Source: Lepidurus packardi
Lineage: Eukaryota > Arthropoda > Branchiopoda > Notostraca > Triopsidae
NCBI GenBank assembly: GCA_023053545.1
Contig: JAKZAN010000001.1
Span: 12,788,024-12,852,023, forward strand
DNA length: 64,000 bases
Direction: 5' to 3'
The position numbers and the translations under genes were made by a program. How positions within the stretch are numbered: position 1 is the first letter of the stretch; each line of letters opens with the position of its first letter. The notes below the pieces were generated by a model. That model made no database searches, was not told the DNA's origin, and saw nothing but the letters and a program-made list of their open reading frames with translations. This document shows positions 1 to 64,000 of this stretch, one piece after another.

Positions 1-1996
1 AGGTCTTAGTTACAGGTCAGAAATTTGACACTGTAAAGTCTACTTCGATGCTACATTGTAGACCCTAGGTAAGGAGAGCTGCGGGTATCTTTCAATTGTC
101 CTATTTATAATTATATAATTATTTCATATGTTATAACGAAAGCTTACGGTGAAAGAAATTGCAAGTTTCAAAAATTTGAAACGATTACCCTTTGGCAAGT
201 CGATAATCCTTAGAAAATATTATTTTATTAGTTTGTACTCTGTACTTACTCAAATTTAAGGGCTCGTACCCAATAATATGTTGTTCCATTTTACAGGTAT
301 ACAATGCAGCTCATCAGGGTACGTACATATTTTCTTTGAATGCAAAAAGACCCGGTTTGGTCTAAAGAAGCATCAGACCGCTATGTACCGTTGACTGTCG
401 AATAAGAGAAAATGAGACATCCACACACTTTCGACATTTCGAGATGGATAATATGGACTACAAACCCCCTAGCCTAGTCCTTAAGTCGCGGTTCGTAGTC
501 CTTAAGTCGGGTACACCGTATTCCTTCTGTCGAGTCGTCCTTGTCTCGCGTTGCCGGTTATTGTGATTCCAAGGTCTAGTTACAGGTCAGAAATCTGACA
601 CTGTAAAGTCTATTTCGATGCTACATTGTAGACCCTAGTTAGGGAGAGTTGCGGGTATCTTTCAATTGTCCTATTTATAATTATATAATTATTTCATATG
701 TTATAACGAAAGCTTACGGGGAAAGAAATTACAAGTTTAAAAAATTTGAAACGATTACCCTTTCGCAAGTCGATACTGCTTAGAAAATATTCTTTTATTA
801 TTTTGTACTCTGTACTTATCCAAATTTAAGGGCTCGTACCCAATATTATATTGTTCCACTTTACAGGTATACAATGCAGCTCATCAGGGTACGTAGATTT
901 TTTCTTTGAATGCAAAAAGCCCCGGTTTGGTCTAAAGAAACATCAGACCGCTATGTACCGTTGACTGTCGAATAAGAGAAAATGAGACACCCACACACTT
1001 TCGACATTTCGAGATGGATAATATGGACTACAAACCCCCTAGCCTAGTCCTTAAGTCGCGGTTCGTAGTCCTTAAGTCGGGTACACCGTATTCCTTCTGT
1101 CGAGTCGTCCTTGTCTCGCGTTGCCGGTTATTGTGATTCCAAGGTCTAGTTACAGGTCAGAAATCTGACACTGTAAAGTCTATTTCGATGCTACATTGTA
1201 GACCCTAGGTAGGGAGAGTTGCGGGTATCTTTCAATTGTCCTATTTATAATTATATAATTATTTCATATGTTATAACGAAAGCTTACGGTGAAAGAAATT
1301 ACAAGTTTAAAAAATTTGAAACGATTACCCTTTCGCAAGTCGATACTGCTTAGAAAATATTCTTTTATTATTTTGTACTCTGTACTTATCCAAATTTAAG
1401 GGCTCGTACCCAATAATATGTTGTTCCACTTTACAAGTATACAATGCAGCTCATCAGGGTACGTAGATTTTTTCTTTGAATGCAAAAAGCCCCGGTTTGG
1501 TCTAAAGAAACATCAGGCCGCTATGTACCGTTGACTGTCGAATAAGAGAAAATGAGACACCCACACACTTTCGACTTTTCGAGATGGATAATATGGACTA
1601 CAAACCCCCTAGCCTAGTCCTTAAGTCACAGTTCGTAGTCCTTAAGTCGGGTACACCGTATTCCTTCTGTCGAGTCGTCCTTGTCTCGCGTTGCCGGTTA
1701 ATGTGATTCCCAGGTCTAGTTACAGGTCAGAAATCTGACACTGTAAAGTCTACTTCGGTACTACATTGTAGACCCTAGGTATGGAGAGTTGCGGGTATCT
1801 TTCAATTGTCCTATTTATAATTATATAATTATTTCATATGTTATAACGAAAGCTTACGGTGGAAGAAATTGCAAGTTTCAAAAATTCGAAACCATTACCC
1901 TTTCGCAAGTCGATGCTCCTTAGAAAAATATTCTTTAATTATTTTGTACTCTGTACTTACTCAAATTTAAGTGCTCGTACCCAATAATATGTTGTT
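1..1996. repeat. ~570-bp tandem satellite, 3.5 copies, truncated by the window edge
   Basis: The same unit begins near 1, 571, 1141 and 1711, each time with AGGTC(T)TAGTTACAGGTCAG, and copies differ by only a few percent. The fourth copy stops at about 1996 after the string AATATGTTGTTC, beyond which the sequence is unrelated. The array enters from outside the window. Inside each unit GTCCTTAAGTCG occurs twice, 22 bp apart, so the unit has its own small internal duplication. No rRNA, tRNA or long ORF is seen in the unit. Confidence 0.95.
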
Positions 1997-2878
1997 CAGT
2001 GTAATTATAGGGAGTCAACGTAGATTGCCATATTTTCAACGTGGTCCACCGAGTGGACCAATATCCCTTTGATGCTGACAATCAATACAAACCAGACTGT
2101 CTTCAGCCAGTGCAAACCATGAAAAATAAGCGGGTGGCTTGTAAACTTGTTTTTACGTAGATAATAAAACAGATAGCTGCTCGATATAGTCGCAAATGCT
2201 GTTGTAATAGCTATAGGTTTTGAAAACGGATTCGTAAAAAACGGAGTAAAGACTCATTATTCAATTCAGATGTACAGATGAGAAGTGACGGCATTTTTTT
2301 CGAATTTTTAGGTCTATTGGATCTAGTCTACATTTTTGCAATGCGAAAGGAATGACTAAGTAACACGGATACATCTCAACACGACAACGCGGTTTTCTTT
2401 TTGTTAGCCTTCCAACGATAACTATAACCACGGCTGGTAATTAACGTCCAACGCATAAAGCATTTCTAGTTGCTCTCTTCTTTGATTCGCAAACCTTGGA
2501 AGCACCGTGGATTATTGCAGCTATAAAACATTTAGCCGACTGCAAAACAAGGTTTTTAACAATCCATCATACAATTTTTCTTTTTTTGCTTTCCCCTTCC
2601 GCTATGTCTTGACTAGCAACTGAACAACGCATGATAATGCAAATGAGCAAACACGTTTAATTAACCTTTTTCCGCTGAGCGCAAATAAGCCAATGTGTGG
2701 CGTTCACACCAGGAATTATACCATGTATATATAAATACCCTCGAAGCAAGGGATATTGGTAATTGTAAATAGACTTTGAAGACTCTATGGGGAGATCTGA
2801 GTTTTAAACGGAATGGGATTCTACACATCACACAAGTAGTTTCAATTGCACGTTTGTGTACACAGTACAAAACACTTA
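1997..2878. other. intergenic, no gene seen
   Basis: AT-rich DNA between the satellite and the 3' end of the SLC6 gene. The only structure noticed is a perfect 8-bp hairpin with a 3-nt loop at 2042-2060 (TGGTCCAC CGA GTGGACCA). The 3' UTR of the SLC6 gene must lie in its right part. Confidence 0.6.
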
Positions 2879-5800
2879 TCATTCCTTCTGGTCGGAGATT
2901 GGTTGGCGACATTTTGCCGCAGCCATTTGCAATGGTCCATCCTCACTTTCCGGTTCTTCGTTCCCTTCTTCGATGGGTATATCCTGGTAATCCTTCAATT
3001 TCAAACTTAATTTCAGTTTCAGTGCTTTAAAAAAAAAATTGTTTGGATTTTTTTCACTTACGTCTAAATCGACATCTGTGATCATCTGTTTGGTGGAGAT
3101 GGTCGTCTCATTCCGACGAATTGCACCTTGATGTATGTTGGCGTCGAATCGAAGACATTGAAATCGGCGGAGCAAGCACACTATGGGAATGGGCAAAATG
3201 GAGAAAAGTGCTAACCCTGCTCCAGTGCCCAGAACCCAGTCAGGGTAATCAGTCATGGTACCCCGTCCCTATACACACGTAAAAAAAAGAACAATCCACC
3301 CCAAAAAATATTCCCAACGGATTACAACGGAGCAGACATGGCACCCCCACCCGTTTTGAAAGATGCAAGTGTAAAATGAATAGTGTGCAAAATTTTTTGG
3401 ACAAGCCATTACGTACTTCTTCCTTATTCCATGCATAGTAGGTGGGTTTGTTGTAGCAGCTGTAAATGATAGAAGCCACTAATAAAACGGCAATGAGAAC
3501 GGGTCCAATAAATCGCCAGGTGAGTTGCCAATACAAGCCCGGGAGATACCCCGTCATTTGTCGAATGTCTTCTGAAAACCTTCATTTGGAACGAAACGCA
3601 GCTCATTAACAGGAATCGCAAACGGATAGGTGCGGGAATTACTATCAGGCCAAACAAGTGAGCTAAAGCACTTGCACGTCTTGTTACAACATGCGAGTTG
3701 AAATTAGTTACATAGAAAAGATGACTTAGAAGAATTGACGGAAGCGAAAAGAAATTAAAAAGGCGTGGGAGGAAATAGTTAGAAATCCGTACCTCTGATG
3801 GCCGTAAATGTACATGACTGCCACCGTTTCAAGAAACCCAATCAGGATCAAACCTGTCGTCCCAGCGAACGAATCAAACAGCTTCACCCAGTACTCCCCC
3901 GCGCCAGTTACAAAAATCAGACCGACCAAGTAACACATAATACACACCCCACCTTGAAGGGAAACGGAGTTAAGCAAGCTTAATGAATTCGATTTTATTT
4001 ACAAGATTTATCAGAATAAGATTACGTTTAAACGTTACCTGATACAACTTCTTTTCGGAAGCCGTGAAAAAAGGGAATATCGAACAAGGTTCCTATGACG
4101 CCTTCCAGTGTACCGATCTGGGATCCAATCCCCAAAGCCAAGAGCATTAAGAAGAAGATAACAGCCCAGAAGAAGTCGAAGGGTAGCGCTACAATAGCTT
4201 GGGTAAACACGATAAAGGCGAGACCCGTGCCTTCTGCAGACTAGGCAAAGTTTAATTGGGTTAAGATCTTAATAGTGAGAGAGTGTATGTGTCTGTGTGA
4301 AGCTGGCTTTTCAGCGCAGTAGGCTGCATTTTTACCTCTCCCATAATTTCATCCAAGTTACAATGCTTGAGCTGTAGACTTACTGCCGTGGCGTTGTTAA
4401 CATGCTGGTCTATAAATCGCATATATTCATCATCGGTTAGTGTCATATTTGACAGATACTGCGGAAAGTTTTCCACCAAAATGTCCTTGTTGCTGAAAAG
4501 GGAAGAAAAGAAGCGAAAACACACACATCAGACCAACTGACAAACCATCAAAGGAGAAAAACTGGACACAAAGTCCAAGAGAATCGAGTCATTGGATAAT
4601 AACTTACTAGTCTAAGCACTTATCGTAATTTCGCACGCCTTTAAAGCCCAGGATGCAGAAGATGACTGCGCTAGCGAAGAGCGCGGTAAAGACGTTACAA
4701 AGAGACAAAATCAGTGCGTCTTTAACACAGTTGTTCCTGATGGGGTTGTAACTCCCGAATGAAATCAGCGATCCAAATCCAATACTGAACGAATAAAAGA
4801 CTTGGGTCGCAGCATCCAACCAGACGGTAGGGTCGAGTAGCTTATGCATCTGCAATTCAAATACGAACAAATGAGCAAAAGGGCCCTTGTCGAGAAGGAA
4901 CAGCAAGCCAAAAAGCAAATGCTGAAATAATACATCACACAAGTCAAGAAACAGGAAAAGAAGACAATTCACCTTTGGCGTATACATATGCAGAAGACCC
5001 ACTCCAGCTCCTTTAAGGGTCACGGCTCGGATAAAGAAAATAATGAGAACAGCATAGGGAAACAGTGCCGTCACATACACAACCTGTCATAATGACGAAA
5101 AAGAACCACCGGGGTGTTAAAATTTGTTCGTCATTCAGCGCCTCAGTTATTGTCGAGGTATTGCACACCTTGCTTTACGGCCAAGGGTACACACCATAAA
5201 GCAATAAATCCCAACTTACTTTGCCGGATGAACGGATCCCACGCATAGTAATAAAATAAACCACTGTCCAGGACAGCAATAAGCATAAAGCCATCCACCA
5301 CTTGACGCCCCCGGTTTCGTTAATTGAGGGGGAGACATCCAATGTGGTCCGGTACCAGAAATACGCAGTTTCTGATGATAGTACACATTCCCTTACCGCG
5401 GTTCCATTCTCCACGGGGCAGGTTGACCATGGCAACGGACTCTGTCACATTTATTACATTACAACGTGTAGTAATCGGAATATAAGTAAGTTTAAACGCA
5501 ATCGCATAAGTCCTTTGCATACTTATAGGGAGGGGGCTTCGAGCTTTTAGGTACTGTAATTACCTGGAATGAATTGAAGAGGTAATAGAAGCACCACGTT
5601 ATAATAACGTTATAGTAGAGGCCAATGAGAAAGGAAACTAGCGTCGAGGCGATACCCAGTCCACCGAGCCAGGGATGGATCAGGTTCCAAGTACCTAAAG
5701 AGCCTTGTCGAAACTTTTGCCCTACTGCCAACTCCAACATGAACACTGGAATGCCTTCCAAGAGCAGCATGACAAAAAATGGAATCAGGAAAGCTCCTAC

Positions 5801-7320
5801 ACAAATCGGGAAGAGAAAAGAATACAAATGTTGGTTTTTGTAATCAATAAGTGACAGCGTAAGCCTCCAGAGACATAAATTTGGATTCAGAATGGGCTTT
5901 TCGCAGCAATTTAGTTTATCTTGAAGGGATATCGTGCTGCTGCCTTTGACATTTCACCAGCAGCCCATTTGCTCCCGGAGGGGTGTCCTTGTCATTGCCA
6001 AGTTTCAGCAATCATATACAGGAATCGAGATGGATCCTACATAGTATGAAGTCCATACCTCCTACGCAACCATGTCACAATCAATAATCGTGGGTGTGGG
6101 ATGCTTCGCAAAATTACGTATCAGCTTTGTGCTCTGGCTTGCGGGCGGAGGATGATTAGAAGACCCTTCAGCACATAAAAACGTCCGTTTTTGTTTTTAT
6201 AAAGAAAAACGTGACGTCCTTTAACTTACGTCATTCACCGAGTGTGTCGTTCCTCTTTTTTCACTTTTTTTTTTCTTAAGAATATTAACAAGCGAAGAAC
6301 CCGAAACAAAGCAATATTCCTCACTATATACATGCCAAGGGAACAGATTGTGTGTCGGGGTGGTAAATAGCAAAGGGTGCTAATACTTGGAGCTTTGGTT
6401 CATCAATATGTGATCACGTGCTTCCTCGGTCAAAAAGCCGCCTCCACTACATTCATTCTTTCCTTTCTGTTGCTATCAAAGAAATACTCGCCGGTTCTGC
6501 CTTGGCTTCTTTGAATGCGAATAAGAGCAAAAGAAGACCCGTTGCTTCCTAAATCTACTATTGATTTTCCTAGCCGTAGCGATGTGGATCAAAGGGGGAA
6601 AGAAAAAAGGCATCTTAAGGTCTCGTGGTACGAATTTATCGATGTTCGGAATCGGTTTTCCGTGCTCATCACTTGCTCCAGCTTTCTGAATTTCTAACTT
6701 TACTTTTGGACCTCGAATTTAATGGAAAATTATCCTCACATTTCCTAGCATGTCCTGACAACGAAGTTGAGTGGTCTGGGTTGCAACTTGCTCTTCACTT
6801 TACATAATTACTGTAGCACAGGCGAAAGGACAAGAAGCTAGTAGGTATAATTTAAGAGATTATTATTTCCACTGCTTATAGTCGTTTAATGTCGACGGTT
6901 TGAGAATTTTCTTTGAATAAATTGGTTACTCAAGGGAAAAACCGAAAGATTTTGAAAGAACAATCGAAAAACATCAAATAGGCGGGAAATAATAGATTCG
7001 TCCCCAAACATACCGCCGCCATTTTGTTGGCACAAGTAAGGGAATCTCCACACGTTGCCAAGACCTACAGATAGGCTAATAGCACTGAACATGAATTGCA
7101 GTTTGTTGTCCCAACCGGCTCGTTCGGGGATCGCGGCGGGGACTTTAATCACGACATCATCCATGCATGTCTCATCGTCTCTTCGGTTGTTGCGGTCACG
7201 ACCACCATTCAGAAAACTCATTTCTTGGCCTTCCCCTTCCCCTGGCACTTCAGCCCCTATATTGAGTCCCAACCCTAGATTCATCGAAGCACGCGAATTC
7301 CGGTGACTCGATTTAGCCAT
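2879..7320 (-). CDS. SLC6-family Na+/Cl--dependent neutral amino-acid transporter
   Basis: Ten coding exons (7320-7014, 5796-5564, 5441-5220, 5083-4973, 4849-4608, 4492-4336, 4240-4039, 3952-3793, 3579-3417, 3268-2879) give 728 residues. The family couples Na+ (and usually Cl-) entry to solute uptake across the plasma membrane through 12 helices. TM1 carries the hallmark [18 protein letters not shown]. The helix-6 region [20 protein letters not shown] followed by SYNPIRNNC, and the loop [15 protein letters not shown], match the SLC6A15-20 (B0AT-like) branch better than the monoamine branch. The TM1 Asp typical of amine transporters is absent (Ser-Val-Gly there). The extracellular loop between exons 5 and 7 is Asn-rich and probably glycosylated. 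The start at 7320 gives a hydrophilic N-tail of about 70 residues before TM1. The last exon reads through an AT-rich stretch (3018-3061) that looks like an intron but has no stop, so two C-termini are possible. Exact substrate unknown. Confidence 0.93.
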
Positions 7321-8956
7321 GGTCTTGTTCTGTATAAAACGCGATCCAAATAGTAAACAATTGTTATTCCAGTAAAGCACAGGTCATACAGTTTCTTTCA
7401 GGAATGGACGCAACTGTTTTTCGATGATAGGCTGTTGCTGTTGATTTTTTCTTCGTATTTGCCTTGAGAGGCGCTGACCGACGCCGTCGATGTCGTATCC
7501 TTGTACGACGATCGATCGTAACCTCTTTTTTTCGTCAAACCATGTCGCCTATCGCCCAGTAAGGAAAACACGAGACGGTAGTGAACTAATCGCGAGCTTA
7601 GCTTCAAGTAACAGGTGTATAACGATCGTGAACCGTTTTATGGATCCAAACCACAAGAATCCAATAGTTAGGAACTTTTAATTGTTCCGGAGAGATTCTG
7701 GGAACTAAAAGGGAGTTGGAACTGGTGGTCGAAGAAGTTTGAAGGTAGCAAGTCACTCTGAAGTTGTAAGCAATAAGCTGGTATGAATCGTGACAGGACT
7801 AGACGAGTCCGATCGAACACGGGTGGGCAAGAAGCCCGAGCAATAATGCAAGTGCGTGGTGTTGGAGATGCAACGGGACTTTTGACCAGACTGAGAAAGG
7901 TTTCTGGTCGTCGATGATGCGTCGTCGGCGTCTGACCTGCGTGCTGACTTGCTTAGCACTAGGGTATGCTATTGGCACGGGGGTTAACAGACAGCAATCT
8001 GACGTCGACGCTGTTCGCTATTATACAGAGGACAGGAGCTGGTTACAAAAGCGGGAAGGAAGAAAAGTATTGACTTTAGGGTCGTAAGACCCAGACGGAA
8101 TCATCTAAATAGAATAAGGGACGGAAAGCCACAGGAACATAAGATAAGCATGTGTCGTCTGTCGTTACCCAGACGTAGGCAAATGTTGAAGTAGCGGTGC
8201 CGTAAGTGTTCAGAGAACAGCATTGTAATGACCGCTAATACAAGCGGCTAAGTGGTCATCACCGCAGTCTCGCGGGCAAAGCAGGTTCTACCTCTTCCTC
8301 GTAATTTTTAAGGGAACGCGACAGAATATTGAGCACCTAAAACTATAACTTCAAGCCAATGTAACATCCAGCCCCCCTCCAAAAGTGCCAAGATGCTAAG
8401 ACCTGCTTTTAGTCACAGCTGCGATGATAGCAAGGGTACTCGAGCGGAAGAAGTTTTAAGCCCCGATATAATGGAATTTGCGTACGACCTGTCAGAAGGT
8501 TTATCTCGGTACATGAAAATAAAGCACTTGAATGGTTTCCTCGCAAAATACGGTACACCTCCACCCTCCTGCACGCATGTATCTATTACCGAAGCCCTTT
8601 CGACAACCTAATTCAGATGAATGAGAGGTAAAGTTAATACTATGAATAGTCACAACGCTAAATAAGAAGTTCATTTACTACTGTTTCAAGCAGGGCTAAA
8701 AAAACGCTATTCCTTAGTAATTCATACAAAAGATGCAACAAGATCGATTTAGATAGCTAGAAACACGGTTATGTCTTAAAATTCAAAAAGACTCGTATTA
8801 TAATTTTTACGTGCGCTTAGATATACAACGCCACCTAACGAGAGAAATCGCAGGTACCTCAAGGAGAAACAAAAACATGCGGTATATATAAGCAAATCAC
8901 ATTTATGGCATAAATAGAACCGGTTAACATAGTTTCTCTTACGAATAAACTCTAAC
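7321..8956. other. divergent intergenic region between SLC6 and mL47 genes
   Basis: About 1.6 kb upstream of both neighbours, so promoters of both should lie here. No clear TATA box was found for either gene. The one open frame worth naming is listed separately at 8393-8611. No RNA gene or repeat recognised. Confidence 0.5.
8393..8611 (+). CDS. small ORF of unknown function, doubtful
   Basis: A 72-residue frame starting MLRPAFSHSCDDSKGTRAEE and ending SITEALSTT. The composition is protein-like (acidic, mixed) and the ATG follows a C-rich leader, but there is no recognisable domain, signal peptide or membrane segment and no splice support. It lies 346 bp upstream of the mL47 start on the same strand. 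It may be an upstream exon, a small gene or chance. Confidence 0.2.
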   Translation: MLRPAFSHSCDDSKGTRAEEVLSPDIMEFAYDLSEGLSRYMKIKHLNGFLAKYGTPPPSCTHVSITEALSTT

Positions 8957-9877
8957 ATGCTTTCCAGGTTGCGTATTGGAGTAACTCACTGCTTGTAAGG
9001 TGTTACATTTTAAATTCAGGGTATTTCTTGATAGTGTGTATTTTAATCACAGGCAAGTTGCGAGACCTATTCCAAGCCTGAAGCCCAGTTTATCATGGGC
9101 GAAAATGGCGTTCTTACACACTACAGGTCAAAAGATGGATCTGATGGAATTTTTTGACGACAAAGCTAACTGGGGGGCGACAGAAGTAAAAACAGGACGG
9201 TCCTGGCGAGCTGACGACCTGAGACTTAAAAGCAACGAAGATCTTCACAAATTATGGTAAAATTTTAAAAAGAGACGTTAGTGTATCTCTTATGTATATA
9301 TAGCAGTACTTTACTAATCACTCCATAATCATAGGTTTGTTCTTCTGAAAGAACGTAATATGTTACTTACAATGGAACATGCTTCGAAAGAAGAAAAGGA
9401 GCTTCTTCCCAGCGCTGAGCGCATTGATAAAGTCAAAGAAAGTATGAAAAATCTGGAAGAAGTAGTACGGGAAAGAAATCGTGCGTACTGGACGCTGGAA
9501 ATTGGTGAAAAGGGCCCAGAAGCAAAGAAAGACCCACACGAAAGTAAAAATGAAAATTTTTTTAAAAAGAAGAAATTACTTTTAATCATAAAATTTGCCT
9601 TTCAGTGGAACTGAGTGAAGTTTTCCAAGCTAGTGTCGAACGTGTTACCGAGCAGGGCGGCAGAGGTGTTCGTAAGTTTATCCTTCATTTGAGGGAGCAA
9701 GAACGTGAACAAAAGCTTCGCGCTATTAGCCGACAAAAGAATCATGTGTTGGGTCTTTTGAAACGGTTTCCCAACTTGGACGAAGAAGTAGTCGCTGCAA
9801 AATACCCCGATGTGGATATAGCAAAGTTGAGAAAACACAGAAAATCTCGTGGCCATTTTGATAATAATAGTGCTTAA
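8957..9877 (+). CDS. mRpL47: mitochondrial large-subunit ribosomal protein uL29m/mL47 (MRPL47)
   Basis: Four exons (8957-8994, 9053-9256, 9335-9543, 9606-9877) encode 240 residues. The N-terminus [20 protein letters not shown] is basic, hydroxylated and free of acidic residues, as expected for mitochondrial import. The core holds the MRP-L47 signature [13 protein letters not shown], then [20 protein letters not shown] and [16 protein letters not shown], where human L47 has the same GRSW(RA)xxLRxKSxxDLHKLWYVLLKE block. The protein replaces bacterial L29 near the exit tunnel of the mitoribosome. A poly(A) signal AATAAA is at about 9900. It is followed after 183 bp by the CIB gene on the same strand. 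The 38-nt first exon is too short for an ORF scan; it was chosen because it restores frame (phase 2) and supplies the presequence. Confidence 0.95.
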
Positions 9878-10060
9878 GTAATGTTGCGAGTAGTTTATGA
9901 ATAAATACAAAAAATATGTCGAAGAAACTGAGTAATTACGAAGTGGCGGCGATAAAAAATGACGTGATCGTGTGACGTCAAGCGGTGATAACACACCAGA
10001 GCTGAGAAACGTGAACACCTCAAACTTGTACAGGATGTTAGTAATGAAACAGGCGTTAAA

Positions 10061-10971
10061 ATGGGTGCCAAGCATAGTGCGAACGAAAGATTATCTGACG
10101 AAGATTTAGATGAATATGTTTTGTTAACTAATTTTTCGCGTCAAGAAATCAAACGGTAAGTAATACACATAACCCTTATCCTCGTTGCTATGCTGTTTCC
10201 GAAGGCTAACACTTTGTGGATTGATAGCTTGGCATTTCCTGTTATTATTGTTATCTCTTCTATAGGCTTTATGCGAGGTTTCAGAGAATTGCTGGTAACA
10301 CTGTAACTAATCCTCGCGCACGCATACCTGCAAATACTGTAATAGACGGTATACCGGAGTTAAAAGTAATAATTCCATGGAGAATTTCCATTCTTTTAAA
10401 ACTTTCTTCCTCTTTCAATTCTCCCTTTCAGTTCAACCCCTTTCGAGATCGTCTGACTTTCGTGTTCTCATCCAGAAGGGACCAAAAGTTTTCCTTTGAC
10501 GATTTCCTGGACCTGGCCGGGGTCTTCGACGAAAAGGCTCCGTTCGACGTCAAGGCAGCGTTTGCTTTCCAGGTTTTCGGTAAGGTCACAAGCGTTTCCC
10601 CAAACAAAGGGAACATAACCATTTAAGGTCAACGCTATTTAGCTACGTATGATTCACCAATGGTTATATTCTTCTAGATTATAATGACGACCAACTGCTA
10701 ACCAGAGCTGACTTGGCTAAAACTTTCGACGTACTAACAGGCGGTGTGAATAATCGAGATTTACTTCTTGATCAAGATGACCTGAATGAATTAATTCAAT
10801 TGGTAACAAGCACATAAGAGCTACTTTCGATTCGCGTATATTAATGTTTAAGTAAATAAGGTTTTCAAAGAAGCTGGCACCAACGGAATCGGCGCTATTT
10901 CGATGCTTGAATTTGAACAACTGCTTAACAAATTACCTGACTTTCCCATATCTTTTCGTTTCCACCTGTGA
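10061..10971 (+). CDS. calcium- and integrin-binding family EF-hand protein (CIB1-4 type)
   Basis: Five exons (10061-10155, 10266-10365, 10432-10579, 10678-10802, 10861-10971) give 192 residues, the usual CIB length (187-191). The start MGAKHS has Gly at position 2 and may be N-myristoylated, like mammalian CIBs. Family landmarks in order: LSDEDLDEYVLLTNFSRQEI, NPFRDRLTFVF, SFDDFLDLAGVF, KAAFAFQVFDYNDDQLLT and the terminal PDFPISFRFHL. EF-hand 3 (DYNDDQLLTRAD) keeps D-x-N-x-D and an Asp at position 12, as in other CIBs. EF-hand 4 (EAGTNGIGAISMLEFEQLL) has lost the acidic ligands seen in the family's DxDGDG loop. CIBs bind integrin tails, kinases and TMC channel complexes. A poly(A) signal is at about 11013. 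Confidence 0.93.
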
Positions 10972-11186
10972 TTTGCTATCTTGTGTTCGCTTAAGCCTAG
11001 TTAATAATGATTAATAAAACCTACGCGTTGGCATGGTCACGCATAGTAAAAAAAAATTGGCCTCCCGGGTTTCAGTATTAGTACAAGCTATCCGTATGTC
11101 TCGAATTTTTCTTGGTCGGACAGAAGAGAAGGCAAAAATGCGTCAGTCCGACGATGCTAGGTCAAAAGGGCCCACCCTTGGGCCCC

Positions 11187-11194
11187 TATATAAG
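11187..11194 (+). promoter_or_regulatory. TATA box of VAT-1 gene
   Basis: TATATAAG follows a GGGCCC-rich inverted motif (GGGCCCACCCTTGGGCCC) and is followed about 30 bp later by TCATTCAGTCC, a plausible initiator. The VAT-1 ATG is 127 bp downstream. Confidence 0.75.
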
Positions 11195-11320
11195 GAGAGC
11201 CCCCGCTCACTCTATTCAGTTCATTCAGTCCTGTGATATCGTATAACACAGACAGCTACGAAAAATCTGCGTTTATTTTATCCTCTTTTTTTGCTGTGAC
11301 CATCTCGTGAGAAAACCAAC

Positions 11321-13877
11321 ATGTCCGAGTACGTTGGAATTGGCAAAGACCAGAGCAAAGTCCCTAACCCTATTGTTACAACAACTACGACTTCCGTGAC
11401 GGGTACTCCTGGAGCCCCAAGTAACGTAAGCGAAGCCTTATCGGCACCACATCGTGGCGAAGGCTTGAGTGCGCGAACCGGTCAGCATGTAGGCCCTACT
11501 ACCCATGCTCAGCCTCTCCATGCTCAGCCTCTCCACGCGCAGCCACCCCACGCACAGGAAACCCGTGTGCAGCCTACCCACGTACCTCTAACCCATGGTC
11601 AACAAGGTTCTGCAGGAGGTGCGTTGCATGGTACTACCGGGTATGGCACTACTGGGATTGGTACAACTGGATTTGGCACTCATGGTACAACTGGTCCGCA
11701 AGGAATTGGTACAACTGGTCCGCAAGGAATTGGTACAACTGGTCCGCAAGGAATTGGTACAACTGGTACGCAAGGAATTGGGGCTCGCGGTACTGCTCCG
11801 GGTGAACACGTTCAACGTGGTCCCGAAGTCAAAGTAGCCGAAGAGCACGGTCCGCATCATGACATGAAGACCACTGTCCGTCGCGATGAAGGCCCTGCCT
11901 CTCGTACTGTAACTGCGAAGACCGAAGTTACCTTGGATAAGGGTGAAGAGCTGGGACGCGCCGCCGAGGTCGAGCAGCATGTGAAGCATATTCAGGAACA
12001 ACAGCGTTTGGAACAGGAAAAGAAGCGTTTGGCGGATGAAGAAAGAGCACGTTTGCCCTTGCTGGAGCAACAGCAAGAGCAACGCCAGCGACAGTTGGAG
12101 CACGCCAAGGAATTGGCCGAACGTCGTGAAGAAAATGAACGTCGTCTCAAACGCGAGTTGGAAGATCAAATTCGCAATGCTGAAAAGCAAGGAGAAGAAG
12201 AAAAGATACGCTTGCGAGCAGCTTTGGAGGAGCGGGTTCGTCGTCGCGAAATGGAATTGCTTAAAGAAGGTCAAGAAGGTAAAGTCCCTAATGAGATGCG
12301 AGCTGTGGTCCTGTCGGGATTCGGGGACACGAACAAGGTCAAGGTCATGAAGTTGCCGCATCTACTCCCTGCGAAAGGAGAAGTCTTGATTCGCGCCCGA
12401 GCCTGGTAAATCTCATTTTCGTTACGTTATTGGGCCCTGTTTACCAAATGGATCTTTTTCTTTTACAGTGGTATGAATTTCCAAGATATCCTGACTCGTC
12501 GAGGCTTGATCGACAACGCTCCCAAGACCCCGATCATCTTGGGAGGGGAAGTTGCTGGTGACATAGTTGCCATTGGATCCAATGTAATTGATTTTAAGGT
12601 AAGCTAGAAAGTTTTTTCGTTCTCCCCACATCATTCAAATTGCGAATTAATGATTGGTTTTGCTTTAAGGTGGGTGACCGCGTCATTGCGTTGCCCGAGT
12701 TCAAGGGATGGGCTGAATTCGTCAATTGCCCAGCGTCAGTTTGTTATAAGTTGCCCGAAAACATGTCGTATCACGATGCCGTGGCCCTTACCATGAATGG
12801 CATTGTTGCGTATTGTACCTTGTTCGAGTTAGGTGGTTTGCGTCCTGGCAAATCCGTGTTGGTACACTCGGCGGCAGGAGGAGTGGTAAGTACTGGCCTT
12901 GCAAGCACCAGGGGAGTTAATGTTTTCATTGGGTTGCCATTGTCTAGGGGCAAATGATCATCCAAATGGCTCGCACTGTTAACAATGTCACCCTGTTCGG
13001 CATCGCTTCGCAGAACAAGGAACACGAGTTGGAAGCGCCTGTTGACCACTTTATCGAACGTGGTGTGGATTATGTCAACGAGGTTCGGCAGTAAGTTGGT
13101 CTTGCCAGAACTGCTTTCATAATATTTAAATTTCATTTTTGTTTTCTAGATTCTCTCCTCGCGGTGTCGACATTGTCTTGGATTCTCAATGTGGAGATCA
13201 CTTCGTGAAAGGTTACGGATTGCTGAAACCCATGGGCAAATATGTCTTGTTCGGCCTCCAGAGCTTGCCCGAGCACACTGGCTTTTTCGGTCGTGGAGTA
13301 TGTATACGACTATTTCGAAGATGCTCTTTTCTAAGTTATATTTCGTGCAGTTCTGGCAAGTCGATAAAGTGTCTCCGCTGCGATTGTACGACGAGAACAA
13401 GGCTATCGCTGGATTCAACTTGCGTCATTTGCTGTATTTTCAACGCGAGCGTGGTTACGTACGTGACGTTGTAAGCAGGGTCTTTGAAATGTGGGAGCGT
13501 GGGCAAATCAAGGCTGCAATCGATTCTCGTTGGGCTTTTGAAAATGTGAGTTTTGTCAAATTAGACATACGATTTCCTTTCATATAATGAACCTTTCTCT
13601 TTGCCCTTGCGTAAAGCTGCCTGAAGCTATGCATCGCATGGAGGAGCATGGTAATGTGGGCAAAATTATCTTGGATCCGTTGATTAGTCCAAATTCGCAA
13701 GAGGCAATTATGGCTCGTGCTTTGATCATTCAGCGCTGCGATCAGTGCGAAACTCAAGTAGCCACTCAAGCCGAGGCCGAAGCTGCACACCGGTTTGACA
13801 AAGGCGTCGGGTTTATTGACACGATCAAGGATACTGTTGCTCCGCAAGAAGCCTACGACATTCCGCGTCACGGCTAA
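11321..13877 (+). CDS. VAT1: VAT-1-like medium-chain oxidoreductase with long hydrophilic N-terminal extension
   Basis: Seven exons (11321-12405, 12469-12598, 12670-12885, 12948-13090, 13150-13297, 13351-13545, 13617-13877) encode 725 residues. The catalytic-type part starts near residue 326 (MRAVVLSGFGDTNKVKVMKL) and is about 400 residues, the full length of vertebrate VAT-1. It has ACGMNFQDILTRRG, the GGEVAGDI and GVGQMIIQMA segments (the latter for the NADPH-binding Rossmann fold), and LFGLQSLPEHTGFFGRG. VAT-1 is a zinc-free quinone-oxidoreductase homologue found on synaptic vesicles and mitochondrial surfaces and involved in lipid handling. Residues 1-325 are unusual: a Thr/Pro/Gly region with HAQPL-type repeats, four copies of GTTGPQGI, then a ~100-residue charged Glu/Arg/Gln coiled coil. 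The extension sits in the same exon as the start of the enzyme domain, downstream of a TATA box, so it is very likely translated. Poly(A) signal at about 13994. Confidence 0.93.
11684..11779 (+). repeat. coding minisatellite, 24 bp x 4
   Basis: Four consecutive in-frame copies of GGTACAACTGGTCCGCAAGG+AATT encode GTTGPQGI at residues 122-153 of VAT-1; the last has T for P. Copies are nearly identical at the DNA level, so expansion is recent. Imperfect shorter repeats (GTTGYGTTGI type, and HAQPL/HAQPP at about residues 64-79) lie just before. Confidence 0.95.
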
Positions 13878-14740
13878 GGCGTTTTGAATCATATACGAAG
13901 TTTTATATTTTTATTTGATTTCGAGATTTTACTTACTAAATTGTTTCTGCCGTGTACTTTTATACCAATGTGGGGTTTTGACGTCCTAGACGGAATAAAT
14001 AAATGCTGCGTATTTTCAGTGGGCTTGCTTGTGTCTTAATGGAATATTTGAAATATTTTTTTTACGTTGGGAAAGGATTTCTTTGAAGGGATTTTAATAT
14101 AGTTACATTCGTCGATGCACTTCTTTGCGTCGCGTTTCGCCTGTTCGATACCGAGTTCGGCTCTATTACGCTTCTGTTCCACTTCGCGAGTCTTGTAAGC
14201 AAAAAAAACGGGTTCAAGTTGAACGCCTTGTTGTTGGAAGACAAAAGTTGCGGATTTCGAAGCCACGGACCTCATGGATGATGATTTCGATCACGGCATT
14301 AACACGTTTGCGTCGACTGTTCAACTTTCTTTAATCCAGCGGTCGCGCAAATCGCATTCTTTGTCGGGCAGCTCTGTGGCGGTGATGTACGTTTCCTGAT
14401 CTTCGATACATTCATTCATACTTTTGTCTGAACTTGTCAAAAGAGTCACTGGGGTATTACATCTGTAGTGCAATACAAAGTACTCGGGTGTTCTCCGGGG
14501 AGTGAGGAATGACGCGTTAGAATTGAATGTTTGAACGTTAGAACCAGTCGGGGCTTTGTATGCAGACTATCTTGCTGTTCTTCATTAACACAACGGTTAA
14601 AAAATAGTAAATAATAATATTCTGCCTGTTCTGGACAAAGATGGATGTATTCTGTCAATATATAGTCGGAAAAGAAAAGAACAAATTTTAACGCGTGGAA
14701 AAGTATTGGCTTCCGTCAATTAAGTTTCGTAGACCAAAAT
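13878..14740. other. VAT-1 3' flank; possible decayed coding piece on minus strand
   Basis: After the VAT-1 poly(A) signal, the minus strand at about 14060-14430 contains protein-like stretches in broken frames (ETYITATELPDKECDLRDRW, then EQAKRDAKKCIDEC). They are separated by stops and were not identified. From about 14456 onward the DNA resembles the flanks after each VAT-1 relic downstream (TGCAATACAAAGTACTCGGG and similar), so it marks the edge of the duplicated module. Confidence 0.4.
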
Positions 14741-15257
14741 TTAATCGTCGTAGTAGTCGATGTGGCCGTTATGATGATGGTGATGTCTACATTGAGTAGA
14801 TAACGGAACGTAGAAAAATGTACTCGATTAGCACACCCTTAGTCAATTAAAGTTCTTAGGATAGTTTTACCCGTGTCCGTGGTGATGGTGACCTCCATGG
14901 CCGCCGCCATAACCGCCACCGCCATAGCCACCGCCATAACCACCGCCGCCATAGCCACCACCATAACCACCGCCGCCGTAGCCGCCACCACCATAGCCGC
15001 CATAGCCGCCGCCGTAGCCTCCGTAACGCTGCTCAGACCCTTCAACGTCCTCGCTGCTATCTTCAGATTCAATTGCGAAGTTGCCCATTGCACCTTCTAT
15101 CGGTACTGCTACCATAACGTCACGACGTACTCGAGGAATTGCATAACCCAGGCCAACCAAGCCCAGAAGCAATACCAAAATCTGTACAAATAAAGTTCAT
15201 CTCATTAAGATCATGCTATGGTTTTGAAAATGTTTTACTTACCAGCTTCACATCCAT
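14741..15257 (-). CDS. secreted Gly/Tyr/His-rich peptide precursor A
   Basis: Three exons (15257-15243 encoding MDVKL; 15181-14871; 14786-14741) give 123 residues. The signal peptide [19 protein letters not shown] is split by intron 1. It is followed by IPRVRRD, a furin-type dibasic site, an acidic spacer (ESEDSSEDVEGSEQRY), then Gly-Tyr repeats (GGYGGGGYGG) and a third exon adding a His-rich acidic tail, HHHHHNGHIDYYDD. Stopping at the first in-frame stop after exon 2 would end at GHG. The third exon is preferred because it joins in the right phase and is conserved in paralogues B, C, D and K. Secretion is inferred from the leader; antimicrobial, cuticular or metal-binding roles are all possible and none is shown. 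It is the copy nearest the intact VAT-1 gene. Confidence 0.85.
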
Positions 15258-15319
15258 GATTGCAGGCTAACAAGTCGAGGATGGAAACTGTTTGATACCT
15301 TTGCTGACTCAAGCACTGC

Positions 15320-15327
15320 TTTTATGC
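15320..15327 (-). promoter_or_regulatory. TATA-like box of peptide gene A
   Basis: CATAAAAG on the minus strand, about 65 bp upstream of the ATG, in the same relative position as TATAAAAG in the paralogues. Confidence 0.55.
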
Positions 15328-15383
15328 CAGAACTGTGCTTCGTAATTTTTGGGACTCACCTCTGGACTCACTGGACTCTTCCT

Positions 15384-15425
15384 CTGATCTGACCTTAAGC
15401 TATGAAAAACAAAAGAAAACCAGTT
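15384..15425 (-). promoter_or_regulatory. conserved upstream block of peptide genes
   Basis: CTGACCTTAAGCTATGGAAA followed by ACAATAACAGAAA, or close variants, recurs upstream of the TATA boxes of A (here), B (~20620), C (~22515), F (~28945), G (~29880), I (~33355) and J (~34285). It is read in the same place relative to each promoter, although the strand shown in the window varies. D has a weaker version near 25250. Confidence 0.6.
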
Positions 15426-16011
15426 TTACACACTATCTTTGGTACTAACCAAAGGAAGAAAACCCCAAACCAAGTTATTCATACGTCAGCATACGTTCTC
15501 TATAGATTATGCATAGACCCAAGTTACATCACTAGGTCCTTGACTCATTTACCCCGTTTTACATCGTTGTGACCACGTACACTAAAAGTGGTGAATCTGA
15601 TTTGGTCGCAGTTAATAAAGATGGAACCAGTTAGCAAAACTTACAAGAAGTTTATACGGGATTGTTGCCTAAAATCTGCACAGAAATGGTTCAGCGCTGT
15701 TTTTCGCCTTAATTTATATAGCAGATTCTTTCTTGACGTATTTAACTTCCTTATTTTATTACATTAGTTCAAATGTGGTTTTTAAAAATAATTAATCCTA
15801 CATTAATTAAAGATCAAATTTGAACGTTTTGTATTGCTTTGCATGTAGTCACCACCAATTTTTCACCATTTGAACCGGATTATAACAATTAAGACGGAAA
15901 ATTATGTGGGACCTGTATTACCTTGTTAGTGTTTTCGGTTTTTGTTTCAGTTCAATGGGCTTCAAAAGAATTTTTGTGTTGTGAGCTGTGGTTTGGTTGT
16001 CATTCTGGGAC

Positions 16012-16606
16012 AAGGTCAAATTTCTAAAGTTTCCACATCTGCTCCCAGCCAAGGGAAATGCCTTGAATCGCTCCCGAGGCTGTTAAACACTTTCTCATAT
16101 CAGTATTGGGCCTGCCTATAACAAATGCATCCTTTACTTTTTTGGTACAGTGGTATGGATGTCCAAGAAATCCTGACTCGACAAGTCTTGATCGATATCG
16201 CTCCCAAGACTCACATCATGGGAGGTGAAGTTGCTGGTAACGTTGTTGCCCTTTGATCCAATGTAATTAATTTTTAAAGGTAAGTTCATAGTTTACTTAT
16301 TTCGCTATTAAGTCGTGAATGGGTTTCAAATTGGTTTACTTACCAGCTTATACCCATGATTTTAAGTCAACAAGTAGAGGATGGGAAGTGTATTATTTAG
16401 TATTTCAGTAGCCGTACCCATAGCGAGGTCGATGGCGGTGACCATATCCTCCGCCGTAGCCTCCGCGGTGGGCTCTGCAGCCTCCGTAGCCGTATCGCGA
16501 CGCTGTAGCCATTACGATTCATGATATTTTTGTGTATTGAGACCTTGTTCGAGTTGATTGGTTTGCACCCTAGCAAATCCGTGTTAGTACACTCAGCAGC
16601 AGGATG
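16012..16606 (+). pseudogene. VAT-1 exon fragments (relic 1)
   Basis: About 16012-16087 matches the end of VAT-1 exon 1 and 16151-16278 matches exon 2 with its acceptor (TTGGTACAG) and donor. About 16545-16606 matches the middle of exon 3 (CTTGTTCGAGTTGATTGG). The exon-2 frame is broken where GTTGCCCTTTGA introduces a stop. A Gly-rich peptide fragment lies between the exon 2 and exon 3 pieces on the other strand, so the relic is rearranged as well as decayed. Confidence 0.9.
16335..16512 (-). pseudogene. peptide-family fragment with isolated C-terminal repeat
   Basis: A decayed copy of the 15-nt first exon with its GTAAGT donor is near 16337-16356 (one base short). Downstream in the other order, 16512-16405 encodes a 35-residue open frame (MATASRYGYGG...HRHRPRYGYGY) like the C-terminal repeat of the family but with no signal peptide. 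The pieces are in the wrong order to make a precursor, so this is treated as a relic inside VAT-1 relic 1. Confidence 0.7.
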
Positions 16607-17017
16607 GCTTATTTTGGAATAATGGGAACACTTGCTTCTGTGACAAGATTTTCTCGTAATAAACTGTTGTCTAGCACCAACGCCTTTATGTCAGTTGGCT
16701 TGGAAAAAGCTTGGAAAAATGCTTTCTATTCCATTTTTGTACTACATTATGCATATAGATAGGTTTAAGACCAAAACAGAGGCGGCTCTAGTATATGGAT
16801 ACCTAACATTAAAAAACTTGGTAACACGTTTTAGTTCATTTCGACGCCCATAAACTCGTTCTATTATTTTGAAAGCACCGCTCAGAGTAGAAAGGGAAGC
16901 ACAGATAACTTTTAACTCGGTGCTGCCATCTATACTGAAAGATATTTTCACCAGCTTTGAAATTTAAACCTATTATTTGTATTATTACTGCCTAGGACAA
17001 GGCTGACGCTTAAAATT

Positions 17018-18499
17018 ATGGCCAGGGAAACATCATTCGGAAAAGTATTAATGTTATCTAATATTATAGGAAAGCTCAAATAGGTTTAATAATTGTAAAA
17101 GGGATCATTTGGGCCTAGAGAACACCATGCCGTACAGTCAGCATTACAACAAAAGCTGGCTCCGGAGATGATAAGTCAAAGGCAAGGTCCTGGAGGAACT
17201 AAATTGGCTTACATTGAAGGTTGGCGACTGATAAGCCTAGCTAATGAAATGTTTGGATTTAATGGGTGGAGCCATTCTGTATCCCAACAGACTATAGGTA
17301 AATTAAAAGCATCTAAAGGGGGCAAATTTCATTGTAAAGTTAACAAAACATATCTGCTTGATACTCTCATTCTCCAGATTTTGTAGACAAGGAAGGGGAG
17401 AAGTTTTACGTTGGAGTAAGTGCTACTGTCAAAGTAGAGCTGAGGGATGGTTCCTACCATGAAGATATTGGTTATGGCGTTTGTGAGGGAATGAGATCCA
17501 AGGGCTTATCTCTGGAAAAAGCTCGCAAAGTAATGTCTTAACACTCCTTCGAACAGGCCTAAAATCGTTAGCTTATAGGAAGCTGCAACTGATGGCTTGA
17601 AGAGAGCTTTGAAAGCTTTCGGACATGCAATGGGCAACTGCTTGAGTGATAAAAACTATCTGCGATGGATTGGGAAATGCTCCGTATCTAGTCCTGCTGC
17701 GCCTGACCCTAAATCTTTAATTAACGAACGTGCTCCCACGGAAGTCTACAAAGCTCGCTACGATGCTATGCAGCAAATCGTGCCTCCTTCCACCCCCAAA
17801 ACCAATCTCCTTGCCATGCAAATGACCCTCGATGGGCAGCAAATGCAGGCAGCTACAAACCAGAAACTTCTAAAAACCGATGCCAATCTTCCTAATATTC
17901 CGTCTGAGTCTATCAAGACCGAGCCAATTGCAATGGAGGTCAATTCATCTGAATCAGTTTCAAATTTCAGTCCACCCACGAAGCTAATTAGCGTGCCCAA
18001 ATTCTCTGCCGAATTGAATAATTCTAATAACAGTGCCTCTGCCAGTGACGAAATGGAACGGTTGGAACGTAAGCGACGCCAGAATCAAAGGAAGCAAGAA
18101 TTTTTGGACCAACAGAAAAGGAAGAGAATGGAAAGTGGATCAATTGACAATATTAACAGCGTTTTGCAAGCCGAAGATGATGCGGAATTGTGGTTTCGGA
18201 ATGAAGAAGCCTTTGCCCTTGCCGCAGAAACAGGCGATAGCGAAGCTAGTGTTCAAGGAAGAGCACCGCCACTACCTGAAGATGACGTGGGTGATTCGCG
18301 TTTATTAATGCAATGTAATAATAGCCTCACTAAAGCAAAAGGCAATTACCCCAATGTATTAAAGTCCAAGGATGACAATGGCCTTCCTCCCCCTACTAAG
18401 AAGGTACTCTATAGTGCACCCTCTTCGAATACCGCAGGCATCTCAGCTCCCTCTAAATGTGTGCAACCTGCTCAGAAACGGACTACCCACCCCCTGTAG
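17018..18499 (+). CDS. RAD52: RAD52 DNA repair protein
   Basis: Four exons (17018-17044, 17102-17297, 17378-17529, 17579-18499) encode 431 residues; human RAD52 is 418. The N-terminal half is the conserved annealing domain: [76 protein letters not shown] and [15 protein letters not shown]. These line the DNA-binding groove of the oligomeric ring. RAD52 anneals complementary single strands and mediates recombination in the nucleus. The C-terminal half is low-complexity with a basic region ([20 protein letters not shown]), an acidic patch and a KKV-type end; it is not conserved at sequence level. The 27-nt first exon (MARETSFGK) is the least certain part. The gene sits alone inside the peptide cluster, between relic 1 and peptide gene B. 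Confidence 0.94.
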
Positions 18500-19660
18500 T
18501 CCATCAGTACAAATGTTATAAACCCACTCAAACCAATTTCTAGTACGAGAATTTTATATTGCCGTCAAGTTAATCAGATTAACCTTAAAATTGAGGAGAG
18601 AAATTATCTGAAAACAAAAATTCATGTGTATTACTTACTCCTATTCCAACATGCTCGTCTTTCTTGAGAAATTCATATTTTTGCAATTTAAGTTGGGCTG
18701 TATTGACGAAGAACATGACGTGTCGAGAGCTTTCACTGTTCCCAACGAGACAACAATACACAGTGTTCATCAGCAAACACTTCTACATTAGTTTAGGCGT
18801 TGGAACGCTCTACTTACGTTCGTTCTGTAGAGGGTGGCCCAGCATACCAAGCACCTCTGTTGCCGAGTCCAGCACCTGGCATAAACGGCATCATAAGCCC
18901 TAAGTGGCGGGCAAATTCGTTAGCGGACACATGGCGAATTCGAAGGAACAACCCCAAAATTGAGCAGTGGCCAGCATCTGGAAAAAATAGTAATATAAAA
19001 AATAGGGCTGACTTTCGTAGCAAGTAACTAAGCAAGTTACAAGTATCTTCGAGTTAGAGAGAGCAATCCATTCCATGAGCAATTTGTTCCTTGCGTACTA
19101 GAAATCGCAGGGACGGTTAGGAAGTGAATGTAGGATCTTCTAGTGCTAGCATTGGAGTTGAGAAATTTGATGGCTCTTTCAGGGGTGCTGGATGTGCCAC
19201 TTTTACCTAAGGGGTTTGCTGTCTATATCGATTATTTGCATCACAATTGTGATGAATTTAGAGAATATTAGACAATTGTGATTTATTTAGAGAATATTAG
19301 TATTCCCTAAACAAAATTGCACAATTCTGAATATTTGAAACTGTTTCGAATAAAGAGTAATGTTTGGTTTATGTATAACCACTCTGTTTGATCTAGAAGT
19401 AGATTAATTTCATTGAATTAAGAAAAGAACAAAAATATTACATGGGTATTTTTAATGCTGGTCAAAGTGATGATTGTGACTACTTTCTTGTACTTCCTTA
19501 AGACCACGGTTAATAAATAATATTCTTCCTCTTTAGGAGAAAGATACGTTTCAAGTTTAGCCCGTGCATGTATTCGGTCATTAAATAGTCAGAAAAGAAA
19601 AACAAGTCGTAACGCGTGCAAAGTATTGGCTTCCCTCCATTACATTTGGCAGACCGAAAT
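18500..19660. other. intergenic between RAD52 and peptide B
   Basis: AT-rich, no gene recognised. A ~29-bp direct repeat (AATTGTGATxxATTTAGAGA followed by ATATTAG) occurs twice at about 19247-19301. From about 19560 the sequence matches the 3' flank of the other peptide genes (GGTCATTAAATAGTCAGAAA). Confidence 0.6.
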
Positions 19661-20138
19661 TTAACCCCAGTAGCCGCCATGGTGGTGATGGTGATGTCTT
19701 CAGTAGGCAGATAACGGAACGTAGAAAACTCGATTAGTATACACTTTTAGTCAAACGAAGTTATTAGTATAATGTTACCCGTGGCCGTGGCCGCCGCCAT
19801 AGCCTCCATGGCCACCACCATAGCCTCCATAGCCGCCTCCGCCATAGCCGCCACCGCCATAGCCGCCACCGCCATAGCCGCCACCGCCATAGCTTCCGTA
19901 ATGCTGCTCAGACCCTTCAAAGTCCTCGTTGCTTTCTTCAGAGCCAATTGCGGAGTCGCCCAATTCACCTTCTATCGGAACTGCTACCATAACGTCACGA
20001 CGTACTCGAGGAATTGCATAACCCAGGCTAATCAAGCCCATAAGCAATACCAAAATCTGTAAGAAAATAAAAACTGGACCCATTAAAATCGTCAGGGTTT
20101 TAAAATATGTATCTTTGCCTTACCAACTTCAGATCCAT
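19661..20138 (-). CDS. secreted Gly/Tyr/His-rich peptide precursor B
   Basis: Three exons (20138-20124 encoding MDLKL; 20056-19779; 19697-19661) give 109 residues. The order is signal peptide (ILVLLMGLISLGYA), IPRVRRD dibasic site, acidic spacer (GSEESNEDFEGSEQHY), Gly-Tyr repeat GGGGYGGGGYGG, then exon 3 with HHHHHHGGYWG and a stop. Frame through exon 3 is phase 2, as in A, C and D. The closest paralogue by spacer sequence is A. TATA box at 20201. Confidence 0.86.
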
Positions 20139-20200
20139 GGTTGTAGCTTGACCAGTAGAGGCTGGAAAGTGTATGTTTCGTTTGCAGACTTGAGCACGGC

Positions 20201-20208
20201 TTTTATAC
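20201..20208 (-). promoter_or_regulatory. TATA box of peptide gene B
   Basis: TATAAAAG on the minus strand, about 65 bp upstream of the ATG. Confidence 0.75.
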
Positions 20209-21102
20209 CGAAACATATACTTGCGTGGGAAGTTTTGGTGAGGGGATGGGAGGGATGAGGAACCCATCCGAATGTGAAGATAAAAGGGTATTTCGTAACC
20301 TGTGCTCGAGGTCATAGATAATCACGTGCTCAGGGCAGCAGTCATTGACTGTGAAAAAATTATATACATACATATGTATGTACAATGTATGCTAAATGTG
20401 GTGCTAGGAGTTTTTTTTAGTATTACTATTTTTCGCTAGTTTATCCCCTGTAACGGGCCTATAAAGCACAGGTCAGATCGTTCATCATATTCAAATTAAC
20501 CTTGATATAGTACTCCTCTTGCAGCTCAGCTGAAGAATACAGGCCGATTTGCGTCTCTATTTTTAGAGAAACCCTTGCCTCTTGTTTTTCGCTTGTGCCC
20601 AGTTGGGTCTCACCTAAGTCTGACCTTAAGCTAACGAAAACAATAACAGAAAACAGGTATCGGTAGTAATGTGAAGGTAATCCAGTCTTAGACACTGGGA
20701 AACCCCAGTGGTCTAGTCCTTACCAGTGGGGTTAATTAAATGCTGCTCATCTCGAACAGTTTTGTAGGCCTCCTTGTCTAAAACCAAACCCAAACTTTTA
20801 AAAAGGAATCCGCTTTTGCTCAGAGCTGGAAGATTCAGAGAATGCCTTCACCTCAGAGTAAAGACGGATTCTATTTTATTAGTCTTAGTCTAAGAGCTGC
20901 ACAAAAATGGGTTAGATCTGCTCTTCGCCTTAAGTTATACAGTGGATTCTTTCTTGACATATTTAATCTCCATTTTATTATTATAAATTCAAAGAAGATT
21001 TTGAAAATAATTCATCCTACATTTTCGAAAATCAAATTTGAGATGCATGAAGTCGCCATCAATTTGTCACCGTGTTAAACCTGATTGTAACTAAGGATAC
21101 GG

Positions 21103-21199
21103 AAAATTTTGTCCAACATTGTGTACAGTACACTGCACTGTACACAATGTAAACATTATGACAGTACACTGTACTGTACACAATGTTGGGCAAAATTTT
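21103..21199. repeat. 97-bp imperfect inverted repeat (hairpin)
   Basis: AAAATTTTGTCCAACATTGT at the left is mirrored by ACAATGTTGGGCAAAATTTT at the right. Between them are nested palindromes of GTACAGTACACTG / CAGTACACTGTAC type. It lies directly before VAT-1 relic 2. It may be a small foldback element or a rearrangement scar; no target-site duplication was identified. Confidence 0.8.
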
Positions 21200-21211
21200 G
21201 TGCAATGTTGT

Positions 21212-21530
21212 ATTGCGAGCAAATTTGGAGAAGTGGGTTCATTGGTGCGAAATGGAATTGCTCCAAGAAGGGAAATAAGGTGGTAATGAGATACGAGCTG
21301 TCATCTTGTCGGGATTCAGGGACACGAGCAAGGTTAAGGTCACAAAGCTGCCGCTGTTTTGCCTGGCCAAAGGGAGTCGTGATTCGCTCCAGAGCTTGGT
21401 AGACAGTATCGGTGATTACTCATAATTTTAACATCTTCTTAGACTTTTACTTTTTGCCATCTTAGTTTACTAATCTATGCTTCGTTTGCTAGATTCTCTC
21501 CTCGTGGTGTTGGCGTTGTCTTGCATGGCA
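21212..21530 (+). pseudogene. VAT-1 exon fragments (relic 2)
   Basis: About 21212-21402 matches the end of VAT-1 exon 1 (coiled-coil end and the first residues of the enzyme domain: GAAATGGAATTGCTCCAAGA, then TGTCGGGATTCAGGGACACG). About 21487-21530 matches the start of exon 5 (AGATTCTCTCCTCGTGGTGT). Exons 2-4 are missing and frames are broken. It is followed by flank DNA and then peptide gene C on the other strand. Confidence 0.9.
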
Positions 21531-21892
21531 TAAAGTACTCGTGTTCTAAGTGTAGAAATGAGTGGCGGCTTTGAACTGAATGTTGAACGCTCGAACCAAT
21601 CTGGATTCTCCAATCCAGATTGGTTGCATTGGACGTGCTAGATGTCTATTACATGCAAATTTTTCAACAATTTGTCAATAACAGTCTTCGTTGTTATTGT
21701 GATTGTAACTTCTTGTACTTAAACAACAGATCATGGTTAATACATAGTAAATACAACTTTTGTTTCAAAGAAAGATTTGTTTCAAGTTTAGTCCATCCAT
21801 GTATTCGGTCAATAAATAGCCAGAGAAGAGAAACAAGTCGTAACGAGGGCAAACGTAATGGCTTCCGTCCATTACGTTTGGCAGACCCAAAT

Positions 21893-22351
21893 TTAACCCC
21901 AGTAGCCGCCATGGTGGCGATGGTGATGTCTTCATTGGGTAGATAACGGAGCGTAGAAAAAATGTACTCGATTTAGTATTCCCTTAATCAATCGAAATTC
22001 TTATAGCATAAGTTTACCTGTGTCCATAGCCTCCATAGCCGCCGCCGCCATAGCCACCGCCGCCATAGCCACCGCCGCCATAGCCACCGCCTCCATAGCC
22101 TCCATAACCACCGCCTCCGTAGCCTCTGTAACGGTGCTCAGACCCTTCAAGTTCTTCATCGCTAAGGTCAATTGCAAAGTCGCTCATTGCACCTTCTACC
22201 GGTACTGCTTCCATAACATCACGACGGACTCGAGGAATAGCATAACCCAGGCCAATCAAGCCCATAAGCAAAATCAAAATCTGTACAAATAAACTTCAAC
22301 TCTTTAAAAATCAAGCTCGGGGTTTAAAAATATTTTACTTACCAGCTTCAT
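21893..22351 (-). CDS. secreted Gly/Tyr/His-rich peptide precursor C
   Basis: Three exons (22351-22343; 22280-22018; 21929-21893) give 102 residues. The codon aligned with the family start reads ATT instead of ATG (ATTGATATGAAGCTG). Translation must therefore begin two codons later at MKL, which still leaves a good signal peptide (MKLILILLMGLIGLGYA). Then come IPRVRRD, an acidic spacer ending LEGSEHRYRGYGG, Gly-Tyr repeats, and exon 3 ending HHHRHHGGYWG. TATA box at about 22443. Confidence 0.83.
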
Positions 22352-22442
22352 ATCAATGATAGTAAACAACAAGCGGAGATGTTGATGGTCAACAAGCGGA
22401 GGCTGGAAAAGTGTTTGATACTTTTGCAGACCCAGCACAGCA

Positions 22443-22450
22443 TTTATACC
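22443..22450 (-). promoter_or_regulatory. TATA box of peptide gene C
   Basis: GTATAAAT on the minus strand, about 95 bp upstream of the predicted start. The conserved upstream block follows at about 22515. Confidence 0.65.
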
Positions 22451-23048
22451 GGAACTTTGACTCTTGGTTTTTGCCAAAGTGCAATGGACTTAAGCATTGG
22501 ACTCACCTCTGAGCTGACCTTAAGCTATGGAAAACAATAACAGAAAGCAGGTAGGTAGTAATGTTAAGGGAACCCAGTCTTACCCAATGTCCTAGGTGCC
22601 ACATTAATGTTCTGTATGCCCTTTTACATCGCTGGGTCAATGACCACTTATACTAAAATGGTGAACCTAATTTTGTCACTGTTAATAAATATGGAACCAA
22701 TTAGTGCAACTCACAAGAAGGAGTGCGAAATACGCAATTGTAGCTTTAGAGTTGCACAGAAATGATTCAGAGCTGCTCTTCGGCTTACAGTGGATTCTTC
22801 TCTGAAGTATTAATTACATTTTTGATTACACTAGGTTCGAAGGTGGCATTTTAAAAATAATTCATACTACATTAATTACAAATCATATGGGAACGTTTTT
22901 ATATTGCTTTTCATGAAGTCACCGCTAACTTTTCACCGTGTCGAACAGAATTATAACTAAGAATATGGAAAACTATGCTAAATTTTGTGTATTTTGTTTG
23001 CGCATTCTAGTTTTTGGTTCAGTTCAATGAACTTTTAAAGTTGTTATA

Positions 23049-23713
23049 CAGTGGTACCTCGACATACGAGTTTAATTCGTTCCGCAACCTTGCTCGTATC
23101 TTGAATTACTCGTATCTCGAAGCAAATTTTCCCATACAAAACAATTGAACTACCATTAATCCGTTCCAACCCCCAAAATGTCGCCCCAGTTATTTTTACT
23201 ACGTGGTTTTGAATTTTGTTTACGTGGTTTTCTAGATAAGCCAATAAATGATCTACTCCTCTATTGATATAAAATTTATTTATCTAGTTAATTCCTAATT
23301 TTACCAATTTTTCAGTCCAATATTTTTTATTTTTTTCAATGGATTTCTCTATCCCCTTCTCCTCAATATTTGCTAGTCGTATTGAAATATCCTATTGAAA
23401 CTATTAGCTTCTTGGTAATATTCGCTCTTGATAATTATCTATTCAATGCTATGACCAGCGTATAAGCGTGGAATCTCATTCGTTGAGTATCTTGGAAAAG
23501 TTTTACTCCTAGTCAGTACTGTTTTTACACCAATTTAAACATGGCATTTATTTTTGGTAATTTTTTTTTTCACACATTGCATCAACATCAATCTGCTAAA
23601 CCGAACTCGTACCTCGAATTTCGCTCGTAACTCAAAGCAAAAAATCACTAGCTCGCCGGCTCGCATCTCGAAAAACTCGTATGTTGGGGCACTCGTATGT
23701 CGAGGTACCACTG
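23049..23713. mobile_element. 665-bp Tc1/mariner-type MITE
   Basis: The two ends are perfect inverted repeats for 23 bp beginning CAGTGGTACCTCGACATACG, with further imperfect match inward (many CTCGTATxTCGA units). The element is flanked by TA on both sides (23047-48, 23714-15), the target duplication of the Tc1/mariner superfamily. There is no transposase ORF, so it is non-autonomous. It is inserted just upstream of VAT-1 relic 3. Confidence 0.92.
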
Positions 23714-23726
23714 TATTGCTATCACT

Positions 23727-24330
23727 TTCTGTGGAGCGGGTTCGTCTCCGCGAAATGGAATGGCTCAAAGAAGTTCAAGGTGAAGTTAACTAATGAAATG
23801 CGAGCTGTGATGCAGTCATGATTCGGGGATAGGAAGGGTCACAAAGTTGCCACGTATCTGATCTAGGATAGGACAAAGGAGAAGAGTTGAATTGCTCCTA
23901 TGACTGGTAAACAGTATTTCTATTCCAGTATTCTGTTTTTTTTTTTTTAAAAAAGCTTTTCTTTTCTTTTTAAATGTGATGAATTTCCAAGATGTCGTGG
24001 CTCGACAAGTCTTGATGATAGAACTACCAAGACCCCAATCACCTTAGCAGGGGAGGTTGCTAATGATAGTTTTGCCATTGGACCCAATGTTATTGATTTT
24101 ATATTAAGTTCGTAGTTACTTCCTTTTTCATCTTTATTTCGTGAATTGCAAATAGAAATGCCTTCGTTGAAAGCGCCTGAGGACTAACTTAACCGAATGC
24201 GGAGTGGATTGTGTGAACGAGGTTCGGCAGTAAGTCATCTTGCCATCGCTGCTTTAATAAGTAGTTTATACTCATCTCATACGCCGCTTGCTAGGTCATC
24301 TCCACGTCGTGTTGACATTGTCTTGTACTG
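23727..24330 (+). pseudogene. VAT-1 exon fragments (relic 3)
   Basis: Pieces follow in native order: exon 1 end (about 23727-23909), exon 2 (about 23976-24113, GATGAATTTCCAAGATGTCG), end of exon 4 (about 24166-24231, ending at CGAGGTTCGGCAGTAAGT) and start of exon 5 (about 24294-24330). Exon 3 is gone and stops are present. This is the most complete of the three relics. Confidence 0.9.
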
Positions 24331-24669
24331 CACAAAGTACTCATGTTCTAAGGGGAGTAATGAATGGCTGCTTTGAACTGAATGTTCGAACGCTCGAATC
24401 AATCATGACTGCAGATGTGCTAAATGTTTATTATATGCTATTTTTTCAATCAGTTTTGTTCGCGGCAATCGTAACTTTTCCTTTAGCTTAAAAAGACTAC
24501 ATATCATCGTTAATAAAAAGTAAGTAAAACACTGCCTTTTTGGGAAAAAGATTTGTTTTAAATTTAGCCCATTCGTGTATTGGGTCAATAAATAGTCGTA
24601 AAACAAAAAACAAGATGTAACGCGTCCAAAAGGGATCGGTTTCGGTCAATGCGTTTGGAGTTCCCAAAT

Positions 24670-25105
24670 TTAACCCCAGTAGCCGCCATGGTGGCGATGA
24701 CGATAGCGATGTCTTCATTGGGCAGGTAACGGAACGTAGAAAAATGTACTCGATTAGTGTACCCTTAGTCAATCGAAGTGTTTCGCATAATTTTACCCGT
24801 GGCCATAGCCTCCATAGCCTCCATAGCCGCCATAGCCACCGTATCCACCGTAGCCTCCGTAGCCTCTGAAACGCTTCTCAGACCCTTCAAGTTCTTCATC
24901 GCTAGGGTCAATTGCAAAGTCGCCCATTGTACTTTCTATCGGTACTGCTTCCATAACGTCACGACGGACTCGAGGAATAGCATAACCCAGGCCAACCAAG
25001 CCCATAAGCAAAACCAAAATCTGTACAGAAATACAAACTTGACCCATTCAAATGTTCAGGCTTTTAAATTATGTATCTCTTCTGCCTTACCAACTTCAGA
25101 TCCAT
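24670..25105 (-). CDS. secreted Gly/Tyr/His-rich peptide precursor D
   Basis: Three exons (25105-25091 encoding MDLKL; 25020-24797; 24712-24670) give 93 residues, the shortest intact three-exon member. The order is signal peptide ILVLLMGLVGLGYA, IPRVRRD site, acidic spacer (DPSDEELEGSEKRFRG), six GYG units, and exon 3 ending HRYRHRHHGGYWG. The upstream conserved block is weaker than in the other copies. Confidence 0.85.
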
Positions 25106-25169
25106 GGTAGTAATTCGACCAGTAAAGCCTGGAAAGTGTGTGACACACATCAGCGGAATGAAGTTTGAC

Positions 25170-25177
25170 TTTTATAC
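25170..25177 (-). promoter_or_regulatory. TATA box of peptide gene D
   Basis: TATAAAAG on the minus strand, about 65 bp upstream of the ATG. Confidence 0.75.
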
Positions 25178-25563
25178 AGTTTCGTGGACCTTACTTATGC
25201 CAGTATGTAATGAACTTGACAAACACCAACCACGTAAAAGGGACTGACCTCTGGTCTGGCCTCTAGGGATGAAACAGTAACATAACAAGTATTCGCTAGG
25301 TTAGAATCGGTTGGATCTCGTAATACAGCAACTTTAGTTTTCAAAACCCCAGGTTTTTACCGTCCTGGTTCAACGTCCGCAGTCCACCCCACGGCATACC
25401 TAATTTACTCCGATTGGCTATCGTTTAAACCATTTCCTGTAACTGACCAATAACAAGTGTCGGAATTTCATAGCATAGGAGCTTCATGGAAATGGATCAA
25501 AGCAGCACTTTGTCGTAATCTGTGCAACGGACAACATCTAGCTTATTTAGAACTTCGCGAACC

Positions 25564-26126
25564 ATGGTATCCAGGCTGGTACTTCTATTTAAAGGTTAAA
25601 GTTAACGGGATTTAAAAATGCAATTTATTCACAGAGTTTTGTGGTGGTATTGGCCATGGTCAGTTACAGCTGTGCATTTCCTCGACAGAAGCGTGGACTC
25701 TTTCTGCTTCCCATTGGGTCCGTTCAGTTAGCAACTTTTGGTTCTCAGGCAGGAATTGCCACCGAATCAACTTTTAACCCTAAGCCGCTCTTTGAGACTC
25801 TTTCAGTTTTAAATCCTCGACCACTGTTTGATGCTCTACCAAATTTAAACCCCCAACCACTCCTTGATGCTCGGGCAGCTCTGAATCCTAAGCAAATTTT
25901 CCAAGCTGCACTGTATGTTGATCGGGCAAAATCCATTCGTACAGGTGAGGACTTCGATGAAGACGAGGAAAGCCAAGATGATGTGGCGGCACCCGAAATC
26001 GAGTACCGTCGCTGGGGCGGACATCGCCATCACGGAGGGTACAGAAAAAAATAACACAAATCTTTACCATTACTGAATTGATTGTTTATCTCTAGTTACT
26101 ACCATCACCGACGCCGCTGGTATTAA
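25564..26126 (+). CDS. secreted peptide precursor with NPxPLFDAL repeats, same exon plan as the Gly-rich family
   Basis: Exons 25564-25578 (MVSRL), 25635-26038 and 26096-26126 give 149 residues. The leader MVSRLSFVVVLAMVSYSCA is followed by FPRQKRG, a furin-type site. The central part has four imperfect repeats (FNPKPLFETL, LNPRPLFDAL, LNPQPLLDAR, LNPKQIFQAA), then an acidic stretch (EDFDEDEESQDD) and WGGHRHHGG. The third exon adds YYHHRRRWY. Without that splice the frame ends at 26054 as GGYRKK. The 15-nt first exon, phase-2 second intron and His/aromatic last exon match genes A-D, which argues for common origin despite the different middle. The function is unknown; no relative was recognised. 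Confidence 0.75.
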
Positions 26127-26653
26127 ACTTATTCACACTGAAAGATCTTGAAATGTGCGGCTTCTTTACTTTGCAACTTATTTATGTAAAACATTCGAAA
26201 CAAATACACTAACTGTTATTATACATTAAATATACCTGGATTGGTTGGATTCAAGACTTGTGTAAGTTGATTTTTCCTTTTTGAAAGGCTACTGTTCATA
26301 TAACCAAGCCAAATTAAAGCGATTACCGTGGCAAGAAGCTCTGCAACAGTTCGTATTGCCTTGTTGTTCCACTTCTAAAGGCGCTTCGACGTACCGGGCT
26401 TATGCAAAATGCACAAAGATGCAATAAATTTAGTTTAATTAACTAATTTGTGTATTTATAAAATAAATAGTTAGATCAGATCTCAACAAACAGAATATGT
26501 CGTATTTAACTGTGCAAAGTTCGTCATGTGATATAACAGTCCGGATTTAACCATACTCAGGATAACTGTGGGCGCCTGCTTCATTTGCACAGATAGAGAA
26601 TTGGGTAAAACAAAGGTTAGATTAGTGCAATAATTCTAAATATAGTTTATTTA

Positions 26654-26932
26654 TTATTTCGCTCCCCCTATCCGTAGCGAGGTAGGTGGTGGTATGCCTT
26701 CTGTGGTGGCCTCCGTCGTTTCCTCCGTGGTGGCTTCCGTGGTGGCATCCATGGCCTCATTGGTGTCCGTAACGCTGTTCGGACCCTTCAGAATCCTCTT
26801 CGCGATCTTCAGGTTCAGTTCAATTGCAAAGTCATCCATTACGTCTTCTTTCGGTACTGCTTCCATAATGTCACGATGGAATCGAGATATCGCATAACCT
26901 AATGCAATCAAGCCCATTAGCAATATCAAAAT
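26654..26932 (-). pseudogene. peptide-family copy E, frameshifted and without first exon
   Basis: The leader (ILILLMGLIALGYA) and propeptide (FHRDIMEAVPKED) are homologous to the other copies. A 5-bp duplication (TGAACTGAACCTGAAG where others read TTGAACCTGAAG) shifts the frame, so the Gly/His repeat is read as Thr/Glu-rich ATTEATTEETTEATTEG. No MDxKL exon or TATA box is found upstream, where the DNA is already BEL/Pao relic. Probably a dead copy. Confidence 0.75.
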
Positions 26933-26989
26933 CTGTACAATTAAAGTTCAGCTGGTTGAAATCAGCACTAATGTTCTGTATGCCAGTTT

Positions 26990-27310
26990 TTCATCCCTGA
27001 GTCTTCTATATCCATTGGAAGCCGAACGGCGATGTCCTATTAACATTCCTGGTCACAAACTTAGAAAAAGTCCTATTCACATGAAGAGGAATACCAAGCA
27101 AACTAACTGGTATCCTTCACTCGTTAGTATTTATTGTCTACAATTACAGTCAAGACAATATCAGTCATCGAAAGTTAGGATTAGCCGACCTCAACTGGGA
27201 CGATGCAATCCACGAAGAACCAAGAAAGTGGTGGCAAAATTGGGTGAAGTGGATGTTTAAGCTAGAGAAACTAAGAGTTTTGACTTTCTTTTTTGTAACA
27301 AAGACAATAT
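26990..27310 (+). mobile_element. BEL/Pao LTR-retrotransposon pol relic
   Basis: In broken frames the DNA encodes a KLGLADLNWDDAIHEEPRKW-type stretch followed by WQNWVKWMFKLEKLRV. This resembles the WDDxxPEELRxxWxxWLxxLxxLxxLxIPR segment of Pao-type pol (peptidase A17 region). It is preceded by a degraded match to the GYKLKKKIQFTRRRLLSKLA segment seen at about 31150. No LTRs recognised. Confidence 0.7.
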
Positions 27311-27649
27311 CAAAAACTCTGAATTCCACATACTCCAACACAAGAAGATTTCGAAGCAATAAATGATTTCAAATTAAGATTTCGAATAGGTAGAATAACA
27401 GACAGAAAGACTGGACATCCATGATGCACATGAAACTACACGTGGTTTTTTCTAGGTATTTCTACCGGTATGTGATGTTTTCGCAACATTTTCAAAAAGT
27501 CCATTGAACTGAGCAAAAAACTGGAAGGCACAAGGGGTCATCGACACAGGGATGTAAATCTGATACACAGAATATTACTGCGCTACCTAAGAGATTGTGT
27601 AACACTGGGTTACGCTAACAATACTACCGTTACCCGTTTTCTGTTATTG

Positions 27650-27733
27650 CCTTCCATAGCTTAAGGTCAGATCAAAGGTGAGACTAGTGCTAAAGTCAAT
27701 TGCACTTTGCTGAAAAATAAGAGGCAAAGTTTT
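27650..27733 (+). promoter_or_regulatory. orphan truncated peptide promoter
   Basis: The peptide-gene upstream block and following DNA are intact up to GAGGCAAAGTTTT. In genes F and J this is followed by the TATA box (GGTATAAAAGC). Here it is replaced by GACGGTGAAACTCG, so the promoter is cut just before its TATA box. The mirror copy is at 35477-35560. Confidence 0.7.
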
Positions 27734-28166
27734 GACGGTGAAACTCGTTGAGAACTGCATATAATTCGTTCTTCTATGGAAAAACGGTTAATAACGCGTC
27801 TATCAAACACTTTCTCCAATACTGGGCTCCAGAACATAACATCACACGCATATAACATTCCTTTTCCACTCCATGATAAGGTAAGAAGTAGTGAGGTTTA
27901 CCACTTTTGTTTAAAACTGTTACTACAAAAGTGTTCATTGATTCAAAGGTGCATCGGGTATACAGAACACTACTGGGTACCTAAGACATTGTGTAAAACT
28001 CGTTTACCACGAATATAACTGCAATGTTTAGCAGAATTCGCTCACGGCCAGAAGACGCCACAAAAACTCGGTTTCACAAGACAGACAAGGATTCTGGTCG
28101 CACATCTATTTACCATGTAGACAGAGTTACCTTCGGAGATAAATAATAATTGTTCATGTTTTGTAG

Positions 28167-28340
28167 CTATCGACACAACTGGAAGACTCCCGTCAGACTA
28201 CGTTGGAGATAAAGAAATCACTGTATGTGCCATTATACAAAAAGCTGTATGTTGAAGATAAATTAGACAGGGTTAAAGAAGTGTTCGAACCATTCTTCTG
28301 TTTAAAGGATGTCCGAGACATTCACGATGGAAAGAGTTGA
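28167..28340 (+). other. exon-like open frame, unidentified, four copies in palindrome
   Basis: After TTTTGTAG (acceptor-like) a 57-codon frame reads LSTQLEDSRQTTLEIKKSLY...VKEVFEPFF...DIHDGKS and stops. Copies are at 30509-30682 (-), 32565-32738 (+) and 34870-35043 (-). The two diverged versions keep the frame while differing at several codons. It faces the 3' end of the adjacent peptide gene. It could be the last exon of a lost gene or part of a mobile element; not recognised. Confidence 0.45.
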
Positions 28341-28467
28341 TGGATACCATTTGTTTTATTAACTAACTTGTGTATTCAGCAAATAAATAGTTAGAACAGA
28401 TTCCAACAGAATGGGTAGGCCGTGTTTAATCGTGCAAATTTCGTCATCTAGTTCTAGCCGTCCGGAT

Positions 28468-28813
28468 TTAACCCCAGTGAGGTCGGTGGCGGTGACGGTG
28501 TCCTCCGCCGTAGCCTCCGCGGTGGCCTCCATAGCCTCCACGGTGACCTCCATAGCCTCCGCGGGGGCCCCTGTAGCCTCCGGAAAGCTGTTCAGGTATT
28601 TCAAAGTCCTCTTCGGGTTCTTCTTCAGTTTCATATGAAGAGACTGCATCTTCTTCCGGGACTGGTTCCATAAGATCGCGACGGACTCGCGGAGTCGCAT
28701 AACCCAAGGCAATGAAGCCCATAAGCAATACCAAAATCTGTACAAAGAAAGTTCATCTCTTTAAATTTAAGTTCGTGGTGTCAACACGTTTTACTTACCA
28801 GCTTCATATCCAT
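28468..28813 (-). CDS. secreted Gly/His-rich peptide precursor F
   Basis: Two exons (28813-28799 encoding MDMKL; 28737-28468) give 94 residues. The order is leader ILVLLMGFIALGYA, TPRVRRD site, strongly acidic spacer (ETEEEPEEDFEIPEQ), repeats of GGYGGHR and the tail GGGHRHRHRPHWG. The His-rich tail, which is a separate third exon in A-D and K, is here fused to exon 2, so the second intron has been lost cleanly. TATA box at 28876. The mirror copy J at 34434-34851 is damaged. Confidence 0.88.
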
Positions 28814-28875
28814 GATTATAGGCTACACAAGTAGAGGCTGGAAAGTGTTTGATACTATTGTAGATTCCAGCACAG

Positions 28876-28883
28876 CTTTTATA
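28876..28883 (-). promoter_or_regulatory. TATA box of peptide gene F
   Basis: TATAAAAG on the minus strand within GGTATAAAAGCTGTGCTGG, about 63 bp upstream of the ATG. Confidence 0.8.
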
Positions 28884-29956
28884 CCAAAACTTTGCCTCTT
28901 ATTTTTCAGCAAAGTGCAATGGACTTCAGCACTGGTCTCACCTTTGATCTGACCTTAAGCTATGGAACGCAATAACCGAAAGCGGGTAACGGTAGTATTG
29001 TTAGCGTAACAAAGTGTTACACAATGTCTTAGGTACCCAGTAGTGTTCTGTATTCCAGATGCACCTCTGAATCAATGAACACTTTTTGTAGTACCATTTT
29101 TGAACAAAAGTGGTGAACCTCACTATTTCTTACCTTATCATGGAGTGGAAAAGAAATATTATATACGTGTGATGCTATGTTCTAGAGCCCAGTATTGGAG
29201 AAAATGTTTGATAGACGCGTTATTAACCGTTTTTCCATAGAAGAACGAATTATTTTCAGCTCTCATCAAGTTTCACCATCACCCATCGTAATGGAGAATT
29301 CCGAAATGAATAACGTCATAAGCTCTTGATACATTCGAAACCCATTGGCTTATGTGGAAATCTTCTTCCCCAAAAATGCTCGGGACATTCTTCAAACGGG
29401 TGAATGATTTGGAAATTTCTTGGAAGCTGTTATAACCCCGCAAATTCCTAGTTACAACCCGGTTTAACTTAATGAATTCGAAATGTGTGACTACATGCAA
29501 AACAATACAGAAGGTCGAATTTGACTTACAAGTAACTTAGGATAAATTATTTTTGAAAATGCTACCTTTGAACTTATTATTGTAAAAGAACAGAGGAAGT
29601 TATATACGACAAGAAAGTATCCGCTATATATTACTTATGGCGAAACACAGCTGAAAAGCTTTTCTGGGCAGCTTTTGTGATATCATTATGTAGAAAGTTC
29701 TGATTGTGAGTGGTGATAACTGATTCCATATGTATTGGCTGCGAGAAAATTTCGTTTAACATTTTTAGCATAAGTTGTCAGTAAAAAAGGTACACGTGGG
29801 AATTAATGTGGTAACTAAGACATTGTGTAAAACTGGGTTACCCTAACATTACTACCGTTTTCTGTTATTGTTTTCCGTAGTTTATGGTCAGACCAGAGGT
29901 GAGTCCAGTGCTTAAGGGCATTGCACTTTGCCGAAGACTAAGAGGCAGACTTCTGG

Positions 29957-29964
29957 TATAAAAG
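29957..29964 (+). promoter_or_regulatory. TATA box of peptide gene G
   Basis: TATAAAAG within CTGGTATAAAAGCTGTGC, 63 bp before the ATG. The conserved upstream block lies at about 29860-29900. Confidence 0.8.
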
Positions 29965-30026
29965 CTGTGCTTGAATCTGCTAAAGCATCAAACACTTTCC
30001 AGCCTCTACTTGTGTAACCTACAATC

Positions 30027-30381
30027 ATGGATATGAAGCTGGTAAGTAAAACGTTTTGAAACCACGAACTTAAACTTAAAGAGATGATCTTTCTTTGTAC
30101 AGATTTTGGTATTGCTTATGGGCTTCATTGCCTTGGGTTATGCGACTCCTCGAGTCCGTCGCGATCTTATGGAACCAGTCCCGGTAGAAGATGCAATGGG
30201 TGTCTTTGCAGTTGAACCTGAAGAAGATTTCGCCGATGAGGACTTTGAAGGATCTGAACAGCGTTACGGAGGCTACGGAGGCCACCGCGGAGGCTATGGA
30301 GGTCACCGCGGAGGCTATGGAGGACATCGCGGAGGCTACGGCGGAGGACATCGTCACCACCACCGACCTTACTGGGGTTAA
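30027..30381 (+). CDS. secreted Gly/His-rich peptide precursor G
   Basis: Two exons (30027-30041 encoding MDMKL; 30103-30381) give 97 residues. The order is leader ILVLLMGFIALGYA, TPRVRRD dibasic site, acidic spacer (EPEEDFADEDFEGSEQRYGG), four GGHRGGYGGHR-type units and the tail GGHRHHHRPYWG in the same exon. The 3' UTR ends near AATAAA at about 30489. Its mirror image in the right palindrome arm (gene I) is identical in coding sequence. Confidence 0.9.
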
Positions 30382-30508
30382 ATCCGTACTGCTAGAACCA
30401 GATGACGAAAATCGCACGATTAAACACGCCCTTTCTATTTTGTTGAAATCTGTTCTAACTATTTATTTGCTGAATACACAGGTTAGTTAATAAAACAAAT
30501 GGTATCCA

Positions 30509-30682
30509 TCAACTCTTTCCACCGTGAATGTCTCGAACATCCCTTAAAGGGAAGAAAGGTTCGAACACTTCTTTAACCCTGTCTAATTTATCTTCAACAT
30601 ACAGCTTTTTGTATAATGGCACATACAGTGCTTTCTTTATCTCCAACGTAGTCTGACGCGATTCTTCCAGTTGTGTCGGTAG
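30509..30682 (-). other. exon-like open frame (second version)
   Basis: Mirror of 32565-32738. The frame reads LPTQLEESRQTTLEIKKALY...EPFFPLRDVRDIHGGKS and stops, with several residue changes from the 28167 version. It converges on the 3' end of peptide gene G. Confidence 0.45.
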
Positions 30683-30889
30683 CTACAAAACATGAACAAT
30701 TATTATTTATCTCCGAAGGTAACTCTGTCTGCATGGTAAATAGATGTGCGACCAGAATCCATGTCTGTCTAATGAAACCGAGTTTTTGTGGCGTCTTCTG
30801 GTCGTGAGCGAATGCTGCTAAACATTGCAGTTATATTCGTGGTAAACGCCATTGATCCTTAGTGAAACCTGATGAGGTCAATAGGTAAT

Positions 30890-31225
30890 TCTTTCTTTAA
30901 AGTTGGACACAAGCGTACAAAGTGTCCGAAGCATTCAAGCGTCTGAAGGCTGTCCAGGACATTATTAGGAAATTACATTTAAAACCTAAAACAATTGATG
31001 TAGCCTGTCTCAAAAGTATAAGAGCGTGATTTACTTTAAAATTATAATTGCCAAGACTTCAAGCTCCGAGGATTTCAGCGGTGCCTTTGGAGAGAAGACA
31101 ACCTTGGTATGAAACTTCTCGGTATCCGTTGGAAGCCAAATACTGAGGTTCTGACTGTCATGGGTTACAAACTAAAAAAAAAGATCCAATTCACACGAAG
31201 AAGACTGTTAAGCAAACTAGCTGGT
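30890..31225 (+). mobile_element. BEL/Pao retrotransposon pol relic in left arm
   Basis: Broken frames encode FKLRGFQRCLWRED, resembling the FQRxLWR motif of Pao-type reverse transcriptase. They are followed by MKLLGIRWKPNTEVLTV and FTRRRLLSKLAG, resembling the LGIRWxPxxDT...TKRxVLSxxAxxFDPLG segment of the peptidase A17 region. The palindrome's inner edge cuts the relic right after LSKLAG. Confidence 0.7.
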
Positions 31226-32021
31226 GCTGAGCTTATGACGTTATCCACTTCGGAATTCTCCATTACGATGGGTGACGGTGAAACTCGTTGAGTACTGCAT
31301 ATAATTCGTTCTTCTATGGAAAAACGGTTAATAACACGTCTATCAAACACTTTCTCCAATACTGGACTCCAGAACATAACATCACACGCATATAACATTC
31401 CTTTTCCACTCCATGATAAGGTAAGAAGTAGTGAGGTTTACCACTTTTGTTTAAAAATGTTACTACAAAAGTGTTCATTGATTCAAAGGTGCATCGGGTA
31501 TACAGAACACTACTGGGTACCTAAGACATTGTGTAAAACTCGTTTACCACGAATACAACTGCAATGTTTAGCAGCATTCGCTCACGGCCAGAAGACGCCA
31601 CAAAAACTCAGTTTCATAAGACAGACAAGGATTCTGGTCGCACATCTATTTACCATGTAGACAGTTTTATACGACAAGAAAGTATCCGCTGTATATTACT
31701 TATGGCGAAACACAGCTGAAAAGCTTTTCTGGGCAGCTACGGGGTACACCGCGGAGGCTATGGAGGTCACCGTGGAGGCTATGGAGGCCACCGCGGAGGC
31801 TACGGCGGAGGACACCGTCACCGCCACCGACCTCACTGGGGATAAATCCGGACGTCTAGAACCAGATGACGAAATTTCCACGATTATACACGGCCTATCC
31901 ATTCTGTTGAAATCTGTTCTAACTATTTATTTGCTGAATACACAAGTTAGTTAATAAAACAAAAGGTATCCATCAACTCTTTCGTGTTATACTCCACGAA
32001 GACCATAAATGGATTGGAGAT
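31226..32021. repeat. palindrome spacer, a mosaic of duplicated pieces
   Basis: About 796 bp between the arms. About 31226-31660 is another copy of the arm segment around 27740-28125 (including the frame MEKRLITRLSNTFSNTGLQN). About 31661-31737 matches 29602-29680. 31738-31980 is the 3' part of a peptide gene with its 3' UTR. The last part continues the BEL/Pao frame of the right arm (GISNPFMVF). Each junction is abrupt. Confidence 0.85.
31738..31845 (+). pseudogene. 5'-truncated peptide gene fragment H
   Basis: An open frame YGVHRGGYGGHRGGYGG and then HRHRHRPHWG with a stop, nearly identical to the end of gene F. There is no leader, first exon or promoter. It is joined upstream to unrelated DNA (AAAAGCTTTTCTGGGCAG). 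Confidence 0.85.
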
Positions 32022-32350
32022 ACCAGCTAGTTTGCTTAACAGTCTTCTTCGTGTGAATTGGATCTTTTTTTTTAGTTTGTAACCCAAGACAGTCAGAACC
32101 TCAGTATTTGGCTTCCAACGGATACCGAGAAGTTTCATACCAAGGTTGTCTTCTCTCCAAAGGCACCGCTGAAATCCTCGGAGCTTGAAGTCTTGGCAAT
32201 TATAATTTTAAAGTAAATCACGCTCTTATACTTTTGAGACAGGCTACATCAATTGTTTTAGGTTTTAAATGTAATTTCCTAATAATGTCCTGGACAGCCT
32301 TCAGACGCTTGAATGCTTCGGACACTTTGTACGCTTGTGTCCAACTTTAA
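31985..32350 (-). mobile_element. BEL/Pao retrotransposon pol relic in right arm and spacer
   Basis: The mirror of the left-arm relic, but here the frame continues past LSKLAG into ISNPFMVFVEYNT. This fits the position of the FDPLGxxSPF motif. The right-arm junction therefore keeps the older, uninterrupted relic. Confidence 0.7.
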
Positions 32351-32564
32351 AGAAAGAATTACCTATTGACCTCATCAGGTTTCACTAAGGATCAATGGCG
32401 TTTACCACGAATATAACTGCAATGTTTAGCAGCATTCGCTCACGACCAGAAGACGCCACAAAAACTCGGTTTCATTAGACAGACATGGATTCTGGTCGCA
32501 CATCTATTTACCATGCAGACAGAGTTACCTTCGGAGATAAATAATAATTGTTCATGTTTTGTAG

Positions 32565-32738
32565 CTACCGACACAACTGGAAGAATCGCGTCAGACTACG
32601 TTGGAGATAAAGAAAGCACTGTATGTGCCATTATACAAAAAGCTGTATGTTGAAGATAAATTAGACAGGGTTAAAGAAGTGTTCGAACCTTTCTTCCCTT
32701 TAAGGGATGTTCGAGACATTCACGGTGGAAAGAGTTGA
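32565..32738 (+). other. exon-like open frame, mirror copy
   Basis: The right-arm counterpart of 30509-30682 with the same 57-codon frame; see the entry at 28167. Confidence 0.45.
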
Positions 32739-32865
32739 TGGATACCATTTGTTTTATTAACTAACCTGTGTATTCAGCAAATAAATAGTTAGAACAGATT
32801 TCAACAAAATAGAAAGGGCGTGTTTAATCGTGCGATTTTCGTCATCTGGTTCTAGCAGTACGGAT

Positions 32866-33220
32866 TTAACCCCAGTAAGGTCGGTGGTGGTGACGATGTC
32901 CTCCGCCGTAGCCTCCGCGATGTCCTCCATAGCCTCCGCGGTGACCTCCATAGCCTCCGCGGTGGCCTCCGTAGCCTCCGTAACGCTGTTCAGATCCTTC
33001 AAAGTCCTCATCGGCGAAATCTTCTTCAGGTTCAACTGCAAAGACACCCATTGCATCTTCTACCGGGACTGGTTCCATAAGATCGCGACGGACTCGAGGA
33101 GTCGCATAACCCAAGGCAATGAAGCCCATAAGCAATACCAAAATCTGTACAAAGAAAGATCATCTCTTTAAGTTTAAGTTCGTGGTTTCAAAACGTTTTA
33201 CTTACCAGCTTCATATCCAT
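32866..33220 (-). CDS. secreted Gly/His-rich peptide precursor I (mirror of G)
   Basis: Exons 33220-33206 and 33144-32866, 97 residues, identical to gene G in coding sequence, promoter and intron position. TATA box at 33283-33290. Two identical copies in inverted orientation point to a very young duplication or to ongoing gene conversion between the arms. An assembly artefact is unlikely because the spacer and the F/J ends differ. Confidence 0.9.
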
Positions 33221-33282
33221 GATTGTAGGTTACACAAGTAGAGGCTGGAAAGTGTTTGATGCTTTAGCAGATTCAAGCACAG

Positions 33283-33290
33283 CTTTTATA
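33283..33290 (-). promoter_or_regulatory. TATA box of peptide gene I
   Basis: TATAAAAG on the minus strand, the mirror of the gene G box. Confidence 0.8.
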
Positions 33291-34363
33291 CCAGAAGTCT
33301 GCCTCTTAGTCTTCGGCAAAGTGCAATGCCCTTAAGCACTGGACTCACCTCTGGTCTGACCATAAACTACGGAAAACAATAACAGAAAACGGTAGTAATG
33401 TTAGGGTAACCCAGTTTTACACAATGTCTTAGTTACCACATTAATTCCCACGTGTACCTTTTTTACTGACAACTTATGCTAAAAATGTTAAACGAAATTT
33501 TCTCGCAGCCAATACATATGGAATCAGTTATCACCACTCACAATCAGAACTTTCTACATAATGATATCACAAAAGCTGCCCAGAAAAGCTTTTCAGCTGT
33601 GTTTCGCCATAAGTAATATATAGCGGATACTTTCTTGTCGTATATAACTTCCTCTGTTCTTTTACAATAATAAGTTCAAAGGTAGCATTTTCAAAAATAA
33701 TTTATCCTAAGTTACTTGTAAGTCAAATTCGACCTTCTGTATTGTTTTGCATGTAGTCACACATTTCGAATTCATTAAGTTAAACCGGGTTGTAACTAGG
33801 AATTTGCGGGGTTATAACAGCTTCCAAGAAATTTCCAAATCATTCACCCGTTTGAAGAATGTCCCGAGCATTTTTGGGGAAGAAGATTTCCACATAAGCC
33901 AATGGGTTTCGAATGTATCAAGAGCTTATGACGTTATTCATTTCGGAATTCTCCATTACGATGGGTGATGGTGAAACTTGATGAGAGCTGAAAATAATTC
34001 GTTCTTCTATGGAAAAACGGTTAATAACGCGTCTATCAAACATTTTCTCCAATACTGGGCTCTAGAACATAGCATCACACGTATATAATATTTCTTTTCC
34101 ACTCCATGATAAGGTAAGAAATAGTGAGGTTCACCACTTTTGTTCAAAAATGGTACTACAAAAAGTGTTCATTGATTCAGAGGTGCATCTGGAATACAGA
34201 ACACTACTGGGTACCTAAGACATTGTGTAACACTTTGTTACGCTAACAATACTACCGTTACCCGCTTTCGGTTATTGCGTTCCATAGCTTAAGGTCAGAT
34301 CAAAGGTGAGACCAGTGCTGAAGTCCATTGCACTTTGCTGAAAAATAAGAGGCAAAGTTTTGG

Positions 34364-34371
34364 TATAAAAG
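34364..34371 (+). promoter_or_regulatory. TATA box of peptide gene J
   Basis: TATAAAAG within TTGGTATAAAAGCTGTGCTG, the mirror of the gene F box. The promoter is intact. Confidence 0.8.
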
Positions 34372-34433
34372 CTGTGCTGGAATCTACAATAGTATCAAAC
34401 ACTTTCCAGCCTCTACTTGTGTAGCCTATAATC

Positions 34434-34851
34434 ATGGATATGAAGCTGGTAAGTAAAACGTGTTGACACCACGAACTTAAATTTAAAGAGATGAACTTTC
34501 TTTGTACAGATTTTGGTATTGCTTATGGTCTTCATTGCCTTGGGTTATGCGACTCCGCGAGTCCGTCGCGATCTTATGGAACCAGTCCCGGAAGAAGATG
34601 CAGTCTCTTCATATGAAACTGAAGAAGAACCCGAAGAGGACTTTGAAATACCTGAACAGCTTTCCGGAGGCTACAGGGGCCCCCGCGGAGGCTATGGAGG
34701 TCACCGTGGAGGCTATGGAGGCCACCGCGGAGGCTACGGCGGAGGACACCGTCTAGAACCAGATGACGAAATTTGCACGATTAAACACGGCCTACCCATT
34801 CTGTTGGAATCTGTTCTAACTATTTATTTGCTGAATACACAAGTTAGTTAA
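34434..34851 (+). CDS. peptide precursor J with deleted tail and read-through C-terminus
   Basis: Exons 34434-34448 and 34510-34851 give 118 residues. It follows gene F to GGYGGGHR, then a 37-bp deletion removes HRHRPHWG and the stop. The frame runs on through the former 3' UTR as LEPDDEICTIKHGLPILLES... to NTQVS. The deletion is bounded by short CGTC repeats (ACCGTC ... GACGTCTAG as preserved in fragment H). One leader residue also differs (LLMVFIALGYA for LLMGFIALGYA). Promoter and splice sites are intact, so it may still be expressed, but the conserved His/aromatic tail is replaced by a hydrophobic one. Confidence 0.8.
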
Positions 34852-34869
34852 TAAAACAAATGGTATCCA

Positions 34870-35043
34870 TCAACTCTTTCCATCGTGAATGTCTCGGACA
34901 TCCTTTAAACAGAAGAATGGTTCGAACACTTCTTTAACCCTGTCTAATTTATCTTCAACATACAGCTTTTTGTATAATGGCACATACAGTGATTTCTTTA
35001 TCTCCAACGTAGTCTGACGGGAGTCTTCCAGTTGTGTCGATAG
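34870..35043 (-). other. exon-like open frame, mirror copy
   Basis: Mirror of 28167-28340 with the LSTQLEDS version of the frame. Confidence 0.4.
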
Positions 35044-35476
35044 CTACAAAACATGAACAATTATTATTTATCTCCGAAGGTAGCTCTGTTTACATGGTAA
35101 ATAGATGTGCGACCAGAATCCTTGTCTGTCTTGTGAAACCGAGTTTTTGTGGCGTCTTCTGGCCGTGAGCGAATTCTGCTAAACATTGCAGTTATATTCG
35201 TGGTAAACGAGTTTTACACAATGTCTTAGGTACCCAGTAGTGTTCTGTATACCCGATGCACCTTTGAATCAATGAACACTTTTGTAGTAACATTTTTAAA
35301 CAAAAGTGGTAAACGTCACTACTTCTTACCTTATCATGGAGTGGAAAAGGAATGTTATATGCGTGTGATGTTATGTTCTGGAGCCCAGTATTGGAGAAAG
35401 TGTTTGATAGACGCGTTATTAACCGTTTTTCCATAGAAGAACGAATTATATGCAGTTCTCAACGAGTTTCACCGTC

Positions 35477-35560
35477 AAAACTTTGCCTCTTATTTTTCAG
35501 CAAAGTGCAATTGACTTTAGCACTAGTCTCACCTTTGATCTGACCTTAAGCTATGGAAGG
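35477..35560 (-). promoter_or_regulatory. orphan truncated peptide promoter, mirror copy
   Basis: Mirror of 27650-27733, also cut just before the TATA box. Confidence 0.65.
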
Positions 35561-35740
35561 CAATAACAGAAAACGGGTAACGGTAGTATTGTTAGCGTAA
35601 CCCAGTGTTACACAATCTCTTAGGTAGCGCAGTAATATTCTGTGTATCAGATTTACATCCCTGTGTCGATGACCCCTTGTGCCTTCCAGTTTTTTGCTCA
35701 GTTCAATGGACTTTTTGAAAATGTTGCGAAAACATCACAT

Positions 35741-36746
35741 TTACTGGAACTTTCATGAACTAGTAGAAAACAATAGCGCAGAAAATTTAAAACCTTCACC
35801 CTCTGTTGGATCATAACAAACCGAAGGCTTCACAGGTAACCGGTTACCCTTTCCTTATTACCTTTCTCGCCCTCCTTTCAACGACCAGCAGTTGTTATAC
35901 AGAGGTGATTGCTCCCAAACCGTTTGCAACCCTGAACAGTTGCTTCCCAGTTTGTAGGATGTGGACTTTTACGAAATATAAGTTACCGAACGAATTTGAT
36001 GTAAAAGGCTAATGAAAATATTGCCCAATAAATGATAATTCTTTGGAAACTTGTATAGCATGTAAATAAATCCTTACCCCTCCAATTCACTAATACTACA
36101 GCACTGTAATCCCTACCACTGACGGTTATTAGCATGAGCAATAGGGCTTGTGTAATTCAAAATATACAGGATAGCAGTACAAAGTCCTTTAAAAAGTAAG
36201 GGTGGGAATTGACTTGGATTTGATCTGAAATCGTAGCGCTACTCGGGCTTCCCTTGTACCAATAACTCAGCACTACGGTAAGATTTTTGTGTACTACTTG
36301 GTTTTTATTCACTTTCAAAATTATTATGTTTGTTATGTTCCTTCATTGAATAGTGCAATGCATAATAATATTAATAATAATAATGACAGCAGATCGTGTC
36401 ACCTGGGGGGGGGGGGAGGTTAAAAGCTGCTTGCTGTAAATACGGCAATAACGCAAATAACTCTGCCCCAAAAGATTATTCAATACCTAATTCTGGATAG
36501 TTTAAGTTCGTTACGTTATGTCTACTCCAGTAGGTTGAAGGTCGTAAGTATGAACGTAATGTTATTCCTTCATTAACAGTAAACAAATTTAAGATGCACA
36601 ACATAAAAAAATAAACAAAAATGGCTAGAATCAGTGTTAGGTAACTTGTATTTTTGGCAAATAAATTGTCGGAGCATAACAATCTAGTGCAATAAGCTTT
36701 AGAGAGTAAGCACTTTCGTCGTATTTCATAGTGAAGTGATCAAGGT
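35741..36746. other. intergenic right of the palindrome
   Basis: No supported gene. A 13-base G run is at about 36405-36417 and (ATA/AAT)n-like sequence at about 36362-36386. An open frame at 35806-36012 with a hydrophobic stretch and four Cys has no ATG (see rejected list). Confidence 0.5.
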
Positions 36747-37229
36747 TTAGCCATAAAATCCTCCGCGATGACGATGATGGTGTCTTCATTATGCAAAATA
36801 TAGAAAAATTACTCGCTTAGTATTTTGTTGACATTGAAGAATTTGTACACAGTATAAACTTACCTGTGCCCATATCCTCCTCCGTACCCACCATATCCGC
36901 CATAGCCCCCGTATCCGCCATATCCTCCGTATCCGCCGTAACCTCCGTGCCCCCTATGACGATGTTCGGAAGCGTCAATGTCCACTTCCCAAGAATTATC
37001 GTTAGCATTGCCTCCTAGGTCTATAACAAGGGCGGCTTCACTATCTTCTAGCTCTTCTGCTACCAAAATGCCCCCGTCATCGCCAAGCACCAGAGGTTTC
37101 GCGGAAGCCAGGGCAACCAAGCCGAACAAAGCGAACATCTTAATAATAAGACAAAATTAGTCAAGAAGCGTTTAAGGTCTACGATTTCCACATGCTTTAA
37201 AACTTTAGCCTTACAAATTTCGTATCCAT
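36747..37229 (-). CDS. secreted Gly/Tyr/His-rich peptide precursor K (diverged)
   Basis: Three exons (37229-37215 encoding MDTKF; 37138-36864; 36783-36747) give 108 residues. The leader MDTKFMFALFGLVALASA is followed by KPLVLGDDGG with no RVRR site, a long acidic spacer (EELEDSEAALVIDLGG), HRHRGHGG, seven GGYGGYGG-type units, and a third exon ending HHHRHRGGFYG. The exon plan and splice phases are those of A-D. This is the first copy outside the VAT-1-linked modules and has the clearest divergence, so it may be closer to the ancestral gene. Confidence 0.87.
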
Positions 37230-37289
37230 GATAGTAACTCAAGTAAACGATGCGTATTGAGTGATCCATTCTGCAGTGCTGGCTGAACT

Positions 37290-37297
37290 TTTATACC
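37290..37297 (-). promoter_or_regulatory. TATA box of peptide gene K
   Basis: TATAAAAG on the minus strand (GGTATAAAAGTTCAGCC), about 60 bp upstream of the ATG. Confidence 0.75.
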
Positions 37298-37752
37298 ATA
37301 TTTTGCACTTACAGTGCAATGAACCTTACCGGACTGGCTAAGCAACTGATCTGACAAAACCAACTACTGGAACAAAAACGTACACATGTATGTACACAGG
37401 TCAAGAACCGTGCATTTCGTAACACACTGGGGACTTATACATCGGATAATCGATACTGTGGTACACGAACCAGCGACCAGTATCAATACACAGGTGAATA
37501 TAATGTCTAGCTCAGCGGAAACTATTAAAATGAGGACCACTGTTATAGGCCGGAGAAATTTAGAGTCTTTTGACGTTCAAATGTTATTCAAGAAACTCTC
37601 TGTTTTTCTAATACGCTTACCCGAAAGTTACCAAGAACATGGAAAAACACGCAGGTAAAAATCGAGCGTTACATCGTGTTAGGCAATGTTTCAGTATAAT
37701 TTTATTACACTTAAGAATTTCGCTCCTCTCCAAGTTCAGAGCTATTTTTTTC

Positions 37753-37884
37753 ATGTTTTTCCTAAATTTCCAGGTCTATATCTTAGCATTTTGCGTAGGC
37801 CTAGCGGTCGATAACCAGGCAATATTCGTAAGACGGGGATCCCCAGCCAGTAAAACCTTCTTTCTATTGCCCTCCAGAAAATAA
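37753..37884 (+). CDS. possible small secreted peptide, 43 aa
   Basis: MFFLNFQVYILAFCVGLAVD looks like a signal peptide and is followed by NQAIFVRRGSPASKTFFLLPSRK. VRRG would be a dibasic cleavage site, and FFLLP echoes RGLFLLPIG in the precursor at 25564. The frame is open 114 bp further upstream. No TATA box or first exon was assigned. It lies between peptide genes K and L. Could be chance. Confidence 0.35.
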   Translation: MFFLNFQVYILAFCVGLAVDNQAIFVRRGSPASKTFFLLPSRK

Positions 37885-37992
37885 CAACCAATCCATCCGA
37901 CCTTCAACTTATCCTTTCACAGATAAGGTCTCTCCACGAATACTGACGAGGTACCTCTAATGTTTTTTATGTTGATGCGTTAAACTTGCCGG

Positions 37993-38000
37993 TATAAAAG
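37993..38000 (+). promoter_or_regulatory. TATA box of peptide gene L
   Basis: TATAAAAG within CCGGTATAAAAGCCAGTCC. A non-coding first exon appears to run to a GTGAATATT donor at about 38074, with the acceptor (CCTTCAG) directly before the ATG at 38140. Confidence 0.75.
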
Positions 38001-38139
38001 CCAGTCCATTCTTCGTTGAAAACATCAGTTCTCTTCTTCTCTCGCAAGCATCACTTACCGTCTCATACGCGAAGGTGAATATTGGGTTTTACATAGGTTT
38101 ACAACAATAATTTTACACAATTTTTTCCTTATCCTTCAG

Positions 38140-38532
38140 ATGTTTAAGTTGACTCTCGTGCTCCTCGGGTTGTGCCTGGCGGTGGCTTCAGCTGAACCTC
38201 AGCCGGAAGACCTACAGGTTGTAAAAGAGCCTATTGCCGCACAACCTCTTGTCGCAGAAAACAGCGATATGACCGCAGAAGAACACAAGTATAAAGGATA
38301 TGGTCGTTTTGCCAGCATAGGTTACGGTTATCCAAGTTATGGTTACGCTTACCCAAGCTATGGTTATGCCTATCCTAGCTATGGGTACGGTGGTTACCCA
38401 AGCTACGGCTACGGATACGGGTAATGTCTCGCCAAAACCACATCTATTTAGATGCTTATTGTTGACTTTTTGTCTTTTTTTCACAGGCGACCAATGGGCT
38501 ATGGCTATGGCAAAAGGAAGTATTACGGTTAA
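38140..38532 (+). CDS. secreted Tyr-rich PSYGYAY repeat peptide precursor L
   Basis: Coding exons 38140-38420 and 38487-38532 give 108 residues. The leader MFKLTLVLLGLCLAVASA is followed by an acidic spacer (EPQPEDLQVVKEPIAAQP...AEEHKYKGYGR) and four YPSYGYA(Y) repeats. The last exon adds GRPMGYGYGKRKYYG. The unspliced frame would stop after GYGYG, but the phase-2 splice and the aromatic, basic last exon match the rest of the family. It differs in that translation starts in exon 2, the repeat has Pro-Ser, and the tail has Lys/Arg instead of His. It could be a structural cuticle-like peptide; function unknown. Confidence 0.85.
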
Positions 38533-39119
38533 ACCATCTCCAAATCGTAAGTACCGACTTCCGAACAACTGCTCAGACAGGCTCAGGCTTAACTAAACTC
38601 TCCTCCCAATAGCAATCTGTTCCTAGTTAAATTTCCTAACTTATTGTCCACAAATGTCCGAAATACATCGTTGTACTGTGTAAAACTGAAAACAGACAGT
38701 TTTGCTTATTAGGATACAAGTGAAGCTTCTCACAAAGTAGGATAGCATTTTAGTGCGTTTCAAGCTAATTAGTACTTCTGCAGAAAAAGCCCGGAACGGA
38801 AGTTAAGCTTCAAACTGTTTCCCGCCTCATTTGATTCGCTTCGTTGCTAAGAAACCGAATGCCAGCGAAGCGGTTCGACGTACGGAAAATATCAACAAAA
38901 AAAGTTTCTACGGTCAAATTTAATATAGATCTTTAATATTTATTGACGTACAATCAAGGGTTTTGTGGACAACGTGATTTTAGTATTAAACATCCCATGT
39001 CCTTTTCCTTAACCAGGACTGCGTTTTGTATATGTGCGGCAACTGCCATTTGTTATTATTAATTAGATTATACTTAACTCAACTGTTAACATAACAGAAG
39101 GGACGCTGCAAGAACAGAC

Positions 39120-41374
39120 ATGGGAAGACTAACGTTTTCGCTAGCTTTAAGTGGATTATTTATTGCGTACATTTGCTATTCTATCTGGACCATTGGAAGG
39201 CTCTTCTTTCCTCCTCAGTGTGATAAAGCTCAAGAAAAATGCATTCCAGCTTATCTGGCTTCAGATCCAGAACTGCAAGTAATACAACAAGCGAATTAAT
39301 ACTTTTAAAGAGTTGTAAAAATTCTAATACTCACCGCATTGTTCTTGTTAGCTCATTCTTTTGACGTCCACCTTAGCGCAACCAACCCTGGACAGCCAAT
39401 TAAGTTTAGTAGAACAGATTGACCCATTCGATTACCTATCAGAAGGAGAAAGGTACGTACAAGTTGTTAACTAAAGTAACTTCTACGTTATACTTTGAAT
39501 ACTTTTCAATTTATAGGGTTATTGAAGTACCATTGCCTCTTAAAACCAGGAGAAACGGCTCATTATATCTCCACACTTTCTTAACGCGTCACAGAAAGGA
39601 TGGGAATTGGCGAAACGCACTTTCCGACAAGTACAGCACGTACACGTCGTTTGATTTAACGGAATATCAAGTTCCCGTGGCTGAAGCTTTTAATTTATTA
39701 GGAGACCGAAACGTAAGTATTCGCAAACATGATTAAAATAATTCAGCGTCTTTTATTTGTTTATAAAGGGTACAATTCCCGAGCCTGATCAAGGAAACGT
39801 ACCAGTTACTCATCTAAAGACTCGCGTGGTACTCAATGTTCTCTCTCATGTGGAGCCCTTGCCGAGGAAGGATCTACCAATGGACCTTGTCCACATATTG
39901 ATGTAATTAATTAATTAACTATCTTACTGATGAAGGTTTTAATTTGGCTAACTGAATAATTTCCGTTATTGTTATCTTAAGGTATTCACCAAAGGGAAGT
40001 TATTTACCTACAGTTTATATCGACGCTCTCAGCAGTCGCCTCAAAGATCTGGTACAAGTAAACGCGTCTATTACCGAATATCCGGTAGCGTTTAGCTTCA
40101 GCCCTATTAGTTTAGGCAAATTAAGGTAATCGTAGCCTAAATAGCTTGACTTTTGTCTTGAAATTCAAATTATGTATAGGTTGTGGTTGCAGTTCTCAAG
40201 TGCGCTGCACACGTTAAGGATGGTGGGATTCACGAGCAAAGATATTGATGAAATCAAGGGCATTTTTACAGATACGAATGTCGTTTTTCTCTGCATGACG
40301 TTCTTCATAGCAGGAGTTCATGTAAGAAGATATGGTGTATCTATAATTTCGAAATAATCCCATGATTTGTTGCTTAGTTGCTTTTCGACTTCCTGGCTTT
40401 CAAGAATGACGTCTCGTTTTGGAAAAGCAGAGAAAATATGGTCGGATTATCGACCCGTACGTTACTTTGGAGGGCGTTTAGTCAATGGGTTATTGTGCTC
40501 TATTTGATGGATGAGAATACCAGTCTTTTGGTCCTGGTACCAGCCGTGATTGGCGCTTTCATCGAAGTAATACATTTTAAAGGGTTATATTAACTATCCC
40601 TAACAATTTAAATTTGTTTAGGTGTGGAAAGTCTGCAAAGCTTTCAAGGTTCACATTAACTGGAGACGTTGTATACCGTGGTTTGAACTCGGTCAAGTGT
40701 CCAATGAAGAAGAGGAAACAGAAAAATTTGATTTGGAGAGTATGAAATATCTTTCGTATTTACTCTACCCGTTATGCCTGGCTGGAGCTGTTTATTCTTT
40801 GCTATATAATCCACATCGAAGGTAAAACCACTTACTTCGATTAGTGTAAGTCTATAATATTTTTATAGTTGGTATTCGTGGATAGTCAACAGCCTGGTCA
40901 ATGGCGTCTATGCGTTCGGTTTTCTTTTTATGCTGCCACAGCTATTTGTTAATTATCGACTCAAATCCGTAGCACATCTCCCATGGAAATCGTTTATGTA
41001 CAAAGTGAGAATCCCGTGATTGATAATAACCTTTTTCTGCGTTTATCTACGAATATTTCCTTTTATTTTCAGGCTTTTAATACCTTTATCGATGATGTTT
41101 TCAGCTTTCTCATCACGTAAGTTATTCATAATTTGTTTAATAAAGCAAAGTCACTAATTATGTCCTTTCTTTTAAGAATGCCAACGGCTCATCGCGTAGC
41201 GTGTTTCCGAGACGATATCGTATTCTTAATTTACCTATATCAACGATGGTAAATTATTCAAGCAACTAATTTGCATAAATTAACCTTTTGTTACATAGGT
41301 TGTACCCCGTCGACAAAAAACGCGTTAATGAATTTGGAAGCACCGGCGAAGAAGACGGCAAGAAAACAAATTAG
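39120..41374 (+). CDS. CLPTM1L: CLPTM1-like transmembrane protein (CLPTM1L/CRR9)
   Basis: Twelve exons (39120-39278, 39352-39452, 39517-39712, 39769-39902, 39982-40125, 40180-40321, 40378-40566, 40622-40821, 40869-41004, 41073-41116, 41177-41248, 41299-41374) give 530 residues; human CLPTM1L is 538. It has an N-terminal membrane anchor (SLALSGLFIAYICYSIWTIG), a lumenal domain, then the signature block: FLAFKNDVSFWKSRENMVGL, SLLVLVPAVIGAFIEVWKVCK, LPQLFVNYRLKSVAHLPWKS, FNTFIDDVFSFLITMPTAHR and VFLIYLYQRWLYPVDKKRVN. CLPTM1L is an ER multispanning protein reported to scramble GlcN-phosphatidylinositol for GPI-anchor assembly. Poly(A) signal at about 41514. The last three exons are only 44-76 nt. 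Confidence 0.95.
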
Positions 41375-41823
41375 ACATCTTAAGCTACTTTGCTGGTTAA
41401 CCAGGCTTTCTTCTGACATAAATTAGCTAGTTATATATGTTATGGAAATGTGCAATGTAAAGGCTTGTATTCTTGTTGGTTTATTAAATGGTCTTAATTA
41501 ACAAAAACAGGCTAATAAATAGTAATTAAGGAAGGATTTTAAGCTCTCTTTTACCGATTCTTCATATCCTACATTTTCTGCTCATAAGTATTGATTGGAA
41601 CAAGATTAGAATGATTGAAATAAGAACTAACGGTACCTGAAAAGGGTGTGGGAAGTGAACGTATCGTATTGCGCATCCACGCACGATATCTTGCGGCAAG
41701 TGACGATATCGATTTCTTACCGATATCGATGTCTTATCGAGTTGATGGTTCACTTTCCAGCATTCTTTCAAGCAGGTAGCAGCACTGCAGGTGCGCCAAA
41801 CCACAATAGCAAATAGAACAAAA

Positions 41824-44800
41824 ATGGCTGCGGGAGATTCAAACCCAACCGTTAATGTTCCCGATCTGGAAACTGAGTTTTTCCAGCGATGGAAACGAAA
41901 ACCGACTTTTAAAACCGTGGACGTGATTTTTATTGTCTTCTCATTTGTAACCTACGTCTTGGATTTCGCCACAGGTAACTGATATTAACAAAAATTCACC
42001 TGCCAGATGTCTTGAATGTTGAAGGACAAACCCTGCTTTCAAGGATTCAAGATTTGAATTTATAACAAAAGTCTTAAGATTTTTTATTTTCTTCAAACAG
42101 ATTTAGCATTAGCAGCTCAATACCTAAAATCCGGCCATTTGGATTGGAGTATTATGACATTTTTACTATCGTTCATACCTTTATTGATAATCCAGTGCAT
42201 TAGCCTACGTTGGCTAGCTGTGGATGACCTACTCTCCACGCAGGCATGGATTCCGCACTGGTTCTTGCTCGGTTTAGGATACAGGTTTGTTCCAAACCCA
42301 ATAAATAGAAGACGAATTCACGGTTATTTTCTGATCTTTTTTTAAAAAAATTTTTAGGTATTATTTAGTAATCGAAACTGGAAGGGAAGCACAACGGGAA
42401 GACACGCCACTGGCCTTTCAACGGTTTTACCATCACCAGAATGATGTTTGCATGCTCCGACTCTTTGAATCCTTTCTGGAATCTGCTCCTCAGCTTCTTT
42501 TACAGCTCCATATCATGGCTCAGATGGAGAGCTGGCATCCATGGACAAGTATACTCTAATTTTTTTTTTTAATTTTAAATCCTTATTAGCAATTCCTACA
42601 AGGTGTTCCTTTTTACTTTTCTAGTTGTCTGTGCATTAGCTTCGACAGCTTCGTTGGGTTGGGGAATAGCGGCTTACGGGAAAGCCATGAGAAATACGCG
42701 GCCAGATAAGGAAGGTTTATCGTGGACCGGGTTAATTCTGCAAGCCTTCTGGCGTGGAGGATCGGTGGGAGCTCGCATTGTTGCCTTACTTCTTGCGTCG
42801 TTGGTGCTCCACGAATGGATGCCTTTAGCCTTGGGTAAGAGGATAAAATTCCCATATTTTATAAGTTTTATTTTATCACAATTTTCGTTACAGTGTGCCA
42901 CTGGCTTGTTATGACTTGGTGGATTGTCGCTCAGAAAACGGATTTTTGCTTGACATGGTGGGAAGAGAAGGTGTACAACGCAATCGTCGGCGTTGTCTAT
43001 TGCTTCTGTTTCTTTAATCTAAAAGAAGGCCCATCGCGCGCCCAAGCTGCCACCTTCGACCTTATAACAGCAATGGAAAACGTAGCCTGCGTTTTTCTCT
43101 TCGTAAAGTTCTATGAACAAGGATCAGTTTGGTTTATGAGAATCGCTCCTATGGTGGTCGCCTTGGGATCGATCATAGGTAAACTGAAATGATTTGACTT
43201 AAATTTAGAAATCCGAACAAAATTTCTCTTCTCAGGCTTAATAAGTCAGCTAGTATACTACCTATGGTTTCATCCCAGTGGACCTAAAGACTGGGCATGC
43301 TGGGATGCCGTACGCAAACGTACGATCGAATCTCCTACATCCTGTAAGAGCAACTGTTCCGGCTTAGGAACGCTACGCTCCTTAAAATTCGCTAATGGAC
43401 CAAGACCGTTAATTTTAATGTAAGATTTCAATCCCCGTGAAAACGTAAAGCAGCTAATATGTATTTGCCCTAAACTATCTAGTGAAGCCGCTATCCCCTC
43501 TTCGAATAACGGCACCCCGATACGAGAGGAAGATCTGAAGTTAGGTGTCAATCCTAGCTTGAATCTCGAAGAAGATATAATCCTAGACAGATCGCAAAGC
43601 GAATCTTCCCAGCCATGCGTTACAAAAGTATCCGTGGAATTAAATACTCGAAACGTAACTCAAGAGCTTCGGGAAACTCCAAAAACCTCCAGAAGATTAG
43701 ACATCTCTAATGTTAAAAGCCATGCCGATTACGAAGAAATTCAGCAGGTTGTTAGCACTGCGTGCGAAACTCCTCAAGCACTTACCAAATCCAACGTGGA
43801 AAGCGCAACAATTCACGGCGCACAGACAGATTGTAACCAAGACGCTAGACCAAATGACGTTGAGTCGGTAAGCGAGAAAATGTCGACACACGACTACGAA
43901 AATATGCCCGTAGCCAACGTTAATCGAACAGACTGGGGTGTTCGGCATTGGTCCACGTATCCAGATATCCAAGAAAATAACCACGACTATAGCACTTGCC
44001 ACGAAAGAGATCAGTTAAATTCGACTTTCACTTCGACAGTTACGTCTGAAAACTACAGTACGATTAAGCAGATTCAGGAAGATTCCGCCACTCCGCCCCA
44101 AACTACACATGACTTGCCCCCGGCGGCCAAACAACTACGTGTGGATATAGACACGTCTGTCCACAATCAACTTTACGAGTTTATTTGGGACACAGATTCA
44201 CAGCGGGATCAAACTAATTCACTTCAAATAACACTGGATTACGCTCAAAAGCCACACTTGTCTACAATCTTAGAAGAAACTGAGCTATCGTCCAATTCTT
44301 CTTTCGCGGCAAGTCGCGGTTTGGGCGGCAAAAACACGTCACGGACCTCTAACGGCAGCAACGTTAGTAAAGCGCCAAAGTCGAATTCGTCGTTGAGCGG
44401 TTCTTCTCCAGCATCTACTAAAAGCTTCCGAGAGCAAGAATCTACACCCAGTTTGCTGCGAAATAGCTCGAGTTCGCTGGTTAACACAGTTGAAGAAGTT
44501 ATGAGTGACAGTCTATGCAACTTGTTTTATCCTTCTATGTCTGAGCTTTTTATTTTGTTCCCGCCCCCGCCCAATTCACCCGCCTCGCCTAGCGATTCCT
44601 CAAAGTATTCCAAAGTTTCCCTTCAAACAGAAAAATCTGTTTCCCTTCCCTCAACCCCAGACAATACGCCTGCAGAAGCTCAAGACTTGACCTACGTGGA
44701 GGTCAGTTTTCTGTCGAAACTGGATAATCTCGCCCCAAATAATACGCCGACAGACATTGCAGGGGTTCGACGTCATTTCTCTATACTTCGGGGCAAGTTC

Positions 44801-45061
44801 GATTCTCCAAATTCGACTACGGGTGACGTCAGAAAGTCACCAAAAGTCTCCCATACCGACAAGGAGAACGTAACTCCAGAATTCAAGAAACGCCAAAAAG
44901 AAAATCCTGTATTGTCACCATTTAGCCCAGTGAACCTCCGAGCGCCGAATGTGACCCCCAACTCTAGTATTTGTACAAGTCCTCCTCCATTGCTACCTCG
45001 AACTCCTTTAAGGAGGACCACCACTTTATCTCCTAATTCCAAAATCTTCCAAAAATCTTAA
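41824..45061 (+). CDS. XK-related protein (XKR family) with very long C-terminal tail
   Basis: Seven exons (41824-41974, 42101-42284, 42358-42548, 42625-42834, 42894-43178, 43236-43419, 43483-45061) give 927 residues. Residues 1 to about 400 form the multi-helix XKR core with the family motif LFESFLESAPQLLLQLHIM, then WTGLILQAFWRGGSVGARI, AAYGKAMRN, LTWWEEKVYNAIVGVVYCF and ENVACVFLFVKFYEQGSVWF. XKR4/8/9 and nematode CED-8 expose phosphatidylserine after caspase cleavage. The final exon encodes a ~525-residue Ser/Thr/Pro/Asn-rich tail with no domain, about 300 residues longer than in vertebrate XKR4/6. No DEVD-type site is obvious; candidates such as DNTPAEAQD or WDTDSQRD are speculative. Poly(A) signal at about 45154. 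Confidence 0.92.
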
Positions 45062-45966
45062 ACCAAGCAAGTACAATCTATGTGCGCTTCCCCCATTGGC
45101 AACTAACCAGGGTAAACTGTAAACAAATGGTGTTTCTAGTAAATTAATTTAATAATAAATCTTCGCATTTTCTTTTTAAATACTATGATGTGTAATCAAA
45201 AAGAGGCTTGCATTACAACCACAGAGCATACCATCAATATAAGGCAGGCAGTTAATTTCGCTGAAACAACGCCTGCAAACTTTTCATGACAGTGTGATAT
45301 ATACAATCATTTTCCTCGTTAATCTACACACAACTACTGAATCCATATTGCAGCAAATTTTGACCGGTTATGAAGGGCTGTGTCTTTCTAAAACGGCAAT
45401 TGCACAAAAGAGAACAGAATCTTCTAGCATAATTGATGATGGCAGTATAAATTTAAGGATATAATATAAACATAATGAATCCAACTACTACACTGAAGAC
45501 ATGAAAATCTTTTCTTAAGGAAATTTCCAGCACTTAAAATACGCAAAATAATACAATGCGATGCCGACTTCCTTGTCCGTTAAAGAGCTACGTCGTCGAG
45601 AGTATCACTAACCTATAATTTTAAATAAACAAAACAATTCAATCTATATCTCTACATGCCTCTTTAGCTTCTTACAGGGAGTAGCTCTTTTTTTTAAAGT
45701 AATTGTTATCCTGATAGGCCAGGAAGGCTTAAGCTGGTTTCATCCCAAAGCAGACGAGTGTAACCATCCTAAGTACCACTGATTGCGTGCTCAAAATAGA
45801 AACAGGCTTACACTAGCCCGGCTCGTTTCCATTCACAGAATAGGAAGCTAAAAGCACCGAGACAAAACACGCCAACAATAAGCTACTAGTTATGGTTTCA
45901 TTAGTTACTCGCGCTCTAAGTCTGTGCCACCAAAAACTACGGAAAACAATTAACGAAAGCTTGTTG
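45062..45966. other. convergent intergenic region between XKR and NDRG
   Basis: 3' flanks of both genes; no further gene seen. A short string ACTACGGAAAACAATTAACG at about 45938 resembles part of the peptide-promoter block but is isolated. Confidence 0.5.
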
Positions 45967-48900
45967 TTAAGCGAGAATAGCAGCCGGTTCTGACGTCACC
46001 GAAATCGGGTTTTCTGTTATGTGAATATCAGTAGGAGACGAATTGCCCGGCAAGAAGCGAGTATCCGAATCAGGCGAAGGCGTCACAACGTGGAAGTTAG
46101 TTGGAGAAGAAGAGAGAGGAGTTAAAGGAATAGTCGTCGTAGGAGACGACACTGGAGTAGCTACAAAAAGACAAAAAGCGACAGTCACGACAAGATCAGT
46201 TTACCCCTCATCAACCTCAAAGTTAGCGGAAGAGTTAAATTACGTTAACTCAAGTAGAAGTTTAAACTTCTGTTTACCTTCATTGATCGGGGGCATGGAT
46301 TTTCGGGCCAATTTTATTGCTGGAAGAGACAAAAAGAAAATATAACCATAAATCCTCGGCGTCCATGAACGATATCGCGACACAAAACCAAAGCAAGCGT
46401 TAGTTCCAACCTTTGAACTATGATGACAACCATAAACTACTAGTGCAACTAGCTTAACTAACTACTATTCCCCTATTGACATTATAACGGCTGCCACACC
46501 TAACATTTTTCTCGTTTTACCTGCAGCTTTTTGGTCCGGGACAAAAGCGTACCTAGAATTTTGGACAAAAACGCAAAGATACAAGGGAAGCGGAACCAGG
46601 AGACGAAAAAAAAAGAAACAAAATATAAAAATGTATCATGCTATAATTGTCTTAAAAAATCTAACATGCGTGCATGTGTACTGAACATTAGGAAAATAGA
46701 AGTTTTTACCGTAACCATTCCCTTGAAGGAAGAGACGGAACGCTTCAACCACTTTCGCAGGCTGTTCCTCCAAAACCATCCCGCAATCTTGCAACTATAA
46801 AAAACGCAAAAATTCTAGAAATATTCTGGCTAGAACGGTATCAAGATTTACTTTCATCCAAGTCGAATTGCCTGGGTCCAAGCGGCCATTAAAGACGACA
46901 GTATCATCCACGTGAGGGGACATGGCTCCTGTCATATTCAAGACCGGAACACGCAAGGTTTTACCCTTATTAGCGGTCACGATTCCTGCACTAGTATCAG
47001 GATCACGAGCTATGGCAAAGTCGGTTCGGCGGACGTAGGAGTCAATAAACATGGCCAAGTTCAATGGATTGACCAGACGCTCAAAGTATTCGCGGTAGAC
47101 ATGTACCAAATCGTGGTTGCGTTCCTCAGTCAACTGTACCACATATTTTTTAAAGCTATTTAGGTATTTCAGTTAAGCCAGCAAAAGTATCTCTTACCCT
47201 GCCAAAATGATGCCACATCAAGTAATCCAGGGCTCCCTGCGTCATGCCCTTGGATCGCAAATGTCGAGCATTCACTTTCTGGTAACCCCACTCGATCCAT
47301 CCCGCCGTGGTAGAGACGCAGTTCAATAAACATAACGCATCAACCTACATGGTTCGTTAAAAACAGACAAACATGTTCTTCCATTAACCCTCTTTGGCAA
47401 CCCAATTCCCTCGGGCTGATGGTAAACAACATATTTCACCTTCTCGGGATGGAACAAGGCAAAGCGAGATAAGACGTTTGCGCCAGCTCCAACGCCCAAG
47501 CCAATGATCGTCTTGAGCCCGAAATGAAGCATGATATCTGTCAGTTGCTCTCCCAATTCGTCCATGGTCGGGTATATGAATCTGGAAGTCAGGAAGAGCG
47601 ACAAACAACAACAAATATAGGTACAGAAAGATGGGATAATTGCGTTAGGGAATACCATCAACACTAATAAGACGAAATAAATCACGCTACGTACTAGAAC
47701 CGGAATAAGTTACCTTTCCTCACATCATGGGATGTGTATAATTATAAATCTTATCAGTCAAGCAAGGAAGCGTGACTTGGAATACGACTGCGTTGATTTT
47801 GTAAGAAAACACCCCAAAAACGCAAGAAAATATGCATTAGCAGGTGTCGGGCGTGTTGGCGAACACAGTAATCCATACAGGTACAAAAAAAGGATTACCA
47901 AGGTAACGCGCTTATCAATAATCTACAAACTACAACCTACAACGGCGATTGCACAACTCCCGTCGATGCTAAATGTAGAAGGAATACGAGACAAATGTTA
48001 AAGTTTCCGCAAGTTGTCCCATTCGTAAAATCGGCAACTGTCTGCGATCGTCGTCGTCTGTCGGGCTTCTTGCGACTGCTGTAGACAAAATCATTACTCA
48101 TGGAATGTTAAATTAAAAAAAAAAAATGATACAGACAGGACAGGCCGAAAAATTGTCCCAACCAAAATGGACCCCTTCGCATATAGCTAAACACCTCATT
48201 AACATCAGCTTGAAGTTTCTGTTCATCCCAAAGAGTTAAACGTAAGACAAGAAAACACACTGGGGAATCAGACACGATGTTTACGTGACGGAAGGTGATT
48301 TCGCAACAGACAGTGTGACAATTATTGACTTGCCCTTTCACTTTTTTTTTTTTTTTTTTTTATTATATTACCAATTATTTTTATTTATTTTTGTTAAAGG
48401 GGGAAGTCGACAGAGTTTTATTTTAACAAGCACTTACGTTTCGGGGAGAGTAACAGCTCCTTCTTCCTGGCCGGGTGCGTTTATATGGTAAACGCAGAAA
48501 TTTTGGATCAGGGAGCGCATTTCTGAGAAGTTGAAAAACGCCTGAAAATTGGCAACATCTAAAGATAAAAAGGAATTTCGTCAGTTTTTTGCGAACGATA
48601 CAGATTTGAGTCTTGAAGATTTGTACAAACTTACAGTTCAATCCGAGATCATGGTAGGTAAAAATGGCAGGTTTGGCCCGATCGCCTTGCACGGCAACCA
48701 AGACGGATCCTTTTGGTGTTTTCACATACTCTTCCTGAAATATGTGCACGTTTTTGTCGAGTGTGCGGGCCGAAGGAAATGCCAATGTGACCGACTTGAG
48801 TTCAATATCATCGTTGATCTCGGGGGGTACGGTTCTGTTTCAACCAAGAGTTAAGTCACGTTATCTTTCGACCTTGAATCAATACAAGAAAGCAAATATC

Positions 48901-49045
48901 GCAAAAGCTGGTAATTGTAACAGTTCTCCTTAATGGTTTCGAGATTAACTCACAGCAATGGAAACAGATCTCCATCCTGGGGTGAATCAAGAATCAATAC
49001 AGAAGGCGCCGCGGAATGGCTACCAGGCCCTCGTGACAACGCCAT
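45967..49045 (-). CDS. NDRG: NDRG-family alpha/beta-hydrolase-fold protein, isoform 1
   Basis: Nine exons (49045-48954, 48834-48635, 48558-48438, 47581-47440, 47344-47198, 47133-46852, 46794-46710, 46319-46278, 46160-45967) give 434 residues. Family landmarks: ANFQAFFNFSEMRSLIQNFC, VYHINAPGQEEGA, YPTMDELGEQL, TIIGLGVGAGANVLSRFALF, HPEKVDALCLLNC and DCGMVLEEQPAKVVEAFRLF followed by LQGNGYG. The nucleophile elbow reads GVGAG without a catalytic Ser, as in all NDRGs, so it is not an active hydrolase. NDRGs act in stress response, trafficking and differentiation. The C-tail is Ser/Thr/Pro-rich (TTIPLTPLSSSPTNFHVVTP), like the phosphorylated tails of vertebrate NDRGs. Isoform 1 starts with MALSRGPGSHSAAPSVLILD; two other first exons exist upstream. 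Confidence 0.94.
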
Positions 49046-49852
49046 TCCGTAAAAAAATAAAAGCAAACGAACTTTTTTGCAACAAGAGTTTTTCTATTGT
49101 TCTTCGTACTGTAAGACTTTCTCTTCCGAAGTAGCACGTAGCACTGCAAACTATTTTCTACTTTATCTTGCAACGGCTTCGAAGGTTTCGCTGAGTAATC
49201 TAATTAAGCTATTATCGGCATTGGAATATTACGAATGTCCGAAACGTAAAATTTTGAAGTACCAATTATGTAAACAAAGTGTCATGTAACACTTGCGCAA
49301 GTATAATAAGTTCTCCAAAGCAATTTGTGTTATTTGTGCTGAGAAGAAAAAAATGGCAAAAATTAGAAGTAAAAAATAGTAATGGACTTGAGATTCATTC
49401 TAGATTTTCACGAATCCAGCTTCAAATTTTGATGAGGAAAGACTGTACGTGTGTCGGGTTAATAAATCGAAATCTTCCGCAACGACGATAAAGATACCAA
49501 GTAGTCATTTACAAAGAAAAAACAGCCTAAGGGAAACTTAAAATCCCGAGCAGGTTTTTCCACATGGATATTGACGAACACGAAGCAAGAAAGAGGCAAA
49601 AAGCATGGGAAAATGACGCTGTTCTACTACAGACTATACAGAGCCCTGTAGCCTAACAACTCACGCCGTTATTACGTACGACAGTGAGACGACGAACATC
49701 CTCTGCCCAGATTAAACCAGTGGCATGCAGTTGACCAATGCCCGAAATATACGTATTCATATGTCTTCTTGTTTTCCCCACTTGAGTAATTCTTTTTAGT
49801 ATTTTTTTAGTATTATGCATCGTTGTTTCCAAACTCGTACCCCATGCCTTAC

Positions 49853-49893
49853 CCCAACAATGCAGTTTCTTCAGCAGTCGAAGACGCAGGCAT
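49853..49893 (-). other. NDRG: alternative first coding exon of NDRG (isoform 2)
   Basis: ATG at 49893 opens MPASSTAEETALLG and ends at GG|GTAAGG in phase 2. That is the phase needed to join NDRG exon 2 (A|ACC GTA CCC), giving ...ETALLG-TVPPEINDD. The short acidic, Leu-Leu end resembles the N-terminus of vertebrate NDRG1/3. Confidence 0.65.
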
Positions 49894-50518
49894 ATTGAAT
49901 CCAAGAAATCTATCATGGAAGGCGCGCATTGAAGAAGACGATGACGAACAAGGGGTTGGAATGAGAAAACACAAGCAAGAGAGCACATGCAATTAGAACA
50001 CATAATTATATTTCCGCTACGATGTATTAAGGTCCCATTTTTTTCTTAATACCAAATGAGGCCCATTTATTAATAGCAATTAAGGAGACCTAAGGTTTTT
50101 CTAGAAAGGGTTGCAGTACTGGTTTTGTCACAGACAAAGTTAAGCGCTCGCTAAAAAAAGGAAAAGGAACGTTAAAAGGGTTGCGCCATCTTAAGCTATA
50201 ACAATCCAAAGCCAAGGAAAAGCTAGGCAACAAATATACAAGCGAAACGAAGGCGTGCACGATAAGAATTAGTTGCACCACCTGATACGACGTTTGAGTT
50301 GGTTTTCTGGGAAGTTTTTATGTCCCTATCCGAAAGAGAATATGCAAAAAGTTGTTGGTCAGTTTGAATCGCACTGGATACTTTACGCAAGTTTCGACTA
50401 ACGAAACGTGAGTTGAGGAGAGCCGGTCTTTACTTGATTGATCAGGTTAGCTTGGCAATAGCAAAAAGGCTATATAGAGGCTACGTGTTATGAAGACTAC
50501 GGCTATCGACACATTTAC

Positions 50519-50730
50519 CTGGGGCGGGGCCCACGTTCAATGAAGGTTTCATGTTCGGAAGGCTCTCCAGTGACAACTGAATCGGGCAAACTGGGGCCTG
50601 GGCTTGAATTGGATGACAGCAATTTTTTGAAGGACTCCATCAAGGAAAAGTTGGACGTGGGGACTGTCGTAGAGCGATATACGTCATCATTCAGCACTGT
50701 GTAGACTGTGCCCCCTCCGCTGTTAGACAT
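50519..50730 (-). other. NDRG: alternative first coding exon of NDRG (isoform 3)
   Basis: ATG at 50730 opens MSNSGGGTVYTVLNDDVYRS and a 70-codon Ser/Pro-rich segment ending FIERGPRP. A GTAAAT donor follows in phase 2, so it joins exon 2 as ...GPRPR-TVPPEINDD. The frame extends further upstream to an ATG at 50802. This would give a long N-terminus of about 70 residues and implies a separate promoter. Confidence 0.65.
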
Positions 50731-52114
50731 GTTTGCGCTTTGCAGAGCGGAAAGGGTAAATTTATCCACAAAAGACGATGTCTTAACTGAAACTGGGAAC
50801 AATACAGCCTGGCCTCACTGCTACTTGTACTTGCCCAAAAGGCCAAAGGTTTTTACTCCACGCTAGACAATCAATGTTATGGAAAGCGTGTGCTCAATTC
50901 TGCTCAGGCTCAATCAAAAGCGCCAAAACCTGTTAAAATTGAAAACAAAAGAATAAAAAAGCGTGCTTTCAACTAAATAAATGCATGGCGTCAGTCAGTA
51001 AATTGCATGCAATCACCCATATAGAAAGTCAAGATGGCAACAAGAGCTATATACAACAAATTCACGTATTCTTAATTGTTGCAAGATGAACTAAATCAGC
51101 AGGAGGAATAGACAAACTGAAATTACAAAACAGTTATCATCTTCCATTTGCAAAAAACCAGCAGCAACCCTCTCCGGGAAGTTCAGTTATTGATCCAACA
51201 AAGACAAGCTTTCAGAGTTGATTATTGAACGGAAAATCTTAGTGAATATAGGACCTGTAAGAACTGGTATTAATATTTGCAATTCAACTTGAGCAACGAT
51301 ATTTGGTTTAACAAAAGGGCAGCAAAGTCTTACTTGAATTCGTGTTAATCCAAAACCCTTGCTCAACGGGAAAACACGAGAAAATCCTACCGCAGTCTGA
51401 ATACGATTGCGAGAAAGCAGGACTAAAAAGCGTCACTAGACGTGAGTGGGAGGGACTTCTCTGTGGGTTACAATGGGGCGTGTTTACCATCATATGCGAG
51501 GAGAGACGGTCCCTTAGAGCCATCTAGCAGTGGATGTTGGAAAACCCAGAAGCGGAGCGAAATTCAAAGGTTTCGCAATGCGCACGGAATACGACCTACA
51601 TCAAAGCTTATCATCGGTATTAGAGTGAACAACAGACATGTCATATTCACACTCAACTCTAATAGGACTTTTATTTTACATCAAATTATACAACGCACGC
51701 CGATTCTGAACTCTATAAAAACAATAACAGCAAAAAATGTGTCTGTTACAATACGAAAGAGTCTGTTGACCACGACACTGCCACGCTTTATTCAACTGTT
51801 TATAAGTAAACCTCTCCGGAATCTAGAATCTTTGTACCTTCTCAGCGGTAAATTATTATGTAGATCTAAAACCTACGGCCTAATTTATTCGTTAATTGCT
51901 TCGGAAGCTAGCTTTCTTTGATGTTTTCATCATCACCGTAACCAAGACTAGAATTTGTCAAGGAAAAAGAAACAAAAACAAGGAAAAAGAAACAAAAACA
52001 AGGAAAAAAAGTGATGAGAACAAAAGAGCAAACACTGTCTAGACTGACAAAATTTGTCATGCCGAAGGATCACGGTAAGAAAAAAAATGGTGCACTGATA
52101 TTGAACGGCTCATC
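50731..52114. other. intergenic between NDRG promoters and FHOD 3' end
   Basis: No gene seen. A 20-bp tandem repeat AAGGAAAAAGAAACAAAAAC (2.5 copies) lies at about 51959-52008. The NDRG isoform-3 promoter and the FHOD 3' UTR must be here. Confidence 0.5.
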
Positions 52115-55100
52115 CTAAGTCGCTGTTTTCGCCATGAGGGCCGACAACAGTCGTTTCTCTTCCTCGGTCAATCCGTTCTTCAGAGTCCTTCGCACTATAA
52201 GGTATGAATAAACACAACCCGTCAAATTTTGTATACCAGCGTATACTTCGTCGGAAATAAAATAAATTTTTTTTTAAAAAAAGTAACGGAAAATACCGAC
52301 ACCTACTAAAAGGGGCAGGGAAATAGAGCAGAAAGACTCAAAGCCGTTCTTCCATCAGCGGTTGAAATACGTTGTTGTCCCGCGTACGCGACCGTTTCAC
52401 TAATATAGACATGAGCCCGAACAGAAACGAAAAAATGAAGACGAAATTGAAGATAAAGCAATAGCAACCAAAAACTAACACCGAAAAGGCCACATATGGG
52501 GATTTCTACAGTTCTACGACAAGTAGACAATGGGCTCAGGAAAAGGGGAAACAAAAAAGAAAAATACACCAACCAAAGATCCAGGAAAACGTTCACGTTC
52601 ACAGTAATCTAAGGATTGATGTTTCTTGCAAGGGAATATGCAAGAGTCAATAGTTACATGATTTGCGATCGGCTTGACGAGCTCTTTTCCGCTCTCGAGG
52701 TGTGTTTCTCGGCACCGGAGCTTGAGTTGCAGTCTTGACCAAACTTTCTAGGATATCGTCATCACCATCCGTCATTGTGTCTGTCAAATACTCCTCACGT
52801 AATGATGTATGACGCCCTAATTTCCCTAAAACAACGTAAGTAAAAAACATAAACAAACAAAATTAAACTGCGATTTTAAGTTAGATTTGACGTTGTACCT
52901 CCAGCTTTGGATCTGGAACGATTCCAAGTTAAAGTGCCTCGTATGCTTTCCGTATCGGACATATCACTGCCCAGCAGTTGACGGAGTTCAGCATCAGCCC
53001 GATCTTCCTTGGATGGTGGAACTGGATTGCGGAAGTTTCCCACCTGACATGAACTTGCATGATGCAGAAGGCTGTAACAAAAATCACGTGATGCTTTTTA
53101 TACCTCTGTAATCATTTTGCCGCGCGTCTTATTGCGTTCTCGGTGACTCGCTTTCTTCTCAAACTGTTGCAACACACGTTCTCGAGTCGTTCGATATTCG
53201 AGGGCAAATTCTGAAACTATCTTACAGAAGGAGCCTGGCTTGGTTTCCCGGATTACGTGAGGCGGTGTGCCGAGATACAGCAAAAATTTATGAAACCTTG
53301 ACATCACAAACAACAAAAATAAGACGTAATGAATTGTTTTTGTTTTTACTGGTTACCGATTTAGAATACGCCTATGCACTATTCCCAAGACGATAATCCG
53401 CTCAGCACAGTCGGCTAGAAACTCGGACGTTCTACGAAGATCGTATTAGTCGTGAACAGTATTAACACCTTGCACTTGTGTGTATGCATACTTGACTTTC
53501 ATCGTACTACAACTATCATGTTTGGCAATAGCCCGCAAGTAATCCCAAGAAGCTTTGCAATCATGCTCCATTTTGATCAAGTTCGCGGCTAATTCGTCGA
53601 AATCTACACGAGAAGCTCTAGTTACGGCGCCGATTTCAGAGTATAAGTCTGTGGTATCATCAGGGAATGTCTCCATGACCATATGACATAAATGATGCAG
53701 TAACGAATGTTTGTGCACAGTATCTTTCACTTCAGGAACTTTGGCCAAGTACTCCACTTGAAAACCCTTTACCTAGACCACAAAATCACCCAATAACGAC
53801 CAAACAAAAGTAATAATAAAAATATTACTTCAAGTCCATTCAGGAAGTTTCCCACCGCTAATAAAGTGGCTAAAATGCACCTGAAGGTATGGTTAGTTTG
53901 CAGCACTTCAACACCTTGTTTCAAGTCCATTAACGGTTCAGCTACTTCCTGTTCCGGGAAAAAAATAAATAAAATAATAATAGTACCAACAATAAAAGTA
54001 AAAGAGGATCCCCAAGGTAAGCTTACCTTTTCCATGTTGTCATAGTCGGATTTAAAAAGCCACAGCCTTAGGCGCGCGGGTAATTCTGGAATTGAAGCCA
54101 GTGTCAACAAGAACTGTTCGGCATTGCCTAAGGGTACATCTGGACTGACAATCTGCGCCTCTTGGATCTTTGCCCGCTCTTCGTCCGTCGGAAGCATCGT
54201 TAGTAGTTTCTATAACAGGAATGTTTCCTTTTTTGTTAAAAAAAATCCTTTGTCTTATAGCTTGAGACATTAGGTTGTTACTTCAATGCCTTCCCGGTTG
54301 ATGATAGTCGAATCCATCTTCAAAATAGCAGTTTTGATGGTCCTCGGTGGAGGCAATTTCGTCATCCCAATGTTAATAGCATTGGATCGTTTGGGGTCTA
54401 ATACAACCAAGGTTTTGCTCTTGCCAATGTCTTGTTGCTTCTACCACCGACCCCAAGAATAATAATATTAGTAGAATTCCTTCTTAAACCCTCACATTAT
54501 ATAATTAAAGTATTATACGCCATTAGTGCTTGAAGCCAGGCTATAGCCCTTACCTCCTGAAATTAGCGAGCAGCCAAAACAGTTGCGGGGATGGCCCAGA
54601 GCCAAAATTGGCATAAAAATTAAAAAAATGAATGAGCCCAAAAAATATGGGTTACGTCAGTGTCAAGACACTGGATTTCAAATTATAAAGCAGCTAAGTA
54701 AATGTTTAAAAAAAATGAAAGAAATTGTTAAGCTAAATTAGCCATTCCCAATGTACGTTCAGATTTCAAGTAAATAAACAAAAGATTCACTGTTTTAGGC
54801 TCTGTACCTTGGACATCAGGTCTTTGGATCGCGATTCGAAGAGATGCTCTAGTTTCTGCGTATCCACACAGACAGGTCTTATTTCATCCCAGATTGTGGG
54901 CGCTTCTTTCATTCCAAAACCGTCTTCACGAACTTCTCGCCAGAACAACTTCACCGTCTTCTTGCTTTTCTTGGGAGTAGTTTTAGCTGGAACTTCGCCA
55001 TTAACTGTCGGCGTACTAGGACTGTTCAACCGCACTCCAAAGATCGGAGGAGGTGCGAAAGCGAGACTCCTGGGTGGGGGAGGCGGTATATTGGGTCCAT

Positions 55101-58100
55101 TCATGAATGGAGGAGGCGGCGGAGGGTAGTTTGAGCCTAAAAAGGAAAAGATGAGGCAAATTTTTTAAAGGATTTTCTTAATGTCAACCTAAACTTACTC
55201 ATGGGAGGTGGAGGGGGTGGGATTCCCGTTACGACCGGGGCAGACAAAGGGTCCGAGTCGTCATCAGGTTTGAGGTCAGTGAAATCCAAGTCGCAAACGT
55301 GTAGCGGTCGATTCAACGTCTGCACCAATTGCTCCCAATGCATCTCTGTCTCTGACTTTTTGATGTCTGAAGCTTTGACTACCCCTCCATTGTTGACTTC
55401 ACCTTTGAGATCAGGACGGGACTTGGATTTGCTCAAAATCAAGCCTTCTTTGGCTTTGGAGATGATGCCGCTCAAATCGCCGAGTCGTGATGGCTTGTCT
55501 TCGGTCGGACTCGTGACGTGATTGGCTTGCAAGCGCTCAGTCAAGTCTTTCACTGTCGCTTCGCGGGAAAGGTCCACCGATCGTCGCTCATTGCCGTCTC
55601 TGTCTTTTCCGCCGTCTTTATCTTTGTTTTGCAGGTTCTGTATTCGCTCGCTCAAGCTTTCGAGCGTTGCATTATCTGCCTCAACATTCAAGTTCTCTTC
55701 ATTTTCCGCATTCTTGCCTCCATACATCATGGATAACACCCATGGCTTCTTGTTATTGTTACTAATCGCCTCCGGAGCGTTGCTAGCGTCCACGTCTTTG
55801 CGGCTGGCCGTTTTGGTCAATGGCGTGGGAAGATTCAAGGACAAATCTTTTCTGCCGTTGATCTTCGGCGAAGCAATAGCTGGCAAGACGGGTGGCGAAG
55901 ATAGTGCCATGCCATTAGGCTCGTGGGAGAGTCCAGAATTGCGACGGTTTTCTTCCTTCACTACAGGATCTTCTACTTTAGCTATAATCAGGATACATTT
56001 AGAAGTAAGTCACCATCTCCCCCTCCTTTACTGCTATCAAACAAATCATATTAAAATAAATATTTACGCTCTCTTTCCGGTGTAAGGGATTGACGGCCTT
56101 CTTGCTCCTGAATGAAGGAACGGTGTCGTTCGGCGCGTTCCCGGCGTCGCCGTAAGGCCGGAGTTACACCCGCATCACCCGCTACATTAAAAGCCAACCA
56201 ATAACAATTGTTTTGTAAAATATAACAAGACTTTAGGTCTTGAAAGTAAAAAGTAATTTATTACGTTTTGTTCCAAATCCTAACGGATTTAAGGGCCCTT
56301 CAGTAGGAGAAGGTGTGGTTGAAGAAGACCATGAATCTAATATCTCGTCTGGGCGATAATTGGGTGTCAAATTGGGCGATTGAAAGTCGTGGTGGCCGCT
56401 GGGTGTTTTCGGAGACGTCGTTGAATGTCGTCTCGATTTGCGACGATCGTCAGTATCGGAGACTGAACGACGACTTCGGGGCACGTGACTGCACAGAAAA
56501 AATTTTGGATTCAAAATGTGTACTTGTTGCAAAGTTTGATGTGACAGAACAGAAGAAATAAAGAATGAAAGAAAAAGAGAGAGGTTTAGAATTACCGGAG
56601 ATGACTTTGCACTGATGGTAAAATAACCTCTTCTTCGCCATCTTCTTTGTGTAATTCGGCTTCGTAAATTGCCAGCTGTTGCAACAAGTCTGTGTCCGCT
56701 CCTGGTTTGTTTTTAAAGCGATGGATCACGTGCTCCATGCCCAGCTCTTCCAAGTAGTCCGTTTGATCGTAATAGGAGTCTTGATCAGGCAATCCGTTCA
56801 AAGTTTTGTTAATCAAAGTTGTGGCGTACACGAGAAGCTCATTATCCGACGCGTCACGTTCTTGTAAGATGGCCATAACGTTCGCCCACGGCAATTGCCC
56901 TAATCAGATTGATTTTTCATAAAACAACAATGAATACGCAACATAGGTAAATCAATAAATACAAAAAATCCCAAATTAACTCATTAGCACACTAAAGAAA
57001 TACTGACTTATTTGACTTGAATTACCTTGAATGGTGTCAACGGCATGAATAGCTTTGACGAGCAATTGGCAATTGGTTTCTACGTATTCGACAAACACCA
57101 GCATCAACTTCAAGGCCGTCTTGACGACCAGACGGTATTTGCTTGCCGTTAAGGAATAGAGCCATTGAACAGTCTCGTTATGCTCCATAACACCGTTCAT
57201 TCCATCCACGTAGAGCATGACTTGGCCCAATGCTAATCGTGAACCAAATAGAAAAGATGTTATAGTGAACCTTTAAAAGGCTTAAAGGGTAGCTCAACAA
57301 TAGAAAAAGGCCCCATTTCTTTTTTTTATTTACCTCGTAGAATATAATTTTGGTAATTCTGGTCCGCTTGGTGGCCTACTTGAATAAGGCATGCCAAACC
57401 ATCGTGTTGCACGAATTCATGAACGAGATCTTTATCCTCTTGGAAAATTTGCTTCAAAGAGAACAAGGCTCGTCGTAGCTCCCGTCCATCGGAATTTAGT
57501 AGCTTTTCTAATTTCCGGGTAAGGGAAAATGGTGCCGAGAAGGAAACGGAAATAACCCCAGAAGCGTTAGTTTTTTTAAAAAGAAGTCATTTTTTGGCAA
57601 AAATTTACCAATAATAGCGTGGACGCGGACAGTCAACTGAGTTCGAAGAACTATGGAATTCTTCTTACTATAAGAGAAAAAAACCCGAAAATTATGTAGG
57701 TAACAGGCAATGCATTCAACTTCAACGGTACATGAAAAGGCAAAGGGATGTTGGTTTTGAAGTTCAATAAGCGGAATTTTACGAGAGAAAATTCAACGCC
57801 TTACAAAACATGAGATTTTCAGCGTTTTTAGTCCACGAGTTCCTTAGTTTCCTGTGCGCTGGAAAAGATTATGCACCCCTCGTCCATTGTGGCTATTCCT
57901 ATAACCTTCTCCGAACAGATTCTAACTTTCCCCATCAACTTGACTTAAAACAACGTCGTTGGAAAGCCGTGTTTATGCGCCAATTCTTATTATTCCTAAA
58001 AACGCCCTAGCTAAAAGAGCCTAGAGGCCGAGCAGAAGGACTAAAATAGTGTTGGGTCGCACCGTACTGCGCGTTCAAGAAAAACAGTAGAAATAGACAA

Positions 58101-61100
58101 CAATATACGCTGGTCTTTTTGTTTTTATTGTTCGGTGGGGGTCTCGAAGGAGGTTAATGACTTTCGCAGCAAATTCGATTAGCCTGACGCAAAATGCGCT
58201 CAAAAAGGGTTAAAACCGCTCCTAAAGGATTGAAGAAGAAACAACACCTGCACAATAACAACCACCACGGGTACTTGCCAACATCTTGGCTAATAAGCGT
58301 TCCCATCGTTGAACTTCACACAAGTAATTAAAAGTCTTGCTCCTGTTGATTATTTTTTTTTATTTTGGGTTCTCTGTGGTTGCAAAAACCGTTTTTCTGA
58401 ACTTCATTAACTCCGGAAAGTTCACATTCTTGATTTTATGCCCAAGAGACTTTTTTTTCCACGTACACACCAGACGCACAAAACTCACAGGGTGTATCTC
58501 CTACAGATTCCGCGCTACTGTTGGGGGAGAGTTTCGAACTCGGTCACGGAACAACCTTTACTTCAACCTTTAATTTAGGGGTTGGTAATGCGATGAAATT
58601 GGATTCGTCTGGAATCCGGAATTGTTGTAAAGGCGTAAGAGACCTCAACACTCGACTCACAGAGATTAAGTTTCCTGTAACCGTGACTTGGAACAAGGTC
58701 TTCTTCGCTAGGCAGTTGCAACTTCAACTTCAACGGGAGAAATAAATAAATGAAAAACAAGAAGAGAAAATATTCTTCTGCATTGGCGCCAGTGTGACGT
58801 AGATATATTAACATCAGGTAGGAGATTGACTCGAGATTTTCCATGCCAGTTTACATTTATACTAACACAGTCAAGGGGATCAGCAGAGTTACTAAACAGC
58901 AAGCAAAACAGTCCTAAGTTGGCTTTTCCCGCAGTTGGCTTTCTGGTGAACGTAGCAACGCGATGTATGGACAGCAGTAAATGTGTCACTTTGGAAACAG
59001 AAAAAGTATGTATGCATATCAAGTGTTCGCACGAGCTTTCAAATCAAGATTGCTCCGCCAGAGCCACTTGGAGAGGTTCACGACCTTCCATTTCGGGACT
59101 TTCAAAAGCTTTTTGGCAAATGACAAGTTTTTTTGGGGGGTATTGGCAGACGAGAATATGAGGGGTCTTTTCGCTCATCTCGCGAAACTTTCAAACTGCA
59201 AAGCGTTTCCAACAACCCGATCTCAGCTCGTAAATCCATACGGTAAAAGTGTCCATCACGTCTGGAAGAAATCTGTTGCAAATGCAAAGGAAGCAGCTCC
59301 CTTTCGCTTTTGCGTTTTTCCAGGATTTTCTCAACCTCAGAACAATAAACAAAACTCTCCTAACCAAAACACTTGTATGCATAGAAGCTTTTTCAACATT
59401 TAGCAGACTTGACGACTTGTGAATGGTACACGTTTTCGAATCCCAACTTGTCTTTTAAGACCAGCAATTCAACGTCAACTTCAACGGTAAGATGCTAAAG
59501 GAAACGCCCCTCTCCCTCTTTCTGGGCCCGTTAGCATCCCAGAAGTTTTACTAACATTGGAATCTAGTAAGACCTCGAAGATGATCCTCGAAAAGAGAAA
59601 AGGTACGTATACTCTTTCGGCGACATTTGGGACTTTCTCCAAGCGATGAAAGGCCTTTCTCCCTTAACTTTGGAGACATTTTTTTAAGGTTTATCTAACT
59701 GCTTTTCGAAAATTTGTTTTAAATGGGATAATGAGGGTAGAAAAATACAAACATGGCCCTTACTTGTCCAGAAAACCCTCGAATTCATCGGCTTGTTCGT
59801 GCAGCGTGGCTTCCAGGTCCAAATACGCTCCATAGTCTCCGTCTTTGTATAGCTGCAATGCAGCATCTTCAAGCTATATGCAAAAAAAAAGAAACGGGGG
59901 AAAATAAAATTAATAATATTTACTCCAAATACGTCAAGTTTTGGGCCGAGGATGCACAAATTTGGGTCAAATGAGTGTACACTCCTTGTCCGTAGGTTAA
60001 GAAAACTGGCCCAAAGCTCAAAACAACCTCTAGTCGCCCAATGACATAATTCTTGGCCCAGGTATACAATAGTTTAAGCCAAGGATGAACAAGGAAGCCA
60101 AAAAACGAAACCTATATCCTTGCCCACGTTGCAAGTAATAATAGATGCACATACAAGCCCGGTTTGTCAGCGTGTCACTCAGGTATAGAAGGGCGTTCAC
60201 TGTCTAGGCAACTCTTGGTTTTTTATTATTATTAGCATGTCTCGCCAACGAGGTTTTCTCTTTAATGTAATTTAGCGAATCTAAACAGCTGTGAAGTTCT
60301 TTTGTGCACTGGACTTGAAAAGCGCATTGATTTTGGCACTCGTCCCATCCATTTCACCATGTAGCACATACAAAAAAGATCCTGTGCAAGTTCTAATTTC
60401 TCAGAACCTCAAAAGTAACAGAGCAGAAGACCCATATCGACCTTCCCAATTAACCAATAAAAATAAAACAGAAAAGAAGAAGAAACCTCATATGGCGCGA
60501 TAATGCGGTACGTATCGTAACAGTCCAAACGCGGACAGCAATAAAAAGAGAATCTAGGAACAAAAATGGTCGTGTCTGCAATACAGATTTTATCAAGTAC
60601 AGTAGTTTTATACAGACATCAAGTACGCCTATTCTTATTCCCTTATGCATTTAAGGAGTTTGATCTGTCTGTAGGGGACACAACGAATAAAGGCAAAGAC
60701 AACGAATTTTGTTTCTTCTGCAATTCTCCACGGCCTGATGATCGGTACGGAAGCAAATGCTTTAGAAACAACTGCAGAGGACGTTTTGGAGTATAGTCCA
60801 GTCGGACAATGGGAATCGTACTGCATGAGCGCTTTGCGTGGGGTTATGCTGGTAAACTCTCCTCTCTCTCTAGCTTTTCCGTGAATACGAATACCAATCT
60901 GCTGTCGAATTGATTCCCTGCTTAGTCTGCAAGCGTCCCTAGAGTCCCCAGCAAATGGGCTACTATTTCGTCTACTCCACAACGAAAGAAGAGAATGATC
61001 CAGAATGAGCCATGCACACATACACAATAGAACATACACCCTTTTTGGTGTCTGACAAGGACAGACGAGCTGACAAACTCACATATGCCGAGCATAGACT

Positions 61101-62551
61101 TAACTCAACTAAGTACCCTGGTGACAAGTCAAGGTCCCAAAAGTTGATCCCTCTTCTCTTGCTGCAGTTTAACAGCTAAAACATTTTAAAAGAAAACAAA
61201 TCTCTTGTAAACTTATGCATACCACGATACCAAGGGTAGTAGGAACAACCCCCAAACTTGGACTGAAAATGTCAAGAATTTTAGGACAATTCCGGCAAAC
61301 CATTAAGGAAGAATGGACACCTCATCTCGAACCGGATATAGAATATCCCCAAGATTCCAATTCACCCAGGTGAGGGGCAAGAACAAGGGAGAGGGCTCTT
61401 TAGCTCTCACATTATCTATAAGGATCAGTCCAGTCCAGTCTTGTCTTGCTTTTACTTTCAAGACAAGGGATGAAAAAATAATGGGTTTTTAGCACGCTCC
61501 TTTTAGATAAACACTAGACTGCCTAGGCCTAACGACAGATGTAGGTCGGTGGTGTGTGGGCTGCTTTGCTGCCAAACTTCTCTCATATACGTTCGTCTTT
61601 GCTTAAGTTTTGTCCCTAAGCTTTGGAACACACTAAAAGACAAGTTTCCCCACGGAAAGGTGTGTCGCATTACGAAAATAGCTACCGCAAGAAGACCCAC
61701 GAAAGTACAGAAGCAACAGCTGCAGCAGACCTGGCTCTGCCATATTTCAAGTATCTCACACCTCGACAGAAAAAATGTAAAAAATAAAATAAAAACACTG
61801 TGGGTGACTTTTCCCCATTTACTAATCGAGATCTCATAAGCTTGTTTGGACTAGTTCCTGGTTTATCAGGAAGCGCCAAGCCGCTATAAACTCTAGCTTT
61901 ATATAATAATCTGTCCATTCAAAAGCCTTTTTTTTATAAAAAGTTTTTTTTTATACTCATTCAAGTTGTTAAACCAAAAAGCACAAGTTTTCCCATACTA
62001 CCTGCCTAACATCCGCGGTTTTACCTAAGCACCGTGCATCATTCGTGACCAAGGCAATTCGCGAACGGCTAGGAGACACATCATTACTTGACCTTCGTTT
62101 TTTTATCCATAAGCTGTTTTTTTTACAGTATCTCAGTTCTTCCCCTCCCAAGCATCAGGTTTGAAAGTCTCTTGCTGACCAACAACGGACTTCGCTCATA
62201 TCCACCTACAGCCTTACAGAATCCGGAAAACTGGTTTGGTTTGATAAACTCTTTGGGGCCCATCCACAAAAAAGTGACGGACAAGCATCTTTATGTGTTG
62301 CTTGGAGTGAAAAGAACCAGACAACAACATCCTCTTCCTCGCCAACCTTTTCCCTTAAGATTCGAAAATTACAATAAATGTCTAACCTGATGCGGAGCAC
62401 GGAGCGAGCGATGTACCCCGGCTAACTGATTCACTAATGGGATATGGATGTTAAAAGTATACAAAGGTGGGCGAGTAGGCTCTGGGAAGCTGGTAGTATA
62501 TGCGAACGGATCGATATCGCACAAATACTGAACGCGACAGGTAAAAGCCAT
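52115..62551 (-). CDS. FHOD: FHOD-type formin
   Basis: Nineteen exons (62551-62387, 59873-59764, 57667-57609, 57507-57334, 57232-57026, 56899-56596, 56488-56265, 56181-56068, 55981-55199, 55136-54808, 54437-54282, 54209-54027, 53948-53829, 53766-53492, 53431-53357, 53296-53104, 53043-52899, 52825-52658, 52194-52115) give 1287 residues. The N-terminus [20 protein letters not shown] and [21 protein letters not shown] is the FHOD-specific GTPase-binding/FH3 start; the armadillo region follows ([27 protein letters not shown]). Residues ~360-700 are a Ser/charged linker. FH1 is short (PPPPPPM, PPPPPPF, PPPPPR near 700-730). FH2 spans about 745-1110 ([60 protein letters not shown]). The DAD-like end has [14 protein letters not shown] with basic [13 protein letters not shown]. 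FHODs nucleate, cap and bundle actin and are held inactive by DID-DAD contact. Introns of 2.1 and 2.5 kb near the 5' end are the largest in the window. Confidence 0.95.
57668..59763. other. FHOD intron 2
   Basis: About 2.1 kb of intron with no supported gene. Several open frames on both strands lack homology and splice context. Confidence 0.6.
59874..62386. other. FHOD intron 1
   Basis: About 2.5 kb of intron. Long first introns often carry enhancers, but no motif could be assigned, and no nested gene was recognised on either strand. Confidence 0.6.
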
Positions 62552-63137
62552 AACTCTTTCCTTTTTCACTCGGCAAATCTGCCCCTGCCCCCACGCTTTC
62601 TCACACTTCAAATCACGTGATTGCTTTTCACGGCCACCATATGTCCACACGACTGTTTTTCCCCTTCTCGCCGAACCACCCACATAAAAAAATATACTTC
62701 TAGAGCGATATTAACCCACACGAAACACGCCTTTTCACGCTCACGGTCCTGCACGGATTATTAAAACTCTCTGGCCTGACTCTGGCGTGGTTCTCCTAAG
62801 CTTCCAGCTTCTTTGAATGCGCAATGGTAACTGCTCCTCGTGCAGGACTGACTTTCCACGTCCGTTTGAAATGGGCGTTGCTTTCCTATGCTAGAGCATG
62901 GCTCAAAAACTTCTTTTTTTTCTCTCAAAGGGGCTCGACATTCGACATTCCATTATAGCGGCCAGCTGAACTCCATCACGTACAGTACTTCTATTTGCCT
63001 AAACACTCCTTACAATAAGTATCTGACTTCATGATTCCCAGCGGACTTTTTGTTTTTTAAGAAAAAAGGGGAAAAAAATCCCTGGAGGAAAGGGATTTTT
63101 TTCGGATTGGATGTGAAATGTCACGATTTAAACATAC
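62552..63137. other. FHOD 5' flank
   Basis: The frame of the first FHOD exon stays open upstream to 62683. No TATA box is visible. A 12-bp inverted pair (AAAAAAATCCCT ... AGGGATTTTTTT) is at about 63073-63102. Confidence 0.4.
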
Positions 63138-63164
63138 CTTTTCCAAGGTCTCTGTCTTCTGGTC
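63138..63164 (-). other. 27-nt microexon candidate
   Basis: GACCAGAAGACAGAGACCTT then GGAAAAG is flanked by TTTTCTAG and GTATGT and encodes DQKTETLEK in phase 0. It follows the acidic exon at 63675-63552 in matching phase. It may belong to a longer FHOD isoform or to a gene lying beyond the right edge. Confidence 0.45.
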
Positions 63165-63551
63165 CTAGAAAATCGAGCAGAAGATTGAGCTAAAATACGC
63201 CAAGACCTGTTGTGTTTGTTATTGTTGTAGCGTCCCTGAACTACAAAGCGGAAATTACATTCGCTTCAACAAAAGACTCCCGAAATGTTTCTCTTATTCT
63301 CCTCCTACGCAAGCTTGGGCAGATTGGTAGACGTATACCCAAACCTTTAGTAGGACACGCCAAAGAAGAAGAATAAAGGAAAGAAAAAAAAACTGCCACA
63401 CACATAAATAAAACGGATGCAGCTTGAGGTTTGGACCATTTGATTATGCACCTGACGTAGTAATAATAAGGTCATCCTCGAAACGGAAAACGAGTTCTTC
63501 ATTTAAAAAATTAAAAAAAAAGAAATAGAAAAAGCCATGGAGAGACTTTAC

Positions 63552-63675
63552 CATTTCTGGCTCGGGCTCATCTTCCTCGGGATCTTCAGAGCAAGCTTCA
63601 GAGTCGGATTCGGTCTCGGCGTCACTGAGACAAGTATCATCTTTGGCATTAGCCTCAATAATGGGTTCTCGGTGT
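63552..63675 (-). other. acidic coding exon candidate, 124 nt
   Basis: Bounded by ATTATTTAG and GTAAAG, the frame (entered in phase 2, left in phase 0) reads HREPIIEANAKDDTCLSDAE, then TESDSEACSEDPEEDEPEPEM. The Ser/Glu/Asp-rich composition and clean splice sites support real coding. The gene is not identified. Confidence 0.5.
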
Positions 63676-64000
63676 CTAAATAATACAAAAGGGCAACTAT
63701 TACCACAGTAGTTGTTTCTGTTACAAGTTGGTCATCAGGTCAATGAGATATGGCTTTAAATGGAGCTAGAAAACTTGGCAGTTGGGGCAGTTTTCCCAAA
63801 GGTTGATAGACGAGTTTTCATTCTTTAAGTAAAAGAATGAAAAATTAAAAGACAGAATTTTTCTACAAGGTGTAATACACAAGGCATAGCTGTGTAATTC
63901 AGGAAGGCAAGTAACGTTCCCACACGCGCACGCGCAAATGAAAGACAATTGGTTGATAAGATTGTTGATGACTGAAGAGATAAGCCAGGAAGGTTTATAA
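63676..64000. other. right end of window, no feature
   Basis: AT-rich, probably the intron upstream of the acidic exon. A short inverted repeat, AGTTTTCATTCTTTAAGTAA followed by AAGAATGAAAA, lies at about 63813-63844. Confidence 0.4.

Follow-up and report, generated by a model that had tools for sequence, protein, structure and literature searches.

Gene models in the window

The window, by which we mean the whole 64,000-nt stretch of Lepidurus packardi DNA that was analyzed, contains a cluster of peptide genes whose structures are real. Six of them (A, B, C, D, K, and P) gave in-frame three-exon models, with a first coding exon of 15, 15, 9, 15, 15, and 15 nt, a phase-0 intron 1 of 56 to 76 nt, a phase-2 intron 2 of 57 to 88 nt, and a last, or tail, exon of 46, 37, 37, 43, 37, and 31 nt, respectively. 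These models bear out the exon grammar that an earlier note on this DNA had proposed for the six genes (exon 1 of 9 to 15 nt, one phase-0 and one phase-2 intron, last exon of 31 to 46 nt). Tail residues are given here without the stop codon that follows them.

Five of the six genes lie on the minus strand. Gene A consists of exon 1 (15243 to 15257, MDVKL), an exon 2 (14871 to 15181) encoding the remainder of the signal peptide, IPRVRR, an acidic spacer, and a Gly-Tyr part, and a diverged tail exon (14741 to 14786, HHHHHNGHIDYYDD) that has no aromatic-Gly end; this assignment derives from the gene model. Gene B comprises exons at 20124 to 20138 (MDLKL), 19779 to 20056, and 19661 to 19697 (tail, HHHHHHGGYWG), and gene D comprises exons at 25091 to 25105 (MDLKL), 24797 to 25020, and 24670 to 24712 (tail, HRYRHRHHGGYWG), both tails being called from the gene model and a tail-pattern match. 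For gene C (22343 to 22351, MKL; 22018 to 22280; tail at 21893 to 21929, HHHRHHGGYWG) and gene K (37215 to 37229, MDTKF; 36864 to 37138; tail at 36747 to 36783, HHHRHRGGFYG), a codon-position test adds to these two lines of evidence. Gene P, on the plus strand, begins with MVSRL (25564 to 25578), followed by an exon 2 (25635 to 26038) that encodes the signal remainder, FPRQKR, four 12-residue NPxPLFDAL-type repeats, an acidic stretch, and RRWGGHRHHG, and by YYHHRRRWY (26096 to 26126), the weakest of the tail calls. No convincing relative of the P repeats was found in the genome (best other E = 0.36).

Gene L (plus strand) agrees with the last-exon rule claimed for it, as a 66-nt intron 2 precedes a 46-nt last exon (38487 to 38532, RPMGYGYGKRKYYG). 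Its first coding exon (38140 to 38420), which carries PSYGYAY repeats, has the ATG as its first base, downstream of a probable 5'UTR intron, and L therefore has no short first coding exon. The proposal that these genes form a secreted family sharing leader and tail exons thus holds for A to D, K, and P and only in part for L; the His/aromatic tail said to be common to its members does not extend to A, and the middle parts of P and L are outright different from those of other members.

Genes G, I, and J have no intron 2 and read through into RHRHRPHWG or RHHHRPYWG. Gene G (minus strand) is composed of exon 1 at 28799 to 28813 (MDMKL) and an exon 2 with the fused tail RHRHRPHWG at 28468 to 28737; gene I (plus strand) has the corresponding exons at 30027 to 30041 (MDMKL) and 30103 to 30381 (RHHHRPYWG), and its inverted-repeat twin J (minus strand) at 33206 to 33220 and 32866 to 33144. 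A near-perfect inverted repeat (28494 to 34753), with arms of 2,732 nt (28494 to 31225 and 32022 to 34753) and 2 mismatches, takes in I and J completely and G and M for the most part, so that I and J encode the same protein. Copy M (34434 to 34851, plus strand) is a near-identical twin of G in which the tail is absent (37 gap columns against G) and the frame runs on into unrelated residues. The earlier note had also listed F (26654 to 26929, minus strand) among the intron-2-less derivatives; this description fits G, I, and J, with their fused tails, whereas F is a broken copy, as its frame shifts and meets a stop within the Gly-rich part, and an exon-1 scan found no first exon for it. Gly-rich 3' fragments lie near 16405 to 16512 (minus strand, RYGYGGCRAHRGGYGGGYGHRHRPRYGYGY) and, from a G-type member ending in RHRHRPHWG, near 31732 to 31845 (plus strand). 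Five more intron-2-less copies, three of them distinct proteins, are present in C4. By our own count the family occupies over two dozen places in this one genome, some of them broken.

The tail exon and intron 2

The gene structure and the predicted reading frame of the tail are directly legible in the DNA, and two DNA-only tests support the tail as a coding exon. The first is the exact absence of intron 2 in G, I, and J; in G and I it is missing precisely at the predicted junction, with the same tail retained. The second is a comparison of the C and K tails, in which 10 of 13 differences fall at third codon positions (0, 3, and 10 by codon position; P = 0.0016), and 7 of the differing codons are synonymous and 3 nonsynonymous. 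A pattern written from these tails, applied with 3 mismatches allowed to 108.6 Mb, matched only B, C, D, and K, and its reversed control matched nothing. It is reasonable to expect that tail exons of less than 50 nt are easy to overlook in automatic annotation. The short first coding exon alone is not special, since the genome has 25 instances of MKL followed by GTAAGT, against 5 for the reversed control; 8 of the 25 are family members of C1 and C4, and 17 lie outside the family.

That the tail exons go unused, intron 2 being retained, the proteins ending in GHG, GHR, or GYG, and the tails persisting as 3'UTR relics, is extremely unlikely: translation of the retained form would end immediately in A, B, C, D, K, and L, since a TAA stop is supplied by the phase-2 GTAA donor, and the A tail is conserved less than A intron 2, but against this stand the exact loss of the intron with the tail kept in G, I, and the C4 copies, the third-position bias between C and K, and the persistence of the tail pattern in K, whose 80 downstream bases match those of A to D no better than shuffles (235 to 273 of 300).

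Intron 2 might alternatively act as a switch, so that two peptides would be made from each of A, B, C, D, K, and L, a near-neutral Gly-Tyr peptide cut short by the stop and a tailed one produced by splicing; we regard this as unlikely. Predicted charge at pH 7 rises from core to full peptide in C (+1.0 to +3.5), D (+1.0 to +4.4), K (+1.2 to +4.5), and L (+1.9 to +5.9), changes little in B (+0.2 to +0.7), and moves in the opposite direction in A (+0.5 to −2.0). Between K and A to D, intron 2 retains a branch-point and pyrimidine stretch (ACTAAKCGAGTA-ATTTTTCTA) at a level reached by 0 to 3 of 500 shuffles, whereas intron 1 and the 3' flank show no such retention, a pattern that would fit regulated splicing. 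Were intron 2 a switch, its loss in the G/I lineage would have fixed the tailed form there. A 22-base intron-2 pattern with 2 mismatches allowed was found in A, D, and two C5 places (reversed control, 0). Two further candidates were rejected: RNA structure as a splicing element was unsupported in 5 introns (z of −0.79 to +1.63), and the element is not a rare word, as the window contains its 11-base core, with 1 mismatch allowed, at 4 places (A, B, D, and K), a number reached in 6 of 100 shuffles.

Precursor layout, unlinked relatives, and divergence

Each precursor carries a signal peptide, split by the phase-0 intron except in L. In A to D, G, I, J, M, and P it is immediately followed by a short propeptide of the form xPRxxR, whose furin-type site (RVRR or RQKR) is absent from K and L. 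An acidic spacer follows, of about 30 residues in most cases, 47 in K, and about 106 in P, whose NPxPLFDAL repeats stand before the acidic stretch. The spacer usually ends at a basic junction of the SExR/K type (B has His at that place and G has none), and the precursor ends in a Gly/Tyr/His-rich peptide. With cut points set by eye, charge at pH 7 was −6 to −14 for the acidic segment in all nine precursors and +3.5 to +7.5 for the predicted released peptide in seven; the predicted released peptides of A and B had values of −2.0 and +0.7. In five of the nine precursors the larger share of the positive charge comes from the tail, which also gives seven of them (B, C, D, G, I, K, and L; not A and P) an aromatic-Gly end.

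Unlinked Gly-Tyr precursors in C4 and C2 likewise open with a short exon, here of four codons (MKFF, MKFL, MKIL, or MKTF). They contain two or three copies of the unit RGRRDV..VAE...DLTAEEHxxRGYGG, separated by RGRRD or RWRRD sites, and this repetition suggests what the furin-type sites delimit; intact window members have one unit each. Internal RGRR or RWRR before D or N occurred in 8 of 8 unlinked C4/C2 open reading frames listed, a count obtained with a filter that itself demanded a basic site. A junction profile was built from the unlinked units and scored against 2,000 shuffles. At the corresponding place of C, D, K, L, and P no shuffle reached the score, and 16, 23, and 16 did so for A, B, and I; in G the profile found no match (722 of 2,000). 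The predicted junction motif is common to window genes and the multi-unit precursors.

The earlier note had described the mature part as fast evolving, a description that the comparisons do not support for A to D and G-I. Over the seven pairs formed by A to D among themselves plus G-I, pN/pS was 0.03 to 0.46 in the Gly-Tyr part, a value biased low by protein-based alignment of repeats, and 0.67 to 2.5 in the acidic spacer, which thus changes more, although its values come from few changes; between I and three C4 copies spacer pN/pS was low as well (0.08 to 0.33). In the Gly-Tyr repeats, residue identity is kept and length varies. Positive selection on the leader or spacer was rejected, as pN/pS exceeded 1 in some pairs and no Fisher test was significant in that direction. 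A cassette system, in the sense of a shuffling mechanism, found no support either, tandem and inverted duplication with divergence being sufficient.

Possible function of the released peptides

Our preferred reading, held with moderate confidence, is that these genes encode furin-processed, Gly/Tyr/His-rich secreted peptides with an acidic spacer, most likely for host defense, working in the manner of nematode NLP-29 or armadillidin. The family would have spread through tandem and inverted duplication. In the mechanism that we infer for cleavage, amidation, site of action, and antimicrobial action, a furin-like enzyme would cleave after RVRR, and trimming near the junction would release the Gly-rich peptide from its acidic mask. 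From the spliced tail exon this peptide would gain basic and His residues and, in most members, an aromatic-Gly C terminus that may serve as an amidation signal. Once released, it would most likely act at body or gut surfaces by binding microbial envelopes, with its His residues strengthening the binding at acid pH. Several features count against host defense: the basic junctions differ from the canonical furin site and G lacks one altogether, the RVRR site is missing in K and L, A and P have no aromatic-Gly end, predicted released A and B are near neutral or negative at pH 7, and many secreted arthropod proteins rich in Gly and Tyr have structural roles.

The last point leads to the main rival, a structural role in cuticle, peritrophic lining, egg coat, or adhesive, in which Gly-Tyr-His-rich proteins would be cross-linked through Tyr and His and kept soluble by the propeptide until secretion; we consider this possible but somewhat doubtful. 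A to D, G, I, and K consist of 44 to 62% G and 10 to 24% Y, repeat residues are kept while length varies, as in structural repeats, and further Gly-rich frames, judged by eye, are present in the genome. Gly-Tyr repeats and small secreted products are shared with Gly-rich cuticle and egg-coat proteins, and a short first exon, as in the window genes, is common in insect cuticle genes. Unlike such proteins, the C4/C2 relatives carry RxRRD sites and acidic spacers that recur between units, which would be unusual in matrix proteins. The Gly-rich parts of A to D, G, I, and K are only 38 to 66 residues long, and no Pfam family, cuticle and DIM families included, passed the gathering cut-off for A, I, P, K, L, or 3 relatives.

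Precursors of neuropeptides or peptide hormones, released by furin or dibasic cleavage and amidated at a C-terminal Gly, would account for GKRKYYG in L and the aromatic-Gly ends of B, C, D, G, I, K, and L, and the genome encodes copper monooxygenase domains of the kind found in amidating enzymes. This is nevertheless very improbable: the repeats are of low complexity with no short conserved bioactive motif, several copies are near-identical, a terminal Gly is likely anyway in Gly-rich ends, and the Cu2_monooxygen match also fits dopamine-hydroxylase relatives.

The host-defense reading draws on three known systems. YGGYG and YGGWG motifs are said to typify NLPs and caenacins (PMC6780910), and YGGYG occurs in A, B, C, D, I, and K (six of nine; not G, L, and P), with the predicted released peptide clearly basic in seven of nine. 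The window genes resemble the NLP-29 cluster and caenacins in encoding basic, Gly- and aromatic-rich peptides and in being clustered and recently duplicated, a likeness of motif that alone is not homology. The NLP29 precursor is described as cut into six Gly-rich peptides; the spacer that follows RVRR in the window genes, and their separate tail exon, do not feature in the available descriptions of NLPs and caenacins. Armadillidins of terrestrial isopods are described as linear and Gly-rich, with GGGF(H/N)(R/S) or GGYR-type repeats (GGGFHR in armadillidin H) and a conserved 19-residue signal peptide. They are reported from Oniscidea only, with one sequence per transcriptome, Helleria excepted, and the statement that synthetic armadillidins lack C-terminal amidation suggests that the native one is amidated. 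In the window genes, GGGY/GGGGY runs occur in A to C and GGHR/GGYGG in G and I, the GGGF motif being absent. The armadillidin descriptions available mention neither a furin site nor an acidic spacer, and they give no gene structure. Baramicin A (BaraA) and Drosocin of Drosophila, and apidaecin, are described as host-defense precursors cleaved at RXRR/RVRR into several peptides; the repeated units of the C4/C2 relatives, with their putative cleavage sites, follow a similar plan, whereas intact window members are single-unit.

In nine proximal promoters (300-bp upstream regions), no kB-type sites were found, which is uninformative because only 0.2 to 0.3 were expected. GATA sites numbered 5 against 5.1 expected, and ecdysone-type AGGTCA half-sites 6 against 1.8, an excess too weak to use in nine nonindependent promoters.

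If these genes do encode defense effectors, they would constitute one more arthropod peptide family that homology searches could miss, being of low complexity with a last exon of less than 50 nt. Paralogues with and without intron 2 would offer a natural test of the effect of a short cationic tail on a Gly-rich peptide. Apart from this family, a putative VAT-1-like exon was not named by Pfam, and the genome has TTAGG arrays, as fits an arthropod, one of which terminates at the last base of C3.

Exon structure and tail exons of the peptide genes

The genome searched comprises 108.6 Mb in 344 contigs, with the window at C1:12788024-12852023. Sequence reading combined with scripts gave in-frame models with three coding exons for six precursor genes of secreted Gly/Tyr/His-rich peptides: A, B, C, D, and K on the minus strand and P on the plus strand. 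In each, exon 1 is 9 or 15 nt, intron 1 is in phase 0, intron 2 is in phase 2, and the last exon, which encodes the tail, is 31 to 46 nt; exon 1 of C is only 9 nt because the position of its relatives' ATG reads ATT. The shared exon grammar proposed in an earlier note thus holds for these six genes, and for L in intron 2 and the last exon only, the ATG of L being the first codon of an exon after a probable 5' UTR intron. G, I, and J lack intron 2, as had been proposed; F (26654-26929), placed with them, is instead a broken copy. M, a twin of G, lacks the tail and shows 37 gap columns against G, and two more 3' fragments of family members were found in the window. Were intron 2 retained, translation of A, B, C, D, K, and L would end right at the donor site, and that of P would continue for a few codons before stopping.

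G and I cross the predicted junction (GG/ACA..) without an intron and continue to TGG GGT TAA, and all five copies on contig C4, which encode three distinct proteins, likewise lack intron 2. Gene K is distant from A to D, its leader DNA being 55 to 60% identical to theirs, similar to the 51 to 59% found for intron 1. The tails of C and K differ at 0, 3, and 10 first, second, and third codon positions (7 synonymous and 3 nonsynonymous codons; P = 0.0016, third positions versus 1/3). The same test gave P = 0.0085 for both B-K and D-K, 0.035 for I-K, 0.09 for I-C, and 0.21 for G-C. B-C, D-C, and G-I, all close pairs, differ at two sites each, neither of them a third position. These pairwise comparisons are nonindependent. 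Allowing up to 3 mismatches, a tail pattern derived from B, C, D, and K matched only these four genes genome-wide, and its reversed control matched nothing. Gene A is a counter-case: its tail has lost the family ending and is less similar to the others (67 to 70%) than its intron 2 is (81 to 83%). The tails of P (YYHHRRRWY) and L (RPMGYGYGKRKYYG) have no paralogue for comparison and are predicted from splice sites, frame, and composition. Judged from sequence, the gene family and its tail exons are real, the P and L tails being less certain.

Loss of intron 2 in G and I seems likelier than its gain in the others, since K has the intron too. Partial conversion by cDNA would fit the loss of this 3' intron alone, the 5' intron having been retained. 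Close to the 3' splice site, intron 2 of K contains a stretch shared with A, B, C, and D (0, 3, 1, and 0 of 500 shuffles reached the local score), with weaker support from simple word searches. No such sharing between K and A to D was seen in intron 1 (182 to 425 of 500 shuffles) or in the 80 bases downstream (235 to 273 of 300), and upstream segments gave a mixed result.

Multiunit relatives on contigs C4 and C2

With the I, K, and L proteins as queries, we found relatives at C4:4.74-4.82 Mb, C2:2.89 Mb, and C2:9.96 Mb. The Gly-Tyr genes among them contain two or three units made up of an acidic spacer, a D-L-T-x-E-E-H-x-x-R-type junction, and a Gly-Tyr stretch, with RGRRD or RWRRD between successive units; in the Gly-Trp relatives, RWRRD sites are present and the junction is weaker. 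Eight open reading frames passed our filter, each with one or two internal sites of this type and ending in RRW, NRW, or IRW; two loci omitted by the filter, L060 and L061, also show RGRRD. Fifteen typed units yielded a 15-residue junction profile; one more unit, of odd length, was left out. At the corresponding place, its score was reached by 0 of 2,000 shuffles for C, D, K, L, and P, by 16 for A and I, and by 23 for B; it failed in G (722 of 2,000). The P leader matches those of A, B, D, G, and I in register (2 of 20,000 segment shuffles). These junction and leader matches make it most likely that the genes in the window are related to the multiunit precursors, each carrying a single unit and an added tail exon.

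The front of the exon grammar is not special to the family. MKL followed by GTAAGT occurs 25 times in the genome versus 5 for the reversed control, 17 of the 25 lying outside the peptide family, and the C4 and C2 precursors have a 4-codon first exon (MKFF, MKFL, MKIL, or MKTF) followed by a phase-0 intron. The tail end is restricted to the window cluster, as far as the tail pattern detects. By eye, the promoters of the precursors at C4:4.74-4.80 Mb and C2:2.89 Mb also share approximately TTTCACGGCCACCG upstream of TATAAA.

Sequence divergence and predicted peptides

The middle had been described as variable, which the differing P and L middles bear out, and the mature part as fast evolving, which was not seen in A to D, G, and I. 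Over seven pairs (those among A to D plus G-I), pN/pS in the Gly-Tyr part was 0.03 to 0.46, values biased downward by the protein-guided repeat alignment, with Fisher P < 0.01 in five (exceptions, B-D at 0.12 and G-I at 0.10); this part appears to vary in length more than in residue choice. Corresponding values were 0.67 to 2.5 for the acidic spacer and 0 to 1.6 for signal plus propeptide. Spacer values were 0.56 to 0.89 for A-I, D-I, and C-G, and two C4 copies differ in the spacer only (4 nonsynonymous, 0 synonymous). Between I and three C4 copies, spacer pN/pS was 0.08 to 0.33 (4 to 7 changes), which counts against a general rule of drifting spacers.

The precursors are most likely processed into peptides. 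The calculated charge of the acidic segments is -6 to -14. For the released peptides at pH 7, it lies between +3.5 and +7.5 in seven precursors (C, D, G, I, K, L, and P) but is +0.7 for B and -2.0 for A; at pH 5.5 all reach about +6 or higher. Most of the charge comes from the tail in C, D, K, L, and P. An aromatic-Gly C terminus in seven of nine peptides (B, C, D, G, I, K, and L) is only suggestive of an amidation signal in a family that is Gly-rich anyway; copper monooxygenase domains are encoded in the genome and do not single out an amidating enzyme. In layout, with a signal followed by an RVRR site, an acidic spacer, and the Gly-rich peptide, the precursors resemble the furin-cut defense precursors BaraA and Drosocin; armadillidin and nematode NLP/caenacins carry the same kind of Gly-aromatic repeat, and NLP-29 is described as cut into six Gly-rich peptides. 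We put a defense role at even chances, with a structural role as the less likely alternative. Titles and abstract openings of the open-license literature searched did not name the family, which may be published elsewhere.

Genomic neighborhood

A near-perfect inverted repeat at 28494-34753 (2,732-nt arms, 2 mismatches, 796-nt spacer) is either a palindrome of recent origin whose arms convert each other or a fold-back artifact of the assembly; inverted pairs also occur among the copies at C4:8.707-8.714 Mb. By eye, retroelement reading frames, reverse transcriptase-like and gag-like, adjoin the C4 copies (L027 3942-6878, C4:8.714-8.717 Mb). Degenerate sequences similar to the gene at 11321-13877, which we take to encode a VAT-1-like oxidoreductase, lie between peptide genes at about 15980-16280, 21200-21500 (by eye), and 23950-24120, suggesting that part of that gene was included in the duplicated unit. 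A RAD52-family gene (17168-18499; Pfam Rad52_Rad22, E = 1.3e-14) lies within the cluster. Between C and D lies an element (23050-23720) whose inverted ends match by eye (cagtggtacctcgacatacgag and its reverse); it is perhaps a small DNA transposon remnant. Consistent with an arthropod source, TTAGG arrays occur in the genome, one extending to the last base of contig C3.
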